Below are positions 1-64,000 of a DNA stretch of 64,000 nt, piece by piece. Source of the DNA: Acetohalobium arabaticum DSM 5501 (GTDB taxonomy: Bacteria; Bacillota; Halanaerobiia; Halobacteroidales; Acetohalobiaceae); assembly GCF_000144695.1 (NCBI RefSeq), contig NC_014378.1, positions 408,781-472,780 on the forward strand, written 5' to 3'. The notes under the pieces were generated by a model. The model saw only the letters and a list, made by a program, of their open reading frames with translations. It was not told the origin of the DNA and ran no database searches. How positions within the stretch are numbered: the first letter of the stretch is position 1; each line of letters starts with the position of its first letter. Made by a program: the position numbers and the translations under genes.

Positions 1-154
1 TAGTCAGGATGTGTTAAAGGTAATGGTAGAGATGAATAAGAAGCTGGATACAACTTTTATTTTCTCTACTCATGACCCGTTAGTAATGGATTATGCTCAG
101 CGTTTAATTAAGCTGAGGGATGGCGAGATTGTCAAGGATGAAATGATTAATTAA
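1..154 (+). CDS. ABC transporter ATP-binding protein, C-terminal end (partial)
   Basis: Only the last 50 codons lie in the window, read in frame from base 2 to a TAA at 152-154. The visible residues include the H-loop region (FSTHDPLVMDYA, with the switch histidine) and the closing stretch KLRDGEIVKDE, both typical of LolD/MacB-type ATPases. The next two genes encode FtsX-type permeases, so this is very likely the ATPase of a MacB/LolCDE-like ABC system. Walker motifs are upstream of the window. The substrate cannot be told from the sequence. Confidence 0.8.
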   Translation, partial: SQDVLKVMVEMNKKLDTTFIFSTHDPLVMDYAQRLIKLRDGEIVKDEMIN

Positions 155-165
155 GGATTTTAATT

Positions 166-1422
166 ATGTGGGAGGTGTTGCTGATCTTCTTTATTAGATT
201 GGCTTTGAAGAACTTAACCCGACATAAACGCCGGGTTTTAGTTACGGCTTCTATAATTGCATTGGGAATTGCAATCTTTCTAATCTATGATTCGATTCAG
301 ATAGGAATTAATGAGTTATCCTTTAATAATATCAAGAATTTAGAGACCGGAGATCTGCAGGTGGTTAATAAAGATTATTGGACTAAGCGAGAAGAACTTT
401 CGCTGAGAAATCTTATACATCAAGAGCAGGACTTACTGCAGATAATCAGAAAAACTCCTTACTTTGAAGCTCTATCGTCACAGCTGAAGTTTTCAGCTAA
501 TCTCAATAATGGTACTGATGAATTACCTGTTGTAGCCTGCGGTATTGATCCCTATCAGCATAAGAAAGTCTTTACTACTGAGGACTATCTAGTTGAAGGT
601 AGAATGTTGGAGAATGGTAGATATGAAGCGGTATTAGGAAAGAAATTAGCAGATTTAATGGAATTAAAAATAGGCGATTATCTAACTTTACTCTTTAGGA
701 CGCCGCAAGATACCTTTAATACTATTGATGTTGAAATTGTTGGTTTAGTCCATACCAATAATCCTGATGTCAATAATAATTTAGTCTATCTTCCCTTAGA
801 AACTGCTCAGCAGGCTTTAAATTTAAATAATAGAGTAAGTCAGATAGTAGTTAAGTTAAATTATGATGGAAAGGCAGTAGAAGCAGCAGAAGAATTATCA
901 ACAGAATTAACAAATTATAATCAGAAATTAACTGCTCATTCTTGGCGTGATTCAGCCGGAGAGGTTATTGCTATGAGTAAAGTTGAAACAATAGAAAAGT
1001 TAATTATGATGTCCGCTATATTATTGATTGCTGCAGTAGGAATTGTGAATACTATTATTTTATCCTCATTAGAGAGAACTAAAGAGATTGGTATGATGAA
1101 GGCTTTAGGATTGAAAGAAAGAGAGATTGTTCTAACTTTTATTGGAGAAGCGATAGGAATTGGTTTAATCGGTGGATTTATCGGATCATTGATAGGAATT
1201 ATAGCCATTTTTTATTTAAATACTCAAGGACTTGATTTATCTGTTTTTGGTGGAGTAGAAGATTGGGGATTACCAATTATGAGTAAATTATATGGTCATT
1301 GGAATCCACCAGCTTTTTTATTTGTTAATGCTTTTGGTATAATTGTTTCTTTTTTAGCAAGTATTTTACCGGCTCGATGGGCAGCACGCAAAGACCCTGT
1401 AGAAGCTATTTATGATCGTTAA
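166..1422 (+). CDS. FtsX/MacB-type ABC transporter permease
   Basis: Membrane component of the ABC system whose ATPase ends just upstream. It has the FtsX-family layout: an N-terminal membrane segment (about residues 22-45), a large extracytoplasmic domain (about 46-275), then three membrane segments near 280-305, 322-352 and 386-405. It ends in the family motif LPARWAARKDPVEAI. The start is uncertain. ATG at 166 has a weak AGGA upstream, but a strong GGAGGT at 171-176 lies inside the reading frame. That site would favour a start near CTG 181 or ATC 184, giving an N-terminus that aligns with the next permease. Such systems export lipids, peptides or drugs; nothing here decides which. Confidence 0.85.
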   Translation: MWEVLLIFFIRLALKNLTRHKRRVLVTASIIALGIAIFLIYDSIQIGINELSFNNIKNLETGDLQVVNKDYWTKREELSLRNLIHQEQDLLQIIRKTPYFEALSSQLKFSANLNNGTDELPVVACGIDPYQHKKVFTTEDYLVEGRMLENGRYEAVLGKKLADLMELKIGDYLTLLFRTPQDTFNTIDVEIVGLVHTNNPDVNNNLVYLPLETAQQALNLNNRVSQIVVKLNYDGKAVEAAEELSTELTNYNQKLTAHSWRDSAGEVIAMSKVETIEKLIMMSAILLIAAVGIVNTIILSSLERTKEIGMMKALGLKEREIVLTFIGEAIGIGLIGGFIGSLIGIIAIFYLNTQGLDLSVFGGVEDWGLPIMSKLYGHWNPPAFLFVNAFGIIVSFLASILPARWAARKDPVEAIYDR

Positions 1423-1436
1423 AGGAGGCAGTATCA

Positions 1437-2702
1437 GTGTCATTCTTATGGAACTTAGCATCCAAGAATTTATTTCGTAATAAATTAAGAACTTCAATTT
1501 CTATTTTAGCTATTGCTCTATCTGTAGCCCTAGTTGTCTTCGTTAAAGGTTTAGTAGTTGGAATGATTGATAATATGTTTAGTCTCCATATTCAGTATGA
1601 AGCTGGACATGCCAAGATTATTAATCAGGAGTATCAACAGAAAGAAAGACTGCTTTCGCTAAATTATCCTGTTGATGGATTTAATGGAGCGGGAATTACT
1701 AATATGGAACAGAAATTAACAGAAATTGAAGGAGTAAAAAGAGTAATCCCGCGAATTAAGTTTGGCGCATCCGTTATTCAAGATCAAGAGGATAATTTAG
1801 TTCGATTGATGGGGTGGGGAGTTCAGCCCAAGAAAGAGCTGGAATTTACTAATATTGGGGAGAAGCTAACAGCTGGGAGAATGATAAAGCCCGGTCGAAA
1901 AGAAGTTATATTAGGAAAAGATCTGCTTCAGAAGCTGGATTTAGATGTAGGGGAAAAGGTGACCTTTCTATACCAGACTTCTTTTGGTTCTTTTAAAGGA
2001 TCTACTTTTAAGATAGTAGGGCAGATTGCCAGTAGTTTAAAGCTGTTAGATGAAAAGGTTTTCTATCTTTCTTTAGATCAGACACAAAGAATATTGGAGA
2101 TGTCGGATATGGCAACGGAACTTCTATTAGAAACTAATAATTATCGAAAAATAGATCAGATACTACCTAAAGTAAATGAGTTATTTGAACAAGAAGGAGC
2201 AGAAGAGTATCAACTTATTTCCTGGAATCGAGGTTATGATATGATTAATATGTTACAGATAGCCCAAAGAATCTATAATTTTATCTATATATTTTTAGTT
2301 ATTCTGGCAGGAATAGTAGTAGTGAATACTATGATTATGATAGTTAAGGAACGGACAAAAGAGATTGGAATGATGACGGCGTTAGGTTTGAAGCAGCGGG
2401 AGATACTTATTATGTTTATCATGGAAGGAACAGTTATGGGAATAGTTGGTAGTCTGGTGGGAGTGGTTATTGGCGGAGCAATTACAAAGATAACTGCTGT
2501 AACTGAGATTATTGATTATAGTGCAGCAATGTCTGGAGTAAGTGAGAATATATTAATAAATCCGGTGGTACGTCCAGTAGTAAGCGGAGAAACTTTGCTC
2601 TATTCTTTTATTCTAGGAGTAGTTATTACGGCGCTGACCTGTATTATTCCTGCCCGAAGGGCAGCAAAACTGGAACCGGCTGATGCTTTGCGAAGTAATT
2701 GA
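1437..2702 (+). CDS. FtsX/MacB-type ABC transporter permease (second subunit)
   Basis: Second permease of the same operon, starting with GTG 14 bases after the previous stop behind a clear AAAGGAGG at 1421-1428. At 421 aa it shares the layout of the first: one N-terminal membrane segment (about 20-40), a periplasmic-type domain, and three C-terminal segments (near 283-308, 320-350, 385-410). It ends in the same signature (CIIPARRAAKLEPADALR). Two diverged permeases plus one ATPase resemble LolC/LolE/LolD heterodimeric systems, although a Gram-positive-type or diderm Halanaerobiales role remains open. Confidence 0.85.
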   Translation: MSFLWNLASKNLFRNKLRTSISILAIALSVALVVFVKGLVVGMIDNMFSLHIQYEAGHAKIINQEYQQKERLLSLNYPVDGFNGAGITNMEQKLTEIEGVKRVIPRIKFGASVIQDQEDNLVRLMGWGVQPKKELEFTNIGEKLTAGRMIKPGRKEVILGKDLLQKLDLDVGEKVTFLYQTSFGSFKGSTFKIVGQIASSLKLLDEKVFYLSLDQTQRILEMSDMATELLLETNNYRKIDQILPKVNELFEQEGAEEYQLISWNRGYDMINMLQIAQRIYNFIYIFLVILAGIVVVNTMIMIVKERTKEIGMMTALGLKQREILIMFIMEGTVMGIVGSLVGVVIGGAITKITAVTEIIDYSAAMSGVSENILINPVVRPVVSGETLLYSFILGVVITALTCIIPARRAAKLEPADALRSN

Positions 2703-2779
2703 TTTTAAAGCAAAAAACTACCTGAGTAGTGAGTTTGAAATCAAACCATACTAGATAATGAAAAATAATTAGGAGGGAT

Positions 2780-2956
2780 ATTATCCAACAAATAAAGAGA
2801 ACCAAAGAAGGAGCAATTCCTACTGCTCTTGGTACTGTAGTTACTGGTTTAGGAATTGGTATGCGTTCTGTTAATCCGGCTTTAGGATGGGGGATTGCTG
2901 GTTTTGGTTTAGCTCATGTTCTACTAGGAGCAATTGATTTAGTTGAGCATCAATAA
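2780..2956 (+). CDS. Small conserved-looking hydrophobic protein (58 aa) with AUU/AUC start
   Basis: A short open frame follows a perfect AGGAGGG at 2771-2777 but has no ATG, GTG or TTG. An in-frame TGA lies upstream, so translation must begin at ATT 2780 or ATC 2783 (6 nt from AGGAGG to ATC). The product is basic at the N-terminus (IQQIKRTKEGAIP) and glycine-rich and hydrophobic afterwards, with two likely membrane-seeking stretches (TALGTVVTGLGIGM and GWGIAGFGLAHVLLGAIDL). I do not recognise a function. I recall similar short proteins from Halanaerobiales, but this is from memory and unverified. A terminator follows directly. Confidence 0.55.
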   Translation: MIQQIKRTKEGAIPTALGTVVTGLGIGMRSVNPALGWGIAGFGLAHVLLGAIDLVEHQ

Positions 2957-2975
2957 TTAAACATTAGATTATATT

Positions 2976-3010
2976 AGGGAACCCATGATTCTACGGGTTC
3001 CTTAATATTT
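2976..3010. terminator. Rho-independent terminator
   Basis: A perfect 7-bp stem GGAACCC/GGGTTCC encloses a 10-base loop and is followed by TTAATATTT. It closes the small hydrophobic-protein gene and may also serve the ykvA-like remnant that converges on the minus strand. Confidence 0.6.
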
Positions 3011-3119
3011 AAATGATAATTAATCTATTCAATATCAATTACTTCATCTTCTGATACTTTGTTATCTTTTTTCTTCCATTCTTTATACCGCTGTATTTCA
3101 CCGCTGATTTGATTCATTA

Positions 3120-3259
3120 GTGAACTACTCGGCATTGAAATACCGAGCTTCATGGTCGCCTGCTTTTATGGGAGTTACCCGTAATATCAAGCAAGTTACC
3201 CAATCGGCGTGTCCAACGCCACTACTCCTATCCAGTTAATACTGGACTTGGAGGTACTT
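3120..3259 (-). ncRNA. Predicted omegaRNA (TnpB guide RNA scaffold)
   Basis: Known TnpB nucleases are guided by an RNA that covers the 3' end of tnpB and the element's right end, with the guide being the flanking DNA. Here the tnpB-to-right-end stretch (3259 down to 3120) is rich in hairpins, e.g. TCCAGTATTAACTGGA, GGCGTTGGACACGCC and the right-end palindrome. The guide would start at 3119 on the minus strand (TAATGAATCAAATCAGCGG), which is the 3' half of the interrupted ykvA gene. The 5' limit of the RNA is not visible and probably lies inside tnpB. Structure and function are inferred from the family. Confidence 0.55.
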
Positions 3260-4561
3260 TTAAGCTGCAAATTGATGATTATTCCAGTTATATTTAACCG
3301 GATTTGATAACCCTTTTACCTGCAGAGTAATATCTGGCCCTTTACGTCGCTGCTGTAAGTATTTGCGTAAGATATTAAATGCACCTATGCTGTCGGCATT
3401 AAAAGCTTGATTGTTATCTTTATCAATATAAAGCCCTCTTTTAACTCGGTTAGATTTATTAGCATATTTCTTAGTTACTTTTTTACTGTAAGGGCTGCAT
3501 TGGCTGGTATATTTTTCACTCTTCTTGATTAAAGTAATCCCTTGTAAATTAAGTTTATACTCTAGCTGGTGATAGATAATATCAAAAGGTAGTTTATGGA
3601 GTTTTTGATTATTCTGTTTCCCTAAATCAGCATCATCACGAATATTTTTTATATCACCAACGATTACTCTAGATATATTATTTTCAACACAGTAATTAAC
3701 AACTTTTTTAGTTGCACTATGGATTAGGTGAAATAATTGTTTGCGTCGCTTTTTATATAGATTTTGGATACGTTTAGAAGTCTTTTTACCTTGACCATTC
3801 AAAATTGATTGATAATGTTTAATCTTTTTATCGAAGTAACGATTAATAGCTAAATACTGTCCGCCATCAATAATAAAGCTTTCTTGATTTTGATTGCTGT
3901 AGCAAGTCATTAGATTATTAATGCCTAGATCAATACTTAAATAATTACCGTCATCTTCTTTAATAGTAGGAGTATCTACTTTATAAGTTAAGATTACCTT
4001 ATAAGTATCATCACTTAAAGGCTTAAACTCAATTCTAGTAGTTGAGTTAAGGATATCTCTATTACTGGATAACAGCTCATTAGGCACTCTTATCCATAAA
4101 AATTTATTGGTAATAGAGTATTCTTCTTTCAGATACTCTTTTAATTGTTTAGGAATAGATAATCTTAACTTACCATCAATAATTTTAAAGCCATTATTGA
4201 GATAACGAAAGTTAAACTTACTATCTTTGGGTTTATAGTTAGGTGAATTAGGTTTACCGTTATATTTATCAGGATTATCTTGATAATCTTCCATACTTTG
4301 ATAAAAGCTATCCCAGTTATCAGCTAAAATTTTAAGTGTTTCCTGTGCTGTCTGAGAGGGTAAGTTTTTATACCAAAAGTTATCTTTTAACTGCTTCTTT
4401 TGTTTATACCAATCAGGATAATTTTTAGCACTATCTTTAGACCAATCTTTACGTTGATAATTACCGATATTATATAATCTAGCACTGGCATAAGCTAAAC
4501 AACCTAATACAATTTGTTGAGTTTGATTAGGTTTATGGATAAAATGTTTAGCTAACTTCAA
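3260..4561 (-). CDS. tnpB: TnpB, RNA-guided endonuclease of IS605 family
   Basis: A 433-aa protein of full length for the family, starting at TTG (4561) behind GGAGGTGG. The RuvC-like catalytic acids are visible: D211 in LSIDLGINN, D303 in VIVGDIKNIR and D390 in FNADSIGAFN. The second position is Asp after Gly where many relatives have Glu; related TnpBs with GD are common. The zinc-finger region (QCSPYSKKVTKKYANKSNR, about 354-372) has only one cysteine, so metal binding is doubtful or of a subfamily type. TnpB cuts DNA at sites matching its omegaRNA guide and helps keep IS605 elements at donor sites. The frame is intact, so the nuclease may still be active. Confidence 0.9.
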   Translation of the reverse strand: MKLAKHFIHKPNQTQQIVLGCLAYASARLYNIGNYQRKDWSKDSAKNYPDWYKQKKQLKDNFWYKNLPSQTAQETLKILADNWDSFYQSMEDYQDNPDKYNGKPNSPNYKPKDSKFNFRYLNNGFKIIDGKLRLSIPKQLKEYLKEEYSITNKFLWIRVPNELLSSNRDILNSTTRIEFKPLSDDTYKVILTYKVDTPTIKEDDGNYLSIDLGINNLMTCYSNQNQESFIIDGGQYLAINRYFDKKIKHYQSILNGQGKKTSKRIQNLYKKRRKQLFHLIHSATKKVVNYCVENNISRVIVGDIKNIRDDADLGKQNNQKLHKLPFDIIYHQLEYKLNLQGITLIKKSEKYTSQCSPYSKKVTKKYANKSNRVKRGLYIDKDNNQAFNADSIGAFNILRKYLQQRRKGPDITLQVKGLSNPVKYNWNNHQFAA

Positions 4562-4596
4562 TTAGTCCACCTCCTTCCAATATTATGCAAATATTA

Positions 4597-4660
4597 TTAT
4601 TTAGATTTTTGATTTTCAATATATTGCTTAACCGTATCTTGTAAGATATTGCTTACAGTT
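4597..4660 (-). pseudogene. tnpA: tnpA stub (internal deletion)
   Basis: Upstream of tnpB the minus strand carries the tnpA promoter and ribosome site (GGAAGGTGATAACAA) fused almost directly to the last 19 codons or so of tnpA, ending in VKQYIENQKSK and TAA. The same start and end sequences occur around the intact-length tnpA at 60565-60975. About 350 bases of the middle of the gene, including the HUH motif, are missing, and the start codon position reads CTG. No transposase can be made from it. Confidence 0.8.
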
Positions 4661-4762
4661 GTTATCACCTTCCACATATAGTATATCATATATGCTTTTA
4701 AATATCAAATATATAAATGGTTAAAGAGATTACATATAGTTTATGTATTGAATAAAAAATAA

Positions 4763-4793
4763 CCTATTCTTTGATATTGGATCAAAGAATAGG
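4763..4793 (-). other. IS605 left-end hairpin
   Basis: CCTATTCTTTGAT and ATCAAAGAATAGG form a perfect 13-bp stem with a 5-base loop. A slightly decayed copy lies at the same place before tnpA at 60431-60461, so it belongs to the element's left end, where TnpA of this family binds hairpins. On the minus strand it is followed by TTATTTTTTATT and could also act as a terminator that insulates the element. Confidence 0.65.
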
Positions 4794-5282
4794 TAGTAAA
4801 TTCATCACCCATATAAATAAGGGTGGGTTCTTTACTATTTATCCTAACATAAAAGCAGCGGCATCATCAGTAAATCCGGCTACTGGAATAAAATCTGGTA
4901 CAAGATCAGTAGGTAATACTAAATAGGCTAAACAGGCAATGATTGAGCCTAAGGTTCCATCATCAATATAAAAGTCCTGATTTGAGTGATCCCGCAGCAT
5001 AGCTACAAATAATTTAACCTTATCTAAAAAATTAATTTTACTGCTTTTTTTGTCCAAAAATTTCTCTACTTTATCTAAATTTATTTGTTAAACGTCCCAA
5101 AAACTTTAGAATTTCTGTTTCTGTAAAGTTAGCCATAGGAATATTCCTCCTTATTTTATAGTCTATAATTGATATATTTCTGTTTAATTTATTTATTTCC
5201 TTGTAGAATTAAGATTTAAAGCGATTATTAGATTTAGCTAATGTAGGAATAATTATTTATAAGATAATAATATTATAAGTAG

Positions 5283-5311
5283 TTGACAAAATTAATCATA
5301 ATATATATACT
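5283..5311 (+). promoter_or_regulatory. Promoter for rubredoxin-flavodiiron operon
   Basis: TTGACA at 5283-5288 and TATACT at 5306-5311 are separated by 17 bases, close to the vegetative sigma consensus, about 45 bases before the rubredoxin start. Confidence 0.7.
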
Positions 5312-5355
5312 AGAAATAGTTATTATTATCACAAATAGAATGGAGGTGGCTGATA

Positions 5356-5517
5356 ATGGATAAATATCGTTGTGAAGTCTGTGGATATGTCTATGATCCG
5401 GAAGAAGGAGATTCAAATGCTGGAATAGAAGCAGGAACATCCTTTGAAGACCTACCTGAGGATTGGGTCTGTCCTTTATGTGGGGTAGGAAAAGATCAAT
5501 TTGTAAAAGAAGAGTAG
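5356..5517 (+). CDS. Rubredoxin
   Basis: A 53-aa protein, the usual rubredoxin length, starting with ATG behind GGAGGTGG. The two iron-binding knuckles are intact: CEVCGY near residues 6-11 and CPLCGVG near 39-45, with the conserved DLPEDWVCP before the second. Rubredoxin is a one-electron carrier in the cytoplasm. The flavodiiron protein gene begins 83 bases downstream without an obvious terminator between, so the two probably form an operon in which rubredoxin passes electrons to the flavodiiron enzyme for removal of oxygen or nitric oxide. Confidence 0.97.
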
Positions 5518-5599
5518 TATAATACAGAAAACAGTTTGCACTTTGGCATATTAGTTTCCAAACTGAATTTATGCTAAAGATATTAAAGGAGGAAGAAGA

Positions 5600-6760
5600 A
5601 TGCAGCCAATAGAAATAAAAGAAAATATTTACTGGGTAGGAGGAATTGATTGGAATCTAAGGAACTTTCACGGTTACTCTACTGACCGGGGTTCTACTTA
5701 TAATGCTTACTTAATTATTGATGATCAGATTACACTTGTTGATACAGTAAAGTCAAATCTTTATGATGAAATGATAGAGCGGATCTCTAAAGTAATTGAT
5801 CCAGCAGAGATTGATTATATTGTATCTAATCATGTGGAGATGGATCATTCTGGCGGTTTACCAGAACTTATGGAGGTTGTTGAAGATGCAACAGTAATCA
5901 CCTCTCCTAAAGGAGAAGAAGGACTGAAGCTTCATTATGATGGAGATTGGGATTTTAAAGCTGTTAATCCGGGAGAATCATTAGATTTAGGAACTAAGAG
6001 CCTGGAATTTGTCTTAACTCCGATGGTGCATTGGCCGGATAATATGGTTACTTATCTACCGGAGGACAAGATACTCTTTTCTAATGATGCTTTTGGACAG
6101 CATTATGCATCATCAGAACGATTTGATGATCAAACTCCTTATGATATTATTATGGAAGAAGCTAAGAAGTATTATGCTAATATAGTTCTGCCCTACAGCA
6201 GTCAGGTGCAGAATGTTTTAGGTACTGTAGGAGATTTAGAGATTGAAACAATTGCTCCTTCACATGGTATAATCTGGCGGTCTAATATTGGAGAGATTAT
6301 TCAGAAATATAAGAAATGGTCGGCTAATGAAACAGAAGAGGAAGCAGTAATTATTTATGATACTATGTGGGAGTCTACTGCTAAGATTGCTTCTGGTATT
6401 CAGAAGGCTTTTGAAGCTAAAGGCATCAATACTAAAATGAAGAAACTTGGCGTTAATCATATTTCTGATGTTATGACAGATGTTATGACTGCCAAGTATA
6501 TCTGTGTTGGTTCTCCGACGCTGAATAATAATATGCTGCCTGAGGTAGCAGCTTTTTTAACCTATCTTAAGGGACTAGCACCTAAAGATAGGATTGGTTT
6601 AGCCTTTGGTTCTTACGGCTGGGGCGGTCAGAGTGTGAGCCAAGTAGCAGATGTATTAGAAGAATGTGGTTTTGAGCTTCTTGGTCAGATTAAAGAACAG
6701 TATATACCAGATAATTTAGAAGGAATAACCAAAGAAGTAAAGGAATTACTTAGGGGTTAA
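5600..6760 (+). CDS. fprA: Flavodiiron protein (A-type flavoprotein, O2/NO reductase)
   Basis: A 386-aa protein with the two-domain plan of class A flavodiiron proteins. The N-terminal beta-lactamase-like domain carries the diiron ligands HVEMDH at residues 78-83, a later His in MVHWPDNM, Asp in FSNDAFGQH and His in APSHGIIW. The C-terminal flavodoxin domain (from about 250) has the FMN loop YDTMWESTAKIA and the GSYGWGGQ stretch. These enzymes reduce oxygen to water or NO to N2O in the cytoplasm of anaerobes, with electrons from rubredoxin, encoded just upstream. A strong terminator follows. No rubredoxin domain is fused to it. Confidence 0.95.
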   Translation: MQPIEIKENIYWVGGIDWNLRNFHGYSTDRGSTYNAYLIIDDQITLVDTVKSNLYDEMIERISKVIDPAEIDYIVSNHVEMDHSGGLPELMEVVEDATVITSPKGEEGLKLHYDGDWDFKAVNPGESLDLGTKSLEFVLTPMVHWPDNMVTYLPEDKILFSNDAFGQHYASSERFDDQTPYDIIMEEAKKYYANIVLPYSSQVQNVLGTVGDLEIETIAPSHGIIWRSNIGEIIQKYKKWSANETEEEAVIIYDTMWESTAKIASGIQKAFEAKGINTKMKKLGVNHISDVMTDVMTAKYICVGSPTLNNNMLPEVAAFLTYLKGLAPKDRIGLAFGSYGWGGQSVSQVADVLEECGFELLGQIKEQYIPDNLEGITKEVKELLRG

Positions 6761-6792
6761 ATTCAAGAATATATTGTTATAATTATTTTCTA

Positions 6793-6836
6793 ACCTAGGA
6801 CTTTATTGATTTCAATAAAGTCCTAGGTATTACTTT
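6793..6836 (+). terminator. Rho-independent terminator after flavodiiron gene
   Basis: A 15-bp perfect stem (CCTAGGACTTTATTG with its complement, 6793-6827) with a short loop is followed by a T-rich tail. Confidence 0.8.
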
Positions 6837-6996
6837 TGATTATTGCCCTTCATCGCTTATAGTCAGAGATGCAGACCAAATTAAAAAAGAGGATTTAATA
6901 ATGATTTGTAGAATAATAGCTATAGTCGATAGTTTAATGTCCAATAATTCATGCTATTAAAAATAGGGGGTTAAAGAAAGGAAGGGTTAAGTAAGT

Positions 6997-7461
6997 ATGA
7001 AGAAGCATATAAAGAGTAAGCTTACCAACTTAGTTGTTTGGTTTGAAGCTATACTATCAATCTTTATATTAATTGCTATTTTAATTGGATTCATTGATTT
7101 AATTAAATATTTTAGAATTATCTTTAGTTTAGCACCCCAGAATTCCTATAAATATTTTCAAAATTTTTTAAGTTATATCTTATTATTAGTAATTGGATTA
7201 GAGATGATTATTATGTTAATCCGACATACTCCTGGTAGTGTAATAGAGGTCTTGATTTTTGGGATAGCAAGAAAGTTATTAATTCATTCTGATAATATGA
7301 TTGATATAGTATTAGGTATAGTTGCTTTGGCTGGTTTGTTTGGAATTAAAAAGTATTTATTTGAGAATAAGGAAGGGAATTTTATTAAACCAGAGAATGA
7401 GTTTATTATGAAGGAAGAGAATGAGTTTATTATGAAGGAGAAGATTAATAAAGAAAATTAG
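6997..7461 (+). CDS. PsiE-like integral membrane protein
   Basis: A 154-aa protein with four hydrophobic segments (about 13-36, 55-78, 81-97 and 101-120). The stretch LLVIGLEMIIMLIRHTPGSV followed by EVLIFGIARKLLI resembles the PsiE / phosphate-starvation-inducible family, whose biochemical role is not known. The C-terminus is soluble and carries a perfect tandem repeat of eight residues (ENEFIMKE twice), probably from a recent in-frame duplication of 24 bases (7390-7440). It stands alone, between a terminator and the cold-shock gene's promoter. The family assignment is from sequence style and is moderate. Confidence 0.6.
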   Translation: MKKHIKSKLTNLVVWFEAILSIFILIAILIGFIDLIKYFRIIFSLAPQNSYKYFQNFLSYILLLVIGLEMIIMLIRHTPGSVIEVLIFGIARKLLIHSDNMIDIVLGIVALAGLFGIKKYLFENKEGNFIKPENEFIMKEENEFIMKEKINKEN

Positions 7462-7489
7462 AATAAGATAAATGAATTAATTTTTTCAC

Positions 7490-7518
7490 TGGACATGGAA
7501 CTTTTTCTATGATAAAAT
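7490..7518 (+). promoter_or_regulatory. Promoter for cold-shock gene
   Basis: TGGACA (7490-7495) and TAAAAT (7513-7518) with a 17-base spacer. About 70 bases of 5' leader follow before the start codon, as usual for csp genes, which are often controlled by leader RNA structure. Confidence 0.55.
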
Positions 7519-7592
7519 TAATCTTGTCAATGGTTGTAAAATTATTGGCAAGAAATTAACTAAATAGGTTATAATTTTACGGAGGGATGTTA

Positions 7593-7796
7593 ATGATTTT
7601 ATCAGGAACAGTTAAATGGTTTGATACAAAAAAAGGTTATGGATTTATCGAAAGTGAAGAAGGGGAAGACGTTTTTGTTCATTATTCTGCAATTGATGAG
7701 GATGGATTTAAGACTTTAGAGGATGGACAGGAAGTAGAATTTGAGATTGTTGAAGGAGATAAAGGTCCTCAAGCTGAAAATGTAGTTAAAATATAA
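7593..7796 (+). CDS. Cold-shock protein (CspA family)
   Basis: A 67-aa single cold-shock domain that starts at ATG 7593. The ATG at 7587 overlaps the ribosome site GGAGGG (7581-7586), while 7593 has 6-base spacing. Both RNA-binding motifs are present: RNP1 as KGYGFIE near residues 13-19 and RNP2 as DVFVHYSAI near 26-34. The protein binds single-stranded RNA/DNA in the cytoplasm and acts as an RNA chaperone. It has its own promoter and a strong terminator, so it is monocistronic. Confidence 0.95.
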
Positions 7797-7835
7797 GTTA
7801 ATTAATAATTTTAAATACAAATGGCTATCATTTAA

Positions 7836-7867
7836 CCCTAGACAGTTTAAACTGTCTAGGGTTTTTT
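7836..7867 (+). terminator. Terminator after csp
   Basis: CCCTAGACAGTTT and AAACTGTCTAGGG form a perfect 13-bp palindromic stem with almost no loop, followed by six Ts. Confidence 0.85.
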
Positions 7868-7968
7868 AATTTATAGAATGTAAATTTTAACATACTAAAT
7901 AAGAATAAAAAGCCTTCAACTGCAAACACTATACTCGATAACGAAAAAGAAAATGGAGGCATAAGATA

Positions 7969-8466
7969 ATGAAGAAGATAGCTACTGTATTAATTATAGT
8001 ACTGCTTTTAGGTGTAGGAGGTTGGTTGGCAAGAGGCTGGATGACAGATAGACAGCTACAGCAGCAAGTCGAGCCGGTTCAGACAAGATGGGCCCCGAAT
8101 TTTTGGAGTCTATCGCCAAATACTAGATTGATGGCAAGAACTATCTCAGCTGAAGCACGAGGTGAAACATATCTCGGTCAAGTAGCAGTAGGTTCAGTTA
8201 TTATGAACCGAGTTAGAAGTGATAAATTTCCTAATTCAATTTCCGGAGTTATCTATCAACCATGGGCTTTTACTGCTGTTGCTCGGGGACATGTCTGGGA
8301 CCATACTCCGGAATCAGATTCTATTCGTGCTGCTTTAGATGCAATGTCAGGTTGGGATCCGACTTATGGTTCAATCTATTATTATAATCCAGCTGATGTA
8401 ACTACTTATTGGATCTTTTCTAGACCACAGGTAAGACAGATAGGAAAACATATCTTTGCACGGTAA
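7969..8466 (+). CDS. sleB: Cell wall hydrolase, SleB catalytic domain, membrane-anchored
   Basis: A 165-aa protein with an N-terminal hydrophobic anchor or signal (about residues 4-24) and a SleB-type Hydrolase_2 domain from about 45. Its visible signature is TISAEARGE with the likely catalytic Glu, then GQVAVGSVIMNRV and the closing FSRPQVRQIGKHIFA. SleB lytic transglycosylases degrade spore cortex during germination. This copy lacks the peptidoglycan-binding domain usually found in SleB and seen in the paralogue at 61.6 kb. It is followed 44 bases later by ypeB, the normal SleB partner. The upstream DNA holds CATACTA (7891-7897), which resembles a forespore sigma -10 box, but no good -35 is seen. 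Confidence 0.88.
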   Translation: MKKIATVLIIVLLLGVGGWLARGWMTDRQLQQQVEPVQTRWAPNFWSLSPNTRLMARTISAEARGETYLGQVAVGSVIMNRVRSDKFPNSISGVIYQPWAFTAVARGHVWDHTPESDSIRAALDAMSGWDPTYGSIYYYNPADVTTYWIFSRPQVRQIGKHIFAR

Positions 8467-8510
8467 TCGCGGTAATATAGTTTTGGTAATTATAATAAGG
8501 AGTGATAATA

Positions 8511-9860
8511 ATGAGGCGAAATGCTATAATCTTTATTCTAGTAATTGCTCTTGCAGCAGTAGGATACTGGGGATTTAAGAATAACAAGATTTTAGCCAAA
8601 TGGGAGCTGCAGACGGAGAATCAGTATCGTAATGCTTTTGCTGAGTTAAATAATAATCTTAATTCCCTAGAAGATGAATTAGCTACTGCTTTGGTAACTA
8701 AATCCAATGAACGGCGATCAGTTAAGCTGAATAATATCTGGCGTGATGCCTTTGCAGCCCAAAAGGATTTAGGAGAGTTGCCAATTGCTGGTATTTCCTT
8801 AACTAAATTTAAAGATTTATTAGCTAAAATAGAAAGTTATACTTATCAATTATCTCAGGACAATATTAATGAAGACTTATCAGCTGAGGATTGGGATAAT
8901 CTTAATCAGTTACATAGTCAGGTGCAGACAGTAGCCAAAGAAATGAAAGATATTCATAATAAGATTGAAAAAGAAGGTTTTAGATGGAGTGAACAGCGCC
9001 ATATAATTTTAGAAAAGGAAGATTTAGAGGAAAATTCTATTCTAAGCAGTCTGCAGGGGCTAGAAGGCGAAGTAAGTAAAATAAATTTAAATCCAGATAA
9101 TGAATCTATAAAAGATGGATTGCCAGAAAAGCTTAATCTACAGCTAGGAGAAGTAGAAAACGATCAGGAAGATAAAGTTGAGTCAAAAGAAGCCGTAGAT
9201 GTAGCCCAGGAATTTATTGGAGCTCGTAGCAAAGAATTCAACTTTAGAGTAGCTAAAGATGAAAGGGATCCGGAGGCTAAAAGTATAACTACGGTAGTTG
9301 CTAATTCTAAGGATTTAGATGATAATAGAATTCATTTTGATATCAATCAAAATTCAGGTGATATAATCTGGTTTTTAGAACAGCGTCCCTTTAAAGATCC
9401 GGATTTAGAAGAGGAAGAGATTAAAAAAGAAGCTCGTAATTTTATAAAAGAGGTTGACTATGAAGAAAATTTAGCTTTAAAAGAAGTGAATTCTCAAAGG
9501 AATATTGGATTAGTTACCTTTGTTCCAAAGATTAAGGAAGTTTTATTCTATCCTCAACCGGTTAGAGTTAAAGTTGCTTTGGATAATGGAGATATTATGG
9601 GCCTTAATAATAGAGCCTTTTTAGTTAATAGAAATCTCTCTGAAGAGATGGACTTAGAACCTGGACTCAGCCTTGAAGAAGCAGAGGAAAAGGTAAATAA
9701 ACGTTTGAAGTTAGTTTCAAATGATTTAGCTGTAATTAAGAATGATCAAGGTAAACCAGTATTAAGTTATGAATTTATTGGAGAATTTAAAAAAGAGCGC
9801 TATAGAGTCAACATCAATGCTGATACAGGACGTGAAGAACGAGTAGAAAAAGCTTCATAA
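8511..9860 (+). CDS. ypeB: Spore germination protein YpeB
   Basis: 449 aa from ATG 8511. The GTG at 8502 is part of the ribosome site AAGGAG (8497-8502), so it is not the start. There is one N-terminal membrane segment (about 4-20), a long helical domain rich in Glu/Asn up to about residue 190, then two or more PepSY-like repeats in the C-terminal half (for example around DVAQEFIGARSKEFN and LSLEEAEEKVNKRLKL). YpeB is needed to place or stabilise SleB at the spore cortex, and the sleB-ypeB order here is the conserved one. The length matches the family (about 450 aa). Confidence 0.9.
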   Translation: MRRNAIIFILVIALAAVGYWGFKNNKILAKWELQTENQYRNAFAELNNNLNSLEDELATALVTKSNERRSVKLNNIWRDAFAAQKDLGELPIAGISLTKFKDLLAKIESYTYQLSQDNINEDLSAEDWDNLNQLHSQVQTVAKEMKDIHNKIEKEGFRWSEQRHIILEKEDLEENSILSSLQGLEGEVSKINLNPDNESIKDGLPEKLNLQLGEVENDQEDKVESKEAVDVAQEFIGARSKEFNFRVAKDERDPEAKSITTVVANSKDLDDNRIHFDINQNSGDIIWFLEQRPFKDPDLEEEEIKKEARNFIKEVDYEENLALKEVNSQRNIGLVTFVPKIKEVLFYPQPVRVKVALDNGDIMGLNNRAFLVNRNLSEEMDLEPGLSLEEAEEKVNKRLKLVSNDLAVIKNDQGKPVLSYEFIGEFKKERYRVNINADTGREERVEKAS

Positions 9861-9956
9861 ATATTCTGATTAAGCATATAAAAGAGAATGAGATTGTATA
9901 TTGTAGCAATATAGAGTTAAATAAATATAATCAGTTATAATGGTTATTTTATCTCT

Positions 9957-9985
9957 TTGACTATTTGGTGTTAATTTTATATACT
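9957..9985 (+). promoter_or_regulatory. Promoter of tRNA cluster
   Basis: TTGACT (9957-9962) and TATACT (9980-9985) with 17 bases between, followed after five bases by ATGTCGC. The same TGTCGC block follows the -10 boxes of the four rRNA promoters near 24.5 kb, suggesting a shared stable-RNA promoter design. Confidence 0.65.
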
Positions 9986-10020
9986 GTTTTATGTCGCTAG
10001 TAATAAGCGGCAGACAAAAA

Positions 10021-10097
10021 GGTGGCATAGCCAAGTTGGTAAGGCGGAGGACTGCAAATCCTTTATTTCCCCGGTTCAAATCCGGGTGCCACCTCCA
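10021..10097 (+). tRNA. tRNA-Cys (GCA)
   Basis: Full cloverleaf with acceptor GGTGGCA/TGCCACC, anticodon GCA in GGACTGCAAATCC, T-loop GGTTCAAAT, and an encoded CCA at 10095-10097. First of three tRNAs. Confidence 0.97.
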
Positions 10098-10103
10098 ATA
10101 ATC

Positions 10104-10193
10104 GCCGGGGTGGCGGAACTGGCAGACGCATCGGACTTAAAATCCGGTGAGCCTTCTGTGCTCGTGTGGGTTCGAATCCCACCCCCGGCACCA
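10104..10193 (+). tRNA. tRNA-Leu (TAA)
   Basis: Class II tRNA with a long variable arm. Acceptor GCCGGGG/CCCCGGC, anticodon TAA in GGACTTAAAATCC, T-arm GTGGGTTCGAATCCCAC, encoded CCA. Confidence 0.97.
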
Positions 10194-10200
10194 TCTTTAT

Positions 10201-10275
10201 GCGGACATAGCTCAGCGGGAGAGCGCTACGTTGACATCGTAGAAGCCGATGGTTCGATCCCATCTGTCCGCACCA
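10201..10275 (+). tRNA. tRNA-Val (GAC)
   Basis: Acceptor GCGGACA/TGTCCGC, anticodon GAC in the loop of CTACG-TTGACAT-CGTAG, encoded CCA at 10273-10275. Last of the Cys-Leu-Val set. Confidence 0.97.
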
Positions 10276-10302
10276 TTTATTATTACTGACATATTAACTA
10301 TA

Positions 10303-10331
10303 AAAGGCTGTCGTCAGGACAGTCTTTTTTT
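10303..10331 (+). terminator. Terminator of tRNA cluster
   Basis: GGCTGTC and GGACAGTC pair (with G-U) around a short loop, and seven Ts follow. Confidence 0.75.
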
Positions 10332-10446
10332 GATTTTGGGTAGGAGAAATTAACAGTTCTGGCTTCGATAGCAGCAGAATTCGGGTTTGAAAGTGGTGTT
10401 TTTGCTGGAGGGATTTAATCTGTAATTTCTAGGTGAGGGGAGAATA

Positions 10447-10863
10447 ATGAAGGAGATAATTATAATTGGAGTTGGAAGATTTGGTTTGAGTGTAGCTAAG
10501 GAATTATTTAAAAAAGGATATGAAATATTAGCAGTTGATAAGGATGAAACAAGAGTGCAAAAAGTAGCTAATTATGCTACTTATGCTGTTCAGGCTGATT
10601 TTACAAATGAAGATATTATGGAGAGATTTGAAATTGATAAATTTGATATAGGTATAGTAGGAATAGGAAAAAGCCTATATGATAATCTTGTTACTACCTT
10701 TGTTTTAAATAAGTTTAATGTTTCCCATATAGTAGTTAAGGCTAAAGACAAATTACAAGGGGAATTATTAAAGGAGATTGGAGCAGATAAGGTTGTATAT
10801 CCGGAACGAGATATAGGAATTAAAATGGTTGAAGAATTAAATAATAGAGTTTTAGAATATTAA
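10447..10863 (+). CDS. Orphan RCK/TrkA-N domain protein
   Basis: A 138-aa protein that aligns along its whole length with the first two-thirds of the two KtrA proteins at 16.3 and 18.4 kb. It has the dinucleotide-binding loop GVGRFGLSVA (about residues 8-17), the acidic residue after the second strand (AVDKDE), and the block IGADKVVYPERDIG. It stops exactly where the RCK_N domain ends (NNRVLEY), so it has no RCK_C/TrkA-C domain, the part that binds c-di-AMP in related proteins. It may be a K+ channel or transporter gate subunit that responds only to nucleotide or NAD(H), or a partner of KtrA. It has no channel gene beside it. Confidence 0.8.
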   Translation: MKEIIIIGVGRFGLSVAKELFKKGYEILAVDKDETRVQKVANYATYAVQADFTNEDIMERFEIDKFDIGIVGIGKSLYDNLVTTFVLNKFNVSHIVVKAKDKLQGELLKEIGADKVVYPERDIGIKMVEELNNRVLEY

Positions 10864-10885
10864 AGATAAAATTTTTTAGTTTATC

Positions 10886-10914
10886 TTGACATAGAAGTGA
10901 TTAAGAGTTATAAT
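10886..10914 (+). promoter_or_regulatory. Promoter of thrS leader
   Basis: TTGACA (10886-10891) and TATAAT (10909-10914) with a 17-base spacer: a perfect consensus promoter. Confidence 0.85.
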
Positions 10915-11210
10915 ATTTTCAAGTTGAATATTAGCTTAAAGACTATGAAGAGGACGAGTAAGTTAACATATATCTTTTCAGAGAAAGAAAGCCGTTGACT
11001 GCAAGCTTTCTAAGATATATTTAGCTGAAAACCCCCTTGGAGTCGGCGCCTGAAAGAGATTCGAGTACGGCTGTTCGGGAAATAATATTCCGTTATCCAG
11101 AATGAGATTATTCGTATAGTCTTGATTGGATAAGGCTGGCGAATAATTATAGAGTGGAACCACAAAAGCTACCTTTTGTCTCTATTTTAGGGATGAAAGG
11201 TTTTTTTAAT
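10915..11210 (+). ncRNA. T-box leader of thrS
   Basis: About 300 bases of structured leader precede thrS. The conserved T-box sequence is seen as AGAGTGGAACCAC (11151-11163), and the end of the leader is a terminator (11171-11208: ACCTTT...AAAGGT then a T run). An AGTAA motif near the 5' side and an ACC triplet in GAAAACCCCC (about 11028-11035) are candidates for the loop-E side and the threonine specifier codon. By analogy, uncharged tRNA-Thr binding would favour the antiterminator and switch thrS on. Confidence 0.88.
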
Positions 11211-11243
11211 TTGATTAAAAATTGATAAAGGAGAGATGATAGA

Positions 11244-13163
11244 GTGAATCAAGTAGATATAACTTTACCAGATGGTTCAGTCTTGGAATTTGATGAAGAA
11301 GTTACTGTCAGAGAGGTAGCCTTTGAAATTGGTCCTAGACTGGGAAAGGCTACGATAGCCGGAAAAGTTGATAGTAAAGAAGTTGATGCTGATTACGTAA
11401 TTAATGATGATGTAGAATTGGAGATAATTACTATTGATTCAGAAGAAGGACTGGAGATCTACCGCCATAGTATGGCTCATATTATGGCCCAGGCAGTTGA
11501 GAGAATCTACGGTTCAGATGAAGTGCAATTAGCAATTGGGCCGTCTATTGAGGATGGATTCTATTATGATTTCGATATCCCTGAGAACTTCTCCGATAAT
11601 GATTTAGAAGAGATTGAAGCAGAAATGCAGGAGATTATCGAAGAGGATTTAGAGATTGAACGGATTGAACTGAGTAAAAAAGAAGCAGTTGAGAAAATGA
11701 AGGACTTAGGAGAAGACTATAAGGTGGAGATGTTAGAAGAGCTTGAAGATGATGCTGTTAGTTTCTATCAGCAGGGGGATTTTATTGATCTCTGCCGGGG
11801 CCCCCATTTAACTTCAACCGGCAAGGCTAATGCTGAAGGATTTAAATTGTTGAATGTTGCTGGTGCCTACTGGCGCGGCGATGAAGACAATAAGATGCTG
11901 CAGAGAATCTATGGTACTGCTTTTCCTAATAAATCAGATCTAGAGGAACATCTAGATCGCTTAGAAGAAGCTAAAAAGCGGGATCATCGTAAGTTAGGCC
12001 AAAAATTAGATCTATTTAGCCTTCATGATGAAGGGAAAGGATTTCCTTTCTTCCATCCGAAGGGTATGGTGGTTAGGAATGAATTGATTGATTTCTGGAA
12101 GGAAGAACACCGCCAAGCTGGATATAAGGAGATCAAGACTCCGGTTATTCTAAACCAAGATTTATGGAAACAGTCTGGTCACTGGGATCACTATAAAGAA
12201 GATATGTACTTTACTGAAATAGATAAAGAGCCCCATGCAGTAAAGCCGATGAACTGCCCCGGCGGAATTTTGGTCTATAAAGATAAGATGCGCAGCTACC
12301 GTGATCTGCCAATTAGAATGGGAGAGTTAGGATTAGTCCACCGTCATGAACGGTCTGGAACTCTACATGGTTTAATGAGAGTAAGGAACTTTACGCAGGA
12401 TGATGCCCATATCTTCTGTTTACCGTCCCAGATTGAAGAGGAGCTTACTGGAGTAATTAAGTTAGTAGATAGAATCTATGCTCCTTTTGGATTTAATTAT
12501 AGAGTTGAATTGAGTACTAAACCTGATAAAGCCATGGGTTCTGATGAATTATGGGATAAGGCTACTGATGCCTTGCGTGAAGCTATTGAGGCTAATGATT
12601 TAGATTATAAGGTAAACGAAGGAGATGGTGCCTTCTACGGACCGAAGATTGATTTTCATCTAGAAGACTGTCTCGGCAGAACCTGGCAGTGCGGAACTGT
12701 TCAGCTTGATTTTCAGATGCCAGAACGCTTTGACTTAACCTATGTAGGGCAGGATGGAGAAGAACACCGACCGGTAATGATTCATCGGGCCATCTTTGGC
12801 AGTTTAGAGCGGTTTATGGGTATCTTAATTGAACATTATGCTGGTGCCTTCCCTACTTGGTTAGCACCTATCCAGACAGAAGTAATTCCTGTGACTGATG
12901 ATCACTTAGATTATGCTTATCAAGTGAAGGAAGAATTAGCAGATGCTGGAGTTAGGGTTGAAGTTGATGCCCGTCAGGAAAAAGTAGGTTATAAGATTCG
13001 GGAAGCACAGGTTCAGCAGGTTCCTTATATGTTAATAGTGGGAGATGATGAAATAGAAGATAAGACTGTTTCAGTTCGTGATCGCCGTGAAGGAGACTTA
13101 GGTGCTAAAGATTTAGCTGAATTTAAAGCTGAGATTGTAAAAGAAATTGAAAATAGAGCATAA
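11244..13163 (+). CDS. thrS: Threonine-tRNA ligase
   Basis: 639 aa, full length for a bacterial ThrRS, starting at GTG 11244 behind AAAGGAGAG. Domains in order: TGS (about 1-62), the editing domain with HSMAHIMAQA and the later Cys-containing CRGPHL, the class II catalytic core with MNCPGG and HRHERSG (zinc ligands Cys and His) and motif 3 in HRAIFGSLERF, then the anticodon-binding domain from about 535. It charges tRNA-Thr in the cytoplasm and edits mischarged Ser-tRNA. It is expressed from its own promoter through a T-box. Confidence 0.98.
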   Translation: MNQVDITLPDGSVLEFDEEVTVREVAFEIGPRLGKATIAGKVDSKEVDADYVINDDVELEIITIDSEEGLEIYRHSMAHIMAQAVERIYGSDEVQLAIGPSIEDGFYYDFDIPENFSDNDLEEIEAEMQEIIEEDLEIERIELSKKEAVEKMKDLGEDYKVEMLEELEDDAVSFYQQGDFIDLCRGPHLTSTGKANAEGFKLLNVAGAYWRGDEDNKMLQRIYGTAFPNKSDLEEHLDRLEEAKKRDHRKLGQKLDLFSLHDEGKGFPFFHPKGMVVRNELIDFWKEEHRQAGYKEIKTPVILNQDLWKQSGHWDHYKEDMYFTEIDKEPHAVKPMNCPGGILVYKDKMRSYRDLPIRMGELGLVHRHERSGTLHGLMRVRNFTQDDAHIFCLPSQIEEELTGVIKLVDRIYAPFGFNYRVELSTKPDKAMGSDELWDKATDALREAIEANDLDYKVNEGDGAFYGPKIDFHLEDCLGRTWQCGTVQLDFQMPERFDLTYVGQDGEEHRPVMIHRAIFGSLERFMGILIEHYAGAFPTWLAPIQTEVIPVTDDHLDYAYQVKEELADAGVRVEVDARQEKVGYKIREAQVQQVPYMLIVGDDEIEDKTVSVRDRREGDLGAKDLAEFKAEIVKEIENRA

Positions 13164-13170
13164 TTTTAGT

Positions 13171-13199
13171 TTGACTTAGCTAAATGAATATGCTATAAT
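13171..13199 (+). promoter_or_regulatory. Promoter of infC operon
   Basis: TTGACT (13171-13176), 17 bases, TATAAT (13194-13199), beginning eight bases after the thrS stop. Confidence 0.8.
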
Positions 13200-13204
13200 T
13201 GAGT

Positions 13205-13365
13205 GGACAATAAAGTAGAAGCCATCCGCTTCTCACCCATCGGCTGGAGCTGATGCGGTTAATAAGTTAACTATACTACTTCTGATTGTTAGGAGAAGTA
13301 TGGATAATTATTGAATCAAGCGGGTGGTCTATGTCTAAATAGGCTGCCCGTTTATTATATTTTAA
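13205..13365 (+). ncRNA. L20-type leader with terminator (autoregulation of infC-rpmI-rplT)
   Basis: The leader contains the block GAAGCCATCCGCTTCTCACC and GGCTGGAGCTGATGCGG characteristic of the Firmicutes L20 leader, and ends in a terminator hairpin (CGGGTGGTCTAT / ATAGGCTGCCCG, 13320-13355) followed by TTTATTATATTTT. In known cases ribosomal protein L20 binds the leader and promotes termination, so the operon is turned down when L20 is in excess. The family call is from remembered consensus, not a covariance search. Confidence 0.75.
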
Positions 13366-13431
13366 GTGAATCTGTTGGTAGAGGCAGGTTTTGTTGTAAT
13401 TTTGGTTTAACACTTTAGGAGGTGTGTAATA

Positions 13432-13953
13432 ATTAGTAACGACGATTTAAGAGTTAATGAAAAGATTAGAGCTAGAGAGATTAGAGTGGTTGACAACGAG
13501 GGAGATCAGATAGGTATTATGCCCTTGAAGAAAGGTTTAGACATAGCTAAAGATAGAGGACTGGATTTGGTTGAAGTAGCCCCTAATGCTGAGCCGCCTG
13601 TGTGTAGAATCCTTGATTATGGGAAGTATAAGTATGAGCAGGCCAAAAAGGCTCAGAAAGCTAAACAGAATCAGAATGTAATGAATGTTAAAGAGGTTCA
13701 GATGAGTGTTAAGATTGAAGAACATGACTTTAACGTTAAAGTGAATATGGGCGAGAGATTCTTGAAGAATAAAGATAAAGTTAAGGTTAAGATTAAGTTT
13801 AGAGGTAGAGAGATTACTCATAAAGATTTAGGTTATGATCTGATGGAGGATTATTACTCTGAATTAGAGGACTTAGCTAAAATGGAGACTAAGCCGAAAA
13901 TGGAAGGCCGTAATATGTTAATGATTTTAACTCCAATAAGTGATAAAAATTAG
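13432..13953 (+). CDS. infC: Translation initiation factor IF-3 (AUU start)
   Basis: 173 aa when started at ATT 13432, which lies 9 bases after AGGAGG (13417-13422). The frame from there gives ISNDDLRVNEKIRAREIRVV, the normal IF-3 N-terminus. Starting at the first GTG (13486) would lose it. An AUU start for infC is a classic autoregulatory device: IF-3 itself rejects non-standard starts. The N-domain (to about 80) and the C-domain with QMSVKIEEHDFNVK and VKIKFRGREI are intact. It binds the 30S subunit and checks the initiator codon. First gene of infC-rpmI-rplT. Confidence 0.96.
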   Translation: MSNDDLRVNEKIRAREIRVVDNEGDQIGIMPLKKGLDIAKDRGLDLVEVAPNAEPPVCRILDYGKYKYEQAKKAQKAKQNQNVMNVKEVQMSVKIEEHDFNVKVNMGERFLKNKDKVKVKIKFRGREITHKDLGYDLMEDYYSELEDLAKMETKPKMEGRNMLMILTPISDKN

Positions 13954-13968
13954 GAGGTAAATAAATTT

Positions 13969-14166
13969 ATGCCTAAAATGAAGACACATAAAGGTGCTAA
14001 GAAGCGATTTAAAAAGACTTCTAAAGGGAAGTATAAGCGTAAGAGGACTAAAAGAAACCATTTAATGACTAAAAAGAATTCTAATAAAAAGAGAAAGTTA
14101 CGTAAAGATGCTACTGTAAAGAAGTGTGATGAAGATACTCTGGATACATTGATGCCGAATGACTAG
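13969..14166 (+). CDS. rpmI: 50S ribosomal protein L35
   Basis: 65 aa, starting 15 bases after infC behind TAGGAGGT. The family signature MPKMKTHKGAKKRFKKTSKG is intact at the N-terminus, and the protein is very basic, as expected for a small 50S protein. It lies in the standard infC-rpmI-rplT order. Confidence 0.98.
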   Translation: MPKMKTHKGAKKRFKKTSKGKYKRKRTKRNHLMTKKNSNKKRKLRKDATVKKCDEDTLDTLMPND

Positions 14167-14202
14167 AGTTAAAAATAGTATAGGTGAATAGGAGGGATTA
14201 GG

Positions 14203-14556
14203 ATGCCGCGCGTTAAAAGAGGTAATAAGCGACGCAAACGAAGAAAGAAAATTTTAAAGTTAGCCAAAGGATACTTTGGAACACGAAGTAAACTATATCG
14301 TCCTGCTAAGCAGCAAGTAATGAAGTCACTGAATTATGCTTACCGTGATAGAAAGCAGAAAAAGCGTAATTTCAGGAAGTTATGGATTACTCGTATCAAT
14401 GCTGCAGCAAGACAGCATGATCTTTCATACAGTAGATTCATTCACGGCTTGCGAGAGGCTGATGTTGATATTAACCGTAAGATGTTAGCTGAATTAGCTG
14501 TTAATAATGAAGATGAATTTGCTGATTTAGTTGAATTAGCTAAAGAAAATATTTAA
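14203..14556 (+). CDS. rplT: 50S ribosomal protein L20
   Basis: 117 aa starting [19 protein letters not shown]. The lysine/arginine-rich N-terminal extension threads into 23S rRNA; the C-terminal globular domain (from about 60) contains [11 protein letters not shown]. Besides its role in 50S assembly, L20 is the likely repressor that acts on the leader at 13.2-13.4 kb. A terminator follows. Confidence 0.98.
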
Positions 14557-14565
14557 TTACTTTAC

Positions 14566-14600
14566 TGGCATGGGGGTTAATTTTATCTCCATGCTTTTTA
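14566..14600 (+). terminator. Terminator after rplT
   Basis: GGCATGGGGG pairs with CTCCATGC around an A/T-rich loop, followed by TTTTTA. Confidence 0.75.
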
Positions 14601-14601
14601 C

Positions 14602-14630
14602 TTTACATTATTTCAGAGTTATAGTATAAT
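14602..14630 (+). promoter_or_regulatory. Promoter of riboswitch-ktr operon
   Basis: TTTACA (14602-14607), 17 bases, TATAAT (14625-14630). Confidence 0.7.
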
Positions 14631-14639
14631 GTAATCAAT

Positions 14640-14848
14640 AAAATTAAATAGCTAGTCTTATTATGCCGAATTCCATTTGGAAGCGGAGGACCCATTTTTG
14701 GGGTGAATCTGGACTTTAGGTTTATTATTTTGATCTAAGGTCTGGTAGGGTTACTCTTTCAACCCGAATCCGACAGCTAACTTCGTAGGCATTGAAAGAG
14801 GAAGACCGTTAGCCACAGGGAGAAGTAGGTTTTCCTGTGGATTTTTAA
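14640..14848 (+). ncRNA. c-di-AMP riboswitch (ydaO-yuaA type) with terminator
   Basis: Between promoter and ktrB lies a leader with the hallmarks of the ydaO class: GGGGTGAATCTGG, then GGGTTACTCTTTCAACCCGA, ATCCGACAGCTAAC and CGTAGGCATTGAAAGAGG. It is followed by a terminator hairpin CCACAGG/CCTGTGG (14813-14840) and ATTTTTAAATTT. In known cases c-di-AMP binding stabilises termination and shuts off K+ import. The downstream genes are K+ uptake genes, which agrees. The call is from remembered consensus. Confidence 0.9.
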
Positions 14849-14900
14849 ATTTATTATAAGGTATAATTTGATTAAATAGAGTAATGAGGAGATGTTAATC

Positions 14901-16244
14901 ATGCAGCTTAGTGATAAATTCAGTTTAGATAACTTAACTCCAGCCCAGTTTCTGTCATTAGGTTATTTAGTTGTTATTTTAACTGGAACAGTTTTATTAT
15001 CGCTTCCAATTGCTACTGCTAGCGGGATAAGAATGCCCTTGATTGATGCTTTATTTACTGCTACTTCAGCTACGGCAGTAACAGGATTAATTGTTGAGAA
15101 TACCAAAAACTTCTTTTCCGGTTTTGGTCAGATAGTAATTTTAATTTTAATTCAGATCGGCGGTTTAGGAATTATGAGTATGTCCACTCTCTTTGCTATG
15201 ATTGTCGGAAAAAAGATTACTCTTAAAGAGCGGTTAGTGATTAAACAGGATTTAGACCAATTTGAACTGTCAGGAATTATTAGATTAGTTCGGTATGTTC
15301 TGTTTGTTACGTTAGTTATAGAAGGAACTGGAGCTTTAATTCTATTTTCGCGTTTGATTCGCGATTATGATCCTCTTAGGGCACTTTATTTAGCTATTTT
15401 TCATTCAGTTTCCGCCTTTAATAATGCTGGATTTGATATTTTTGGTAATAGTTTAGAGAATTTCACAGGAGATTTGACTATTAATTTAGTGATTACTACG
15501 CTGATAATTTTAGGTGGAATTGGTTTTGCCGTTATTGCTGAAATATATAAAGGAGAGAAGAAGTTTAAAAATTATTCACTGCAGACTAAGTTAGTTTTGT
15601 CAATTAGTGGTTCTTTAATCTTGCTAGGTACGATAGTTGTCTTCGTTTTAGAGTATTCAAATCCAGCAACTATGGGTAATCTGCCGTTGCATGGAAAGGC
15701 TTTGGCCTCTTATTTTATGTCAGTAACTCCAAGAACGGCGGGCTTTAATACAGTACCGACGGGTAGTTTACATAACACCACTCTATTTTTTGTTATTATT
15801 TTAATGTTTATTGGTGCTTCCCCTGGTTCGACTGGCGGTGGAATTAAAACGACTACATTTGGTTCAGTATTAGCAGTAGTCTATGCAATGATGACTGGCA
15901 AAGAGGATATAGAGGCATTTAAGCGTAGAATACCAAAGGATGTTATCTTTAAAGCATTATCAATTATCATAATTTCTGTTTTGTTAATAGTAGTTGTAAC
16001 TATGATACTGACAGTTACTGAAGATATGCCATTTCTGGATCTCTTCTTTGAAACAGTTTCTGCTTTTGGTACTGTGGGCTTATCGACTGGAGTAACCGGA
16101 AAGTTATCTGGAATAGGTAAATTATTAATCATTCTAACTATGTTTGCTGGGCGAGTGGGACCATTGACTTTATTTTTAGCTATTGGACGCAAAAGAATAA
16201 AAGGCAATATTAGATATCCAGAAGAAAAAGTTTTAGTTGGTTAA
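14901..16244 (+). CDS. ktrB: K+ uptake membrane subunit KtrB (TrkH family), copy 1
   Basis: 447 aa from ATG 14901, which is 9 bases after GAGGAG. The ATG at 14892 abuts that site. There are eight or more membrane helices with four pore-loop regions of the SKT superfamily: TATSATAVTGL, HSVSAFNNAGFDIFGN, VTPRTAGFNTVP and VSAFGTVGLSTG. The GASPGSTGGGIKTTT segment is the KtrB gating-loop region. It moves K+, probably Na+-coupled, into the cell together with the cytoplasmic KtrA ring encoded next. It sits under the c-di-AMP riboswitch and is the first of two ktrB-ktrA pairs. Confidence 0.93.
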   Translation: MQLSDKFSLDNLTPAQFLSLGYLVVILTGTVLLSLPIATASGIRMPLIDALFTATSATAVTGLIVENTKNFFSGFGQIVILILIQIGGLGIMSMSTLFAMIVGKKITLKERLVIKQDLDQFELSGIIRLVRYVLFVTLVIEGTGALILFSRLIRDYDPLRALYLAIFHSVSAFNNAGFDIFGNSLENFTGDLTINLVITTLIILGGIGFAVIAEIYKGEKKFKNYSLQTKLVLSISGSLILLGTIVVFVLEYSNPATMGNLPLHGKALASYFMSVTPRTAGFNTVPTGSLHNTTLFFVIILMFIGASPGSTGGGIKTTTFGSVLAVVYAMMTGKEDIEAFKRRIPKDVIFKALSIIIISVLLIVVVTMILTVTEDMPFLDLFFETVSAFGTVGLSTGVTGKLSGIGKLLIILTMFAGRVGPLTLFLAIGRKRIKGNIRYPEEKVLVG

Positions 16245-16279
16245 TAAATTTCATCCAGTTTATTAGGAGGGAGAGTAAA

Positions 16280-16930
16280 ATGAAGCAATTTGTTGTAGTT
16301 GGTTTGGGCCGATTTGGAACTAGTGTAGCAACTTCATTGGCTGAAGAAGGATATGATGTATTAGCAATAGATAAAGAGGAAGATCTAGTTCAAGAGATAA
16401 CGGATAAAGTAACTCATGCTGTTCAGGCGGATGCTACTGATGAGGATTCACTGAAAACCCTTGGAGTTAATAACTTCGATGTAGCAGTCGTCAGCATTGG
16501 AGATGATATCCAATCCAGTCTTTTGGCAACATTGATATTAAAAGAATTAGGGGTTGAGTATGTTGTAGTTAAAGCCCAAACTAAATTGCATGGAAAGGTA
16601 TTAAACAAAATTGGAGCTGATAAAATAGTTTATCCAGAACGGGATATGGGCGTTAGAGTAGCTTATAATCTAGTAACAACCAATGTATTGGATTATATAG
16701 AGCTTTCGCCAAATTATAGTATTATTGAAGTATTGGCTACTGATAAGCTGACTGGAAAGACATTAAGGGAACTAGAATTAAGGGCCAAGTTTGGAATTAA
16801 TGTTATTGCTATCAAAAAGGAAGAAAACGAAATCAATGTAACTCCTGAGGCAGATGATATGGTTGAATCCGGTGATGTTCTAGTAGTAATGGGACAGGAA
16901 AAGGATCTTGATAAACTGCGGGAGTATTAA
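16280..16930 (+). CDS. ktrA: K+ uptake regulatory subunit KtrA, copy 1
   Basis: 216 aa, standard length. RCK_N domain (1-135) with GLGRFGTSVATSLA and AIDKEED for nucleotide binding and IGADKIVYPERDMG; RCK_C domain (about 140-216), where c-di-AMP binds in relatives. It forms an octameric ring under the KtrB dimer and gates it by ATP/ADP or c-di-AMP. It starts 35 bases after ktrB1 behind TTAGGAGGGAG. Confidence 0.94.
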   Translation: MKQFVVVGLGRFGTSVATSLAEEGYDVLAIDKEEDLVQEITDKVTHAVQADATDEDSLKTLGVNNFDVAVVSIGDDIQSSLLATLILKELGVEYVVVKAQTKLHGKVLNKIGADKIVYPERDMGVRVAYNLVTTNVLDYIELSPNYSIIEVLATDKLTGKTLRELELRAKFGINVIAIKKEENEINVTPEADDMVESGDVLVVMGQEKDLDKLREY

Positions 16931-17007
16931 TTAAATAATTCTCACTAGAGGTTATAATCGACTCCTGAAATGGAGATATTAAATGATGATAACCGGAGGT
17001 GAGGATT

Positions 17008-18336
17008 ATTTCGTTTAAACTTGATTCACTGTCACCAGCCCAATTTTTGGCTTTAGGATATATCATTGTAATTACTGTCGGGGCTTTATTATTAATGTTA
17101 CCGGCTGCTACTGTTGACGGCCAGGGGCTTGGCTTGATTAATTCACTCTTTACTGCTACTTCGGCTACAGCAGTAACCGGATTAATTGTTGTGAATACCG
17201 GAGCTTACTTTACTCTTTTTGGTCAAGCTGTAATCTTATTATTGATTCAGATCGGTGGATTAGGATTCATGACTACTTCTACTCTATTGGCTTTAATTCT
17301 AGGAAAGAGAATTAATTTAAAGAAGCGGATTATTATTCAAGAAGATTTAAACTATTTTAATCTATCAGGATTGATTAGGTTAGTCCAATATGTAACTTTA
17401 TTAACTTTAGGAGTAGAATTGATTGGAGCTATATTATTATTTGCTCCTTTATCAGTTGAATATTCAGCAGGTAAGGCTGCATTTTTTTCTATTTTCCATG
17501 CTGTATCTGCTTTTTGTAATGCTGGGTTTGATCTGTTTGGTAATAGTTTAGCTAATTTTACTAATGATGTTTATATTAATTTAGTTATTACTGCTCTTTT
17601 TATTATTGGCGGCATTGGTTTTGCCGTAATTGCTGATGTATACCGCAAGCAGCGGTTTATAGATTATTCATTGAATACAAAATTGGTATTGGTCATCACT
17701 TTGATTTTAATTATTTTGGGTACCTGCTTTGTCTTTCTTTTGGAATTTTCTAATCCTGCTACATTACAAGGTCTTTCTTTTAAAGGAAAATTACTTGCTG
17801 CTTACTTTCAGGGCGTAACGCCTAGGACAGCCGGTTTCAATACTATTCCTACTGGTCAGATGAGAAATGCTACTCTCTTCTTTATTATTATTTTAATGTT
17901 CATTGGCGCTTCGCCTGGTTCAACTGGTGGTGGACTGAAAACAACAACTATCGGTGCTTTACTGGCAGTAGTTTATAATCTAGTTAAAGGAAATGAAGAT
18001 ATAGAGCTTTTTGAACGGCGGTTAAGCCAGAGCATTATCTATAAGGCTTTGGCAGTAACTATTATTTCTTTAATCTGGATTGGATTAGTTGTTACAGTTT
18101 TGACTATAACAGAAGAAGCAAACTTTCTGTCGATCTTATTTGAAACAGTCTCGGCCTATGGTACAGTAGGTTTATCTACTGGAATTACAGGAGGATTAAG
18201 TGAAGCAGGCCGCATAATAATTATTTTGACTATGTTTTTAGGCCGAGTCGGCCCTTTAACTCTGGCTGTAGCCATTGGAGAACGGGATAAAGAGGGGCAG
18301 ATGCGCTATCCAGAAGAGAAGATTCTAATCGGTTAA
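17008..18336 (+). CDS. ktrB: K+ uptake membrane subunit KtrB, copy 2 (probable AUU start)
   Basis: About 442 aa. The ribosome site GGAGGTGA (16995-17002) is complete, but the only standard in-frame start nearby, GTG 16999, lies inside it. ATT 17008 (or 17005) has correct spacing and gives ISFKLDSLSPAQF, aligning with copy 1. All four pore regions (TATSATAVTGL, FHAVSAFCNAGFDLFGN, VTPRTAGFNTIP, VSAYGTVGLSTG) and GASPGSTGGGLKTTT are present. It diverged from copy 1 throughout, so the duplication is not recent. It probably shares the riboswitch-controlled transcript. Confidence 0.9.
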   Translation: MSFKLDSLSPAQFLALGYIIVITVGALLLMLPAATVDGQGLGLINSLFTATSATAVTGLIVVNTGAYFTLFGQAVILLLIQIGGLGFMTTSTLLALILGKRINLKKRIIIQEDLNYFNLSGLIRLVQYVTLLTLGVELIGAILLFAPLSVEYSAGKAAFFSIFHAVSAFCNAGFDLFGNSLANFTNDVYINLVITALFIIGGIGFAVIADVYRKQRFIDYSLNTKLVLVITLILIILGTCFVFLLEFSNPATLQGLSFKGKLLAAYFQGVTPRTAGFNTIPTGQMRNATLFFIIILMFIGASPGSTGGGLKTTTIGALLAVVYNLVKGNEDIELFERRLSQSIIYKALAVTIISLIWIGLVVTVLTITEEANFLSILFETVSAYGTVGLSTGITGGLSEAGRIIIILTMFLGRVGPLTLAVAIGERDKEGQMRYPEEKILIG

Positions 18337-18356
18337 AGTCTTCAGGAGGTAATTAA

Positions 18357-19007
18357 ATGAGGCAGTTTATCGTTGTTGGTCTCGGAAGATTCGGTTTAAG
18401 TGTAGCCCAGACATTATCTCAGAAAGGATATGATGTCTTAGCTATTGATAAAAGAGAAGCTAAGGTACAGGATTTATCTCAAATAGTAACCCATGCTGTC
18501 CAAGCAGATACTACTGATGAGACTACTTTAGAAAAGTTGGGAGTAGGTAATTTTGATACAGCCATTGTCAGTATTGGAGAAGATATTCATGCCAGTATTT
18601 TAACTACTTTAATCTTAAAGGAACAGGGAGTAGATTATGTAGTAGTTAAGGCACAGGACCAATTACATGGTAAAGTTTTAAGCAAGATAGGTGCTGATAA
18701 GATAGTATATCCTGAACGGGATATGGGGGCAAGGATAGCTAATAATCTAATTTTATCTAATGTGCTTGATTATATTGAATTTGCTCCTGATTACAGCATT
18801 ATAGAAATGAAAGCAACGGAACAGATGGTAGAAAAAAGCTTAGCAGATTTAGAATTAAGAAGTAAGTTTGGAGTTAATGTAATGGCTATTAAGGATGAAG
18901 AGGGCTTAAATATTGCTCCTGAAGCAGAAGAAATAGTCAGTAAAGGAGATATCTTAATTGTTATCGGCAGTAATGAAAATTTAGAACAAATGCGGAATTT
19001 TAGTTAA
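18357..19007 (+). CDS. ktrA: K+ uptake regulatory subunit KtrA, copy 2
   Basis: 216 aa with RCK_N (GLGRFGLSVAQTLS, AIDKREA) and RCK_C domains like copy 1, starting behind CAGGAGGT 20 bases after ktrB2. Paired gene order ktrB-ktrA-ktrB-ktrA suggests a tandem duplication of a pair. Different KtrB/KtrA combinations may give transporters of different K+ affinity. RCK_C residues differ considerably from copy 1 (for example ATEQMVEKSLADLEL versus ATDKLTGKTLRELEL). Confidence 0.93.
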   Translation: MRQFIVVGLGRFGLSVAQTLSQKGYDVLAIDKREAKVQDLSQIVTHAVQADTTDETTLEKLGVGNFDTAIVSIGEDIHASILTTLILKEQGVDYVVVKAQDQLHGKVLSKIGADKIVYPERDMGARIANNLILSNVLDYIEFAPDYSIIEMKATEQMVEKSLADLELRSKFGVNVMAIKDEEGLNIAPEAEEIVSKGDILIVIGSNENLEQMRNFS

Positions 19008-19039
19008 TAGATTTCTTAAGTTCAGTTAGGAGGGAAAGA

Positions 19040-19846
19040 ATGTCAGAAGTAATCTCTAGTTTCAAGAATTCTAAGATTAAGTTTCTGCGTTCATTATATA
19101 GAAAGAAGTATCGCCGGCGTAATAATAAGTTTATTTTAGAAGGAAGTAGAATTATTACTGATGCACTTGAGGCCAAAGCAGATATTGATCAAATCTTTTA
19201 TTCAGCCCAATTTTTATCTCAACAGAAGAATAAAGAACTGCTTGCTCAACTTAGAGAAGTAACTGAAATAATTGAAATTACTGATTCCTTACTAAATAAG
19301 ATAGCAGATACAGCTACTCCTCAGGGGATTATAGCTATTGTTAATCAGCCGGAGTTTGAATTGGAAGATTTTTTAATAGAAGATAATGATTTATTTTTAA
19401 TTATTGATCGGATTCAGGATCCCGGTAACTTAGGAACGATTCTGCGGACAGCCGATGGAGCTGGAGTAGATGGAGTCTTTCTTTTAAAAGGAACTGTTGA
19501 TATCTATAACTTGAAGACTATTCGGGCTACTATGGGCTCATTATTTAGAGTTCCTGTCTTTGGGTTAAATTCGCCAAGTGATTTGACGGATATATTACAG
19601 ATGAAAGATATTCAGATGGTAGCAGCTGATATAGAAGCTAAAGATTATTATTATGAGCTGGATTATAATCAGCCGACAGCACTGGTTATCGGAAATGAAG
19701 GAGCAGGAGCCCAGCCTGAAACTCTTAAATTAGCTGATAAGAAGGTTAAAATTCCATTATCTGAGGGTATTGATTCACTGAATGCAGCAATTGCTTCTGG
19801 AATTATTATGTATGAAATGGTAAGACAGAGAAAAAATAACCCCTAA
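19040..19846 (+). CDS. TrmH/SpoU-family RNA 2'-O-ribose methyltransferase
   Basis: 268 aa with a substrate-binding N-domain (about 1-100, including KFILEGSRIITDAL) and the SPOUT knot domain. The three family motifs are visible: DRIQDPGNLGTILRTADGAG, VIGNEGAGA and VKIPLSEGIDSLNAAIASGI. It methylates a ribose in rRNA or tRNA using SAM. The target cannot be named from sequence. It lies directly before pheST, as commonly seen in Bacillota. Confidence 0.92.
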   Translation: MSEVISSFKNSKIKFLRSLYRKKYRRRNNKFILEGSRIITDALEAKADIDQIFYSAQFLSQQKNKELLAQLREVTEIIEITDSLLNKIADTATPQGIIAIVNQPEFELEDFLIEDNDLFLIIDRIQDPGNLGTILRTADGAGVDGVFLLKGTVDIYNLKTIRATMGSLFRVPVFGLNSPSDLTDILQMKDIQMVAADIEAKDYYYELDYNQPTALVIGNEGAGAQPETLKLADKKVKIPLSEGIDSLNAAIASGIIMYEMVRQRKNNP

Positions 19847-19863
19847 TAATGAGTAACCACCCC

Positions 19864-19892
19864 TTGTAAAGGTTTAACAGTTGTGATATAAT
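19864..19892 (+). promoter_or_regulatory. Promoter before yqzL and pheS leader
   Basis: TTGTAA (19864-19869), 17 bases, TATAAT (19887-19892). Confidence 0.65.
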
Positions 19893-19937
19893 TTATTTCA
19901 AAGTGAGTGCAATAAACTTAGAAAGGTGTGGTCTTTG

Positions 19938-20045
19938 ATGGTGACCGCAGCTATGTTTTGGCAGATTTTTGAACAGACTGGTTCAATTCAGGCATATTTA
20001 GCTTATAGAGAGTTTTTAGGATTTAATTATAATCAGGTGCTTTAA
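19938..20045 (+). CDS. yqzL: YqzL-like small protein (35 aa)
   Basis: A short frame behind GAAAGGTG: MVTAAMFWQIFEQTGSIQAY continuing LAYREFLGF. The WxxFExTGSIxAYLxYxE pattern is the signature of the YqzL family of very small proteins of unknown role found in spore-forming Bacillota. It lies ahead of the pheS T-box and shares its promoter. The start could be the second ATG (19953), which would give a protein closer to the family's usual N-terminus but with poorer spacing to the ribosome site. Confidence 0.75.
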   Translation: MVTAAMFWQIFEQTGSIQAYLAYREFLGFNYNQVL

Positions 20046-20059
20046 TTAAGTGGAAGGAA

Positions 20060-20340
20060 TTGGTCGAGAATTTAATATGACTAAGAAGCTAAGAAGGAGT
20101 ATAAGTAATCTAGAATCAATCTTTACAGGTAGAGGATACCATGGACTGAGAGTATCTTCAAAGATATTCTGGATGAAATTCACTCTGGAGCTATTTGGCT
20201 GAAGATATAGATTAGGTCAAATCGGTTTCCCCCGTTATAGGAATTTGAGAGTGGACTCCAGTATTAAGGGTTGACTGGAGTTAACCAGGGTGGTAACACG
20301 GCCCTCTCGTCCCTGTAAGGATGAGAGGGCTTTTTTATAT
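20060..20340 (+). ncRNA. T-box leader of pheST
   Basis: The leader carries the T-box sequence AGGGTGGTAACACGG (20287-20301) and a strong terminator (20302-20337: CCCTCTCGTCC / GGATGAGAGGG then TTTTTTA). A TTC triplet in GATGAAATTCACTC (about 20180-20183) is a good phenylalanine specifier candidate. Uncharged tRNA-Phe should allow read-through into pheS. The promoter at 19864 probably drives it. Confidence 0.88.
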
Positions 20341-20372
20341 TTAGATAAGTATTCTGTTTAAGGAGGAAATAA

Positions 20373-21395
20373 ATGATGGAAGAGAAACTGCAATCAATAG
20401 AAGAGACGGCTACTAATGAAGTAAAAGAAGCAGCGGACTTAGAAGAATTAGAAGAGCTTAGAATTAAGTACTTAGGAAAGAATGGTGAGGTAACAGAGAT
20501 ACTCCAGAATATAGGTGATTTACCTCCAGAGCAGCGGCCAGTAGTAGGAAAACTAGGCAATAAATTAAAATCCAAGTTAGAGAATGTTATTGCTGAAAGA
20601 AAGGAAGAATTAAAGCAAGCAGCTAAGAAAGAAAGACTGAAGAAAGAAAGAATTGATGTAACTTTAACCGGAAGAAAGGATAACTTAGGTAGTAAGCATC
20701 CTTTAACGCAGGTTATTGATGAAATTTCCGAGATCTTTTTAGGATTAGGGTTTGGAATAGTTGAAGGACCGGAAGTAGAGAAGGATTACTATAATTTTGA
20801 AGCACTGAATATTCCTAAGACCCATCCAGCACGGGATATGCAGGACTCCTTTTATATTTCTGAAGATATTCTATTGCGGACTCATACTTCTCCAGTGCAG
20901 GTTAGAACTATGGAGGAGACCGAGGTGCCGATTCGGATTATCGCCCCAGGACGAGTCTATAGAGTAGATGAAGTTGATGCCAATCACTCGCCGGTTTTCC
21001 ATCAGGTAGAAGGTTTAATGATTGACCAAAATATATCTTTTAGTGATTTGAAAGGTATTTTAATTAAAGTAGTAAAAGAGTTATTCGGAGAAGATAGGAA
21101 GGTTAGATTTAGACCCAGCTATTTTCCTTTTACTGAACCTAGTGCCGAAGTAGATGTCTCTTGTGCTCTCTGTGGAGGAGAAGGATGCAGTACCTGTTCA
21201 GATACGGGTTGGCTGGAGATTCTAGGTTCTGGTATGGTTCATCCCAGAGTATTGGAAATGTCAGGATTAGACCCCAATGAAGTAAGCGGGTTTGCTTTTG
21301 GAATGGGAGTAGAGAGAATTGCTATTTTGAAGTATGGAATCACAGATATTCGCCGATTCTACGAGAATGATATAAGATTTTTAAAACAGTTTTAA
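20373..21395 (+). CDS. pheS: Phenylalanine-tRNA ligase alpha subunit
   Basis: 340 aa, family length. The N-terminal coiled-coil (about 1-85) contacts tRNA. The class II core follows, with [12 protein letters not shown], motif 2 around [19 protein letters not shown] and motif 3 in [18 protein letters not shown]. The [19 protein letters not shown]-like zinc-style cysteines ([12 protein letters not shown]) occur at about 267-278. With PheT it forms the alpha2beta2 enzyme that charges tRNA-Phe. ATG 20373 has AAGGAGG six bases upstream. Confidence 0.98.
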
Positions 21396-21426
21396 GTATT
21401 AAATATTTTAAGGAGGTAGTGTGAGG

Positions 21427-23826
21427 ATGAAAGTTTCTTATAATTGGTTACAGGATTATATAGATTTTGATTATACACCAGAAGAGTTAGCATCTAAATT
21501 AACTATGGCAGGATTGGAAGTAGATGGAATAGAGTATCAAGCTGAAGGATTAGAAGATATAATCATAGGTGAAATTTTAGAGGTTAATGATCATGAGAAT
21601 GCTGATAAATTATCCCTCTGTTTAGTAGACCTTGGAGATATTAAAGAAGAAATTGTCTGTGGTGCTCCTAATGTAGAAGTGGGAGCCAAATCACCAGTAG
21701 CGCCTGTAGGAACTAAGCTGCCGACAGGAATGGAGATTAAAGAAGCTGAAATTAGAGGAGTTAAATCAAGAGGTATGCTCTGTTCTTCTGATGAGTTAGG
21801 ACTGCAGGAAGAGCGGGCAGACGGAATTATGATTTTAGATTCTGGTTTAGAGGTTGGCAGCAATTTTACTGAAGCTTTAGGATTAGATGATGTTATTTTT
21901 GAACTGGATTTGACTCCTAATTATGCTGATTGTCTAAGTATGATTGGTGTTGCCCGAGAAGTGGCAGTAATGACAGGGAATGAATTACAATTGCCGGAAG
22001 CAGAGATAGCAGAAAAAGGTCCAGAAGTTACGGAATTAACAAGTATCCAAGTTGAAGATGAAGAGTTATGTCCGCGCTATACAGCCCGGGTAATCAAAGA
22101 TGTAGAGGTTAAAGAGTCTCCGCTGTGGCTACAACAGCGTCTGAAAGCTGTTGGAATTAGACCGATTAATAATATTGTAGATATTACTAATTATGTTTTA
22201 ATGGAATTTGGACAGCCGCTGCATGCCTTTGATTATGATGTTTTAACAGAGAATAGGATTGTTGTTCGTCGAGCTGAAGATGGTGAGAAGATGGTAACTT
22301 TAGATGAAGAGGAACGTGAATTGGATGACGATATGTTGGTTATTGCTGATGCTAAAGAGCCAGTCTGTATTGCTGGAGTAATGGGGGGATCGGATAGCGA
22401 AGTAACAGAGGAGACGACAGATGTACTCTTAGAGGCAGCCAATTTTAGTCCTGCTAGTATTAGACAGACAGCTAAGAAGTTAGGACTACATAGTGAATCT
22501 TCACATCGTTTTGAGCGTGGAGTGGATATCAACGGTACTGATCTGGCCAGTCGAAGAGCTGTCGAATTGATCTTGGATTTGGCTGGTGGAGAAGTAGCAC
22601 AAGGAGCTATTGATAAATACCCTGATCCTGTTAAACCTTTAGAGTTAGAGTTGAAAGTAGAACGGGTCAATAACTTATTAGGAACTGAGCTTACAAAAGA
22701 GCAAATAATTGAAATTCTAGTTAAATTAGAGTTTGAGGTTATAGATCAAGGCTCTAAACTTAAGGTTAAAGTACCGACCTTTAGAGGAGATGTTAGCCGG
22801 GGGGCAGATCTAATTGAAGAGATTGCTAGAATCTACGGTTATAATGAAGTAGAAGCTACTATTTCTTCAGGATCTATTTTACAGGGGAAAAGAACTCAGC
22901 AGCAGTCAATAAAAAAGAAAACCTTAGATACTTTAACTGGATTGGGATTATATGAAGTTTCTACTTTTAGTTTTACTAGTCAGCAAGTATTTGATCGAAT
23001 TAATTTACCTGCTGATAGTAAGTTAAGAGAAACAGTTAAGTTAGCTAATCCATTAAGCAGTGAACATGAAATTTTGAGGACAACATTAATACCTAATTTA
23101 TTAGAAGTGTTAGCAGAAAATATAAATCAGAATATAGAAGAGGTAGAGATATTTGAATTAGGCAGGGTCTTTACTCCCCAAGAAGAGAAAGAATTGCCCA
23201 AGGAAAGAGAACTGTTGTCTGGAGCATTGATGCAAAAAGAAGAAGAGGATATATGGAATTTAGATGCGGCTAACTTCTTTACTTTAAAAGGAAAATTAGA
23301 AGAATACTTTGCTGCCTTGAATATTACTGATTATGAGTTTATAAGTAGCCAAGCTGCTACTTTCCATCCAGGAAGAACTGCAGAGATTAGAATTGGAGAA
23401 AAGAAAGCCGGTATAATAGGAGAACTACATCCTGACATAGTTGAGGAGTATGAGTTGGTACCAAGAACTGTTCTTTTTGAATTAAAATTTGAGGTTATCG
23501 TTGAAGCGGCCAGTGATGAGGTGGTTTATACGGAATTACCTAAGTATCCAGCTTCAACACGTGATATTGCTTTGGTAGTAGACCAGAAAGTAACTGCTAA
23601 TGAGATAGAAGAAATTATTAGAAAAGTGGCAGGAGAATTACTGGAGAAGATAGAATTGTTTGATCTCTACCAGGGAGAACAGCTGAAAGCTGGAACTAAG
23701 AGTTTAGCTTATTCGCTTACTTATCGTGCTGTTGATAGAACCTTAACAGATAACGAGGTTAATAAATTGCAGTCAGAGATAGAATCTGAATTGAATCAAG
23801 AAGTAGGGGCAGAGATTAGGCAATAA
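21427..23826 (+). CDS. pheT: Phenylalanine-tRNA ligase beta subunit
   Basis: 799 aa from ATG 21427. The in-frame GTG 21421 lies too close to AAGGAGGT. Domains: tRNA-binding EMAP-II-like fold (about 38-150), B3/B4 editing domain (about 200-380, with GRFERGVD-like SSHRFERGVD), B5 (about 400-475), the inactive synthetase core, and the ferredoxin-fold anticodon-binding domain at the C-terminus (from about 705, YPASTRDIALVVDQKV). It edits Tyr-tRNA-Phe and completes the PheRS tetramer. Confidence 0.98.
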   Translation: MKVSYNWLQDYIDFDYTPEELASKLTMAGLEVDGIEYQAEGLEDIIIGEILEVNDHENADKLSLCLVDLGDIKEEIVCGAPNVEVGAKSPVAPVGTKLPTGMEIKEAEIRGVKSRGMLCSSDELGLQEERADGIMILDSGLEVGSNFTEALGLDDVIFELDLTPNYADCLSMIGVAREVAVMTGNELQLPEAEIAEKGPEVTELTSIQVEDEELCPRYTARVIKDVEVKESPLWLQQRLKAVGIRPINNIVDITNYVLMEFGQPLHAFDYDVLTENRIVVRRAEDGEKMVTLDEEERELDDDMLVIADAKEPVCIAGVMGGSDSEVTEETTDVLLEAANFSPASIRQTAKKLGLHSESSHRFERGVDINGTDLASRRAVELILDLAGGEVAQGAIDKYPDPVKPLELELKVERVNNLLGTELTKEQIIEILVKLEFEVIDQGSKLKVKVPTFRGDVSRGADLIEEIARIYGYNEVEATISSGSILQGKRTQQQSIKKKTLDTLTGLGLYEVSTFSFTSQQVFDRINLPADSKLRETVKLANPLSSEHEILRTTLIPNLLEVLAENINQNIEEVEIFELGRVFTPQEEKELPKERELLSGALMQKEEEDIWNLDAANFFTLKGKLEEYFAALNITDYEFISSQAATFHPGRTAEIRIGEKKAGIIGELHPDIVEEYELVPRTVLFELKFEVIVEAASDEVVYTELPKYPASTRDIALVVDQKVTANEIEEIIRKVAGELLEKIELFDLYQGEQLKAGTKSLAYSLTYRAVDRTLTDNEVNKLQSEIESELNQEVGAEIRQ

Positions 23827-23930
23827 AAGATAATTGATATTATGTGTCACTCTGCAATGTACTTGCATATATTCCTTATTTGTAGTTACCTAGCATAGTC
23901 GGTATAATCTCATTTATGATATTACTGGGG

Positions 23931-24058
23931 ATAGTCAATATGTATCCGCCGCTTGCCGTTCGCTCAACGTCCTGTTTCGCTCACTGTCAAAAACTGCCCC
24001 TCCGTCGTCCATGACTCCGGGCCAGTTTTAAGAGTCGCTCTGGACACATATTGACTAT
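23931..24058 (+). repeat. Structured repeat family A, copy A1 (short form, 128 bp)
   Basis: Begins ATAGTCAATATGTATCC and ends GGACACATATTGACTAT, near-perfect 17-bp inverted ends. An inner stem AAAACTG-CCC / GGGC-CAGTTTT is present. It shares the blocks CCGCCGCTTGCCG, CGTCCTG and TTTTAAGAGTCGCTC with the other copies. Confidence 0.85.
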
Positions 24059-24124
24059 CTGTAATAAAGTGTTATCATCGATGGAAGTTATTCTAGATAC
24101 ATGATAATTTATTTTGGGTTACAA

Positions 24125-24361
24125 ATAGTCAACATTTCTCTGGAGCGACTCTTAAAACTGATTCGGAACCATGGAGGCTGTAGAGAAACTGATTTTAGCT
24201 CTTTGTCTTTAAATCAGAGCTTTAATATTATCTCTTGGCTCAGTAAGTTCATCCCATAGCCAGCATTGGTTTGTATGCTGGATATGGTGGAGAATCAGTT
24301 TTTGAGAATGAATGAGGCAGGACGCCGAATGAGTGGCAAGCGTAAGAGATTTGTTGACTAT
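24125..24361 (-). repeat. Structured repeat family A, copy A2 (long form, 237 bp, inverted)
   Basis: Read on the minus strand it starts ATAGTCAACAAATCTCT and ends AGAGAAATGTTGACTAT. Its inner stem is AAAACTGATT / AATCAGTTTT, and an extra arm contains CCAGCAT...ATGCTGG. It has the same order of conserved blocks (GGCGTCCTG, TTTTAAGAGTCGCTC) as A1, A3 and A4. The 68-codon frame that overlaps it on the minus strand has no family resemblance. Confidence 0.8.
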
Positions 24362-24441
24362 AATCTGCAATATCATGAAAGAAATTATATTAGCTGCAAA
24401 TGGAAAGTGACACATAATATCAATATAATACTAATTTTCCC

Positions 24442-24721
24442 TTGACAAATGGAAGTAGAGATGATAAATTATAAATTGTCGCCTCACAGGGGCTGACAAA
24501 TTAATTCATTTTTTTCTTGACAAAGTGAAGTTTTGATGTTAGAATGTTTAATGTCGCTTGTAAGAAAGCAGTCTTTTCTGCTGCAAAATCAAATAATTTG
24601 ATATTTCTTCTTGACAAGTGACGGAGTTTATGTTAATATATTAATTGTCGCTTGAAAAGAACTGGATCTTCTTGAGATTCTTGAATTTGTTCTTGACAAG
24701 CTACAAGAAAAATGTTAAAAT
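24442..24721 (+). promoter_or_regulatory. Four tandem rRNA promoters
   Basis: P1: TTGACA 24442-24447, TAAATT 24465-24470. P2: TTGACA 24517-24522, TAGAAT 24540-24545. P3: TTGACA 24611-24616, TAATAT 24634-24639. P4: TTGACA 24693-24698, TAAAAT 24716-24721. All have perfect -35 boxes and 17-base spacers, and each is followed about five to eight bases after the -10 by TGTCGC. Spacing between promoters is 75, 94 and 82 bases. Such arrays allow strong, growth-rate-controlled rRNA synthesis. Confidence 0.88.
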
Positions 24722-24756
24722 ACTTGATGTCGCTTATTCGCGACTACTGATCTTTG

Positions 24757-24773
24757 AAAACTGAACATTGTCC
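24757..24773 (+). other. 16S processing stem, 5' arm
   Basis: AAAACTGAACATTGTCC pairs exactly over 17 bp with GGACAATGTTCAGTTTT at 26447-26463 on the far side of the 16S gene. It forms the long stem cut by RNase III in pre-rRNA processing. Confidence 0.85.
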
Positions 24774-24872
24774 ATGCCAACGTCAATTGAGAATGGTAGT
24801 AATCCTTTATTCTTATTTGAGCCATATTAAACTCAACTTTTAGATCTGCTTTGCAGATTTAAATATATTCTT

Positions 24873-26415
<1,543 letters not shown>

Positions 26416-26446
26416 AGTACTTTTAAACCATTCTATTGCGTTTAAC

Positions 26447-26463
26447 GGACAATGTTCAGTTTT
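26447..26463 (+). other. 16S processing stem, 3' arm
   Basis: Perfect complement of 24757-24773. The 16S-23S spacer (about 110 bases) holds this arm and the 5' arm of the 23S stem but no tRNA gene. Confidence 0.85.
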
Positions 26464-26494
26464 GAGAGATCAATTCTCTCAAACTTGTACTTTG

Positions 26495-26510
26495 AAAACT
26501 GCACAATACC
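26495..26510 (+). other. 23S processing stem, 5' arm
   Basis: AAAACTGCACAATACC pairs exactly with GGTATTGTGCAGTTTT at 29479-29494. The flanking motif TTTGAAAACTG is shared with the 16S leader (24755-24763). Confidence 0.85.
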
Positions 26511-26520
26511 TGCATCAACA

Positions 26521-29471
<2,951 letters not shown>

Positions 29472-29478
29472 TGTGGAA

Positions 29479-29494
29479 GGTATTGTGCAGTTTT
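29479..29494 (+). other. 23S processing stem, 3' arm
   Basis: Perfect 16-bp complement of 26495-26510. Confidence 0.85.
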
Positions 29495-29581
29495 GAAAGT
29501 GCAACTAGAAAGCACTTGACAAGAGTCAATAGAGATGATATATTGTTAGGTGTGAGTAAAAAATAAACAAGTAAATAAATT

Positions 29582-29699
29582 TTCCGGTGGTAATCGCGGA
29601 GGGGCTACACCTGTTCCCATTTCGAACACAGCAGTTAAGTCCTCCAGCGCTGATGGTACTATGGGGGTGACCCTATGGGAGAGTAGGTCGCTGCCGGAA
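29582..29699 (+). rRNA. rrf: 5S ribosomal RNA
   Basis: About 118 nt with matching ends (TTCCGGTGG... / ...CGCTGCCGGAA) and internal landmarks CCCATTTCGAACACAG and GGGAGAGTAGGTCG. It lies about 110 bases after the 23S gene and leads into four tRNAs. Confidence 0.95.
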
Positions 29700-29727
29700 A
29701 TTAATTAATAAAGCATATTGAAGATAT

Positions 29728-29801
29728 TGGGATGTCGCCAAGCGGTAAGGCACAGGGTTTTGGTCTCTGTACCGCAGGTTCGAATCCTGCCATCCCAGCC
29801 A
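29728..29801 (+). tRNA. tRNA-Gln (TTG)
   Basis: Acceptor TGGGATG/CATCCCA, anticodon TTG in GGGTTTTGGTCTC, T-arm GCAGGTTCGAATCCTGC, encoded CCA. Confidence 0.96.
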
Positions 29802-29809
29802 CAAGATAT

Positions 29810-29885
29810 GCCCCCATCGTCTAGAGGCCCAGGATACTAGGTTTTCATCCTAGCGGCAGGGGTTCGAATCCCCTTGGGGGTGCCA
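29810..29885 (+). tRNA. tRNA-Glu (TTC)
   Basis: Begins GCCCCCATCGTCTAGAGGCC, anticodon TTC in CTAGGTTTTCATCCTAG, T-arm GGGGTTCGAATCCCC, encoded CCA. G1 faces U72 as a wobble pair. A copy of its last 11 bases (TGGGGGTGCCA) recurs at 29987-29997. Confidence 0.96.
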
Positions 29886-30024
29886 CCAAATTTACTTGAA
29901 GGCACTTGAATGTATTGTAGCTAAGCAACTTTAATTTAAGTGTAGTAATTACATGTGCCACAGCAAGGCTTGGTTTGTAGCCTGGCTGGGGGTGCCATTA
30001 AAACCTAATTGAATATTATGACCA

Positions 30025-30111
30025 GGAGGGGTTCCCGAGTCCGGTCAAAGGGAGCAGACTGTAAATCTGCCGGCGATGCCTTCAGAGGTTCGAATCCTCT
30101 CCCCTCCACCA
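30025..30111 (+). tRNA. tRNA-Tyr (GTA)
   Basis: Class II tRNA: acceptor GGAGGGG/CCCCTCC, anticodon GTA in CAGACTGTAAATCTG, long variable arm (CCGGCGATGCCTTC), encoded CCA. Confidence 0.97.
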
Positions 30112-30118
30112 TTGTTAT

Positions 30119-30193
30119 GCGGGAATAGCTCAGGGGTAGAGCGTCTCGTTGCCAACGAGAAGGTCGCGGGTTCAAATCCCGTTTCCCGCTCCA
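30119..30193 (+). tRNA. tRNA-Gly (GCC)
   Basis: Acceptor GCGGGAA/TTCCCGC, anticodon GCC in CTCGTTGCCAACGAG, T-arm GCGGGTTCAAATCCCGT, encoded CCA. Last gene of the rRNA-tRNA operon. Confidence 0.97.
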
Positions 30194-30208
30194 TATTATT
30201 TTGTAATC

Positions 30209-30238
30209 AAGACTATCTTATAGGATAGTCTTTTTTTA
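30209..30238 (+). terminator. Terminator of rRNA-tRNA operon
   Basis: AGACTATC and GATAGTCT form a perfect stem with a short loop, then seven Ts. Confidence 0.85.
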
Positions 30239-30353
30239 TTTATATAAATAATTTTTATCTCAATTTATTTATGCAGGACTTTAATTTGACAGTCTTGAAA
30301 TAATACATAGCTATCATTATTTAAAGAATTATAAGTCCTAGGAGGTAATTAAT

Positions 30354-30896
30354 TTGAGTATAGAAGAGAAAGATAATCAACCTTCTTCGGAAAAGGAAGA
30401 GGTAGGAAAAGCTAAGGTTACTATTTTTGGTGATGAATATGTAATTAGAGCAAAAGAATCGGCTGAATATATTAAACAAGTAGCTAAGTGTGTCAATCAA
30501 GAGCTAGAAGAAGTAACAGAAAAAGGGGCTAGATTAAGTAGAATAAAGATGATGGTCTTAGCAGCTATGAATTTAGCTGATAAGTATTATAAATCTTTGG
30601 ACCATGAGCAGGAAATAGAGGATAAGCTTCGGGATAGAGAAGAAGAGTTGGAAAACTTAACAAAACAGTATAAAGAGTTGACTAAAGAATATAATAATTT
30701 ACAAAAAGAATATGATATCTTGAAGACAAAGTATGAAAAATTACAGCAGAGATATGATGATTTAGATGATAAACACCAAAAATTAAGAAAAGAACGTAAT
30801 AATTTTGAAAAAAAATATGATGATTTGCAGCAAAAGTATGAAGAATTAGATAATGAATATCAGGAGTTTTTAATGGAATTTGATAAGGAGGATTAG
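30354..30896 (+). CDS. zapA: ZapA-like cell division protein with long coiled coil
   Basis: 180 aa from TTG behind CTAGGAGGT. Residues about 20-95 match the ZapA fold (KVTIFGDEYVIRAKESAEYI, then MMVLAAMNLADKYYK). ZapA bundles FtsZ filaments at midcell. The C-terminal half (about 95-178) is a continuous coiled coil with seven-residue repeats of the type KYEKLQQRYDDL, far longer than the usual 80-110 aa ZapA. The gene lies in the usual zapA-cvpA-polX order, overlapping the cvpA ribosome site. The long tail is the main oddity. Confidence 0.88.
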   Translation: MSIEEKDNQPSSEKEEVGKAKVTIFGDEYVIRAKESAEYIKQVAKCVNQELEEVTEKGARLSRIKMMVLAAMNLADKYYKSLDHEQEIEDKLRDREEELENLTKQYKELTKEYNNLQKEYDILKTKYEKLQQRYDDLDDKHQKLRKERNNFEKKYDDLQQKYEELDNEYQEFLMEFDKED

Positions 30897-30901
30897 CTTG
30901 A

Positions 30902-31390
30902 ATGCAGAGTATTAATCTTTTAGATTTTGGAATCATAATAATAATAATTTCTTCTATTCTCCGCGGCTATCAGAAAGGAATGATTAGACAGGTTATTTCT
31001 ATTGTAGCTTTAGCTGTTGCTTTTTATGTTGCTATGAATAATTATCAAGTGGTAGCCGTTTATTTCAATAATAATTTTCCGATTACTATGTCAATTGCAC
31101 AAGTTATTAGTTTTGGTTTGATTGTTATTGTGATTAGTGCTGTAATAAATATTTTAGGATATTTATTGAATAAATTAACCGGTCTTTTATTATTATCGAT
31201 GATTGATGGTATGGGAGGAGCTATTTTAGGACTGATTAAGGGTGGTTTAATAGTTTATATTTTATTAATTTTAATCAGTCGAGTACCATTTCCTGCAGCG
31301 GAAGATTCCCTACAGGCTTCTATTCTGGCAGATAAATTTTTATCATTAACTCCAATTTTTGAAGATAAGTTACAGGAATTTATAAATTAA
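30902..31390 (+). CDS. cvpA: CvpA family membrane protein
   Basis: 162 aa with four hydrophobic segments (about 5-22, 29-47, 65-88, 105-128). The GYQKGMIRQV motif in the first cytoplasmic loop and GAILGLIKGGLIVYILL near 112-128 are typical of CvpA. The family is linked to colicin V production in E. coli and to envelope integrity elsewhere; its exact function here is unknown. It starts six bases after zapA. Confidence 0.88.
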   Translation: MQSINLLDFGIIIIIISSILRGYQKGMIRQVISIVALAVAFYVAMNNYQVVAVYFNNNFPITMSIAQVISFGLIVIVISAVINILGYLLNKLTGLLLLSMIDGMGGAILGLIKGGLIVYILLILISRVPFPAAEDSLQASILADKFLSLTPIFEDKLQEFIN

Positions 31391-31421
31391 ATTGTATTAG
31401 GAAAGAGGTGGGGTTAAGTTA

Positions 31422-33137
31422 ATGGAGAACTTAAAAGTTGCTTGGATTTTAGAAGAGATAGCTGATCTTTTAAAATTAAAAGGAGCTAATTATTTTAAGA
31501 TTCAGTCCTACTATAATGTTAGCAAAAGAATTAAGAATTTAGAGACTAATATAAAGAAATTAGTAGCTAATAATAGATTACAGGATATTGAAGGGATTGG
31601 TGAAAGTTTAGCAGTTACTATTGATGAAATTTTACAGACGGGAACCTGCTCTAAATATAAAGAACTTAAAGAAGAGATTCCAATTGGTTTGTTAGAAATT
31701 CTTGATTTGCCGGGGGTAGGACCTAAGAAGGTTAAGCTTTTTTATGACGAATTAGGAATTACAGATTTAGATGAACTGAAGAAAGCTGCTAAGAAGCAGA
31801 AACTGAGAAAGTTATCCGGTATTGGAGCCAAGACTGAACTTAAGATTCTTGATGCTATCATGAAGGCTAAAAATAGGAATGATAAGATTGATTTAGGTTT
31901 AGCAACTGCTTTAGCTGAGGAGTTATTGGATATCTGTGCTAAGTTAAAAAGTGTTACTAAAGTAGAAGTAGTAGGTGGTCTGCGGAGGAAAAAAGAATTA
32001 ATCAGTGATCTTGATCTGTTAGTAGTAACTGATAATTCTAAGCAGGTTAGAGAAGTAATGAAGGATGTCCCCCTAGTAACTGAAGTATTAACTGAAACTG
32101 ATAAGAGTCTAGAATTAGCCAGCAAGCCTGGTGTTCCTATAGAGATCTTTTTTATTGTTGAAGATGAATTCTATTCTGCTTTAGTAGCAGCAACCGGTAA
32201 TCAGGAGCATTATGAAGCTTTAAGTGAGTTAGCAGCTCAGAAGGGATATTGCCTGAACAATACCGGAGTCTATCAGCTTGATACGAATGAAACTGTAGAG
32301 ATTGATTCTGAGAAAGAGATCTATCAGTTATTGGACTTACCATATATTATTCCGGAACTGCGGACAGGAGATCACGAAATTGAAGCGGCAAGGGAAGGGA
32401 ATTTGCCGGTTAAATTAGAGTCGGCTGATATAATGGGTGATTTACATGTCCATACTGACTGGAGTGATGGAGGCAATACTATCCAGGAAATGGCTTTGGC
32501 TGCTAGAGATAGGGGATATAAATTTTTATCTATCTGTGATCATTCAAAATCACTGGGGGTAGCCGGCGGTTTGACTATAGATGATTTAAAAGAGCAGATT
32601 AAAGAGATAGAGATAATAAATAAGGAATTAACTGATTTCAGGATCTTAAAGGGAGCGGAAGTGGATATTTTACATAATGGAGATTTAGATTACCCCCAGG
32701 AAGTTTTAGATGAGTTGGATATGGTGGTAGCATCAGTTCATTCAGGCTTTAGACAGTCCGGGGAACAGATGACTAGTCGAATCTTGAGAGCTTTAGATCA
32801 TGAGGCTGTTAATGTATTAGGCCATCCTACTGGTCGATTATTGGGTAAGCGGGGGCCTTATGCTGTTGATATAGAACAGGTAATCAAAAGAGCAGTAAAG
32901 ACAGACACAGTTTTAGAGATCAATGCATCGCCACATAGACTGGATCTTAACGGTAAACATCTAAGGATTGCTAAAGAGGCAGGAGCTAAAATAGCAATTA
33001 ATACTGATGCTCATAATATTCAACAGCTTGATAATATGCAGTTTGGAGTTTATAATGCTCGTAAAGGCTGGATTGAGCCGTCAGAAGTTATTAATACTTA
33101 TTCTTTAACAGAATTGTTGGCATTATTATATAATTAA
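31422..33137 (+). CDS. polX: DNA polymerase/3'-5' exonuclease PolX
   Basis: 571 aa, standard length. An N-terminal polX domain has helix-hairpin-helix repeats (IEGIGESLA, LPGVGPKKVK, LSGIGAKTE) and the nucleotidyltransferase acids SDLDLLV (about 192-198). The C-terminal PHP domain has HVHTDWSDGG (about 342-351), CDHS, EVDI and NTDAH for metal binding and exonuclease activity. It fills short gaps in base excision repair. It precedes the NIF3-like gene and mutS2. Confidence 0.96.
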   Translation: MENLKVAWILEEIADLLKLKGANYFKIQSYYNVSKRIKNLETNIKKLVANNRLQDIEGIGESLAVTIDEILQTGTCSKYKELKEEIPIGLLEILDLPGVGPKKVKLFYDELGITDLDELKKAAKKQKLRKLSGIGAKTELKILDAIMKAKNRNDKIDLGLATALAEELLDICAKLKSVTKVEVVGGLRRKKELISDLDLLVVTDNSKQVREVMKDVPLVTEVLTETDKSLELASKPGVPIEIFFIVEDEFYSALVAATGNQEHYEALSELAAQKGYCLNNTGVYQLDTNETVEIDSEKEIYQLLDLPYIIPELRTGDHEIEAAREGNLPVKLESADIMGDLHVHTDWSDGGNTIQEMALAARDRGYKFLSICDHSKSLGVAGGLTIDDLKEQIKEIEIINKELTDFRILKGAEVDILHNGDLDYPQEVLDELDMVVASVHSGFRQSGEQMTSRILRALDHEAVNVLGHPTGRLLGKRGPYAVDIEQVIKRAVKTDTVLEINASPHRLDLNGKHLRIAKEAGAKIAINTDAHNIQQLDNMQFGVYNARKGWIEPSEVINTYSLTELLALLYN

Positions 33138-33171
33138 ATATAGATTATAAGAAATTAGAGGAGGATTAACT

Positions 33172-34125
33172 ATGGAATTAGAGAAAATCTATGAATTGGC
33201 TTTAGAGCTGGGAATTGAAGCTGACCCCAGAGGAAAAGAGGAAGTTGAGAGGAAATTAAAAGAGATCAGAGAAGAATATGATGAGATGGATGAAGAAGAA
33301 AAAGGAGAGTTTGATGAAGCTAAACTGGAGAATCCTTATTCTGATACTAGAATTCTGTATGGAGACCAAGCAAGAGAAGTAGAGAGTATCTTAGTTGGGA
33401 TTGATATTGATGTTAGTGAAGTACTAATTGCTGATAGATTAACGGAAAAGGGGAGAAATATAGATTTAGTTATGTCCCATCATCCTGAAGGCAAAGCACT
33501 CGCAGCCTTACATCAGGTGATGCATATGCAGGAAGACATTCTTTATGAACATGGAGTTCCGATTAATGTAGCAGAAGACATAATGGCTGAGAGAATTCAA
33601 GAAGTTGAACGAAGACTAATGCCGGTTAATCACAATAAGACTAGAGATGCTGCTCGTATCTTTGATATTCCTCTACTTTCTGTCCATACTCCGGCGGATA
33701 ATTTAGTAACAGAGTATCTACAGAGTAAGATTGATAAGGAGAAACCAGACAAAGTAGAGAATGTAGTTCAGTTGCTTAAAGAGATACCGGAATATAAAGA
33801 AGCAGTTACTGAGAAGGCAGGACCTAAGGTTGTCGTGGGTAGTGAAGATAGACGAGCTGGTAAAGTAGTGGTTGATATGACCGGTGGAACTAGTGGTTCC
33901 AAAGAAGCATTTAAGAATCTATCCCAGGCCGGAGTAGGTACTTTAGTCTGTATGCATATCGGTGAAGAACATCGTAAAAAGGCAGAAGAGAACCATATTA
34001 ATGTAGTTATTGCTGGACATATGGCCAGCGATTCTATTGGATTGAATCTATTTCTGGATAGATTAGAAGAAAAGGGGATTGAGATTATACCTTGTTCAGG
34101 TCTAATTAGAGTAGTAAGGAATTAA
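33172..34125 (+). CDS. NIF3-like (NGG1-interacting factor family) protein
   Basis: 317 aa with a charged helical N-terminus (1-60) and a NIF3-like core. SHHPEGKALAAL (about 103-114) and the C-terminal IAGHMASDSIGLNLFLDRLE (about 283-302) carry the metal-binding His/Asp/Glu residues of the family. NIF3 proteins bind two metal ions and may be hydrolases, but no accepted reaction exists. It lies between polX and mutS2 with short gaps, which suggests one operon linked to DNA maintenance. Confidence 0.75.
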   Translation: MELEKIYELALELGIEADPRGKEEVERKLKEIREEYDEMDEEEKGEFDEAKLENPYSDTRILYGDQAREVESILVGIDIDVSEVLIADRLTEKGRNIDLVMSHHPEGKALAALHQVMHMQEDILYEHGVPINVAEDIMAERIQEVERRLMPVNHNKTRDAARIFDIPLLSVHTPADNLVTEYLQSKIDKEKPDKVENVVQLLKEIPEYKEAVTEKAGPKVVVGSEDRRAGKVVVDMTGGTSGSKEAFKNLSQAGVGTLVCMHIGEEHRKKAEENHINVVIAGHMASDSIGLNLFLDRLEEKGIEIIPCSGLIRVVRN

Positions 34126-34144
34126 CAGGAGGGGATGATAGACT

Positions 34145-36550
34145 TTGGAGCAGCATGTCCTAGAAATTCTAGAATATAATAAGATAAAAAAGAGATTAGC
34201 TAAGCATACATCTTCTAAACTCGCCCGTAAACTGGTTGATAATTTAAAACCAGTAAGTGATTTTGACTTTATTCAAGAGCGGCAGTTAGAAGTAACAGCT
34301 GCTAAAAAGATTCTGAATAGAGAAGAGAAGTATCCACCTTTAGGTGGAATTAAAGATGTCAGGGATTCATTGAAAAGAACTAGCAAAGAAATTACTTTGA
34401 ATGGAGAAGAATTAGTAGAGATAGCAGATACTCTATCAACTAGCCGAAATTTAAAGAGGTATCTGTTGAATTTAGAAGACGAAGAAGATGAATATAAAAG
34501 TGTAGTTAAGTATGGTACTCAGTTAGATAACTTTAAACCTCTGGAACGTAAGATAAATAAGGCTGTGGATAATCAGGGCAATGTATTGGATACTGCAAGT
34601 ACTAAGCTGCGGAATATTCGCCGCAGCATTACTGATTACAGCCAGCGGATTAAGGATAAATTAAATTCAATTCTGAGTTCAAAGAAGTATCAGAGTTATA
34701 TTCAGGATTCATTGGTTACAATTAGAGATAAAAGATATGTAATTCCGATTAAAAGCCAGTTTCAGGAGAAAGTCTCTGGTATTGTTCATGACCAGTCGGC
34801 AAGTAAGCAGACTGTATTTATTGAACCGATGGCTGTCGTTAAACTGAATAATAAGTTACGCAGTTTCATGGCAGAAGAAGAAGAAGAAGTCTATCGAATC
34901 TTAACAGAACTGACTTATGAAGTCAGAGAAGAATTGGATAGAATTAAAGAAACCTTAAAATTACTGGCCTGGTTGGATTTTACTTTTGCTAAGGCTGAAT
35001 ACAGCTTCAAGATTGAAGGAGCAGAACCTGTCTTAAATCAGGAAGAGTATATTAATCTGGAGAAGGCAAGACATCCTCTGATTCCACAAGATGAGGTAGT
35101 ACCAATTGATATTAAATTAGGCGGCAAATTTGATACATTGGTAATTACTGGTCCCAATACTGGAGGAAAGACAGTAACTCTTAAGACAGTAGGATTATTG
35201 ACATTAATGGCCCAGTCTGGCCTTCATATTCCTGCCTTGTCCGGTTCAAAGATAGCAGTATTTGATGAAATTCATGGCGATATTGGTGATGAGCAGAGTA
35301 TTGAGCAGAACTTAAGTACTTTTTCTTCCCATATGACGCGGATTATTGATATTCTTGAGACGGCTCAAGAGAATAATTTAGTTTTGCTTGATGAGATAGG
35401 AGCGGGAACTGATCCTACCGAGGGTGCTGCTTTAGCTATGGCAATTTTGGAAGAATTATATAGCCGGGGTCGGATTAATACGATAGCTACCACTCACTAT
35501 AGTCAATTAAAGACTTTTGCTTATCAACAGGAAGGAATTCAGAATGCTTCGGTGGAATTTGATGTTGAAACTCTACAGCCTACCTATAGACTACAGATGG
35601 GAATGCCTGGGCGCAGTAACGCCTTTGAAATTGCTGGTAGGTTAGGCCTGCCAACAGAGGTGATTGAGAAGGCTCGGGCTAAGTTGAGTGAAGAAGATAT
35701 AGAGGTTGATAGGATTATTCAGAGTATTGAGGAGAGCAAACAGAGTATCGTAGAGAATGAGGAGGCTGCCCGGAAAGAAAGGAAGAAGGCTAAAGAATTA
35801 AAAGAAGAATATGAAACCAAACTGGAGGAAGTGGAAAAGTTAGAACAGAAGATAAAGAAGGATGCTTATGCTGAAGCTGAAAAGATAATTGCTGAGTCTA
35901 AAAAGAAGGTTAATGAAGTAGTAACTGAAATGAAAGAGAAGGCTGAAGTTAATCAACAGGAAGTGGATAGAGCTAAGAGTAAAATAGATGAATATAAATA
36001 TAACTTAAGTAGTGAGCGAGTAGATTTAGAATCAGACCTTAAACAGCAGAGGATACAGCAAAATTCAGAGGATTTGGAAGTAGGAGATAAGGTTCGACTC
36101 AAGAAGTTAAATAAAGAAGGGGAAATAATTGAACTTTCTGAGGATAAAGAAGAAGCAGTAATTCAGGCTGGGCCAATGAAGGTGAATGTAGATATTAGTC
36201 GTTTAGAACAGATGGATGAATCTGACCAACAAACAGAAGCAAGTAATAATTCTAATGGATTAAATAATGATACTAATATTGGCAGTCTTAAAAATAAAAA
36301 ATCTCGCCATATTTCTCCTAAACTGGATTTGAGAGGTTTGAGAGCAATAGAGGCTAAAGAAAAAGTGGATAAGTATCTGGATGATGCTTATTTAGCCAAT
36401 ATTTCTAAAGCAGAAATAGTCCACGGCAAGGGCTCCGGTGTTTTGCGGGAGGTAGTTCATGATCTTTTAGATGAGCATTCTCAGATAGATGAGTATAGAC
36501 TAGGCGGGAAAGATGAAGGAGGATCAGGTGTAACTATCGTTAAGTTTTAA
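34145..36550 (+). CDS. mutS2: MutS2, endonuclease/ribosome-rescue ATPase
   Basis: 801 aa from TTG with AGGAGGGG ten bases upstream. It has the MutS core without mismatch-recognition domain I, an ATPase with Walker A GPNTGGKT (about 339) and Walker B LVLLDEIGAGTDP, a long coiled coil (about 515-640), a KOW-like segment (about 648-690) and a C-terminal Smr nuclease domain with LDLRG and EIVHGKGSGVLREVV. It acts on recombination intermediates or on collided ribosomes. The linker before Smr is rich in Asn/Ser. Last DNA-related gene of the cluster. Confidence 0.96.
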   Translation: MEQHVLEILEYNKIKKRLAKHTSSKLARKLVDNLKPVSDFDFIQERQLEVTAAKKILNREEKYPPLGGIKDVRDSLKRTSKEITLNGEELVEIADTLSTSRNLKRYLLNLEDEEDEYKSVVKYGTQLDNFKPLERKINKAVDNQGNVLDTASTKLRNIRRSITDYSQRIKDKLNSILSSKKYQSYIQDSLVTIRDKRYVIPIKSQFQEKVSGIVHDQSASKQTVFIEPMAVVKLNNKLRSFMAEEEEEVYRILTELTYEVREELDRIKETLKLLAWLDFTFAKAEYSFKIEGAEPVLNQEEYINLEKARHPLIPQDEVVPIDIKLGGKFDTLVITGPNTGGKTVTLKTVGLLTLMAQSGLHIPALSGSKIAVFDEIHGDIGDEQSIEQNLSTFSSHMTRIIDILETAQENNLVLLDEIGAGTDPTEGAALAMAILEELYSRGRINTIATTHYSQLKTFAYQQEGIQNASVEFDVETLQPTYRLQMGMPGRSNAFEIAGRLGLPTEVIEKARAKLSEEDIEVDRIIQSIEESKQSIVENEEAARKERKKAKELKEEYETKLEEVEKLEQKIKKDAYAEAEKIIAESKKKVNEVVTEMKEKAEVNQQEVDRAKSKIDEYKYNLSSERVDLESDLKQQRIQQNSEDLEVGDKVRLKKLNKEGEIIELSEDKEEAVIQAGPMKVNVDISRLEQMDESDQQTEASNNSNGLNNDTNIGSLKNKKSRHISPKLDLRGLRAIEAKEKVDKYLDDAYLANISKAEIVHGKGSGVLREVVHDLLDEHSQIDEYRLGGKDEGGSGVTIVKF

Positions 36551-36580
36551 AATAACTTATTAAAAAGGGGAGGAATAATT

Positions 36581-37117
36581 ATGTTTTTAAAGAATCAAGA
36601 AGCTGAAAAAGAAGGAGTTTTACAGGCAGCTAAATTGATGACTACTGCTGCTAGGACTGCTCCTAAAGGTAAAGGTGTTGATAATCTAGCAACAGCTGTC
36701 CTTGGGGAAGGTGAAGAGAAGGAAGAGTTGGTAGCTGAAATGAAAGGGTTAGCTGATGAATCTGGAGCTGGTTTCTTTAAGCGTGATGCTGAAAATATAG
36801 CTGAAGCAGATGCAGTAGTTTTATTGGGAACTGAAACAGGAGCTATAGGTGTTCCAGCCTGTGGTTACTGTGGTTTTGAAGATTGTTCAGCTCAGAGTCA
36901 AAGTGAAAATGGAGTTTGTGCTTTTAATACTGGTGATTTGGGTATTGCAGTAGGCTCTGCTGTCAGTAAAGCAGCTGATCTGCGAATAGATAACCGAATT
37001 ATGTTTACTGCAGGTAAGGCAGCAGTTAGGTTGGATTTGTTAGGTGAAGATGTAGAAATAGCTTATGGAATTGCTCTTAATGCAGCAGGCAAGAATCCAT
37101 TCTTTGATCGAGGTTAA
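36581..37117 (+). CDS. DUF2148 ferredoxin-like domain protein
   Basis: 178 aa. Residues about 94-115 contain the cysteine set ACGYCGFEDCSAQ and NGVCAF, which defines the DUF2148 family and could bind an Fe-S cluster. The ends (AAKLMTTAARTAPKGKGVDN and AYGIALNAAGKNPFFDR) are also typical. Its function is unknown. Such proteins are common in strict anaerobes. It starts behind GGGGAGG and ends at a two-way terminator. Confidence 0.85.
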   Translation: MFLKNQEAEKEGVLQAAKLMTTAARTAPKGKGVDNLATAVLGEGEEKEELVAEMKGLADESGAGFFKRDAENIAEADAVVLLGTETGAIGVPACGYCGFEDCSAQSQSENGVCAFNTGDLGIAVGSAVSKAADLRIDNRIMFTAGKAAVRLDLLGEDVEIAYGIALNAAGKNPFFDRG

Positions 37118-37135
37118 ATAAAAAGTAGTTAATTT

Positions 37136-37168
37136 AAAAAGTCAGGCTAATATTAGCCTGACTTTTTT
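37136..37168. terminator. Bidirectional terminator
   Basis: AAAAAGTCAGGCTAA and TTAGCCTGACTTTTTT form a perfect stem with A and T tails on both sides, serving the DUF2148 gene and the converging PBP gene. Confidence 0.88.
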
Positions 37169-37176
37169 GCTTGCAC

Positions 37177-39564
37177 TTAATTGGATATATCAAAGAATTC
37201 TTCAAACTTTTCTTTGATTTTATCAGTCTGATTTTTAATTTTATCTTGGAGTGAATCAGGTCTGTGTGCTTCACATTTTTCTTCGGGCATTCTTTCATAG
37301 ATATAATTACCTTCATCATCGCGAAGCGGAACTTTAGTTTCTTCATCAACTTTTTTGATTGGTACTCCATTTTCATCAACTTTAATATGTGTTTCCTGTT
37401 GATAAGTATAGGTTCTTACTTTCTCCGGTGGACAGTAATCAGTAGCTAATTTACCGGTGGACGTATCAACCTTTACTTCAGTTGTTGGTTGATGCAGCTC
37501 ACATTCTTCTGTCGGTTCTGTACCCTTAATAAAGATTTCTTCTCTGATAGTATTTTCAGGACAGTCTTTACTTGGAAGTTTACTGCTTTCAATACAGATC
37601 TTTTTGGAAACAATATTATCGGTAGTAGAAAATTCAGTAACCGGTTTATTTTTGATTATTTTCCGCATATATTCGCTCCATAGCCGGGCAGTTTCAGCAC
37701 TGGAGATAGTATTAGTATTTGGTTTTGCTTCATTTTCATTAGCAGAAAGCAGCTTTTCTTCGTTTTTAATTTTATATTTCATTTTAGAAGGAGCATCTTC
37801 TCCAATCCAGATGCTAGTAACTAAATCCGGAGTATACCCTACAAACCAGGCATCAGTATAATTAGAAGTAGTTCCGGTCTTACCAGCAGCGGGTCGACCG
37901 AGATTAGCTCTCCATCCTGTTCCCCAAACAATAGGGCCTCGGGCGAGGACTGATTCTAACATGTCATTGACAATATAGGTAACATCCTTATCCAACACTA
38001 TTTTTTTGTTAGAGTCATTCTCATAGATAACATTACCGCGGTTATCCACGACTTTTAAAAGAGAAATAGGTTCAACTCGAACACCTTCATTAGCTAGTAC
38101 TCCGTAAGATGAAGCCATTTCTAAAGGAGTTACTCCTTTAGTTAAGCCACCGAGGGCTAAAGCTAAATTTTTATCATTTTTAGCACCTGTTTCGACTATA
38201 TTTTTAATTCCCATTTTTTTGGCTACTTCAATTGTATTATCGATTCCTACTTTATCCAATAATTTAACAGCCATAACATTAATTGATTTGGCTAATCCAA
38301 TTCTTAGGGTAGTAGGGCCTAAATACTCGTCATTATAATTCTGAGGAATCCATTTATCTTCTGAACTAGAGCCTACTTGATAAGCTTCAGGTGTATCATC
38401 TATTACTGAAGCAGGTGAATATCCCTGTTCAACGGCTGCTGTATAGACGAATGGTTTAAAAGCAGATCCTGGCTGTCGATAGGCTTGTGTAACTCGGTTG
38501 TACCTATCTTCTTCTTCACCACGGCCGCCGATCATTGTTTTAATATGACCGTTTTGTGGATTAATAGTTGTTAATGCAATCTGTGGCTGCAGTCGACCTT
38601 TTCCTTCTTTTTTATTAACACTGGGAATATAATCTTTAAAGGCTTCTTTAACTGTTTCTTCAGCTTTTGTCTGCATTTCATAATCGAGAGTAGTATATAC
38701 TTTTAATCCACTATTATAGACTGCCTGTGCGCCATACATATCGATTAGTTTCTTGCGGATATGACGAACAAAGTAAGGTGCTTTATCTTCCTTACGTTCT
38801 AGTCCATTTTCAGTTTTAATCGGCTGATTTTTTGCTTTTTCAGCCTGGGATTCAGTAATATATCCGTATTTTTTCATTTGTTCTAAAACAAGATTTCTTC
38901 TTACTTTAGCTTTTTGTTTATTTTTGTATGGTGAATATTTATTTGGTGCTTTGGGTAATCCAGCAAGCAAAGCAGCTTCGGGTAAAGTTAAGTTCTCTAC
39001 ATCTTTATCGAAATAAAATTCAGCTGCTGTTTGGACTCCATAAACACTATGACCGAGATATATTTCATTGAGGTAGAATTCTAAAATTTCTTCTTTAGTA
39101 TACATTCTTTCGAACTGAATAGCTAAATAGGCTTCTTGAATTTTACGGTAGAGAGTACGCTCATGAGTCAGTAATGCATTTTTAGCTAATTGCTGGGTGA
39201 GAGTACTTCCTCCTTGAATGATTCCTCCTCCTTTGATATCGACCCATAATGCTCTACCGATAGCCCATGGATCCACTCCATAATGTTCATAAAAGCGGTT
39301 ATCTTCAATTGCTACTATGGCATTCTGTAAATTTTGAGGCATTCTGTCAATTGGAGCATAGACTCTATTTTCTTGATAAAGCCTTGATAATAATTTGTTA
39401 TCTTCCGAATAAATTGTAGTTGATTCACTGGGTTTCCAGCGCCCATAATTTGATATATCAGGAGTTTCGTTAACAATCCAGGCAACAGATCCAATTAAAG
39501 CGCCAGAAAGAATTGCAAATAATAATATAATAGATATTATAGATACCTTTTTGAACCGGGACAT
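37177..39564 (-). CDS. Class A penicillin-binding protein (PBP1A family)
   Basis: 795 aa. A membrane anchor lies at about 8-33. The GT51 glycosyltransferase domain has EDNRFYEHYG (87-96) and the GGSTLTQQLAKN stretch. The transpeptidase domain has GSAFKPF (catalytic Ser367, Lys370), SIN (about 434) and KTGTT. The C-terminal 150 residues form a Cys-containing tail (CPENTIREE, CELHQ, CPPEK, CEAH) of unknown role. It polymerises and cross-links peptidoglycan outside the membrane. It stands alone on the minus strand, starting at ATG 39564 with GGAGGAAG upstream. Confidence 0.96.
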   Translation of the reverse strand: MSRFKKVSIISIILLFAILSGALIGSVAWIVNETPDISNYGRWKPSESTTIYSEDNKLLSRLYQENRVYAPIDRMPQNLQNAIVAIEDNRFYEHYGVDPWAIGRALWVDIKGGGIIQGGSTLTQQLAKNALLTHERTLYRKIQEAYLAIQFERMYTKEEILEFYLNEIYLGHSVYGVQTAAEFYFDKDVENLTLPEAALLAGLPKAPNKYSPYKNKQKAKVRRNLVLEQMKKYGYITESQAEKAKNQPIKTENGLERKEDKAPYFVRHIRKKLIDMYGAQAVYNSGLKVYTTLDYEMQTKAEETVKEAFKDYIPSVNKKEGKGRLQPQIALTTINPQNGHIKTMIGGRGEEEDRYNRVTQAYRQPGSAFKPFVYTAAVEQGYSPASVIDDTPEAYQVGSSSEDKWIPQNYNDEYLGPTTLRIGLAKSINVMAVKLLDKVGIDNTIEVAKKMGIKNIVETGAKNDKNLALALGGLTKGVTPLEMASSYGVLANEGVRVEPISLLKVVDNRGNVIYENDSNKKIVLDKDVTYIVNDMLESVLARGPIVWGTGWRANLGRPAAGKTGTTSNYTDAWFVGYTPDLVTSIWIGEDAPSKMKYKIKNEEKLLSANENEAKPNTNTISSAETARLWSEYMRKIIKNKPVTEFSTTDNIVSKKICIESSKLPSKDCPENTIREEIFIKGTEPTEECELHQPTTEVKVDTSTGKLATDYCPPEKVRTYTYQQETHIKVDENGVPIKKVDEETKVPLRDDEGNYIYERMPEEKCEAHRPDSLQDKIKNQTDKIKEKFEEFFDISN

Positions 39565-39672
39565 TATGCTTCCTCCTTCCAGATTTTATTATAACATAAA
39601 ATAAATAAGATATATAGTCTGGATTAAAATAAAAATCTGGTAGTAGAATAGGGAGTCGAAAAATTTAGTGAA

Positions 39673-39701
39673 TTGATATTTTATTTTGGCTATGTTATAA
39701 T
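39673..39701 (+). promoter_or_regulatory. Promoter of tyrS
   Basis: TTGATA (39673-39678), 17 bases, TATAAT (39696-39701), 48 bases before the start. No T-box is present, unlike thrS and pheS. Confidence 0.65.
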
Positions 39702-39749
39702 ATTATAGCATATTTTGAAAATTGATTTTAAGCATAGGAGGCCATAGAT

Positions 39750-40982
39750 ATGAGTAGTGAGAGTGGAATTGAAAAGCAGTTACAGATTATTAAACGCGGA
39801 GTAACAGAATTGATTTCGGAAGATGAACTGGAGGATAAACTAAAAGAGGCTCAAAAAGAAGATAGACCATTAAAGGTAAAGCTTGGGCTTGATCCTACAG
39901 CACCTGATATTCATCTAGGCCATACTGTTGTGTTACAGAAGTTAAAGCAGTTTCAGGATTTAGGCCATGAGGTTATTCTACTTATCGGTGATTTTACTGG
40001 TCGAATTGGTGATCCCTCGGGCAAATCAAAGACTAGACCACAGCTGACGGAAGAAGAAGTAATGGAGAATGCTAAAACCTATCAAGAACAGATCTTTAAA
40101 GTTTTGGACCCGGATAAAACCCGGTTAGTCTTTAATAGTGAATGGTTAGGTGAAATGGATTTTGCTGATGTACTTAATCTTTCGTCTAAATATACAGTAG
40201 CAAGAATGCTAGAACGGGAAGATTTTTCTAATCGTTATGAAAATAATCAATCGATTGGTGTACATGAATTCTTTTATCCACTGATGCAGGGTTATGATTC
40301 CGTGGCTATTGAAGCCGACGTTGAACTGGGAGGGACTGATCAGAAGTTTAATCTTTTAGTTGGCCGTAGACTCCAAAAGGAGTATGGTCAGGATCCACAG
40401 GTTATTTTGATGATGCCGCTATTAGAAGGATTAGATGGTGAACAGAAGATGAGTAAGAGTTTGGGGAATTACATAGGTATCGATGATGATCCTAATGATA
40501 TGTATGGTAAAGTAATGTCAATTCCTGATAAATTACTGGGACGTTATTTTGAGTTATTAACTGATGTTTCTCTAGAAGAATTAGAGGAGATCAAAAACGG
40601 TTTATCCAGTGGAGAATTACATCCAATGGAGACCAAAAAACGCTTGGCAGAAACAATTGTAGCTAAATATTATGATGAAACAACAGCTAAAAAAGCTGCT
40701 CGGGAATTTGAACGTGTCTTTAAAGATGGAGAATTGCCGGAAGATATTCCGCAGGTAGAGCTGTCTAGTGATAGATTAGAAGATGGTGAACTCTGGATTG
40801 TCAAGCTAGTAGCAGCTACTGGATTAGTAGACAGCAACAGTCAGGCCCGAAGAATGATTAAACAGGGTGCAGTCAAAATTGATGGTGAGAAGTATGATAA
40901 GATGAATCTTGATCTGGAAGTAGAGGATGGGATGATAATTCAGATCGGTAAGAAACGCTTTGCTGAAATAATTTTAGATTAA
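39750..40982 (+). CDS. tyrS: Tyrosine-tRNA ligase (TyrZ-like)
   Basis: 410 aa. Class I synthetase with HLGH (55-58) and KMSKS (234-238), a tyrosine pocket in the [13 protein letters not shown] region and an S4 RNA-binding domain at the C-terminus (about 345-408, with [16 protein letters not shown]). KMSKS rather than KFGKS, and the overall style, place it in the TyrZ/type 2 group. It charges tRNA-Tyr in the cytoplasm. Confidence 0.96.
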
Positions 40983-40994
40983 ATTTTTTCACAT

Positions 40995-41031
40995 AACCAC
41001 CTCTTAATACATAGAATATTAAGAGGTGGTT
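40995..41031 (+). promoter_or_regulatory. Hairpin covering the yunB ribosome site
   Basis: AACCACCTCTTAATA (40995-41009) pairs perfectly over 15 bp with TATTAAGAGGTGGTT (41017-41031), and the 3' arm contains the Shine-Dalgarno GAGGTGG of yunB. There is no T run after it, so it looks more like translational control (or insulation from tyrS read-through) than a plain terminator. Confidence 0.65.
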
Positions 41032-41034
41032 AGT

Positions 41035-41700
41035 TTGTATCTATCGCTAAAAAGATTATTGGCCTTAATATTAATAGCTACTCTTTTATTTGCTTTTCTT
41101 TTTGTAATTTTAATAGAGATCAAACTCAGACCTATATTCCATAGTATATCTAAAACTAAGGTTTCTACTATGGTAACTAAATTAGTTAATCAGGCGATAC
41201 AGCAGAAGTCAAAAGAATTTACATATGGTGATTTAGTTAAGCTTAAGACTGATGCAGAGGGTAATGTTGTTTTTATGCAGCCTAACATTCAAAAAATAAA
41301 TCATGTCTCTTCCCGGTTAGCACTTGAGATTCAGTCATCTTTAAAGAAAATTAAAGGGAAGGATATAGAGTTACCATTGTTACAGGTGTTTGGGATTGAT
41401 ATTCTAGCTGATTATGGACCTAAATTAGATGTTAGAGTTATTCCTTATAGTTCTATAAATACTGATATTGTTGATTACTTTCAATCTGCTGGTATTAATC
41501 AAACAAGACATAAGATTGATTTACAGGTTATTGTTAATACTAGAGTAGTTATTCCGTTTTTGAGTGAAGATATTCAGATTGATACTACTGTTCCGTTAAC
41601 GGAAGCAGTAATAGTTGGTGATGTACCTGAAGTCTATGTCGATTTAAAGAATGGATTATTTGGAAGTAGTGAAGCAGACAATAAAACAAATGATAATTAG
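41035..41700 (+). CDS. yunB: Sporulation protein YunB
   Basis: 221 aa when started at TTG 41035, five bases after GAGGTGG. The frame's first GTG (41026) lies within that site. An N-terminal membrane segment (about 6-30) is followed by an extracytoplasmic domain with the family blocks VFGIDILADYGPKLDVRVIP, NTDIVDYFQSAGINQTRHKI and PLTEAVIVGDVPEVYV. YunB is made in the mother cell and affects spore formation; its biochemical activity is unknown. The start is tucked behind a hairpin. Confidence 0.9.
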   Translation: MYLSLKRLLALILIATLLFAFLFVILIEIKLRPIFHSISKTKVSTMVTKLVNQAIQQKSKEFTYGDLVKLKTDAEGNVVFMQPNIQKINHVSSRLALEIQSSLKKIKGKDIELPLLQVFGIDILADYGPKLDVRVIPYSSINTDIVDYFQSAGINQTRHKIDLQVIVNTRVVIPFLSEDIQIDTTVPLTEAVIVGDVPEVYVDLKNGLFGSSEADNKTNDN

Positions 41701-41707
41701 GTTATAT

Positions 41708-41738
41708 AAGCCGCTCGGTATTTGATACTGAGCGGCTT
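41708..41738 (+). terminator. Terminator after yunB
   Basis: AAGCCGCTCGGTA and TACTGAGCGGCTT form a 12-13-bp stem with one mismatch, then TTCCAATTTTTA. Confidence 0.7.
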
Positions 41739-41834
41739 TCCAATTTTTAAAAGTCTCTATTCTGTTTATTAAGCAATAATTTAGGACATAATAACAGATA
41801 CAGTAGACTGGAAAGGGAAGCAAGGAGGTTAAGA

Positions 41835-42353
41835 ATGAATAAGGGATATGAGGTTATAGATTTGCCAGTAGTTAACTTGGAGACTGGTAAAGAAATAGGG
41901 GATGTTAAAGATGTAGTTTTTGATCCAGATACAGAGAGGATTGTCGGTTTGATTGTAGAAGGAGGCGGCTTCTTTAAAGGCGATAGAATGATCCCTTATG
42001 ATCAACTATACAGTATGGGTGACGATGCTGTAACTATTAAAGATGAGTCTGCTTTAAGTGACCTTGATGATACAAAAGATTATTTAATTGATAATCCTGG
42101 TGATGTGATAGGATCTAAAGTAGTTACTGATGATGGTAAAGAACTGGGGATAATTGAGGATATTATTTTAAATCCTGATGACGGCAATAGAGATAGTTAT
42201 GAAATCACTGATGGCTTGGTACATGATATATTGGATGGTCGGGGCGTATTGAGTGTTTCAAATGAATTAAAGTATGGTGAAGATGTAGTAGTTGTATCTA
42301 ATCTAGAGGACTATCAAGAATTAAATAACCAACAATCAACTAAGGAGGAATAA
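41835..42353 (+). CDS. PRC-barrel domain protein
   Basis: 172 aa with two PRC-barrel repeats. The first is about 8-75 (GKEIGDVKDVVFDPDTERIV), the second about 92-160 (IGSKVVTDDGKELGIIEDII). PRC barrels occur in RimM, in photosynthetic reaction centre H subunits and in many small adaptor proteins of unknown role. The next gene encodes a YtxH-like membrane-anchored protein four bases away, so the two may form a complex at the membrane. Confidence 0.85.
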   Translation: MNKGYEVIDLPVVNLETGKEIGDVKDVVFDPDTERIVGLIVEGGGFFKGDRMIPYDQLYSMGDDAVTIKDESALSDLDDTKDYLIDNPGDVIGSKVVTDDGKELGIIEDIILNPDDGNRDSYEITDGLVHDILDGRGVLSVSNELKYGEDVVVVSNLEDYQELNNQQSTKEE

Positions 42354-42356
42354 TAA

Positions 42357-42626
42357 ATGATCTTTAATCGAAAATTCTGGACAGGATTAACTTTAGGTGG
42401 ACTTGGCGGTCTTTATCTGCTTAACTATCTAAGGGAGAAGAATAGGCAGCCAACTAAACGGGAGGAGTTAGAAGCTTTTGCAGATAGATCACAACAGAAA
42501 GGAAAGGAGTTATTAACAGATCTTATTTCTAGATTAGATTTAGAAGCAGCTGATCTGCAGAATGTGGATAAGTCTGAATTGATGGAGAGTTTAATAGAGA
42601 TGGAGAATCAAAATAACGATAGGTAG
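42357..42626 (+). CDS. Small YtxH-like protein
   Basis: 89 aa with one weak membrane-seeking N-terminus (FWTGLTLGGLGGLYLLNYL, about 7-25) followed by a charged, helical remainder. The pattern recalls YtxH-family general-stress proteins but there is no firm match. It starts four bases after the PRC-barrel gene behind AAGGAGGAA and is followed by the AI-2E-type transporter, so the three genes form an operon. Confidence 0.6.
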   Translation: MIFNRKFWTGLTLGGLGGLYLLNYLREKNRQPTKREELEAFADRSQQKGKELLTDLISRLDLEAADLQNVDKSELMESLIEMENQNNDR

Positions 42627-42636
42627 GAGTTGATCA

Positions 42637-43683
42637 ATTCTGGATGAAAAACGTCAAGAAAGAAAGGCACTATTATTAGTACTGTTAGTAGCTATAATTT
42701 ATTTTCTATATTTAGTTAGAATAGTTCTGCTGCCTTTTGTTTTGGCGATCTTTATTGTTTATCTAGTAAATCCTTTTGTTAAGTTATTAATTAATAGAGG
42801 TGTAAGTCGGAATTTAGCCTTGGTCTTAATCTTTATAATAGTAGTAGGGGGTCTCTTTTTGGTTGGCTTCTTTGCGGCTCCGCCTCTAATTGAAGAATTA
42901 AATGCTTTGGCTAATAGAATTCCGCAGTATAGTATTGAAATACAGAAGATTATTGATTCTGTTACTCAGAAGTATCAGCGGTTTAAACTGCCGTCTACCT
43001 TTCAATTAGTTGTGGATAATGCTATTGAAAGGATTCAGAATATAATCCTTCAGTTTGTAGAACGGACTACTGAAGTCATTATCGGCATTCTATCGAGATT
43101 TTTTAGCCTTATAATGGCTCCAATACTGGCCTTTTATATGTTGAAAGATATAGAAACAATTAAGAAGAATTTCTGGACGCTGATTCCTAAGGAAAGCCGC
43201 AAGGATATCAAGCAGTTGTTAAAAAAGATTGATAAAGTATTGATTGATTATCTTAAAGGACAACTGTTGGTTTCGGTGGTAGTAGGTCTTTTATCAATGT
43301 TAGGTCTGTATCTTTTAGATATTAATTTTTATTTAATTATTGGAATTTTTGCTGGAATAATGAATTTGATTCCTTATCTTGGAGTTGTGTTTGGAATTCT
43401 ACCAGCTGTTTTTGTAGCTTCCTTTAAGTCTTTTCAGTCAATCCTGGAGGTTATAGTGATGTTTGCTTTTGTCCAACAGTTAGAGGGTAGTTTGATTTCT
43501 CCTAAAATAGTTGGGGATAAAGTGGGACTGCATCCGATTCTGATTATTTTTTCTTTATTAGTAGGGGGAGAGTTATTAGGAATTATTGGAATGTTACTGG
43601 CAGTTCCTGTTGCTGGTATAATCAAAGTAATACTTAATCATTATATCAGTCGAGCCATAAAGATAAATAAAGGTGAAAGTTGA
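42637..43683 (+). CDS. AI-2E family transporter (PerM/YtvI type), AUU start
   Basis: About 348 aa. The stop TGA at 42631-42633 is in frame just upstream, and no ATG, GTG or TTG occurs until TTG 42742, which would remove the first membrane helices. ATT 42637, seven bases after AGGAG, gives LDEKRQERKALLLVLLVAII and the normal family length. Seven or eight helices, the central amphipathic region with a long periplasmic-type domain, and the C-terminal block PYLGVVFGILPAV and EGSLISPKIVGDKVGLHP are diagnostic. Relatives export autoinducer-2 or carry Na+/H+; the function here is open. Confidence 0.88.
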   Translation: MLDEKRQERKALLLVLLVAIIYFLYLVRIVLLPFVLAIFIVYLVNPFVKLLINRGVSRNLALVLIFIIVVGGLFLVGFFAAPPLIEELNALANRIPQYSIEIQKIIDSVTQKYQRFKLPSTFQLVVDNAIERIQNIILQFVERTTEVIIGILSRFFSLIMAPILAFYMLKDIETIKKNFWTLIPKESRKDIKQLLKKIDKVLIDYLKGQLLVSVVVGLLSMLGLYLLDINFYLIIGIFAGIMNLIPYLGVVFGILPAVFVASFKSFQSILEVIVMFAFVQQLEGSLISPKIVGDKVGLHPILIIFSLLVGGELLGIIGMLLAVPVAGIIKVILNHYISRAIKINKGES

Positions 43684-43708
43684 CAATATAAGTCTTTTTT
43701 AGTATCAT
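43680..43708 (+). promoter_or_regulatory. Promoter of alaS operon
   Basis: TTGACA (43680-43685) overlaps the stop codon of the transporter; TATCAT (43703-43708) follows after 17 bases. Confidence 0.6.
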
Positions 43709-43788
43709 ATAAAATATAAACTGTATTGAAAGCAAAAAAATCGATATATTTGATAGTGGAGGAGTTAGGTCAAGGAGGGGAATAAATT

Positions 43789-46416
43789 ATGTCAATGACT
43801 AGTAAAGAAATTAGACAGAAGTTTTTGGATTACTTCGAAAGCAAGGGCCATCTAATATTACCTAGTGCGCCTTTGGTACCTCAAAATGATCCTAGTTTAT
43901 TATGGATTAATGCCGGAATGACGCCTTTTAAACCTTATTTTAATGGACAAGCTACTCCTCCTAAGACGAGGATAGTTACTTCCCAGAAATGTATTCGGAC
44001 TAATGATATTGGAAATGTGGGAAAAACAGATAGGCATCATACATTCTTTGAGATGTTAGGGAATTTTTCATTTGGTGATTACTTTAAAGAAGAGGCAATT
44101 AAGTGGTCTTATGATTTTTTAGTTAATGAAATAGAGCTTAAACAGGACAGGTTATGGATCTCTATTTATAAAGATGATGAGGAAGCATTTGAAATTTGGA
44201 AGAATAAGATAGGGATTCCTACTGAACGGATAGTCCGGATGGGTAAGGATGAGAACTTCTGGCAGATAGGAACCGGTCCCTGCGGCCCCTGTTCAGAGAT
44301 CCATTATGATTTAGGAGCTGAATTTGGCTGCAGTGATAATTGTGATTTTGGCTGTGATTGTGATCGGTACCGAGAAGTCTGGAACTTAGTCTTTACTCAG
44401 TATGATTATACAGAGGATGGTGAGTATAAGACACTGCCAAGTAAGAATATAGATACCGGTATGGGACTGGAAAGGCTGGCTTCTATTATTCAGCAGGTTG
44501 ATTCTAACTTTGAAACTGATCTCTTTATACCGATTATTGAATTTATAAGTGAACATACAGAATATGATTATGAATCCAGTGATGAAATCAAGTCGGCTTA
44601 CCGGGTAATTGCTGACCATATTCGCAGTGTTACATTAGCTATTGGCGATGGAGTCTTGCCTTCTAATGAAGGACGGGGTTATATTATCCGCCGTGTGCTA
44701 CGAAGGGCTGTTCGGTATGCTAAGAAGCTTGATCTAAAGCTGCCTTTCTTACATAGAATTGTGCCGGTAGTAGTGGATATTATGGGGAATGAATATACTG
44801 AAATTGCAGACAAAGAGGAACAGATCAAAAAGACTATTAAAAGTGAAGAAGTTAAATTTCAGGAAACACTTGACCAGGGTATGGTAATTTTAGAAGAGTT
44901 AATCGATGAATTAGAAGGAGAAGGCAGAGAAGTAATTCCTGGTGATGAAGTATTTACTCTCTATGATACTTATGGTTTTCCCAAGGAATTAACTGAAGAG
45001 ATTGCTCAGGAACGCGGTTATAGAATAGATAGTGAAGGTTTTGAAGAGGCTATGGAAGAACAGCGGGCTAGAGCCAGAGCAGCCCAGAAGGATCATGACT
45101 GGAGTTCGGCTGAGATAGAGTTATTTAAGGAGCTTAGAGATGAGATAGAGATGCCTGAATTTGTGGGCTATACTCAGCCGGAATGTGAGACTGAAGTGGT
45201 GAAGATAATTAAGGATAATGAATTAGTAGACAGCCTATCTGCTGGTGAAGAGGGACAGGTTGTCTTAACTAAGACTCCGTTTTATGCAGAAAGCGGCGGA
45301 CAGATTGGAGATAAAGGTGCTTTATTAAGTGATGATATAACGGTAACAGTTGTGGACACGCAAGAAAAAGCAGAATTGATCAGCCATCAAGTAGTAATTG
45401 AAGCTGGTAAATTAAGTGTAGGGGATAAGCTGACAGCGAAGATCCAGACTGATCAGCGGATCTATATTAGAAGAAACCATACTGCCACTCACCTTCTACA
45501 TCAGGCTTTAAGAGATATATTAGGGGAACATGTGGATCAGTCTGGTTCCTTAGTGACTCCGGAACGGCTTCGTTTTGACTTTACTCACTTTGAAGCAGTA
45601 AGTGAAGAAGAGTTAAAAGAAATAGAAGAGCGAGTTAATCAAGTAATTAGAAAGAATTTAGAGGTTGAAGTACTTAAAACTACTTTAGAAGAGGCGAAAA
45701 AGATGGGAGCTGCAGCTCTCTTCAGTGAACAGTATGATGATGAGGTTCGCGTGATTAAGATTGGAGACTATAGCTTAGAACTTTGTGGTGGAACCCATGT
45801 TGATGCTGCAGGAGAGATTAATCTATTTAAGATCACTAGTGAAGGTGGAATAGCAGCCGGTGTACGCAGAATTGAGGCTGTTACCGGTAAAGAGGCGCTT
45901 AATTACATAAATCAGCAGGAAGATATACTAAAAGAAGCTGCTGCGGCTTTAAAGGCTAATCCAGAAGAGGTAGTCGAGAAGATTGAAAAACTGCAGTCTA
46001 AGATTAAAGACTTAGAAGCTGAAGTAACTAAGTTTAAGAATAAATTAGCTGATTCTCAGGCTGATGAAGTAGCATCAGATATAGAGGAGATCAACGGTAT
46101 TAATGTAGTCTTGGAAGAGGTTGAAGGACTGGATGCCGAAGGTCTACGGACTATGGGGGATAATATTAAAGAAGAGCTCGATTCTGGGATTATTATTCTG
46201 GCTTCGAAGCTCGGAGAGAAGGTTCTCTTTGTCAGTTTAGTGACTGATGATTTAGTTGATGAAGGATATAATGCCGGTCAGATTATTGGTGAAGTGGCCC
46301 GTGTTGCCGGAGGTGGCGGTGGTGGCCGTCCTGATATGGCTCAGGCTGGAGGTAGTCAGCCGGATAAGTTGGATGCTGCTTTCAAAAAAGCACGAGAATT
46401 GATAGCAGCTGAATAA
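43789..46416 (+). CDS. alaS: Alanine-tRNA ligase
   Basis: 875 aa, full length. The class II catalytic core has motif 1-2 around HHTFFEMLGNFSFGDYFK and motif 3 GMGLERLASI. The editing domain has the zinc ligands HTATHLLH (HxxxH) and ELCGGTHV. The C-Ala domain ends with the glycine-rich GGGGGGRPDMAQAGG. It charges tRNA-Ala and clears Ser- and Gly-tRNA-Ala. First gene of the alaS-ireB-...-ruvX cluster conserved in Bacillota. Start behind AAGGAGGGG. Confidence 0.98.
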   Translation: MSMTSKEIRQKFLDYFESKGHLILPSAPLVPQNDPSLLWINAGMTPFKPYFNGQATPPKTRIVTSQKCIRTNDIGNVGKTDRHHTFFEMLGNFSFGDYFKEEAIKWSYDFLVNEIELKQDRLWISIYKDDEEAFEIWKNKIGIPTERIVRMGKDENFWQIGTGPCGPCSEIHYDLGAEFGCSDNCDFGCDCDRYREVWNLVFTQYDYTEDGEYKTLPSKNIDTGMGLERLASIIQQVDSNFETDLFIPIIEFISEHTEYDYESSDEIKSAYRVIADHIRSVTLAIGDGVLPSNEGRGYIIRRVLRRAVRYAKKLDLKLPFLHRIVPVVVDIMGNEYTEIADKEEQIKKTIKSEEVKFQETLDQGMVILEELIDELEGEGREVIPGDEVFTLYDTYGFPKELTEEIAQERGYRIDSEGFEEAMEEQRARARAAQKDHDWSSAEIELFKELRDEIEMPEFVGYTQPECETEVVKIIKDNELVDSLSAGEEGQVVLTKTPFYAESGGQIGDKGALLSDDITVTVVDTQEKAELISHQVVIEAGKLSVGDKLTAKIQTDQRIYIRRNHTATHLLHQALRDILGEHVDQSGSLVTPERLRFDFTHFEAVSEEELKEIEERVNQVIRKNLEVEVLKTTLEEAKKMGAAALFSEQYDDEVRVIKIGDYSLELCGGTHVDAAGEINLFKITSEGGIAAGVRRIEAVTGKEALNYINQQEDILKEAAAALKANPEEVVEKIEKLQSKIKDLEAEVTKFKNKLADSQADEVASDIEEINGINVVLEEVEGLDAEGLRTMGDNIKEELDSGIIILASKLGEKVLFVSLVTDDLVDEGYNAGQIIGEVARVAGGGGGGRPDMAQAGGSQPDKLDAAFKKARELIAAE

Positions 46417-46449
46417 GAGCGAATTATAATCAGTTAAGGTGGGATGCAA

Positions 46450-46713
46450 ATGAGTCGTCATGATGAAACTATGAAGTTTAAGGTAAAGAAAGAAGAAATT
46501 AAAGAAGTTTCGGAAGTATTGGCTGAAGTCTATGAGGCGTTGGATGAGAAGGGGTATAATCCTATTAATCAGATTGTAGGCTATATCTTATCAGGAGATC
46601 CAGCCTATATTACTAGCCATCAGGAGGCCAGAAGTAAGATTCGCCGTTTTGAACGAGACGAGATAATTGAAGAATTAGTCCGTAATTATCTAGAGGACGG
46701 AAAAACCGAATAA
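46450..46713 (+). CDS. ireB: IreB-family regulatory phosphoprotein (DUF965)
   Basis: 87 aa from ATG 46450. The ATG at 46444 abuts AAGGTGGG. The sequence [15 protein letters not shown] through [20 protein letters not shown] is nearly invariant in the family. IreB is phosphorylated by the PASTA kinase IreK on threonines near the N-terminus (here the Thr in DETMKF) and influences cell-wall stress responses in enterococci. Its place after alaS is conserved. Confidence 0.94.
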
Positions 46714-46754
46714 AATATATCAATTATGCTGTGAATTTAATATGGAGTGATTAA

Positions 46755-48893
46755 ATGAATCCCAGGATTTTTCTAATAGCACTCATGCTCTGTCTGGTAA
46801 TTTCTCAAGCAGCTGTAGCCGATGGCAGCACTGAATTTACATTATTTATTATGGATCAGGTTAGTTTAAAGGAGATTATGCAGACTGAAACTCCAAACAT
46901 AGATTACCTTATCAATCAGGGGGCAGTAGGACTTATGAATGCACGGACTAGCGGAAGTCTTACGCCTCCTGATACTTATTTGACTATTGGCGCTGGACGC
47001 AGAGCTGATGGCGGTAAAGCAGCCAATTATAACTTTAATGTTCAATTTGATAAGGAGCAGATAATTAATAACAGCTTTTCTCAGTTAATTGCTGCTAATT
47101 TGGAGGGGCGCTATAGTGCTTATCCAGGGGCCTTGGGTGAAAAATTAGATAAAGCCAAAAAACAAGTAGCAGTGATCGGAAATAGTGATTATTATGATCA
47201 AAACGGTCAATATCAGTTAGGTAGAGAGGCAGCCTTGATTGGAATTAATGAAGAAGGCAGAATTTCTTTGGGAGATGTGGGACCTAAAACAGTACAGATT
47301 GATACTACATATCCAGGGAGAGTATTAACTGACCATGATTATCTGCTTGGTAAATTCAAACAGTATAGTTCAATAGCTGACTTAATAATAGTCGAATCAG
47401 GTGATACGGCCCGAATAGCAAAGATGCGTGATTCAATTCCTGAGACTAGATTTAATCGGTTAAAGAAGTGTGCTATTAAAAGAGTGGATAAATTATTAGG
47501 TCAACTGTTAGCTGAAATAAATTTATCCCAAAACAAGATTATGATAGTGACTCCAACACCACCCCGAAAGGCTCAACAGAAAGGAGAAAAGCTGAATCTT
47601 ACTATCTTAGCTGGCAGCGGAGTTAAACATGGTTTACTTACTTCCTCTACGACTAAACGATCTGGAATTATCACTAATCTGGATATTGCTCCTACAGTCT
47701 TAACTTCACTTGGGATTGACGAAGATTCTTCTAAGCTAATCGGAAATTCTATCAATGGTATTGAAGCTGAATCTCCATTAACTAAACTGTATCACTTGGA
47801 TAATAGAATTAATAAGACATTTACCTGGCGTCCGGTATTGATTAAAGGATTTATCCTATTACAGATATTTACTTTAGTATTGGCAGCAGTAGTGATTTTA
47901 GCCCACAAGAGGGTAACACTGAGATTGAAAAAAATAACAGAGTATTTGTTGCTATCTTTATTGGTGATCCCAATCTTTATTCTCTTCTTTACTTTCTTTG
48001 TCAAGCTTAATATTTATCTGATAATAATTTCATTTTTATTACTTAGTTTAGGGACAGCTTATTTATTGAAGAGGTCATTTGACCATGAATTAATGCCGGT
48101 TTTATTGTTAGCGAACTTAGTTTCATTCTTACTGGTCTTCGATCTCTGGAATAATGCCAGCTTGATTAAGACTTCAGTCTTGGGGTATTCGCCGGTGATT
48201 GGGGCCCGATATTATGGATTAGGTAATGAATTCATGGGGCTGTTGATTGGAGCTGTGTTGATTGGAGTTATCGGTATTTTTGATTGTTTCTGTAACTTGA
48301 AGCAGAAACAGGATTATATCTTATTATCGATTTTTATATTAGTTGTTATTACTATTGGTCATTCTCAGCTGGGAGCTAACTTTGGCGGGTTGCTTACTTC
48401 TCTAGCAGCTTTTAGTTTTACTTACGGATTAATTAAGGGATATCTGTTTAATTTTCGTAAGATATTAGTTATAATAATCTTGGTAGGATTGTTAACGGGC
48501 AGTTTAGTTATCTATGATGCCTTGAGTCCGCAAGCGGAATCGACTCATATCGGGCGGACAGTCCGGTTGGTTGAAGAGAATGGATTTTCAGTAATAGCTA
48601 AGATTGCTGCTAGAAAATTGAGCATGAATCTGAAGCTGCTGCGCTGGACGATCTGGACTAAGGTGATTTTAGCCTTTATTATTATTTTAGCTATTCTATT
48701 TAGATATCCAGTGGGGGTAGTTAGGAATATTATCGATGACTATTCTTATCTCCGATATGGTTTTGGCGGAGTAATCTGCGGCAGTATAGTAACGATGTTG
48801 GTTAATGATTCGGGGGTAGTAGCAACAGCAACATTATTGTTATATCCGGTAATTACTCTTGTATATTTAGTAATTAGACGTATTGAATTATAG
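46755..48893 (+). CDS. Alkaline-phosphatase-fold domain plus multi-helix membrane protein (712 aa), unknown function
   Basis: Signal peptide (about 1-22), then a domain of about 320 residues with features of the alkaline phosphatase/phosphoglyceromutase fold: FIMDQVSLKEI, the TPNIDYLINQGAVGLMN block, the nucleophile-like SLTPPDTYLTIGAGRRADGG and NLDIAPTVLTSLGI. About ten membrane helices follow from residue 357 (ILLQIFTLVLAAVVILAH onward), with a conserved-looking loop SPVIGARYYGLGNEFMG (about 478-494). It may transfer or remove phospho-groups on the outer membrane face, for example on polymers. It sits between ireB and ruvX, where other Bacillota have nothing. Specific function unknown. Confidence 0.75.
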   Translation: MNPRIFLIALMLCLVISQAAVADGSTEFTLFIMDQVSLKEIMQTETPNIDYLINQGAVGLMNARTSGSLTPPDTYLTIGAGRRADGGKAANYNFNVQFDKEQIINNSFSQLIAANLEGRYSAYPGALGEKLDKAKKQVAVIGNSDYYDQNGQYQLGREAALIGINEEGRISLGDVGPKTVQIDTTYPGRVLTDHDYLLGKFKQYSSIADLIIVESGDTARIAKMRDSIPETRFNRLKKCAIKRVDKLLGQLLAEINLSQNKIMIVTPTPPRKAQQKGEKLNLTILAGSGVKHGLLTSSTTKRSGIITNLDIAPTVLTSLGIDEDSSKLIGNSINGIEAESPLTKLYHLDNRINKTFTWRPVLIKGFILLQIFTLVLAAVVILAHKRVTLRLKKITEYLLLSLLVIPIFILFFTFFVKLNIYLIIISFLLLSLGTAYLLKRSFDHELMPVLLLANLVSFLLVFDLWNNASLIKTSVLGYSPVIGARYYGLGNEFMGLLIGAVLIGVIGIFDCFCNLKQKQDYILLSIFILVVITIGHSQLGANFGGLLTSLAAFSFTYGLIKGYLFNFRKILVIIILVGLLTGSLVIYDALSPQAESTHIGRTVRLVEENGFSVIAKIAARKLSMNLKLLRWTIWTKVILAFIIILAILFRYPVGVVRNIIDDYSYLRYGFGGVICGSIVTMLVNDSGVVATATLLLYPVITLVYLVIRRIEL

Positions 48894-48923
48894 CTTAAGA
48901 AGATAGAGAGGAGCTTAAATAGT

Positions 48924-49340
48924 TTGTCTCGGATACTTGGATTGGATTTTGGAGATAAGCGGATAGGAGCTGCAACTAGCGATGCTTTAGGCTGGACTGC
49001 TCAGGGGAAGAAGGTAATTCAGAATACTTCCTGGGAGGAAGTAGTAGCTGAAATAAATTCTTTGATTGAGCAGTATGATGTTGGGAAGGTAGTTGTAGGT
49101 CTACCCAAGAATATGAATGGAACCTTAGGACCTAGAGCTGAAAAGACTCTGGATTTTGTAGAACAGCTTAAAGAAGAGATTGAACCTCCTATTATTACCT
49201 GGGATGAGAGATTATCTACTGCTGCAGCTGAAAGAACACTGCTTAAGGCAGATGTCAGTAGAGCAAAGAGAAAAGATGTTATTGATAAGATGGCAGCAGT
49301 AGTTATCTTACAGAGTTACTTAGATGCTCAATCGAGCTAA
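48924..49340 (+). CDS. ruvX: Putative Holliday junction resolvase / pre-16S rRNA nuclease (YqgF)
   Basis: 138 aa from TTG. The RNase H-like fold has GLDFGDKRIGAA (catalytic Asp at about 6), VVGLPKNMNGT, WDERLSTAAAE and KKD..DKMAAVVILQSYL-type ending (RKDVIDKMAAV, Asp). YqgF matures the 5' end of 16S rRNA in E. coli and has been proposed as a junction resolvase. Conserved position downstream of alaS-ireB. Confidence 0.95.
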   Translation: MSRILGLDFGDKRIGAATSDALGWTAQGKKVIQNTSWEEVVAEINSLIEQYDVGKVVVGLPKNMNGTLGPRAEKTLDFVEQLKEEIEPPIITWDERLSTAAAERTLLKADVSRAKRKDVIDKMAAVVILQSYLDAQSS

Positions 49341-49363
49341 AATTAGGAATTGGGGTGAATAAT

Positions 49364-49639
49364 ATGGCTGAAGAAGGAATGATTCGAGAGTTTGATCCAG
49401 AAGAAGGTGTTGTTGTTTTAGAAGAAATGGATGGAGAAGAGATTGAGTTTTCCATTGAGGAAGAAGTAGAGATTGATGATGATAAGTATTTTATTCTTGT
49501 TAGGGAAGATGAATTAGATGTTGGGGAAGGATATGCCTTACGATTGGATAAGGATGATAATGGCGACTTGATTCTGGTTCCGGTTGATAGTGATGAGGAG
49601 CTGGTGAAAGTTCAGACGGCTCTGGAGAATATGAACTAA
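49364..49639 (+). CDS. DUF1292 protein (YrzB family)
   Basis: 91 aa from ATG 49364, five bases after GGGGTGA; GTG 49355 is part of the ribosome site. It is very acidic (about a third Asp/Glu), with the family core FSIEEEVEIDDDKYFILV and YALRLDKDDNGDLILVPV. Function unknown. The order ireB-ruvX-DUF1292-mltG is conserved in Bacillota. Confidence 0.9.
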   Translation: MAEEGMIREFDPEEGVVVLEEMDGEEIEFSIEEEVEIDDDKYFILVREDELDVGEGYALRLDKDDNGDLILVPVDSDEELVKVQTALENMN

Positions 49640-49671
49640 TAAAATTGAGTTTTTTCTATTATTAGAAGTAT

Positions 49672-49725
49672 AAAGCCGCCCTTAGCTGGAGATAATATTA
49701 CTACAAGCTAACAAGGGGGGCTTTA
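49672..49725 (+). promoter_or_regulatory. Hairpin that buries the DUF4258 ribosome site
   Basis: AAAGCCGCCCTTAGCT (49672-49687) can pair with AGCTAACAAGGG/GGGCTTT (49706-49723). The 3' arm contains the Shine-Dalgarno AAGGGGGG (49713-49720), six bases from the start codon. It may be a terminator for the previous operon that doubles as a translational gate; there is no clear T run. Confidence 0.55.
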
Positions 49726-49726
49726 T

Positions 49727-50026
49727 ATGTTATTAGCGGAGTGTTTTCTGGATGACCATTATTTTAGAATAGAAAGCACAACACATGCAATGGATAGAAT
49801 AAAGGAACGCAGTATAGATATTAGCCTGGTAACCAGTATTATTTTGAATTTAGGTAATAAGCTGTTGGATTATAATGATACAGGTGATGAAGTAGCAGTT
49901 GTCGATCAGAAGAATAATCTGGCTGTAATTATCGAGGTGCGTGAAGGTAAAGCGGTGGTAATTACAGTGATTGACCGGGCTAATATACATATTAAAGATG
50001 GAACACTATTAGAAGAGATTGCTTGA
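49727..50026 (+). CDS. DUF4258 domain protein
   Basis: 99 aa. The core FRIESTTHAMDRIKERSID (His-x-x-x-Arg-x-x-x-Arg pattern, about 13-31) and a short beta-rich C-terminus (AVVDQKNNLAVIIEV, AVVITVIDR) fit DUF4258, a RelE-like fold group that includes toxin-like and phage proteins. No antitoxin gene lies beside it. It breaks the usual DUF1292-mltG neighbourhood and borders the repeat cluster, so it may have been inserted. Confidence 0.65.
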   Translation: MLLAECFLDDHYFRIESTTHAMDRIKERSIDISLVTSIILNLGNKLLDYNDTGDEVAVVDQKNNLAVIIEVREGKAVVITVIDRANIHIKDGTLLEEIA

Positions 50027-50045
50027 TACTATGGAAGCTCAGCTT

Positions 50046-50080
50046 AAGGCCAGAGGAATTATTCTTCTGGCTTATTATTT
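50046..50080 (+). terminator. Terminator after DUF4258 gene
   Basis: AAGGCCAGA and TTCTGGCTT pair around a short loop, then ATTATTTTTA. Confidence 0.65.
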
Positions 50081-50186
50081 TTATTTGCTAAATAAGACTT
50101 AATTGTTTATAATATAAGAGGATAATTTATTAATCATGCACATCAACTTAGGCTAAATTAATGTACACATTCATAATATTACAGGG

Positions 50187-50424
50187 ATAGTCAATATGTA
50201 TCCGCCGCTTGTCGTTCGCTCAACGTCCTGTTTCACTCACTCTCAAAAAACAGTTTTCCGCATAGCCAGCATAAAGATCAATACTGGCTATGGGAGTAAC
50301 TAATTGAGCAGAAAGATAGTATTAATGCTCTAATTGACAAGGCTAGGAGCAAGGATTTATAATCCTGCGGACCTCCATGGCTCCAAACTGTTTTTAAGAG
50401 TCGCTCTGGACACATATTGACTAT
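50187..50424 (+). repeat. Structured repeat family A, copy A3 (long form, 238 bp)
   Basis: Ends ATAGTCAATATGTATCC and GGACACATATTGACTAT as in A1. Inner stem AAAAACAGTTT / AAACTGTTTTT. Extra arm with CATAGCCAG...CTGGCTATG. Length is within one base of A2. Confidence 0.85.
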
Positions 50425-50571
50425 TGATAATAGAATAGATTGCTATGGTTATCACCAATAGGAGTTGCTGTAAGCATATATAGACTATTTGCAATATTAC
50501 ATTGCAATTACAGCACAGAAATTTCATTAATTTGGTTTTAAACGCTTCCTCAGATTATTTTGCACAATTTA

Positions 50572-50718
50572 GTTGATATCTTGCAAAAAGCGACTTTAAA
50601 GCAGTCCCACAAGAGAGAATGATTAACATATAAAGCAGAATCTTTAAATCGTAACATTAAGGTTGATTTACTGCTGAGTGATTAGGACTGATTTTTGGAG
50701 CGTTTGCAAGATATCAAC
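50572..50718 (+). repeat. Structured repeat family B, copy B1 (147 bp)
   Basis: Terminal arms GTTGATATCTTGCAAA (50572-50587) and TTTGCAAGATATCAAC (50703-50718) are perfectly complementary. A second stem CAGTCC/GGACTG lies inside. It corresponds along its length to B2, with which it shares AAAAAGC.ACTT.AAGCAG, CATATAAAG and GACTGATTTT..GAGCGTTTG-like blocks. Confidence 0.8.
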
Positions 50719-50792
50719 TCTAAACTGCAACAATATATCAATAATGATTAACTTATATATTAAGTTGACGTGTATGATTTATTAATTAGATT

Positions 50793-51842
50793 TTGAAGAA
50801 AGGGATGGGGTTTTTGTTTGATTTTCAATCGCGTAATAGAAATTTAGCAGCTGTGGTGATTATGATTCTTTTTATTTTAACGCTGACTAGCATTTCTTAT
50901 CTCCAGAAATGGACAGGGCCGGTGGATAGAGGAGCGGTTTCTGCTTATGAAGTTGAGGTTAAGTCAGGGGCTAGCAGCGGTCAGATAGCTAACTTGTTAT
51001 TTGAAAAGAAATTAATTAGACATCCGTTTCTTTTTAAGGCATTGGTTAGATTCAAGGGAGTTGAGAATAAGCTGCGGGCGGGCTATTATAGATTAAGCAC
51101 AGGTATGTCGATTGATGAAATGATAGATAAGTTAGTTAGTAATGAGGTGATTACTTATCAGGTAACTATTCCGGAAGGATATACTGTCGAAGAGATTGGG
51201 GATAAATTATCTAAAAAGGCTGGCTTTAGTAAGAAGCAGTTTCTTACGGTAGCGGAAGAATTAAAGGCTGAATTTTCTTTTGCCGAAGAGATAGATGTTA
51301 AGCATCGGAAATATCCGTTAGAGGGCTATCTGTTTCCGGAGACTTACTCAATTCCGAAGGGGACTGCTCCGGAGAATATAATTAAGTTGATGGTGGGGCA
51401 ATTTAAGGAGAAGTTAATTGATAAATTAATAACAGAGGTGAAGCAGAGCAAGTATAGTCTGGATGAGATAATAACAATTGCTTCTTTAGTGGAAGCAGAG
51501 GTAAAGTATGATAAGGAGCGGCGGTTGATTGCAGGCGTGATCCATAACCGGCTGAATAAAAATATGTTACTCCAGATAGATGCTACTATTCAATACATTC
51601 TGCCGGAGCATAAAGAGCAGATTCTTTATAAAGATTTAGCTTTGGATTCGCCGTATAATACCTATCAACGTTTAGGCTTACCGCCGGGGCCGATCAATAA
51701 TCCGGGGCTGGCTTCGATTAGGGCAGCACTCAATCCTGCTGAGACGGATTACTTATATTACTTTGCTTTAGAGGATGGGAGCCATAAATTTAGTGAGACT
51801 TATCAGGAGCATCTGCGGCTGCAGAATAAGTTGAAATATTAA
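50793..51842 (+). CDS. mltG: Endolytic transglycosylase MltG
   Basis: About 345 aa. One N-terminal membrane helix (about 20-38), a LysM-like subdomain (about 50-105: VKSGASSGQIANLLFEKKLI), and the YceG catalytic domain with the Glu-containing IASLVEAEVKYDKERRLIAG, FHNRL-type VIHNRLNKNM, LQIDATIQYI and SPYNTYQRLGLPPGPINNPG. MltG cuts nascent glycan strands near the membrane. The start is uncertain: TTG 50793, ATG 50805 and TTG 50814 are all in frame near AAAGGGATGGGG. The gene is flanked on both sides by A-B repeat pairs. Confidence 0.94.
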   Translation: MKKGMGFLFDFQSRNRNLAAVVIMILFILTLTSISYLQKWTGPVDRGAVSAYEVEVKSGASSGQIANLLFEKKLIRHPFLFKALVRFKGVENKLRAGYYRLSTGMSIDEMIDKLVSNEVITYQVTIPEGYTVEEIGDKLSKKAGFSKKQFLTVAEELKAEFSFAEEIDVKHRKYPLEGYLFPETYSIPKGTAPENIIKLMVGQFKEKLIDKLITEVKQSKYSLDEIITIASLVEAEVKYDKERRLIAGVIHNRLNKNMLLQIDATIQYILPEHKEQILYKDLALDSPYNTYQRLGLPPGPINNPGLASIRAALNPAETDYLYYFALEDGSHKFSETYQEHLRLQNKLKY

Positions 51843-51924
51843 GGCTTGATTATGTAAAGACTAGTAATATTATGTGTAAATCTACAATCTTTTCACGTAT
51901 ATATTTGATCATGATATTGCCAGA

Positions 51925-52051
51925 ATAGTCAATATGTATCCGCCGCTTGCCGCTCATTCGGCGTCCTGCCTCATTCGCTCTCAAAAATAGCCCTCTCGCC
52001 GTCCGTGGCTTCGGGCTATTTTAAGAGTCGCTCTGGACACATATTGACTAT
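51925..52051 (+). repeat. Structured repeat family A, copy A4 (short form, 127 bp)
   Basis: Ends ATAGTCAATATGTATCC / GGACACATATTGACTAT. Inner stem AAAATAGCCC / GGGCTATTTT is perfect. It keeps CCGCCGCTTGCCG, GGCGTCCTG and TTTTAAGAGTCGCTC. Confidence 0.85.
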
Positions 52052-52084
52052 TGATAATAAAGTACATTTAATTTTGCGTAATTA

Positions 52085-52230
52085 GTTGATATATTTCAAA
52101 AAGCAACTTAAAGCAGCCCCAAATAAACGAGTTATTAGCATATAAAGTAAAATTTTTAAGCCATAGCTCTAAGTATAATTTATTGCTAATTGATGAGGGC
52201 TGATTTTGGCAGCGTTTGAAATATATCAAC
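52085..52230 (+). repeat. Structured repeat family B, copy B2 (146 bp)
   Basis: Arms GTTGATATATTTCAAA (52085-52100) and TTTGAAATATATCAAC (52215-52230) pair perfectly despite two base-pair changes relative to B1. Inner stem CAGCCC/GGGCTG. The gap from mltG to the methyltransferase (51843-52323) contains only A4 and B2. Confidence 0.8.
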
Positions 52231-52323
52231 CCTCAACTGTAGTATTATATCTATGAGGCGTAAGCTGCTGGAATTAATCTAGCTGATAATATATTGAAGA
52301 GCAAATAAAGGTGGTTGTTAGTA

Positions 52324-52977
52324 ATGAGCAAGAATATCTTAACTGATTTTGTACAAGATTATATAGAAGAGATTAATCCTGAACCGACGGGGGAGTTGAA
52401 GCGATTAGAAGAGGAAGCGTTAGGGAAGAATATACCGATTATTACGCCGGAGATTGGTCAGTTTTTATCGCTGTTGATTGATATTCATCGGCCGGAGCGG
52501 ATTCTGGAATTGGGAACGGCTACGGGATATTCGACGGCCTGGCTGGCTAAGGATAATGATTGTGAGATAGTAACGATTGAGCTTAAGGAGCGGGAGGCTA
52601 AGGTAGCGCGGAAGAACTTTAAGGAGCTGGGATTGGAGGATAGAGTTGAGCTTCTAGTTGGTGATGCTGTGGAAGTTATGGACGAGCTGGAGGAGAAGTT
52701 TGACTTTATCTTTATCGATGCAGCTAAAGGACAGTATGTAGAATTTTTGAAGCAATCGCTCAAGGTAGTAAAGGAAGGCGGTTTGATTGTGGCGGATAAT
52801 ATCCTATTTAAGGGTATGATTGCTAATGATGACTTGATGCATCCCCGCTATGATACTTTGACTTATCGAATCCGGGAGTACATAGATGAAGTAATGAATC
52901 ACCCTGAGCTTAAGTCATCGATTCTACCGTTAGGTGACGGCTTAGCAATTAGTATGAAATTAGGCAAGGAGGAGTAA
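52324..52977 (+). CDS. SAM-dependent O-methyltransferase (YrrM family)
   Basis: 217 aa from ATG 52324, nine bases after AAAGGTGG. Class I methyltransferase with ILELGTATGYSTAWLA (SAM motif I), VTIELKEREA, DFIFIDAAKGQY and GGLIVADNILFKGM, typical of the catechol-OMT-like Methyltransf_3 family. Its place between mltG and U32 peptidase genes is the yrrM position of B. subtilis; there YrrM (TrmR) methylates 5-hydroxyuridine in tRNA, and the U32 proteins make that hydroxyuridine. A tRNA wobble-uridine role is therefore likely. Confidence 0.88.
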   Translation: MSKNILTDFVQDYIEEINPEPTGELKRLEEEALGKNIPIITPEIGQFLSLLIDIHRPERILELGTATGYSTAWLAKDNDCEIVTIELKEREAKVARKNFKELGLEDRVELLVGDAVEVMDELEEKFDFIFIDAAKGQYVEFLKQSLKVVKEGGLIVADNILFKGMIANDDLMHPRYDTLTYRIREYIDEVMNHPELKSSILPLGDGLAISMKLGKEE

Positions 52978-52979
52978 TA

Positions 52980-54209
52980 ATGGAAGATGTACCGGAATTG
53001 TTAGCGCCGGCAGGAAATTTGGAGAAGTTAAAGATTGCTGTTCTGTATGGTGCTGATGCTGTTTATGTCGGCGGTGAGCTGTATAATCTAAGAGAGGCTG
53101 CTGATAACTTTACGATAGAGGATTTACAAGAGGGATTAGAGTTTGCCCACAAACGGGGCGTGAAGGTCTATGTAACGGTGAATATGATTCCGCATAATGA
53201 GAATTTAAAGGATCTACCGGAGTATATAGCCAAGCTGGATGGGATCGGTGTTGATGCTGTGATTGTGGCTGACCCCGGCGTGTTGAGTATTGTGCGGGAA
53301 GCAGCGCCTGAGATGGAGATTCACCTCAGCACACAGGCCAATAATGTTAACTGGCGCAGCCTTCAGTTCTGGCAGAAGCAGGGCGTGGAGAGAGTAATTC
53401 TGGCCCGCGAGTTGAGCATTAATGAGATGAAGGAGATCAATAAACGCGTCGATGTTGATACGGAGGCCTTCATTCACGGCGCAATGTGTATCTCTTATTC
53501 CGGGCGCTGTCTGTTGAGTAACTATATGATCAACCGCGATGCCAACCGCGGTGAGTGTGCCCAGTCCTGCCGCTGGGAGTATACCTTGATGGAAGCAGAG
53601 CGGCCGGGCGAGTACCATCCTATAGTTGAGGATGAGAACGGGACCTATATCTTTAACTCCAAGGACCTCTGTATGATCGAGCATATTCCTGAGCTGATGG
53701 CAACAGGAGTTAGTAGCTTCAAGATAGAGGGCAGAATGAAGAGTCTGCATTATGTAGCAACGGTAGTCAATACTTATCGGCAGGCATTAGATGAATGGGC
53801 GGAAGATCCGGAGAATTACACTTTCAAGGAAGAGTGGCTGGATGAGCTAAAGAAGATCAGTCACCGTCACTATACTACCGGCTTCTACTTCGATCAGCCG
53901 GGAGCGGAAGGACAGAATTATGAGACTTCCTCTTATGTGAGAGATTATGACTTTATGGGTATCGTCCAGGAGTATCTGCCGGAGACGGAAGAGGCGGTAA
54001 TTGAAGTGCGGAGCAAGTTCTTTGAGGGGGATGAAGTAGAAATTTTTGGTCCTAAAACAGATAGTTTCATAGAAGAGTTGGAGTATATCAAGAATGAAGA
54101 AGGCGAACGAATTCTTGATGCACCGCATCCGCATCAGTTGATTACAGTTAAAGTAGAAGAACCGGTTGAGAAGTATGATCTAGTGCGGAGAGAGAAGAGG
54201 GATGAATGA
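52980..54209 (+). CDS. U32 family protein, probable tRNA U34 hydroxylation factor (TrhP-like)
   Basis: 409 aa, starting two bases after the methyltransferase. The U32 signature lies around 160-200: EAFIHGAMCISYSGRCLLSN, with MINRDANRGECAQSCRW after it (conserved Cys residues that may hold an Fe-S cluster). It then has FKIEGRMKSLHYVATV. Once called collagenase-like peptidases, TrhP-type members use prephenate to help make 5-hydroxyuridine in tRNA. Only one U32 gene is here, where B. subtilis has yrrN and yrrO. Confidence 0.88.
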   Translation: MEDVPELLAPAGNLEKLKIAVLYGADAVYVGGELYNLREAADNFTIEDLQEGLEFAHKRGVKVYVTVNMIPHNENLKDLPEYIAKLDGIGVDAVIVADPGVLSIVREAAPEMEIHLSTQANNVNWRSLQFWQKQGVERVILARELSINEMKEINKRVDVDTEAFIHGAMCISYSGRCLLSNYMINRDANRGECAQSCRWEYTLMEAERPGEYHPIVEDENGTYIFNSKDLCMIEHIPELMATGVSSFKIEGRMKSLHYVATVVNTYRQALDEWAEDPENYTFKEEWLDELKKISHRHYTTGFYFDQPGAEGQNYETSSYVRDYDFMGIVQEYLPETEEAVIEVRSKFFEGDEVEIFGPKTDSFIEELEYIKNEEGERILDAPHPHQLITVKVEEPVEKYDLVRREKRDE

Positions 54210-54436
54210 TGGATACGCTATTAATTAAGTTAGAAGTAGAGAAACCGCAGATGTCTTATGTGAATAATATTCTCAAAGCCTACGAAGGATTGGCTATGGT
54301 AACGATAATCGGCGGCGATACCGGCAAAATGGAACTGCAGGTGCCGCCGAGTACGAAGGAAGATGTGCTGGCAATTTTGGATGATCTGGCGGATAAGATA
54401 GAACTGGAGATAACATACATAGAAGATGAAGAATAA
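54206..54436 (+). CDS. DUF4911 domain protein
   Basis: 76 aa, overlapping the U32 stop by four bases (ATGA), so translation is probably coupled. The sequence LEVEKPQMSYVNNILKAYEG and AMVTIIGGDTGKMELQV fit DUF4911, a small family of unknown role often found next to U32 genes in Bacillota. Confidence 0.75.
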   Translation: MMDTLLIKLEVEKPQMSYVNNILKAYEGLAMVTIIGGDTGKMELQVPPSTKEDVLAILDDLADKIELEITYIEDEE

Positions 54437-54439
54437 GAG

Positions 54440-54472
54440 AGCATCTTGCACCTGCAGGGTGTTCTTTTTTTG
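54440..54472 (+). terminator. Terminator after DUF4911 gene
   Basis: GCATCTTG and CAGGGTGT pair with wobbles around a short loop, followed by TTCTTTTTTT. Confidence 0.6.
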
Positions 54473-54609
54473 TTTGTGTAGGTAATTTATTCTTTAAGTA
54501 GTAATATTATAATGTGGCTTGTTTTATATTAGGTTGTTGAATAATTAGTTTAATAAATTGCTTAATTAGCAATTAAAGTTGAAATTTGATTTCTAATTAT
54601 TATCAAGAC

Positions 54610-55365
54610 TTATCTATTCCAAGAAAATTTATTATCTGTTATTCCATTTTCTATTCTACATTGATCAGTAAAATCATCAATAGAATCTGCATTTCTATAA
54701 TTTATATCGGTCAATAATTTAAAACCTAGATCGTCTGCTAATTTGAATAATTTAGTGCTATCATAGGCTGCATCACCTAAAAGAATGAAAATATCATGTT
54801 CATCTAACGGTTCCATGATTTCTTTACAGCAATCAAAGGTGTTATCATAGACATTTCCAGTGGTGAACTTAAATGATAGTGGAATAGAGTCATTTGAAGC
54901 TATTAAATGTAATTTATATCCTTTATATCTACCTAGATTAGTTGATAGACCAAATTTAGCATTTAAATCATTCTTTGAACTTCTTAAAGCAGTTGCATCA
55001 ATAGATGTAATTCTAGTATCAGGATTTAATTCTTTAATCACTGACTGAAAAAGTATATTAAATTTCATTTTTTCAAGCTGATTAAATCTAATAGCAAATG
55101 TAGAATGATCAGGTACATCATTAAGTCCGATGATACCACGAGCTAAAAGATCTTCCTTAAGCTTAGACTCTAGTTCTCGCAAACAATAAATTTTATTTTT
55201 AACTTTGTACAATAAATACTTAATCATTTATAAATCTGAATATTTTTTAGGTTTTCCACGTCCTAGATTTTCTTGAGGAGAAAATTTTGTATAATAAATT
55301 TCATCTAGTTTGGAACAAATTTGATAAAAAGTGTTTTCTTTTAAAGCTTCAGGTGATATAATCAT
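54610..55365 (-). pseudogene. IS4/IS5-type transposase, nonsense-mutated and truncated
   Basis: The gene began at ATG 55365 behind AAGGAG. After 45 codons (ending KPKKYSDL) a TAA at 55228-55230 interrupts the frame; the continuation MIKYLLYKVKNKIYCLRELE is in the same frame, so a single base change (CAA to TAA) explains it. Two catalytic acids of a DDE transposase are visible (SIDATALRSS and LLGDAAYDS), but the frame ends at KFSWNR soon after, without the region that normally supplies the third acid. No intact terminal repeats were found. Its upstream flank has matched arms (GCTC.CTTTCTAGT / ACTAGAAAG.GAGC). Confidence 0.75.
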
Positions 55366-55434
55366 TAGTGGTTGCTCCTTTCTAGTGATTTGGGTTTGGT
55401 CACCTGAAGTATTACTAGAAAGTGAGCAACTTTT

Positions 55435-55620
55435 CCTTTTTGAATTGGAAATATCTTTTCTTCAATAACCTATAAAGAAAAAGGAATAGAGAAAGCTAAA
55501 AAATTAATGAAAAAATATATTGATCAGGAAGAAAGCTAATATCTTCAACTCCGAGAAGAAAAAGATTTAACAGGAAACGTTAGCCGTGAATTGAGTTATA
55601 AAATTCAGTTGCATTAAATT
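55435..55620 (+). pseudogene. Degenerate coding traces
   Basis: Two short plus-strand frames without starts: one reads GNIFSSITYKEKGIEKAKKL and ends in ...YIDQEES with a stop; the next reads LQLREEKDLTGNVSRELSYK and stops. Codon use is like that of the neighbours. They are probably the 3' remains of one or two genes cut by the transposase insertion. I cannot identify the family. Confidence 0.3.
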
Positions 55621-55703
55621 AGATTGTAGAGTATACTAACTAGACGTGATAAACTTGCAGGATGCCAAATACATAATCAAACGAAAAAATTGGAGCTGAG
55701 GAT

Positions 55704-56525
55704 ATGAAAAATAATATCAAAAAGCTGATGCTGTTATCTTTATTGATCCTAGTCGTAACATTAGGATTTACCGAAACGATATTAAGCACTAATCTAAATA
55801 TCGACAAAGAAGCCTTAGCATCACAACTTGAGCTAAAAGAAAATATAGAAATCATTACCATGCAAGAGATTGAGGTAACAGGTGATGGAATTAGCGATAA
55901 AGTCATTCTCTTAGGCAGCAAAGTTGGACCAGGAGAAAGTCCATTTAGAGATAATTTGATGGTTGTTGTAGAAGATGGAGAGAATCAAAGATATCTTACA
56001 GCAACCTATGATAACTTTGCGGGTTATAATCCTGAGCTATTGACCAGAGATTTTACTGGTGATCAAGTAGATGATGTAATGATTACTGCCAACAGCGGAG
56101 GAAGCGGCGGAATCTATCATCATTTGATCGCTACCTTTAAAGATGGCGAAGCAGAGGTTATCTTTGCTGAAGATAATAACAGAGGTATCGAGGTTACCGG
56201 CCAGTTTATTCCTGATTTCAAAGCAAGATTAAACTTTGTTGGTTTAGATAAAGAAGTAATCCTCGATATCAGTGCCAATAAAGACGAGTATATTAAGCAG
56301 AGAATCTATAATCGAGAGGGAGCTTTAGTGACAAAAAGACTGATTCGTCCTTACTCCTATCCTTTCAGTAGATTAGAAGCGGTTGATTATAATAATGACG
56401 GTCAGTATGAATTGAGGGGACTTCAAAAGATAGTCGGAACCTGTGGAGCGGACAAGATTTCCGAAGTAGATTCTATCTGGTCTTATAAGAATCAGCAGTG
56501 GACTTTAAAAGCAGTCGAACTTTAA
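55704..56525 (+). CDS. Secreted protein with VCBS/FG-GAP-like repeats, unknown function
   Basis: 273 aa. A signal peptide or anchor lies at about 5-25 (LMLLSLLILVVTLGFTETIL). The rest contains Asp-rich calcium-type loops (VTGDGISDKVIL, FTGDQVDDVMI, YNNDGQYELRG) like those of VCBS/FG-GAP proteins, and GGSGGIYHHLIATFKDG in between. Similar Clostridia proteins are annotated only as VCBS-repeat proteins. It is monocistronic, flanked by the transposase debris and a converging Fe-S gene. Confidence 0.7.
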   Translation: MKNNIKKLMLLSLLILVVTLGFTETILSTNLNIDKEALASQLELKENIEIITMQEIEVTGDGISDKVILLGSKVGPGESPFRDNLMVVVEDGENQRYLTATYDNFAGYNPELLTRDFTGDQVDDVMITANSGGSGGIYHHLIATFKDGEAEVIFAEDNNRGIEVTGQFIPDFKARLNFVGLDKEVILDISANKDEYIKQRIYNREGALVTKRLIRPYSYPFSRLEAVDYNNDGQYELRGLQKIVGTCGADKISEVDSIWSYKNQQWTLKAVEL

Positions 56526-56590
56526 ATATCCCTCTTTCCTTTCACAATTCTACATAATCTGCATAGTGTAAAGGAAAAAGGAAGGATATG

Positions 56591-56647
56591 ATGCCGAGAA
56601 ATAAGACGCAGCAATTAGGTCAAAGAGACTTAACTGCTGCGGGATAA
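56591..56647 (+). CDS. 18-codon micro-ORF resembling a DUF5320 N-terminus
   Basis: ATG 56591 behind AAGGAAGGATATG opens MPRNKTQQLGQRDLTAAG and stops. The pattern MPR...LGQ.xLTxxG resembles the start of DUF5320 proteins such as the one at 58940. It may be a degraded relative or chance. It overlaps a hairpin (GCAGCA/TGCTGC, 56610-56640). Confidence 0.25.
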   Translation: MPRNKTQQLGQRDLTAAG

Positions 56648-56675
56648 ATATTCCTTTTGTAACAATATTATGCTG

Positions 56676-57341
56676 TTAATTTCTTGTTAAAGCATCTACT
56701 GGACAGTTATACACACATTTTTCACAATGTATACAGTCTAAATCTTTATCATTGCTCTTAACGAAGTCATGTGGTTTTAAATCCATTGGACAGTCTTTAG
56801 CACAAACACTACAGTCAACACATGTATTTTCATTAACTATAATTCGTTTATCCTGTTCAAACCATCTACGTCTAATTTTAGTTATCAAAGCTGATAAAGA
56901 CCCCATAGGACAGAAAGAGCACCAAGTTCTTTCGTGATACATAATGCCTAAAATGACTGTAATAATTGATGTTATTAGAATGATTTTATAAAAGACAAAG
57001 CCGATCTTGATTAAATCTCCCTGAGCATTGATGATACCTACTACAAAGTTATAGACTAAAAATAGAGCAAAACCAATTCTAAACCAGACTGTTCTAATAA
57101 ACTTAGGAATTTCTATACTGCGACTAATCTTGCTTAATAGATTATCATTAAAGCTACCGCGGGGACAGAAAGAACCACACCAGATTCTACCGCCCTTCCA
57201 GGCAGCTGTTATTGCCGGAGCTAACATGCATACTAAAGCTATGCTACCAATGACTGGATATTTCCACCCAATACCTAAAAAAGCTACAATTAAGATCCAG
57301 CTCCACTTACCAATTGTACCAGCTAATCCTTTTTGTCTCAT
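56676..57341 (-). CDS. Membrane 4Fe-4S protein (NapH/NosR/RdxA-like)
   Basis: 221 aa from ATG 57341 with GAGGTG upstream; the in-frame GTG at 57350 belongs to the ribosome site. Four membrane helices (about 13-30, 33-52, 90-110, 122-143). Two CxxxCP motifs at helix ends (CGSFCPRG, CSFCPMG) and a C-terminal pair of 4Fe-4S clusters (CVDCSVCAKDCP and CIHCEKCVYNCP). Such proteins carry electrons between the quinone/membrane and soluble or exported partners. No partner enzyme is next to it; the DUF2284 metal-binding gene diverges from it. Confidence 0.88.
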   Translation of the reverse strand: MRQKGLAGTIGKWSWILIVAFLGIGWKYPVIGSIALVCMLAPAITAAWKGGRIWCGSFCPRGSFNDNLLSKISRSIEIPKFIRTVWFRIGFALFLVYNFVVGIINAQGDLIKIGFVFYKIILITSIITVILGIMYHERTWCSFCPMGSLSALITKIRRRWFEQDKRIIVNENTCVDCSVCAKDCPMDLKPHDFVKSNDKDLDCIHCEKCVYNCPVDALTRN

Positions 57342-57363
57342 GTTTATCACCTCTTTTATAAAA

Positions 57364-57423
57364 GCACCCCCTTCGCCGGGGGAGTGTAAAGAAATTATAA
57401 TATATTTTATCCCTATTTGTCAA
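57364..57423 (-). promoter_or_regulatory. Promoter and leader hairpin of the Fe-S gene
   Basis: On the minus strand TTGACA (57423-57418) and TATAAT (57399-57394) are 18 bases apart. A G/C-rich hairpin (CTCCCCC/GGGGGTG, 57387-57364) followed by CTTTTATAAAAG lies between promoter and start, so an attenuator is possible. Confidence 0.6.
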
Positions 57424-57505
57424 GCTAGAATTTCTTTTTGTGCAGGAATAAGAGCTTATATGGAGAAATTAAAACCAGAAGATTAGGTACTTAGGAGGGA
57501 TAATA

Positions 57506-58021
57506 GTGAACACTGAATTAAAAGAGAAATTAATTTCTAAAGCTGAAGAGATGGGAGTAGTTGATATAGTTTCCTTTACTGTTGACCAGATTGAATTTGA
57601 TAGCAGAACCTTATTAAAGTGTATGTTTGGTTGTGAGGATTGGGGTAATGGTAATACCTGTCCTTCGCGTCCTGGTTCATTGAAGCCGTGGGAGTATCGT
57701 AAAATATTTGAAGAGTACAGTTGGGGCGTAATTGTTCATACTAATGATAAGAAGTTATCACAGAAGATATCTTATGAATTAGAAGAGTTAGCTTTTAGAG
57801 AAGGATGCTATTTTGCCTTTTCCTTAAGTGACTGTGCTCTCTGTAGTGAGTGTGCTGGTTTCAATGATGAATCCTGTCGTTTTCCAAAACAGGCACGTCC
57901 AGCTTTTCACAGCGTGGGGATTGATGTCTTCAAAACAGTAAGAAAATTTGGTTTACCGATTGAGACTTTAAAGAAGGCAGACGAAGAAAAAAATTGGTAT
58001 TCAGCTGTCTTTGTAAAGTAA
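57506..58021 (+). CDS. DUF2284 metal-binding protein
   Basis: 171 aa from GTG behind TAGGAGGG. Cysteines occur in CMFGCEDWGNGNTCPSRPG (about 39-57) and SDCALCSECAGFNDESCRFP (about 108-127), the family pattern expected to bind Fe-S or another metal. DUF2284 proteins are common in anaerobes and often named metal-binding without a proven role. It diverges from the membrane Fe-S gene. Confidence 0.85.
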   Translation: MNTELKEKLISKAEEMGVVDIVSFTVDQIEFDSRTLLKCMFGCEDWGNGNTCPSRPGSLKPWEYRKIFEEYSWGVIVHTNDKKLSQKISYELEELAFREGCYFAFSLSDCALCSECAGFNDESCRFPKQARPAFHSVGIDVFKTVRKFGLPIETLKKADEEKNWYSAVFVK

Positions 58022-58103
58022 AATATGATTGTACAGGCACGATTTCATAATATTCCCCATATATATGTAAATAGAGTGTGTTACTTATAAGGGGGAATAT
58101 TGG

Positions 58104-58811
58104 ATGATACCTGGCTTTCTGGCTGGAATAGGAAGCAGCTTGGCCGATGGTATTTTAGTTTTGATTTCTTATATTGCCAATAATAATATCTTTCCTCAGC
58201 CGCTGGATGATGAAGAAGAAAAGAAATATTTAACACGTTATTTAGAAGGGGATGAAGAAGCAAAAGAGGTTTTGATTGAGCATAATATGCGTTTGGTAGC
58301 CCATATTGTAAAAAAGTATAATAACTCTAATGTAGATAAAGAAGACTTGATCTCTATCGGTTCTATTGGATTGATTAAGGCTATTGAAACTTATGATCCA
58401 TCTAAAAAAGTCAAGTTAGCTACTTATGCTTCCCGCTGTATAGAGAATGAAATTCTGATGCATTTTAGACAGAATAAAAAGACTAATCGCGAAGTAAAAC
58501 TTCATGATCCGCTTAGTTCAGATAAAGAAGGAAATGAAATGACTCTAATGGATGTTTATGAAACTGATGAGGAAGCAGTTTTAGAGAAAGTAGAGATGGC
58601 TTTAGCAGAAGAAAGATTATATGATAAGATTGAAGGCTTAAGTGAGCGCGAACAGAAAGTAGTAAAGATGAGATATGGTTTAAATAATGTTGAAGAGCTT
58701 ACACAGCGGGAGATAGCCAATAAATTAGGAATTTCACGGTCTTATGTTTCTCGAATTGAAAAGAGAGCGCTCCAAAAGTTGAATCAATTATTCTGTACTA
58801 ATGGAGGTTAA
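58104..58811 (+). CDS. sigK: Sporulation sigma factor SigK
   Basis: 235 aa. The N-terminal 20 residues (MIPGFLAGIGSSLADGILVL) are the hydrophobic pro-sequence that keeps pro-sigma-K inactive until cleaved by SpoIVFB. Regions 2 (EHNMRLVAHIVKKYNN, DLISIGSIGLIKAIETYDP, KLATYASRCIENEILMHFR) and 4 (LSEREQKVVKMRYGL, TQREIANKLGISRSYVSRIE) are intact. The gene is continuous, without the skin-type insertion seen in some spore formers. SigK directs late mother-cell transcription. A terminator overlaps the stop. Confidence 0.95.
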   Translation: MIPGFLAGIGSSLADGILVLISYIANNNIFPQPLDDEEEKKYLTRYLEGDEEAKEVLIEHNMRLVAHIVKKYNNSNVDKEDLISIGSIGLIKAIETYDPSKKVKLATYASRCIENEILMHFRQNKKTNREVKLHDPLSSDKEGNEMTLMDVYETDEEAVLEKVEMALAEERLYDKIEGLSEREQKVVKMRYGLNNVEELTQREIANKLGISRSYVSRIEKRALQKLNQLFCTNGG

Positions 58812-58828
58812 GAGCCTCCATTTTTTGA
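58800..58828 (+). terminator. Terminator overlapping the end of sigK
   Basis: AATGGAGG (58800-58807) pairs with CCTCCATT, followed by TTTTTGATATTTTT. The last codons of sigK form the 5' arm. Confidence 0.8.
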
Positions 58829-58861
58829 TATTTTTAATTAAGGAAAACAGATAATTGATTA

Positions 58862-58917
58862 TTGACATATGATCATAAATAAGTTATAATATAATTGTAA
58901 CAAACAAATGATCATAA
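58862..58917 (+). promoter_or_regulatory. Promoter with paired palindromic boxes before DUF5320 gene
   Basis: TTGACA (58862-58867), 17 bases, TATAAT (58885-58890). The palindrome-containing decamer ATGATCATAA occurs twice, inside the spacer (58869-58878) and after the start point (58908-58917), 39 bases apart. This looks like a paired operator. Confidence 0.55.
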
Positions 58918-58939
58918 CTGATTAAAAGAGGTGATTAAT

Positions 58940-59107
58940 ATGCCTAGAGGAGATGGAACTGGACCTAGAGGAGAAGGATCTCAAACTGGACGTAATGCTG
59001 GTTATTGTTCGGGATTTGATCAGCCTGGATATGCTAATGATGAAGTGCCGCGTCAGAGATTAGCGCACAGAAGAGGTAAAAGAGGCGGACGGAACCGCCG
59101 TAGATAA
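58940..59107 (+). CDS. DUF5320 small protein
   Basis: 55 aa behind AGAGGTGA. It begins MPRGDGTGPRGEGSQTGRNA and continues GYCSGFDQPGYAN, the typical start of DUF5320 proteins. Its C-terminus is strongly basic (HRRGKRGGRNRRR). The family is frequent in anaerobes, often next to Mo/Fe cofactor or dinitrogenase-cofactor-domain genes, and has no known function. It has its own promoter and a strong terminator. Confidence 0.8.
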   Translation: MPRGDGTGPRGEGSQTGRNAGYCSGFDQPGYANDEVPRQRLAHRRGKRGGRNRRR

Positions 59108-59128
59108 TGATATATTAAGAAAGATGTC

Positions 59129-59155
59129 AAAGGACTAGCCGCGCGGCTAGTCCTT
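59129..59155 (+). terminator. Terminator after DUF5320 gene
   Basis: AAAGGACTAGCCGC and GCGGCTAGTCCTTT form a perfect 12-14-bp palindrome followed by ATTACTTTT. Confidence 0.8.
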
Positions 59156-59286
59156 TATTACTTTTAAGGCAAAGAAAAAAAGGCTTTGGTAAGCGGTGAA
59201 GCTACTTTTAGGAAAGGTTATCAGTATATTCACAAAATAAGACATTATACATAAATATACTATAAAGCAAAGAAAGGAGGAGCAGA

Positions 59287-60207
59287 ATGGACGGTATCTT
59301 TTTAGCTCGTGAGATTCGTAATCGCGAAAGAGAATTAAATAGTTTATATAAGCGGTTAGACCAGCAGGTAACAGATGGTAACTTGCAGAATTTAGTTAAC
59401 CAATTAAGACAGCACCAGAGCCAACAGTTAAGTCAGCTTGATGAGTTAATTAAAGGCTTGGAAGGACCGAGACCATTTCCACCAACCGTTAGGTTGGCCC
59501 GCCATGTAGTCCAGCAAGGGGAGACATTATCCCAGATTGCTAGTCAGTATAATACTACAGTTGCTAATTTACTGCGGGTAAATCCTGATATTGATGATCC
59601 AGATATGATTCAAGCTGGAAAGACAATCAGGCTGCCCATTATTCTACCGCCGTCACCTGAATGTTATTTTGAGTATGAAGTTAAAAGAGGTGATACTTTA
59701 TTTAAACTGACACAGCAATTCAATACAACAGTTAATGAATTAGTTTACTATAACAGTATTAAAGATCCTGATTTGATATATCCAGGACAGATATTGATTA
59801 TACCATGTCCAGAAGATGAAACTTCAGATGATGATAAAGAAATATCTGAAGAGTTAACCTTTAATACGCTAGACAGAAGTAATGCCAACAATTATAGTGG
59901 TTCAATTGAAGAAAAGTTATTTGCTGCTTCTACTAGAGCTCAGTTGAGAAGGGCATTGAATAATTTCAATATTAGAGTACCGACTAGAGTTAATTTTAAT
60001 ACTGATATAGTTATTGGCGCAATAGAATATGATATTGAAAATCTGTATTTAGAGGATAGAAGGATTAGAGTAGTAGTAGATCGCAAAGCTAGAGGTTATC
60101 ATTTAGTAACAGTACCAAGAGATCAATTTAGGGAACAGGGATCTTATAGAGTATATTTTGTTACTCGCGATAATAGAACATTGGATAGAGATAGAGTGAA
60201 TATTTAA
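59287..60207 (+). CDS. LysM-domain protein
   Basis: 306 aa, no obvious signal peptide. The N-terminal 70 residues are a Gln/Leu/Arg-rich coiled coil (REIRNRERELNSLYKRLDQQ). Two LysM repeats follow at about 76-119 (VVQQGETLSQIASQYNTTVA) and 128-174 (YEVKRGDTLFKLTQQFNTTV). The C-terminal 120 residues are unrecognised and beta-rich with many Arg. LysM binds peptidoglycan-type glycans. Spore-coat and cortex proteins (SafA, YdhD) have such LysM repeats, so a spore role is possible given sigK nearby. Starts behind AAAGGAGGAG. Confidence 0.85.
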   Translation: MDGIFLAREIRNRERELNSLYKRLDQQVTDGNLQNLVNQLRQHQSQQLSQLDELIKGLEGPRPFPPTVRLARHVVQQGETLSQIASQYNTTVANLLRVNPDIDDPDMIQAGKTIRLPIILPPSPECYFEYEVKRGDTLFKLTQQFNTTVNELVYYNSIKDPDLIYPGQILIIPCPEDETSDDDKEISEELTFNTLDRSNANNYSGSIEEKLFAASTRAQLRRALNNFNIRVPTRVNFNTDIVIGAIEYDIENLYLEDRRIRVVVDRKARGYHLVTVPRDQFREQGSYRVYFVTRDNRTLDRDRVNI

Positions 60208-60275
60208 AAAATCTATTATATTTAAAAGGAATTGTTAATTCTGCATAGTAATAGTTAAATAATGGTAAAATAGAG

Positions 60276-60320
60276 TTCCCTATTCTTTCTTTTTACAGAA
60301 GGAGTAGGGGTTTATTTTTA
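60276..60320 (+). terminator. Terminator after LysM gene
   Basis: CCCTATTCTTTCT and AGAAGGAGTAGGG pair with a few mismatches, followed by GTTTATTTTTA. Confidence 0.6.
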
Positions 60321-60410
60321 AATTACGTTTTTTCACAAAGATAAAAGGAGATTAGTATCTGTTGGAAAAATATTGAATGAGATGTTAAAATGAGCTTAAA
60401 AGGTTTAGGA

Positions 60411-61019
60411 CAAATAGTAAAGACTCCACACTTATTCTTTGATTCAATATCAAAAAATAGGTTAGTTTTTGTTTAAATATTAACTATATGTAATTACATT
60501 AAATTTTAATATGATTGCTATCTAAGGTAATATATGATATACTATATGTGGAAGGTGATAACAATTGAGTAACCAAAATAATCTAATTCATGCTAGAACA
60601 TGTGTTTATAATGTTGGCTATCACATTGTATTTACAGTTAAATGTCGAAAGAAAGTATTAACTGGTAAAGTAGCTACTAGATTAAAAGAAGTATTACATC
60701 AAGTTGCTCAGGATAAAGAGTTTATTATTGAAACTATGGAGTTAATGCCTGACTATGTAGATTTATTTGTAACTGCTCACCCTAAAATAGCTCCTAGTTA
60801 TATTGTTAAAATGAGTAAAGGTATTAGCGGTAGATTATTATTAAAAGAATTTCCTAAATTAAAAGAGGAGTTATATAAAGGACATTTATGGAATAAATCT
60901 TATTATCTAGAAACTGTAGGTAGTATTTCTAAGGATACTGTTAAGCAATATATTGAAAATCAAAAATCTAAATAATAATGTTAGTATATAATACATAAGA
61001 TTTTGTTAGATAGGTTCAC
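60411..61019 (+). mobile_element. IS200-like element (TnpA only), related to the IS605 at 3.1-4.8 kb
   Basis: The left part matches the left end of the first element: AAATAGTAAAGA, a hairpin (CTTATTCTTTGAT / ATCAAAAAATAGG, 60431-60461, now imperfect), AACTATATGTAAT and the promoter/ribosome site before tnpA. The right end is set at TTCAC (61015-61019), as in the first element. There is no tnpB. The palindromic part of the right end is degraded. The two elements appear to be complementary deletion products of one IS605 type. The flanks share TTAGGA just before the left end. Confidence 0.7.
60565..60975 (+). CDS. tnpA: TnpA, Y1 HUH transposase (IS200/IS605), active site altered
   Basis: 136 aa, full length, from TTG behind GGAAGGTGATAA. 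The fold and C-terminal tyrosine helix (DTVKQYIENQ, Tyr129) are intact. However, the metal-binding HUH motif, normally PDHVHLF in this family, reads PDYVDLF (Tyr64, Asp66): both histidines are replaced. Single-strand cleavage needs a metal held by these residues, so the protein is probably inactive even though the frame is open. It may still bind DNA hairpins. Confidence 0.88.
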   Translation: MSNQNNLIHARTCVYNVGYHIVFTVKCRKKVLTGKVATRLKEVLHQVAQDKEFIIETMELMPDYVDLFVTAHPKIAPSYIVKMSKGISGRLLLKEFPKLKEELYKGHLWNKSYYLETVGSISKDTVKQYIENQKSK

Positions 61020-61108
61020 AATTTATTACATTTGTGTTATAATTTATAGTACATAATTATATCATTTTGAGGGATGAATAGATATAGAATTGAATTGAGG
61101 TAGATAGA

Positions 61109-61630
61109 ATGGAATTGAAAGATGCAATTATAGATTTATGTCGTCCTGATTTTTATTATAAGAGCATCTATGATATCAATCTACAGCAGCTTAAAGAATT
61201 AGGAATCAATGGTTTGATCTGTGATCTTGATAATACTCTTTTAGCCTGGAATCATCATCAGGTAGAACCGCAAATTAAAGAATGGATAGCCCACATAAAA
61301 GAATTAGGAATTTCTGTCTGTATTCTGTCTAATAGTTTACAGGTTAGGGTAGATAAAATTTCTAATATATTACAGTTGCCGGCTGTTTCTCAGGCTTTAA
61401 AACCGCGCAAGCGGGCATTTAAGACGGCAATTAATAAATTAAATGTTAATTCAAACCGTATAGCTGTAATTGGAGACCAGTTATTTACTGATGTTTTTGG
61501 AGGAAATAGGTTAGATTTGTTAACAATTTTAGTAGATCCGATTGCTGATAAAGAATTTGTTACTACTAAATTAATTAGACTATTAGAAAAAAATTTTAAG
61601 AAAGAGTTAGAATTAATCCAAAAGGAGTGA
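61109..61630 (+). CDS. yqeG: YqeG family HAD-type phosphatase
   Basis: 173 aa. HAD motif I is GLICDLDNTLLAW (about 35-47), motif II Ser in VCILSNSLQ, a Lys in ALKPRKRAF and motif IV in VIGDQLFTDVFGGNR. The family (YqeG, HAD IIIA) dephosphorylates small phosphates such as phosphatidylglycerophosphate-like substrates in related organisms. It is normally followed by aroE/yqeH in Bacilli, but here sleB follows after three bases. Confidence 0.9.
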   Translation: MELKDAIIDLCRPDFYYKSIYDINLQQLKELGINGLICDLDNTLLAWNHHQVEPQIKEWIAHIKELGISVCILSNSLQVRVDKISNILQLPAVSQALKPRKRAFKTAINKLNVNSNRIAVIGDQLFTDVFGGNRLDLLTILVDPIADKEFVTTKLIRLLEKNFKKELELIQKE

Positions 61631-61633
61631 GGT

Positions 61634-62341
61634 ATGATGAAGAAAGTATCTAAATATCATACTATATTACTAATTTTAGTTTTTATTTTCTTTATTTCGA
61701 TTTTTATAGATAAACCAGTAGCTCAGGCAAGCAGTAGTTATAATTTTGAGTTTGGAGCTAGAGATTTAAAGTATGGTGATGAAGGTGTTGATGTAGTTTT
61801 TCTTCAAGTTCAGTTGAAGGTATTAGGATTTTATGAAGGAGAAATAGATGGCTTGTTTGGAAGAGGAACTTTAGAAGCTGTAGAAAAGTTTCAGAATAAA
61901 AATGATTTAAAAGTTAATGGCATTGTCGATAAAAATGTTTATAAATATCTGGAACTTGGTAATTATGCCGAACAGAATGAATTTGTTCAGCATAAGATTA
62001 TGACTTTAGCTAGAGCTATTAATGGTGAAGCTAGAGGAGAGTCATTCCGCGGTCAGGTTGGTGTTGGAGCAGTAATTTTAAATCGAGTTAGAAATGATGA
62101 GTTTGCTAATAGTATTAAAGAAGTGATTTATGAGGATGGACAATTCACTTCAGTAGTTGATGGCCAGGTTAATTTACCCCCTACGGAATTATCTATTAAA
62201 GCAGCCAAAGCGGCATTAATAGGCTACGATCCAACAGGTAATGCTCGATTCTTTTATAATCCCAAAATTGCTACCAAATTAGAATGGATTTCCTCTCGGC
62301 CAAAGATAGTTAAGATTGATAATCATATATTTGCAGATTAA
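61634..62341 (+). CDS. sleB: Spore cortex-lytic enzyme SleB
   Basis: 235 aa with a signal peptide (about 10-32), a peptidoglycan-binding domain (about 40-100, YGDEGVDVVFLQVQLKVLGF) and the SleB catalytic domain (from about 125, ARAINGEARGE with the likely catalytic Glu, GQVGVGAVILNRV, SSRPKIVKIDNHIFA). This is the standard SleB architecture. A shorter paralogue with ypeB lies at 8.0 kb. It hydrolyses muramic-lactam cortex during germination. Confidence 0.93.
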   Translation: MMKKVSKYHTILLILVFIFFISIFIDKPVAQASSSYNFEFGARDLKYGDEGVDVVFLQVQLKVLGFYEGEIDGLFGRGTLEAVEKFQNKNDLKVNGIVDKNVYKYLELGNYAEQNEFVQHKIMTLARAINGEARGESFRGQVGVGAVILNRVRNDEFANSIKEVIYEDGQFTSVVDGQVNLPPTELSIKAAKAALIGYDPTGNARFFYNPKIATKLEWISSRPKIVKIDNHIFAD

Positions 62342-62370
62342 AGATCCCATTTGGGGGATCTTTTTATTTT
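62341..62370 (+). terminator. Terminator after sleB
   Basis: AAGATCCC and GGGGATCTT pair around a short loop, followed by TTTATTTT. Confidence 0.8.
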
Positions 62371-62479
62371 TGATTTTTGGAGAACTTATGTTAGAATTAA
62401 GAGGAAGTAAATTTAATTAAAGGATAATTTAGACTGGTATCGAAAACAAATAATGATGAAATTTATAAAGGATGATAAT

Positions 62480-62896
62480 ATGTTCCAGAAATTAAGAGGC
62501 ATTTTGACAACTTATGATAAAATATTAATTATATCTATTTTATTGTTTACGATTGTAGGTATTGGTTGGTCAGTGTTTAATTTAGCTGAAGATAATCAAA
62601 GTGCTAAGTATGTAGTAATTGAGCATAAAAATCAGGTGTTAAATAAATTTAGGTTAACTTCTGATTTCCAAAAAAGAATTACAATTGATTTAGACCATGG
62701 AACAGCAGAGATTATGGTCGAGAATGGAGAAGTGAGAATGATGGAGATGCCAAGAGAGATCTGTCCACTAGGAATCTGTTCTGATACAGGATGGGTTAGT
62801 AATGTAGGGGAGACAATTGTCTGTATTCCTAACCAAATAGTAATTGCTGTTGAGGCCCAAGATTCTGAAGATAAAATAGATGGTATCTCGTACTAA
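62480..62896 (+). CDS. NusG domain II-containing protein
   Basis: 138 aa from ATG 62480 behind AAAGGATG; an earlier ATG (62453) has no ribosome site. One membrane segment (about 14-34), then a beta-rich extracytoplasmic domain with PREICPLGICSDTGWVSNVG and IVCIPNQIVIAVE, the features of the NusG_II family common in Clostridia. Its role is unknown. It is often found beside heptaprenyl synthase/Gx transporter or FMN-binding genes in other species; here the next gene is a reductase. Confidence 0.8.
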   Translation: MFQKLRGILTTYDKILIISILLFTIVGIGWSVFNLAEDNQSAKYVVIEHKNQVLNKFRLTSDFQKRITIDLDHGTAEIMVENGEVRMMEMPREICPLGICSDTGWVSNVGETIVCIPNQIVIAVEAQDSEDKIDGISY

Positions 62897-62920
62897 ATTA
62901 AATGAATGGTGGTGAATCTA

Positions 62921-64000
62921 ATGAAATATGATATTTTAATAGTAGGAGCAGGACCAGCTGGGGCTTATACTGCCTATAGATTAGCCCAGGCAGATTTAGA
63001 TGTATTATTATTGGAAAAGGAAGAATTACCCAGATATAAGCCCTGTGGGGGAGGTCTGACTTCAAAAGTTTTTGGAATTATACCTGAATTTAATTTAGAT
63101 CATGTTATTGAGGATAAAATCTCTACTGTGGTCTTTACTCATAATGTAGAAGCTCCTATTAAGCTTGATTTCATAGAGCCTTTTACCTATATGACTATGA
63201 GAGATAAGTTTGATTATTTCTTAGTTCAGCAGGCTAAAGAGGTAGGAGTAAAAGTGATTGATAATACTCCAGTAGTAGACATAAGATGTATGTCGGATAG
63301 AGTTCGTGTCTGTACTACAGGAAGTGAGTATACTGCTAAATATATCATTGGAGCTGATGGAGCCAGGAGTTTAGTTGCGCAGCAATTAGGCTTAATGGAT
63401 GGGGTGGAGTCTGCTATTGCTTATGAAAAAGAGATAAAGGTGTCTTCACAGTTACTTGAAGCCCAGCGGGGAATTATGAATCTTGATTATGGAATTATTC
63501 ATGGCGGTTATAGCTGGATTTTTCCTAAGGTCGATCATTTTTCTGTAGGTGTTGGTACCTTTGCTGAAGGAGTAAGCTTAAAAAAGAGTTTAGAAGATTA
63601 TTTAGCTAAAGGTAAAATAGATGATTATAAGGAACTTAAAGCTAAAGGCCATCCTCTGCCAGTTGGAGGGTCTAAACGGGAATTAACATACAAACGAGCA
63701 GTATTAATTGGCGATGCTGCTGGCTTAGTTGATCCATTGTCAGGAGAGGGAATTTTTTATGCTTTAAAGAGTGCTGATTTAGCCAGCCGGATACTTCTTG
63801 ATGTTATACGGAGAGGCAAATCCTTAAGCAGATATACTACTTTAATTAATCAGGAAATACTACCTGAATTTCGCAAAGCAGAATTAATCAAAAAAATCTT
63901 TTTTAAGTTTTCTGATTTATTACATAAGTTATTTATGAAAGAAAATTGGATTTTAAAGAAGTTAATACAGGTTATCTATGGTGATGATACTTATTCAAAT
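62921..64000 (+). CDS. FAD-dependent oxidoreductase, geranylgeranyl reductase family (partial)
   Basis: The open frame runs to the window end (at least 360 aa). The N-terminus has the dinucleotide-binding motif ILIVGAGPAGAYTAYRLAQA and the family's substrate-side PRYKPCGGGLTSKV (about 41-54). Further on it has IIGADGARSLVA and the FAD-ribityl motif VLIGDAAGLVDPLSGEGIFY. Members reduce isoprenoid double bonds or act on related lipids. The exact substrate is unknown. Start behind GGTGGTG. Confidence 0.88.
   Translation, partial: MKYDILIVGAGPAGAYTAYRLAQADLDVLLLEKEELPRYKPCGGGLTSKVFGIIPEFNLDHVIEDKISTVVFTHNVEAPIKLDFIEPFTYMTMRDKFDYFLVQQAKEVGVKVIDNTPVVDIRCMSDRVRVCTTGSEYTAKYIIGADGARSLVAQQLGLMDGVESAIAYEKEIKVSSQLLEAQRGIMNLDYGIIHGGYSWIFPKVDHFSVGVGTFAEGVSLKKSLEDYLAKGKIDDYKELKAKGHPLPVGGSKRELTYKRAVLIGDAAGLVDPLSGEGIFYALKSADLASRILLDVIRRGKSLSRYTTLINQEILPEFRKAELIKKIFFKFSDLLHKLFMKENWILKKLIQVIYGDDTYSN

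What the first reader, a model, noticed from the sequence alone, without database searches (positions are those of the whole stretch)
23931..52051. Family A: four structured intergenic repeats with compensatory changes
Copies at 23931-24058, 24125-24361 (inverted), 50187-50424 and 51925-52051 fall into two exact size classes (127-128 and 237-238 bp). All end in matched inverted arms of ATAGTCAAYAT type. The inner stem differs in every copy yet still pairs: AAAACTG-CCC/GGGC-CAGTTTT, AAAACTGATT/AATCAGTTTT, AAAAACAGTTT/AAACTGTTTTT, AAAATAGCCC/GGGCTATTTT. Conserved unpaired blocks (CCGCCGCTTGCCG, CGTCCTG, TTTTAAGAGTCGCTC) separate the stems. Pairing kept through sequence change is what a structured RNA or a hairpin-dependent mobile element would show. 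I do not recognise a known family.
Basis: seen in the sequence. Interest (0 to 1): 0.78.

Follow-up and report, generated by a model that had tools for sequence, protein, structure and literature searches.

The report
Mobile hairpin element mimicking CsrA sites
The four repeats are copies of a mobile, non-coding element found in scattered Firmicutes-type bacteria; one of its strands keeps the same folded shape while its letters change, and its two hairpin tips look like docking sites of the bacterial regulator CsrA.

Summary
The window lies in Acetohalobium arabaticum. The four copies belong to a repeat with 102 covariance-model matches in this genome (some partial, or two per long copy). It is one module ("A") of larger non-coding elements with inverted ends (49 found with both ends, 278-729 bp). 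Module A is a four-helix domain whose pairs covary: among 35 distinct copies from the phylum 95.5% of pair cells pair and 35 of 37 pairs change on both sides. A tree-based null of my own flags 5 of 37 structure pairs and 0 of 7,713 others. One strand carries symmetric GA/GA and GGA/GGA internal loops and two hairpins with A(N)GGAN loops. That is the CsrA/RsmA consensus and the loop class of the hairpin in this order's flagellin leaders. The module occurs in 13 of 398 sampled genomes of the phylum, with unrelated outer arms. In one genome it lies in a ~190-bp element whose flanks share 8-12 bases; in two relatives it sits just behind intrinsic terminators, in sense. Mobility and covariation are shown. 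CsrA binding is inferred: no transcript or binding data exist, and csrA was not checked outside the order. The main rival is a fold needed only for transposition.

The parts
23834..24423 (.). composite element 1, ends TTGATATTATGTGTCAC / GTGACACATAATATCAA, carrying two head-to-head A modules
23931..24058 (-). module A, short form; the strand with GA/GGA loops is the minus strand
23969..23973 (-). P2 hairpin loop AGGAC (closed C-G)
24007..24012 (-). P4 hairpin loop ATGGAC (ANGGAN, closed C-G)
24125..24361 (+). module A, long form, second arm type, inverted relative to the first copy; structured strand is plus
50157..50741 (.). composite element 2 (left end degenerate, placed by eye; right TIR 50722-50741)
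50187..50424 (-). module A, long form; structured strand minus
50572..50718 (.). module B, own inverted ends GTTGATATCTTGCAA, inside element 2
51864..52256 (.). composite element 3, both ends degenerate (placed by eye)
51925..52051 (-). module A, short form; structured strand minus
52085..52230 (.). diverged module B (GTTGATATATTTC ends) inside element 3, placed by eye

Best explanation
Module A is the conserved core of non-autonomous, non-coding mobile elements (MITE-like). P4 and P2 present A(N)GGAN loops closed by C-G, set on short helices separated by tandem GA/GA or GGA/GGA purine loops. Shown: the covarying fold, its spread across the phylum, and its mobility. Well supported but not proven: that this strand, rather than its complement, is the working one. 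Inferred: when a copy is transcribed on this strand, the two GGA hairpins bind a CsrA dimer as the flagellin-leader hairpin would, so the elements work as dispersed CsrA-binding RNAs (a decoy, or a way for the element to tie its RNA to CsrA). Mobilisation is in trans by unidentified enzymes that differ between lineages, because the outer ends and target rules differ.
For: Covariation. Strand: internal loops read GA/GA in 52 of 52 copies (outer) and 50 of 52 (inner), GGA/GGA in 41 of 52 at P3-P4; as RNA this strand folds 7-12 kcal/mol better than its complement in 4 of 4 copies tested. Loops: P4 CANGGANG in 47 of 52 and P2 CA(N)GGANG in 51 of 52 distinct own copies; 18 of 18 and 17 of 18 in family relatives; base rate 4 of 6,461 other hairpins (4-bp stem, 5-6 nt loop) in the fetched stretches. 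Outside the family A(N)GGA is in 20 of 20 P4 loops and 16 of 20 P2 loops, from 8 genomes. Host match: csrA in 13 of 13 genomes of the order; in A. arabaticum the order FliW-CsrA-flagellin is confirmed by Pfam. Eight flagellin leaders in eight genomes carry an upstream hairpin of the same ANGGAN type, seven closed C-G and one T-G (stems judged by eye). CsrA consensus (CAGGA(U/A/C)G, ANGGAN hexaloop, GGA in hairpin loops): passages of PMC7652899. Mobility.
Against: No expression data. Against dinucleotide shuffles the two strands fold about equally well (z -6.5/-4.4, -6.0/-7.3, -7.2/-7.8, -6.2/-6.4; as DNA likewise), so the energy gap alone does not prove the strand. No conserved promoter or terminator: promoter-like sites upstream in sense 28 of 64 against 12.4 shuffled, but the copies are related and sites approaching from the other side are enriched too (38 of 64 against 16.7). 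Copies behind terminators would be transcribed little. Head-to-head pairs place one module on each strand. G-U versus A-C mismatches favour this strand 17:4 in the family set, but in A. arabaticum 50:17 falls to 18:17 without one column pair. csrA was not checked in the positive genomes outside the order. Some P2 loops have lost the motif (ACGAT in L144 and L223), and one of two flagellin-like genes in G005 has no GGA hairpin.
Confidence: 0.42

Rival explanations
1. The fold is a recognition structure for mobility only: a transposase, recombinase or reverse-transcribing enzyme reads the folded single strand (as for REP/RAYT, IS200/IS605 or, by target choice, group IIC introns), and the likeness of the loops to CsrA sites is accidental.
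For: Multi-copy, nested, dispersed copies. In G002 and G004 an intrinsic terminator precedes 21 of 24 examined copies, in sense, with its T-tract 7-18 nt before the leader (11 of 240 shuffles; the same window on the other strand 8 of 24, downstream pointing back 0). No target duplication stands out in the 49 A. arabaticum composites. P1 arms pair in 93.2% of cells.
Against: The core stays while outer ends and target rules change: shared flanks of 8-12 bases in G283, terminators in G002/G004, neither in A. arabaticum. Transposase-specific recognition would be expected to change with them. A(N)GGAN in both loops has a base rate of 4 in 6,461.
Confidence: 0.33
2. A cis-acting RNA: the module modifies the 3' end of the upstream gene's read-through transcript (stability, anti-termination backup, processing).
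For: Sense orientation directly behind terminators in G002 and G004.
Against: Composites in A. arabaticum are rarely there (12 of 98 sides within 70 nt; no matched background was run). In Fuchsiella (G003) the nearest upstream ORF is co-directional in only 6 of 9 copies.
Confidence: 0.12
3. Neutral palindromes: hairpin-templated repair keeps arms complementary without any function.
For: DNA inverted repeats can be corrected this way (general knowledge); some inner stems change wholesale.
Against: Hairpin loops and GA internal loops are strongly conserved while paired positions vary, and the pattern holds across the phylum, including copies of about 80% GC.
Confidence: 0.06

Closest known systems
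CsrA/RsmA-sequestering RNAs (CsrB, CsrC, RsmX/Y/Z)
   Same: GGA in hairpin loops; CsrB repeats CAGGA(U/A/C)G and RsmE hexaloop ANGGAN (passages of PMC7652899) match P2 and P4.
   Different: Two sites per module, a fixed four-helix domain, carried by mobile elements in many copies, in a genome with the FliW antagonist; no Rfam match; no expression shown.
TwoAYGGAY RNA motif (2010 survey of 104 candidate RNAs)
   Same: By its name two AYGGAY loops, the same loop class. Its table row lists human gut, gamma-Proteobacteria and Clostridiales and rates it 'probably' an RNA (PMC2864571, one passage); the loop detail is recalled.
   Different: No match reported by cmscan even at E<=10 (E<=5), but I could not confirm that a model of it is in the Rfam copy searched; its structure was not compared.
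Bacterial MITEs and REP/BIME-type elements
   Same: Short, non-coding, multi-copy, inverted ends; duplicated flanks in G283.
   Different: A covarying multi-helix core shared by elements with unrelated ends; no duplication seen in A. arabaticum.
Group IIC introns (by target choice only)
   Same: Insertion immediately behind rho-independent terminators (passages of PMC8919778), as most examined G002/G004 copies.
   Different: Much shorter; no intron match on the element. The ten group II intron ends displayed show no likeness by eye.
MRSC-65-2 mobile/repeat motif (2024 survey)
   Same: Multi-copy structured repeat, RNA or DNA undecided (passages of PMC11109978).
   Different: A single long stem with UYCCGG. 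The paper counts 250 mobile/repeat candidates and its supplement was not available, so this module could be one of them.

Membership tests
CsrA-sequestering RNA | GGA in loops of several hairpins | tested here: met
CsrA-sequestering RNA | csrA in the same genome | tested here: met
   13 of 13 genomes of the order, five of them with the module; not tested in the 8 positive genomes outside the order
CsrA-sequestering RNA | own promoter and terminator, expressed sRNA | tested here: inconclusive
   no expression data
CsrA-sequestering RNA | binds CsrA | not testable with these tools
   needs a binding assay
CsrB/RsmY/RsmZ Rfam families | match to the covariance model | tested here: not met
TwoAYGGAY motif | match to its model | tested here: inconclusive
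   no match listed; presence of the model in the library not confirmed
MITE | multi-copy, non-coding, inverted terminal repeats | tested here: met
   three ORFs of 52-68 aa overlap copy 2 and were not searched
MITE | target-site duplication | tested here: inconclusive
   seen for 8 copies in G283, not for 49 elements in A. arabaticum
MITE | related autonomous element with a transposase | not tested
   two A. arabaticum elements hold a DDE (rve-domain) insertion sequence with its own ends, a later insertion; no matching transposase was looked for elsewhere
Group IIC intron | intron domains (Rfam match) | tested here: not met
REP/RAYT | RAYT (Y1) transposase and GTAG-type foot | not tested
MRSC-65-2 | single long stem with UYCCGG repeat | tested here: not met
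   fold has four helices; motif as described

The most novel reading that the evidence does not exclude
A phylum-wide family of transposable elements whose selected payload is a pair of CsrA-binding hairpins: a selfish or domesticated mobile CsrA sponge that spreads new copies of a regulator-binding RNA through genomes that also carry the protein antagonist FliW (shown here for A. arabaticum).
Probability: 0.35. Interest if true: 0.92.

Novelty: new variant of a known kind. Interest (0 to 1): 0.8.

Why it matters
If the CsrA reading holds, transposition has been multiplying binding sites for a global regulator, and A. arabaticum would combine the FliW protein with RNA antagonists. [quoted passage not shown] this organism would make that directly testable. 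Even without CsrA, a structured cassette kept intact across the phylum while the surrounding mobile ends are replaced is an unusual pattern and gives a new covariance model for annotation.

Tried and rejected
Coding gene: no long ORF in the repeats; three ORFs of 52-68 aa overlap copy 2 and were not pursued. Known RNA family: none credible. One search lists microRNA-precursor models (best E 3.9e-5, 33.8 bits against a gathering score of 230) on the long inverted pair; rejected. Autonomous transposon among the long elements: both long cases hold an insertion sequence with its own ends (one copy's protein has rve and HTH_21 domains; 'IS3 family' is my label). Target duplication in A. arabaticum: nothing stands out at the ends; over offsets 0-30 and lengths 2-14 the best z was 3.9, 25 bases outside the element. 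Group II introns as mobilisers: GIIM domain in 5 of 5 family genomes but no shared ends by eye. Terminator targeting as a general rule: not seen for A. arabaticum (12 of 98 sides). Viral contigs: first pattern 0; second pattern 5 hits, none flanked by the module (no model hit in them). Plasmids and phages: no match to one query, L220. Motif letters in the literature: nothing relevant in the 10 of 41 titles listed. No listed paper describes this element: 12 of 115 listed; 1 of 1; 6 of 6; 10 of 21. Passages only were looked at in PMC4383904, PMC2864571, PMC9788540, PMC11109978 and PMC6429828; the terms were absent in PMC8632094 and PMC8040213. 'Not seen in print' rests on these, within the held open-licence library and without supplements. 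Promoter evidence was judged too weak to use.

Dropped rows and limits: searches used 24 copies of G002/G004; other small hits (G002 C16, C35, C32:41569; G004 C12, C13, C20, C38, C28) and the decayed L152 were not examined, and leader positions were set by hand-made patterns. In one search, G283 copies L225-L228 share the flank of L224, which alone was used. One search found a flagellin start in 8 of 10 regions by a motif; the Shine-Dalgarno sequence itself also matches the loop pattern and is not counted. One search's base rate used a 4-bp stem, while P2 and P4 have 3-bp stems at the loop. Alignments A3, A5 and A6 were fitted to the model and lean towards the structure; A1, A2 and the 70-sequence alignment were not. 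A5, from which R2 was built, includes one spurious row (L009 plus strand). Over 40 genomes per search the filters were stricter and only 11 or 8 candidates per genome were scored, so copy numbers there are lower bounds. One search scored 150 candidates per genome.
Full report
What is there. The window is positions 408781-472780 of a single 2,469,596-base contig, the size given for Acetohalobium arabaticum Z-7288 in its genome paper's abstract (PMC3035264, search listing; a term search of its text showed no mention of such repeats). They belong to a repeat with 51 BLAST matches, 48 matches to its conserved 3' end with none in the reversed control, and 102 matches to a covariance model, long copies often matching twice.

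Larger anatomy. They commonly carry a second palindromic module B (54 matches to its end), and about nine of the 49 hold two A modules head to head (by eye). Four 532-bp copies are nearly identical at distant loci, so the composite has moved recently. No target duplication stands out. The flanks share a weak symmetric T-N8-A preference. Two elements hold an insertion sequence with a DDE-type transposase as a later guest.

The fold. RNAalifold on 52 distinct copies, aligned without structure, gives 38 pairs, 20 with changes on both sides. On the opposite strand, 37 named pairs reach 96.2% paired cells against 87.3% shuffled. A null that keeps the tree and the number of changes per column, run on 70 sequences aligned without structure, leaves 5 of 37 structure pairs at E<=0.05 and 0 of 7,713 others (my own implementation, not R-scape).

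Which strand. Such tandem G-A mismatches stabilise a helix (general knowledge); the other strand has TC/TC there. As RNA this strand folds at -50.3 to -52.2 kcal/mol against -38.4 to -43.9 for its complement in four copies, but relative to shuffles the two strands are about equal, and so they are with DNA parameters. The G-U versus A-C mismatch test agrees with this strand in the family set (17:4) but is undecided in A. arabaticum once one column pair is removed (18:17). The strand assignment therefore rests mainly on the purine loops.

Loops. P4 is closed as CANGGANG in 47 of 52 copies and P2 as CA(N)GGANG in 51 of 52; 18 of 18 and 17 of 18 in family relatives; 4 of 6,461 other hairpins in the same DNA. 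A review gives CAGGA(U/A/C)G for CsrB and ANGGAN hexaloops for RsmE (PMC7652899, passages). csrA is in 13 of 13 genomes of the order. In A. arabaticum it follows fliW and precedes flagellin (Pfam). Of the flagellin starts found in eight of ten regions, eight leaders, one per genome, carry an upstream hairpin with an ANGGAN loop, seven closed C-G and one T-G; a second flagellin-like gene in G005 does not. In B. subtilis CsrA represses hag translation (same review). The module thus carries the same kind of hairpin as the likely CsrA operator of its host.

Distribution. In the order, the module is in the five genomes of its own family and in none of the eight of the other family. Across 35 distinct copies 95.5% of cells pair against 63.5% shuffled, and 35 of 37 pairs change on both sides (alignment fitted to the model). 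The arms look unrelated between lineages but pair. In 20 copies from the 8 genomes outside the order, A(N)GGA is in 20 P4 loops and 16 P2 loops.

Mobility differs by lineage. In genome G283 the core lies in a ~190-bp element; in 8 copies the two flanks share words of 8-12 bases, against 3-9 for mismatched flanks. In Frackibacter and G004, 21 of 24 examined copies have an intrinsic terminator whose T-tract lies 7-18 bases before a conserved leader, in sense; shuffles give 11 of 240. The same window read on the other strand gives 8 of 24, and windows downstream pointing back give 0. Some copies there lack the core altogether. In A. arabaticum 12 of 98 element sides lie within 70 bases of a terminator. 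The long form is also in G004, so it either predates the genera or has spread between them.

Reading. A core that survives replacement of the ends and target rules is more easily explained by selection on the core than by any one transposase. The loops point to CsrA. The steps not shown are transcription of this strand, binding, and effect. Confidence in the CsrA reading is 0.42; a fold serving only mobility is the main rival at 0.33.

Novelty. No Rfam family matches at gathering level or credibly at permissive level. The closest printed relatives are CsrB/RsmZ-type RNAs, the TwoAYGGAY motif (one table row seen) and the class of mobile or repeat RNA candidates, of which one 2024 paper counts 250. 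I rate it a new variant of a known kind: a MITE-like element with a conserved, probably strand-specific, regulator-like RNA core.

Noticed in passing
genome 113059, 1647128, 2133460 (A modules) and 318803 (B module); loci L063, L074, L079, L112: A further insert of about 60 nt with two C-AGGAN-G hairpins sits at the same short site (GCGACTY/TAAA) in three A modules and one B module, with stems that differ but pair (by eye).
   Followed up: partly
50334-50363: A 12-of-12 sigma-70 promoter match (TTGACA-18-TATAAT) lies inside the long-form insert on the plus strand; it is altered in some other long copies.
   Followed up: partly
genome 639607-640860 and 2130800-2132070 (L089/L117, L100): Closely similar insertion sequences with a DDE-type transposase have landed inside two composite elements.
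   Followed up: partly
L224-L228 (G283): One copy of the 190-bp element lies near the end of a larger repeat present five times, so a bigger repeat carries it along.
   Followed up: no
flanks of elements at genome 130261, 1770692, 1931369, 1130223, 318803, 959261: Several composites have similar flanking DNA (TCATAAAATTAAA / TCTACTATTTTT), so they may have inserted into copies of another intergenic repeat.
   Followed up: no
G002/G004 leader upstream of the module (e.g. L148, L150, L142): The conserved leader contains TGTGGATAA, a DnaA-box match (recalled consensus), in several copies.
   Followed up: no
window 20082-20317, 10936-11186, 14654-14805: Two T-box leaders and a c-di-AMP riboswitch in the window (Rfam), ordinary cis-regulators.
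   Followed up: no
L152 (G004): A decayed relative with outer arms but altered inner hairpins, useful as a pseudo-copy for comparison.
   Followed up: no

Follow-up and report, generated by a model that had tools for sequence, protein, structure and literature searches.

Family B hairpins of Acetohalobium arabaticum are probably the core of a MITE-like mosaic intergenic repeat

Two hairpin-forming repeats of Acetohalobium arabaticum, here called B1 and B2 (Family B), differ from each other by paired base changes in their stems, which raises the question of whether pairing is kept because an RNA works or at the level of the DNA. Both lie in the window, the 64,000-nucleotide stretch that was analysed (positions 408781-472780 of a single 2,469,596-bp contig). 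The first-pass annotation had described them as a structured two-copy repeat with perfect 16-bp terminal arms and double compensatory changes in the arms and in an inner 6-bp stem. Arm pairing was borne out at the exact coordinates in both copies, as were the double changes (Table 1). The window contained 10 perfect 16-mer inverted repeats within 160 nt and each of 20 first-order Markov shuffles contained none, while structure prediction gave folding z-scores of -5.1 to -5.8 for B1 and B2 on either strand, in support of a structured repeat.

Table 1. Features of Family B and its surroundings; positions are those of the window unless prefixed C1
Feature	Position	Strand	Remarks
B1 core, 147-bp imperfect palindrome, arms GTTGATATCTTGCAAA/TTTGCAAGATATCAAC	50572..50718	+	read from sequence
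B1 arms	50572-50587/50703-50718		perfect 16-bp pairing
B1 inner stem, CAGTCC/GGACTG	50602-50607/50685-50690	+ (CAGTCC)	covarying pair, alignment columns 34/125
B1 right end TCTAAACTGCAACAATATATCAAT, near-constant 24 bp	50719..50742	+	adjoins B1 core; in nearly all copies
B2 core, 146 bp, arms GTTGATATATTTCAAA/TTTGAAATATATCAAC	52085..52230	+	as for B1
B2 arms	52085-52100/52215-52230		perfect 16-bp pairing
B2 inner stem, CAGCCC/GGGCTG	52114-52119/52197-52202
B2 right end CCTCAACTGTAGTATTATATCTAT, diverged	52231..52254	+	adjoins B2 core
Direct repeat ATTTATTAAT, left copy	50125..50134	+	flanks whole B1-locus insertion; congener has single uninterrupted site GATTTATTAGCTAG
Outermost left inverted repeat CATGCACATCAACTTA, B1-locus insertion	50135..50150	+	pairs with 50761-50776
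Family A palindromic module, ends ATAGTCAATATGTATCC/GGACACATATTGACTAT	50187..50424	+	inside B1-locus insertion; inverted repeat I25
Outermost right inverted repeat CATACACGTCAACTTA, B1-locus insertion	50761..50776	-	sequence given on - strand
Direct repeat ATTTATTAAT, right copy	50777..50786	+	compared with congener empty site
Family A module left of B2	51924..52052	+	inverted repeat I16
Core-less subfamily sites	C1:71595, 85492, 740727, 805145, 1652375, 2368993

Copies were gathered by genome searches with B1 and with B2, together with fetched regions, and were then merged. This genome-wide search, which had been proposed at the outset, did away with the notion of a two-copy family, B1 and B2 being two of at least 61 intact cores (144-150 bp) in the A. 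arabaticum genome; at least about seven partial or interrupted cores were found among the matches listed. The cores are intergenic. Two cores, at C1:318802 and C1:2396862, are interrupted at one shared point (after AAGCGACTT), each by a related palindrome about 60 bp long (GCTAACCGCAACATCCTGTTGCAGCG...). Among 60 relatives searched, a congener whose DNA is about 82-83% identical to that of A. arabaticum near mltG carried four intact cores and one fragment, and the other 59 gave no core match at E 0.001; short, AT-rich weak matches in G002-G004 were taken as chance. Pattern scans of bacterial/archaeal and viral collections, from which the A. arabaticum genome itself is possibly absent, returned no other carrier.

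The arms had been read as the boundaries of the unit, but they are internal in most copies, where the core is the inner module of a larger repeat. To the right of the core, nearly every copy runs on as the 24-bp right end and then diverges; the last 21 bases of this end have 94 matches in the genome at up to 3 mismatches, against 0 for a reversed-pattern control. To the left, a common sequence continues through TTTAAACGC...TTTTGCACAATTA and gives way to a variable string of modules including Family A, and the left end, in the copies where it was found, lies 81-560 bp from the core. Left and right ends form the terminal inverted repeat (TIR) ATTGATATATTGT in most copies, and elements with paired outer TIRs mostly measure 280-730 bp. 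Outside ATTGATAT the flanks of both sides have a weak common motif, about WWWRYTNYA, and some copies possess an outer (A/G)CGTCAACTTA repeat. Candidate element ends are ATTGATAT or CGTCAACTTAA, and the element is onion-like, with true ends that differ between copies. Most of this architecture was read directly from the sequence; that the ends served as transposase sites is what we infer.

Neither the B1 insertion nor the B2 spacer contains an open reading frame of at least 60 amino acids, and the short size, the lack of a transposase gene and the high copy number are those of a MITE. At six sites the core has been lost through one common join that keeps the right arm and the right end (Table 1). 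Since these six core-less copies have both outer ends and sit at separate sites, the core is not needed for spread. The window also holds a 592-bp element (23833-24424) with the same outer TIRs (ATTGATATTATGTGTCACTC...), no B core, and Family A modules facing each other.

A module of the Family A kind lies to the left of most B cores. The Family A hairpin, present at about 51981-52022 and at some 50 other places in the genome, has a hypervariable stem of 10-11 bp, which takes about ten different sequences (AAAACTGACTC, AAAAACAGTTT, AAAAAGAACTT, AAGATTAGTCC...) and yet pairs without a mismatch in most copies; with AAAA/TTTT at its borders, it resembles a two-way terminator. Its broken pairs are about equally G-U (5) and A-C (6). 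Inside the Family A module of the B1 locus, a perfect sigma-70 consensus (TTGACA-18-TATAAT, 50334-50363) points at B1 and mltG; it may be there by chance. A scan of the B cores for promoter and terminator consensus sequences gave nothing decisive.

The whole B1-locus insertion is enclosed by the direct repeat ATTTATTAAT and, within it, by an inverted-repeat pair of 16 bp with 2 mismatches. In the congener, where the gene order is hypothetical gene, mltG, O-methyltransferase, the insertion is absent and ...GGAATGATTTATTAGCTAG... runs straight into the mltG leader. At a second locus, C1:789801, the congener site is empty too, and the element of A. arabaticum has TCTTCTTTT as a direct repeat on either flank. 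Clear direct repeats, 9-10 bp long as in a target-site duplication, were found at these two loci only. At the ATTGATAT boundary there was no convincing excess of target duplications over re-paired flanks, and this lack of a consistent duplication implies that the true ends vary between copies. The congener counterpart of the B2 site has a diverged-looking remnant of the right half of Family A and no B core; at this site Family A thus seems to be older than the species split, B2 having been either gained here or lost in the congener. For a B element of the congener (L094), A. arabaticum has at C1:974204 a scar ending in CTGCAACAAT, which suggests loss of an older copy.

No TIR pair of the genome encloses a transposase, except in two copies with a nested insertion, whose transposase ORF pairs (621-1831 of L026 and 2431-3644 of L030) we take to be of the IS3 type. 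The PF01609 transposases of the genome have no TIR motifs paired at their ends and PF00872 is absent from it, so that an autonomous partner with matching ends was found neither among the TIR pairs nor in these two families. The partner may have been lost or may reside in another strain, and because none was found we call the repeat MITE-like and assign it to no named transposon family. At 54550-55020, on the - strand, lies a decayed DDE transposase (PF01609) with three internal stops.

With good probability, Family B forms the hairpin core of a mosaic intergenic repeat of Acetohalobium that is non-autonomous and MITE-like, a reading based on the copy number, the ends, the two empty congener sites with flanking duplications, and the paired changes. 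In most copies the mobile unit would be larger than the core and would comprise the AT-rich TIR (with additional shells of inverted repeats in some of them), a left segment where Family A and other palindromic modules were inserted or rearranged, and then the 147-bp core and the near-constant 24-bp right end. A DDE-type transposase, lost or unrecognised in the genome, would have acted on the end repeats, and copies would have moved into intergenic DNA with a duplication of about 9 bp. The arms could stay complementary either because unpaired copies fail to spread or through correction from the other arm; near-palindromes may be corrected in this way during replication, by template switching in quasi-palindromes. 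Both routes would act on DNA and need no RNA function. Against the MITE-like reading, core pairing is stricter than spread alone would obviously need.

How strict it is was analysed over 27 stem pairs in 59 distinct sequences. Paired cells made up 99.4% of the stem cells. The covariation check suggested by the first-pass annotation gave a clear signal: cells with a change on both sides numbered 48, whereas shuffling led to an expectation of 13.4 and sliding the partner columns by 1-3 left 0; the pairs changed on both sides are four, in two separate helices. Because the shuffles preserve the composition of the columns but ignore relatedness, the carriers of each state were also inspected. The outer-arm paired states are common to 41-42 and to 16 of the 59 sequences, and those of the inner stem comprise 39 C-G, 14 T-A and one A-T and, once, CAGCTC/GAGCTG. 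Each unpaired state is confined to a single copy, except for an inner-stem T-G carried by two copies that the tree does not place as sisters, and in the unpaired columns of the same arms one-sided changes are common to many copies.

A tree of the interior alone, which has few columns and many open forks, placed the B2 arm type in two places, and the copy at C1:1316705 joins a B2 left arm to a mismatched B1 right arm. This is the one copy found of the kind that had been named beforehand as telling against the structure, namely with arms that do not pair. As hybrid and arm-swapped copies exist, arms and interior have had separate histories, and as congener copies have B2-type arms only, the derived arm type is probably that of B1. 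The constraint on pairing exceeds chance, pairing being favoured or restored, but a mismatched copy can exist.

Such constraint might also arise if mobility depended on an extruded DNA hairpin, so that pairing mattered and sequence did not, and stems drifted yet stayed complementary. The B inner stem shows drift with kept pairing, and the adjacent stem of Family A shows it more strongly; we regard this dependence as unlikely.

It is quite improbable that Family B is a structured RNA family with many intergenic copies (a small RNA, a riboswitch-like leader or an mRNA stability hairpin) whose pairing is kept because the RNA works. The strong folding of B1 and B2 and the compensatory changes in two separate helices would fit such a role, and B1, with a conserved TTTATAATATAA box on one side and mltG on the other, may sit in the mltG leader. 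When one RNA strand is under selection, G-U pairs are expected to be tolerated more than A-C pairs. The broken pairs, a small sample of 5 G-U and 6 A-C, revealed no one-strand wobble preference, although this test is weaker if chance decides which strand of a copy is read. Folding is about equally strong on the two strands, and the loop, with a divergence of 0.26 per site (0.06 in the arms), is not conserved and contains no covarying helix. Orientation to the flanking genes is mixed, with (-,-) in 30 and (+,+) in 18 of 61 copies and no significant bias, and no Rfam family was matched, the three matches of the scan all being far below the curators' gathering scores. These results do not support an RNA function intrinsic to one strand, and it is more likely that pairing is kept at the DNA level, via spread or hairpin-templated correction. 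This evidence concerns one-strand function, local effects on neighbours such as mltG being outside its reach.

Very unlikely is a core that is itself the transposon, with the 16-bp arms as its TIRs, nested by chance in other repeats. It would fit with arms that hardly vary around a diverging interior, with core flanks that differ in some B2-type and congener copies, and with the resemblance of the arm motif TTGATATMTTKCA to the outer TIR. Yet the flanks on both sides of the core are common to nearly all copies of the genome, a TCT-AACTG-like right flank is preserved even in most B2-type copies, the arm ends show no target duplication, and core-less copies still spread. No uninterrupted TTGCACAATTA-TCTAAACTGC join was seen in an outer element. 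The suspicion raised at the outset, that the arms might be ordinary transposon ends, is right in that the family looks mobile and wrong in that, for most copies, the mobile unit does not end at the arms. We also rejected an attC-like (integron) reading, since the copies are dispersed and the arms are without the attC end motifs in the right order.

In its general form, the MITE-like mosaic appears closest to bcr1, ERIC and Correia/NEMIS. The bcr1 repeat of the Bacillus cereus group is 147 bp long (PMC2267715) and mobile-like, with tens of intergenic copies in one group only, a predicted common stem structure, and mobility tied to repeated TTTAT motifs (PMC6542083). Family B is like it, in general form only, in length, intergenic copies, stem, narrow host range and mobile look, and unlike it in lying as an inner module within a mosaic that has TIRs at its ends and 9-10 bp repeats on either flank. 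ERIC/IRU and Correia/NEMIS are short, TIR-bounded, mostly intergenic repeats that form long stem-loops, and ERIC has orientation-dependent effects on mRNA (PMC2229807). Family B shares with them the form of short TIR-bounded intergenic palindromes and differs in TIR sequence, host and modular nesting; an orientation-dependent mRNA effect is not suggested for it. BOX of Streptococcus pneumoniae is a mosaic intergenic repeat built of separable modules, and Family B, likened to it by description, has a similar mosaic build with different modules.

No paper on a Family B repeat of Acetohalobium was found in the literature. Family B is a new, lineage-limited, MITE-like mosaic intergenic repeat that belongs to no named family, although the kind itself is familiar; what is new is a local example of such a repeat and not a new RNA. 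It accounts for dozens of intergenic spacers in Acetohalobium and advises caution against calling an RNA from a paired change in two copies alone. Its 59 distinct natural variants with kept pairing could separate selection on a DNA hairpin from templated correction of near-palindromes.
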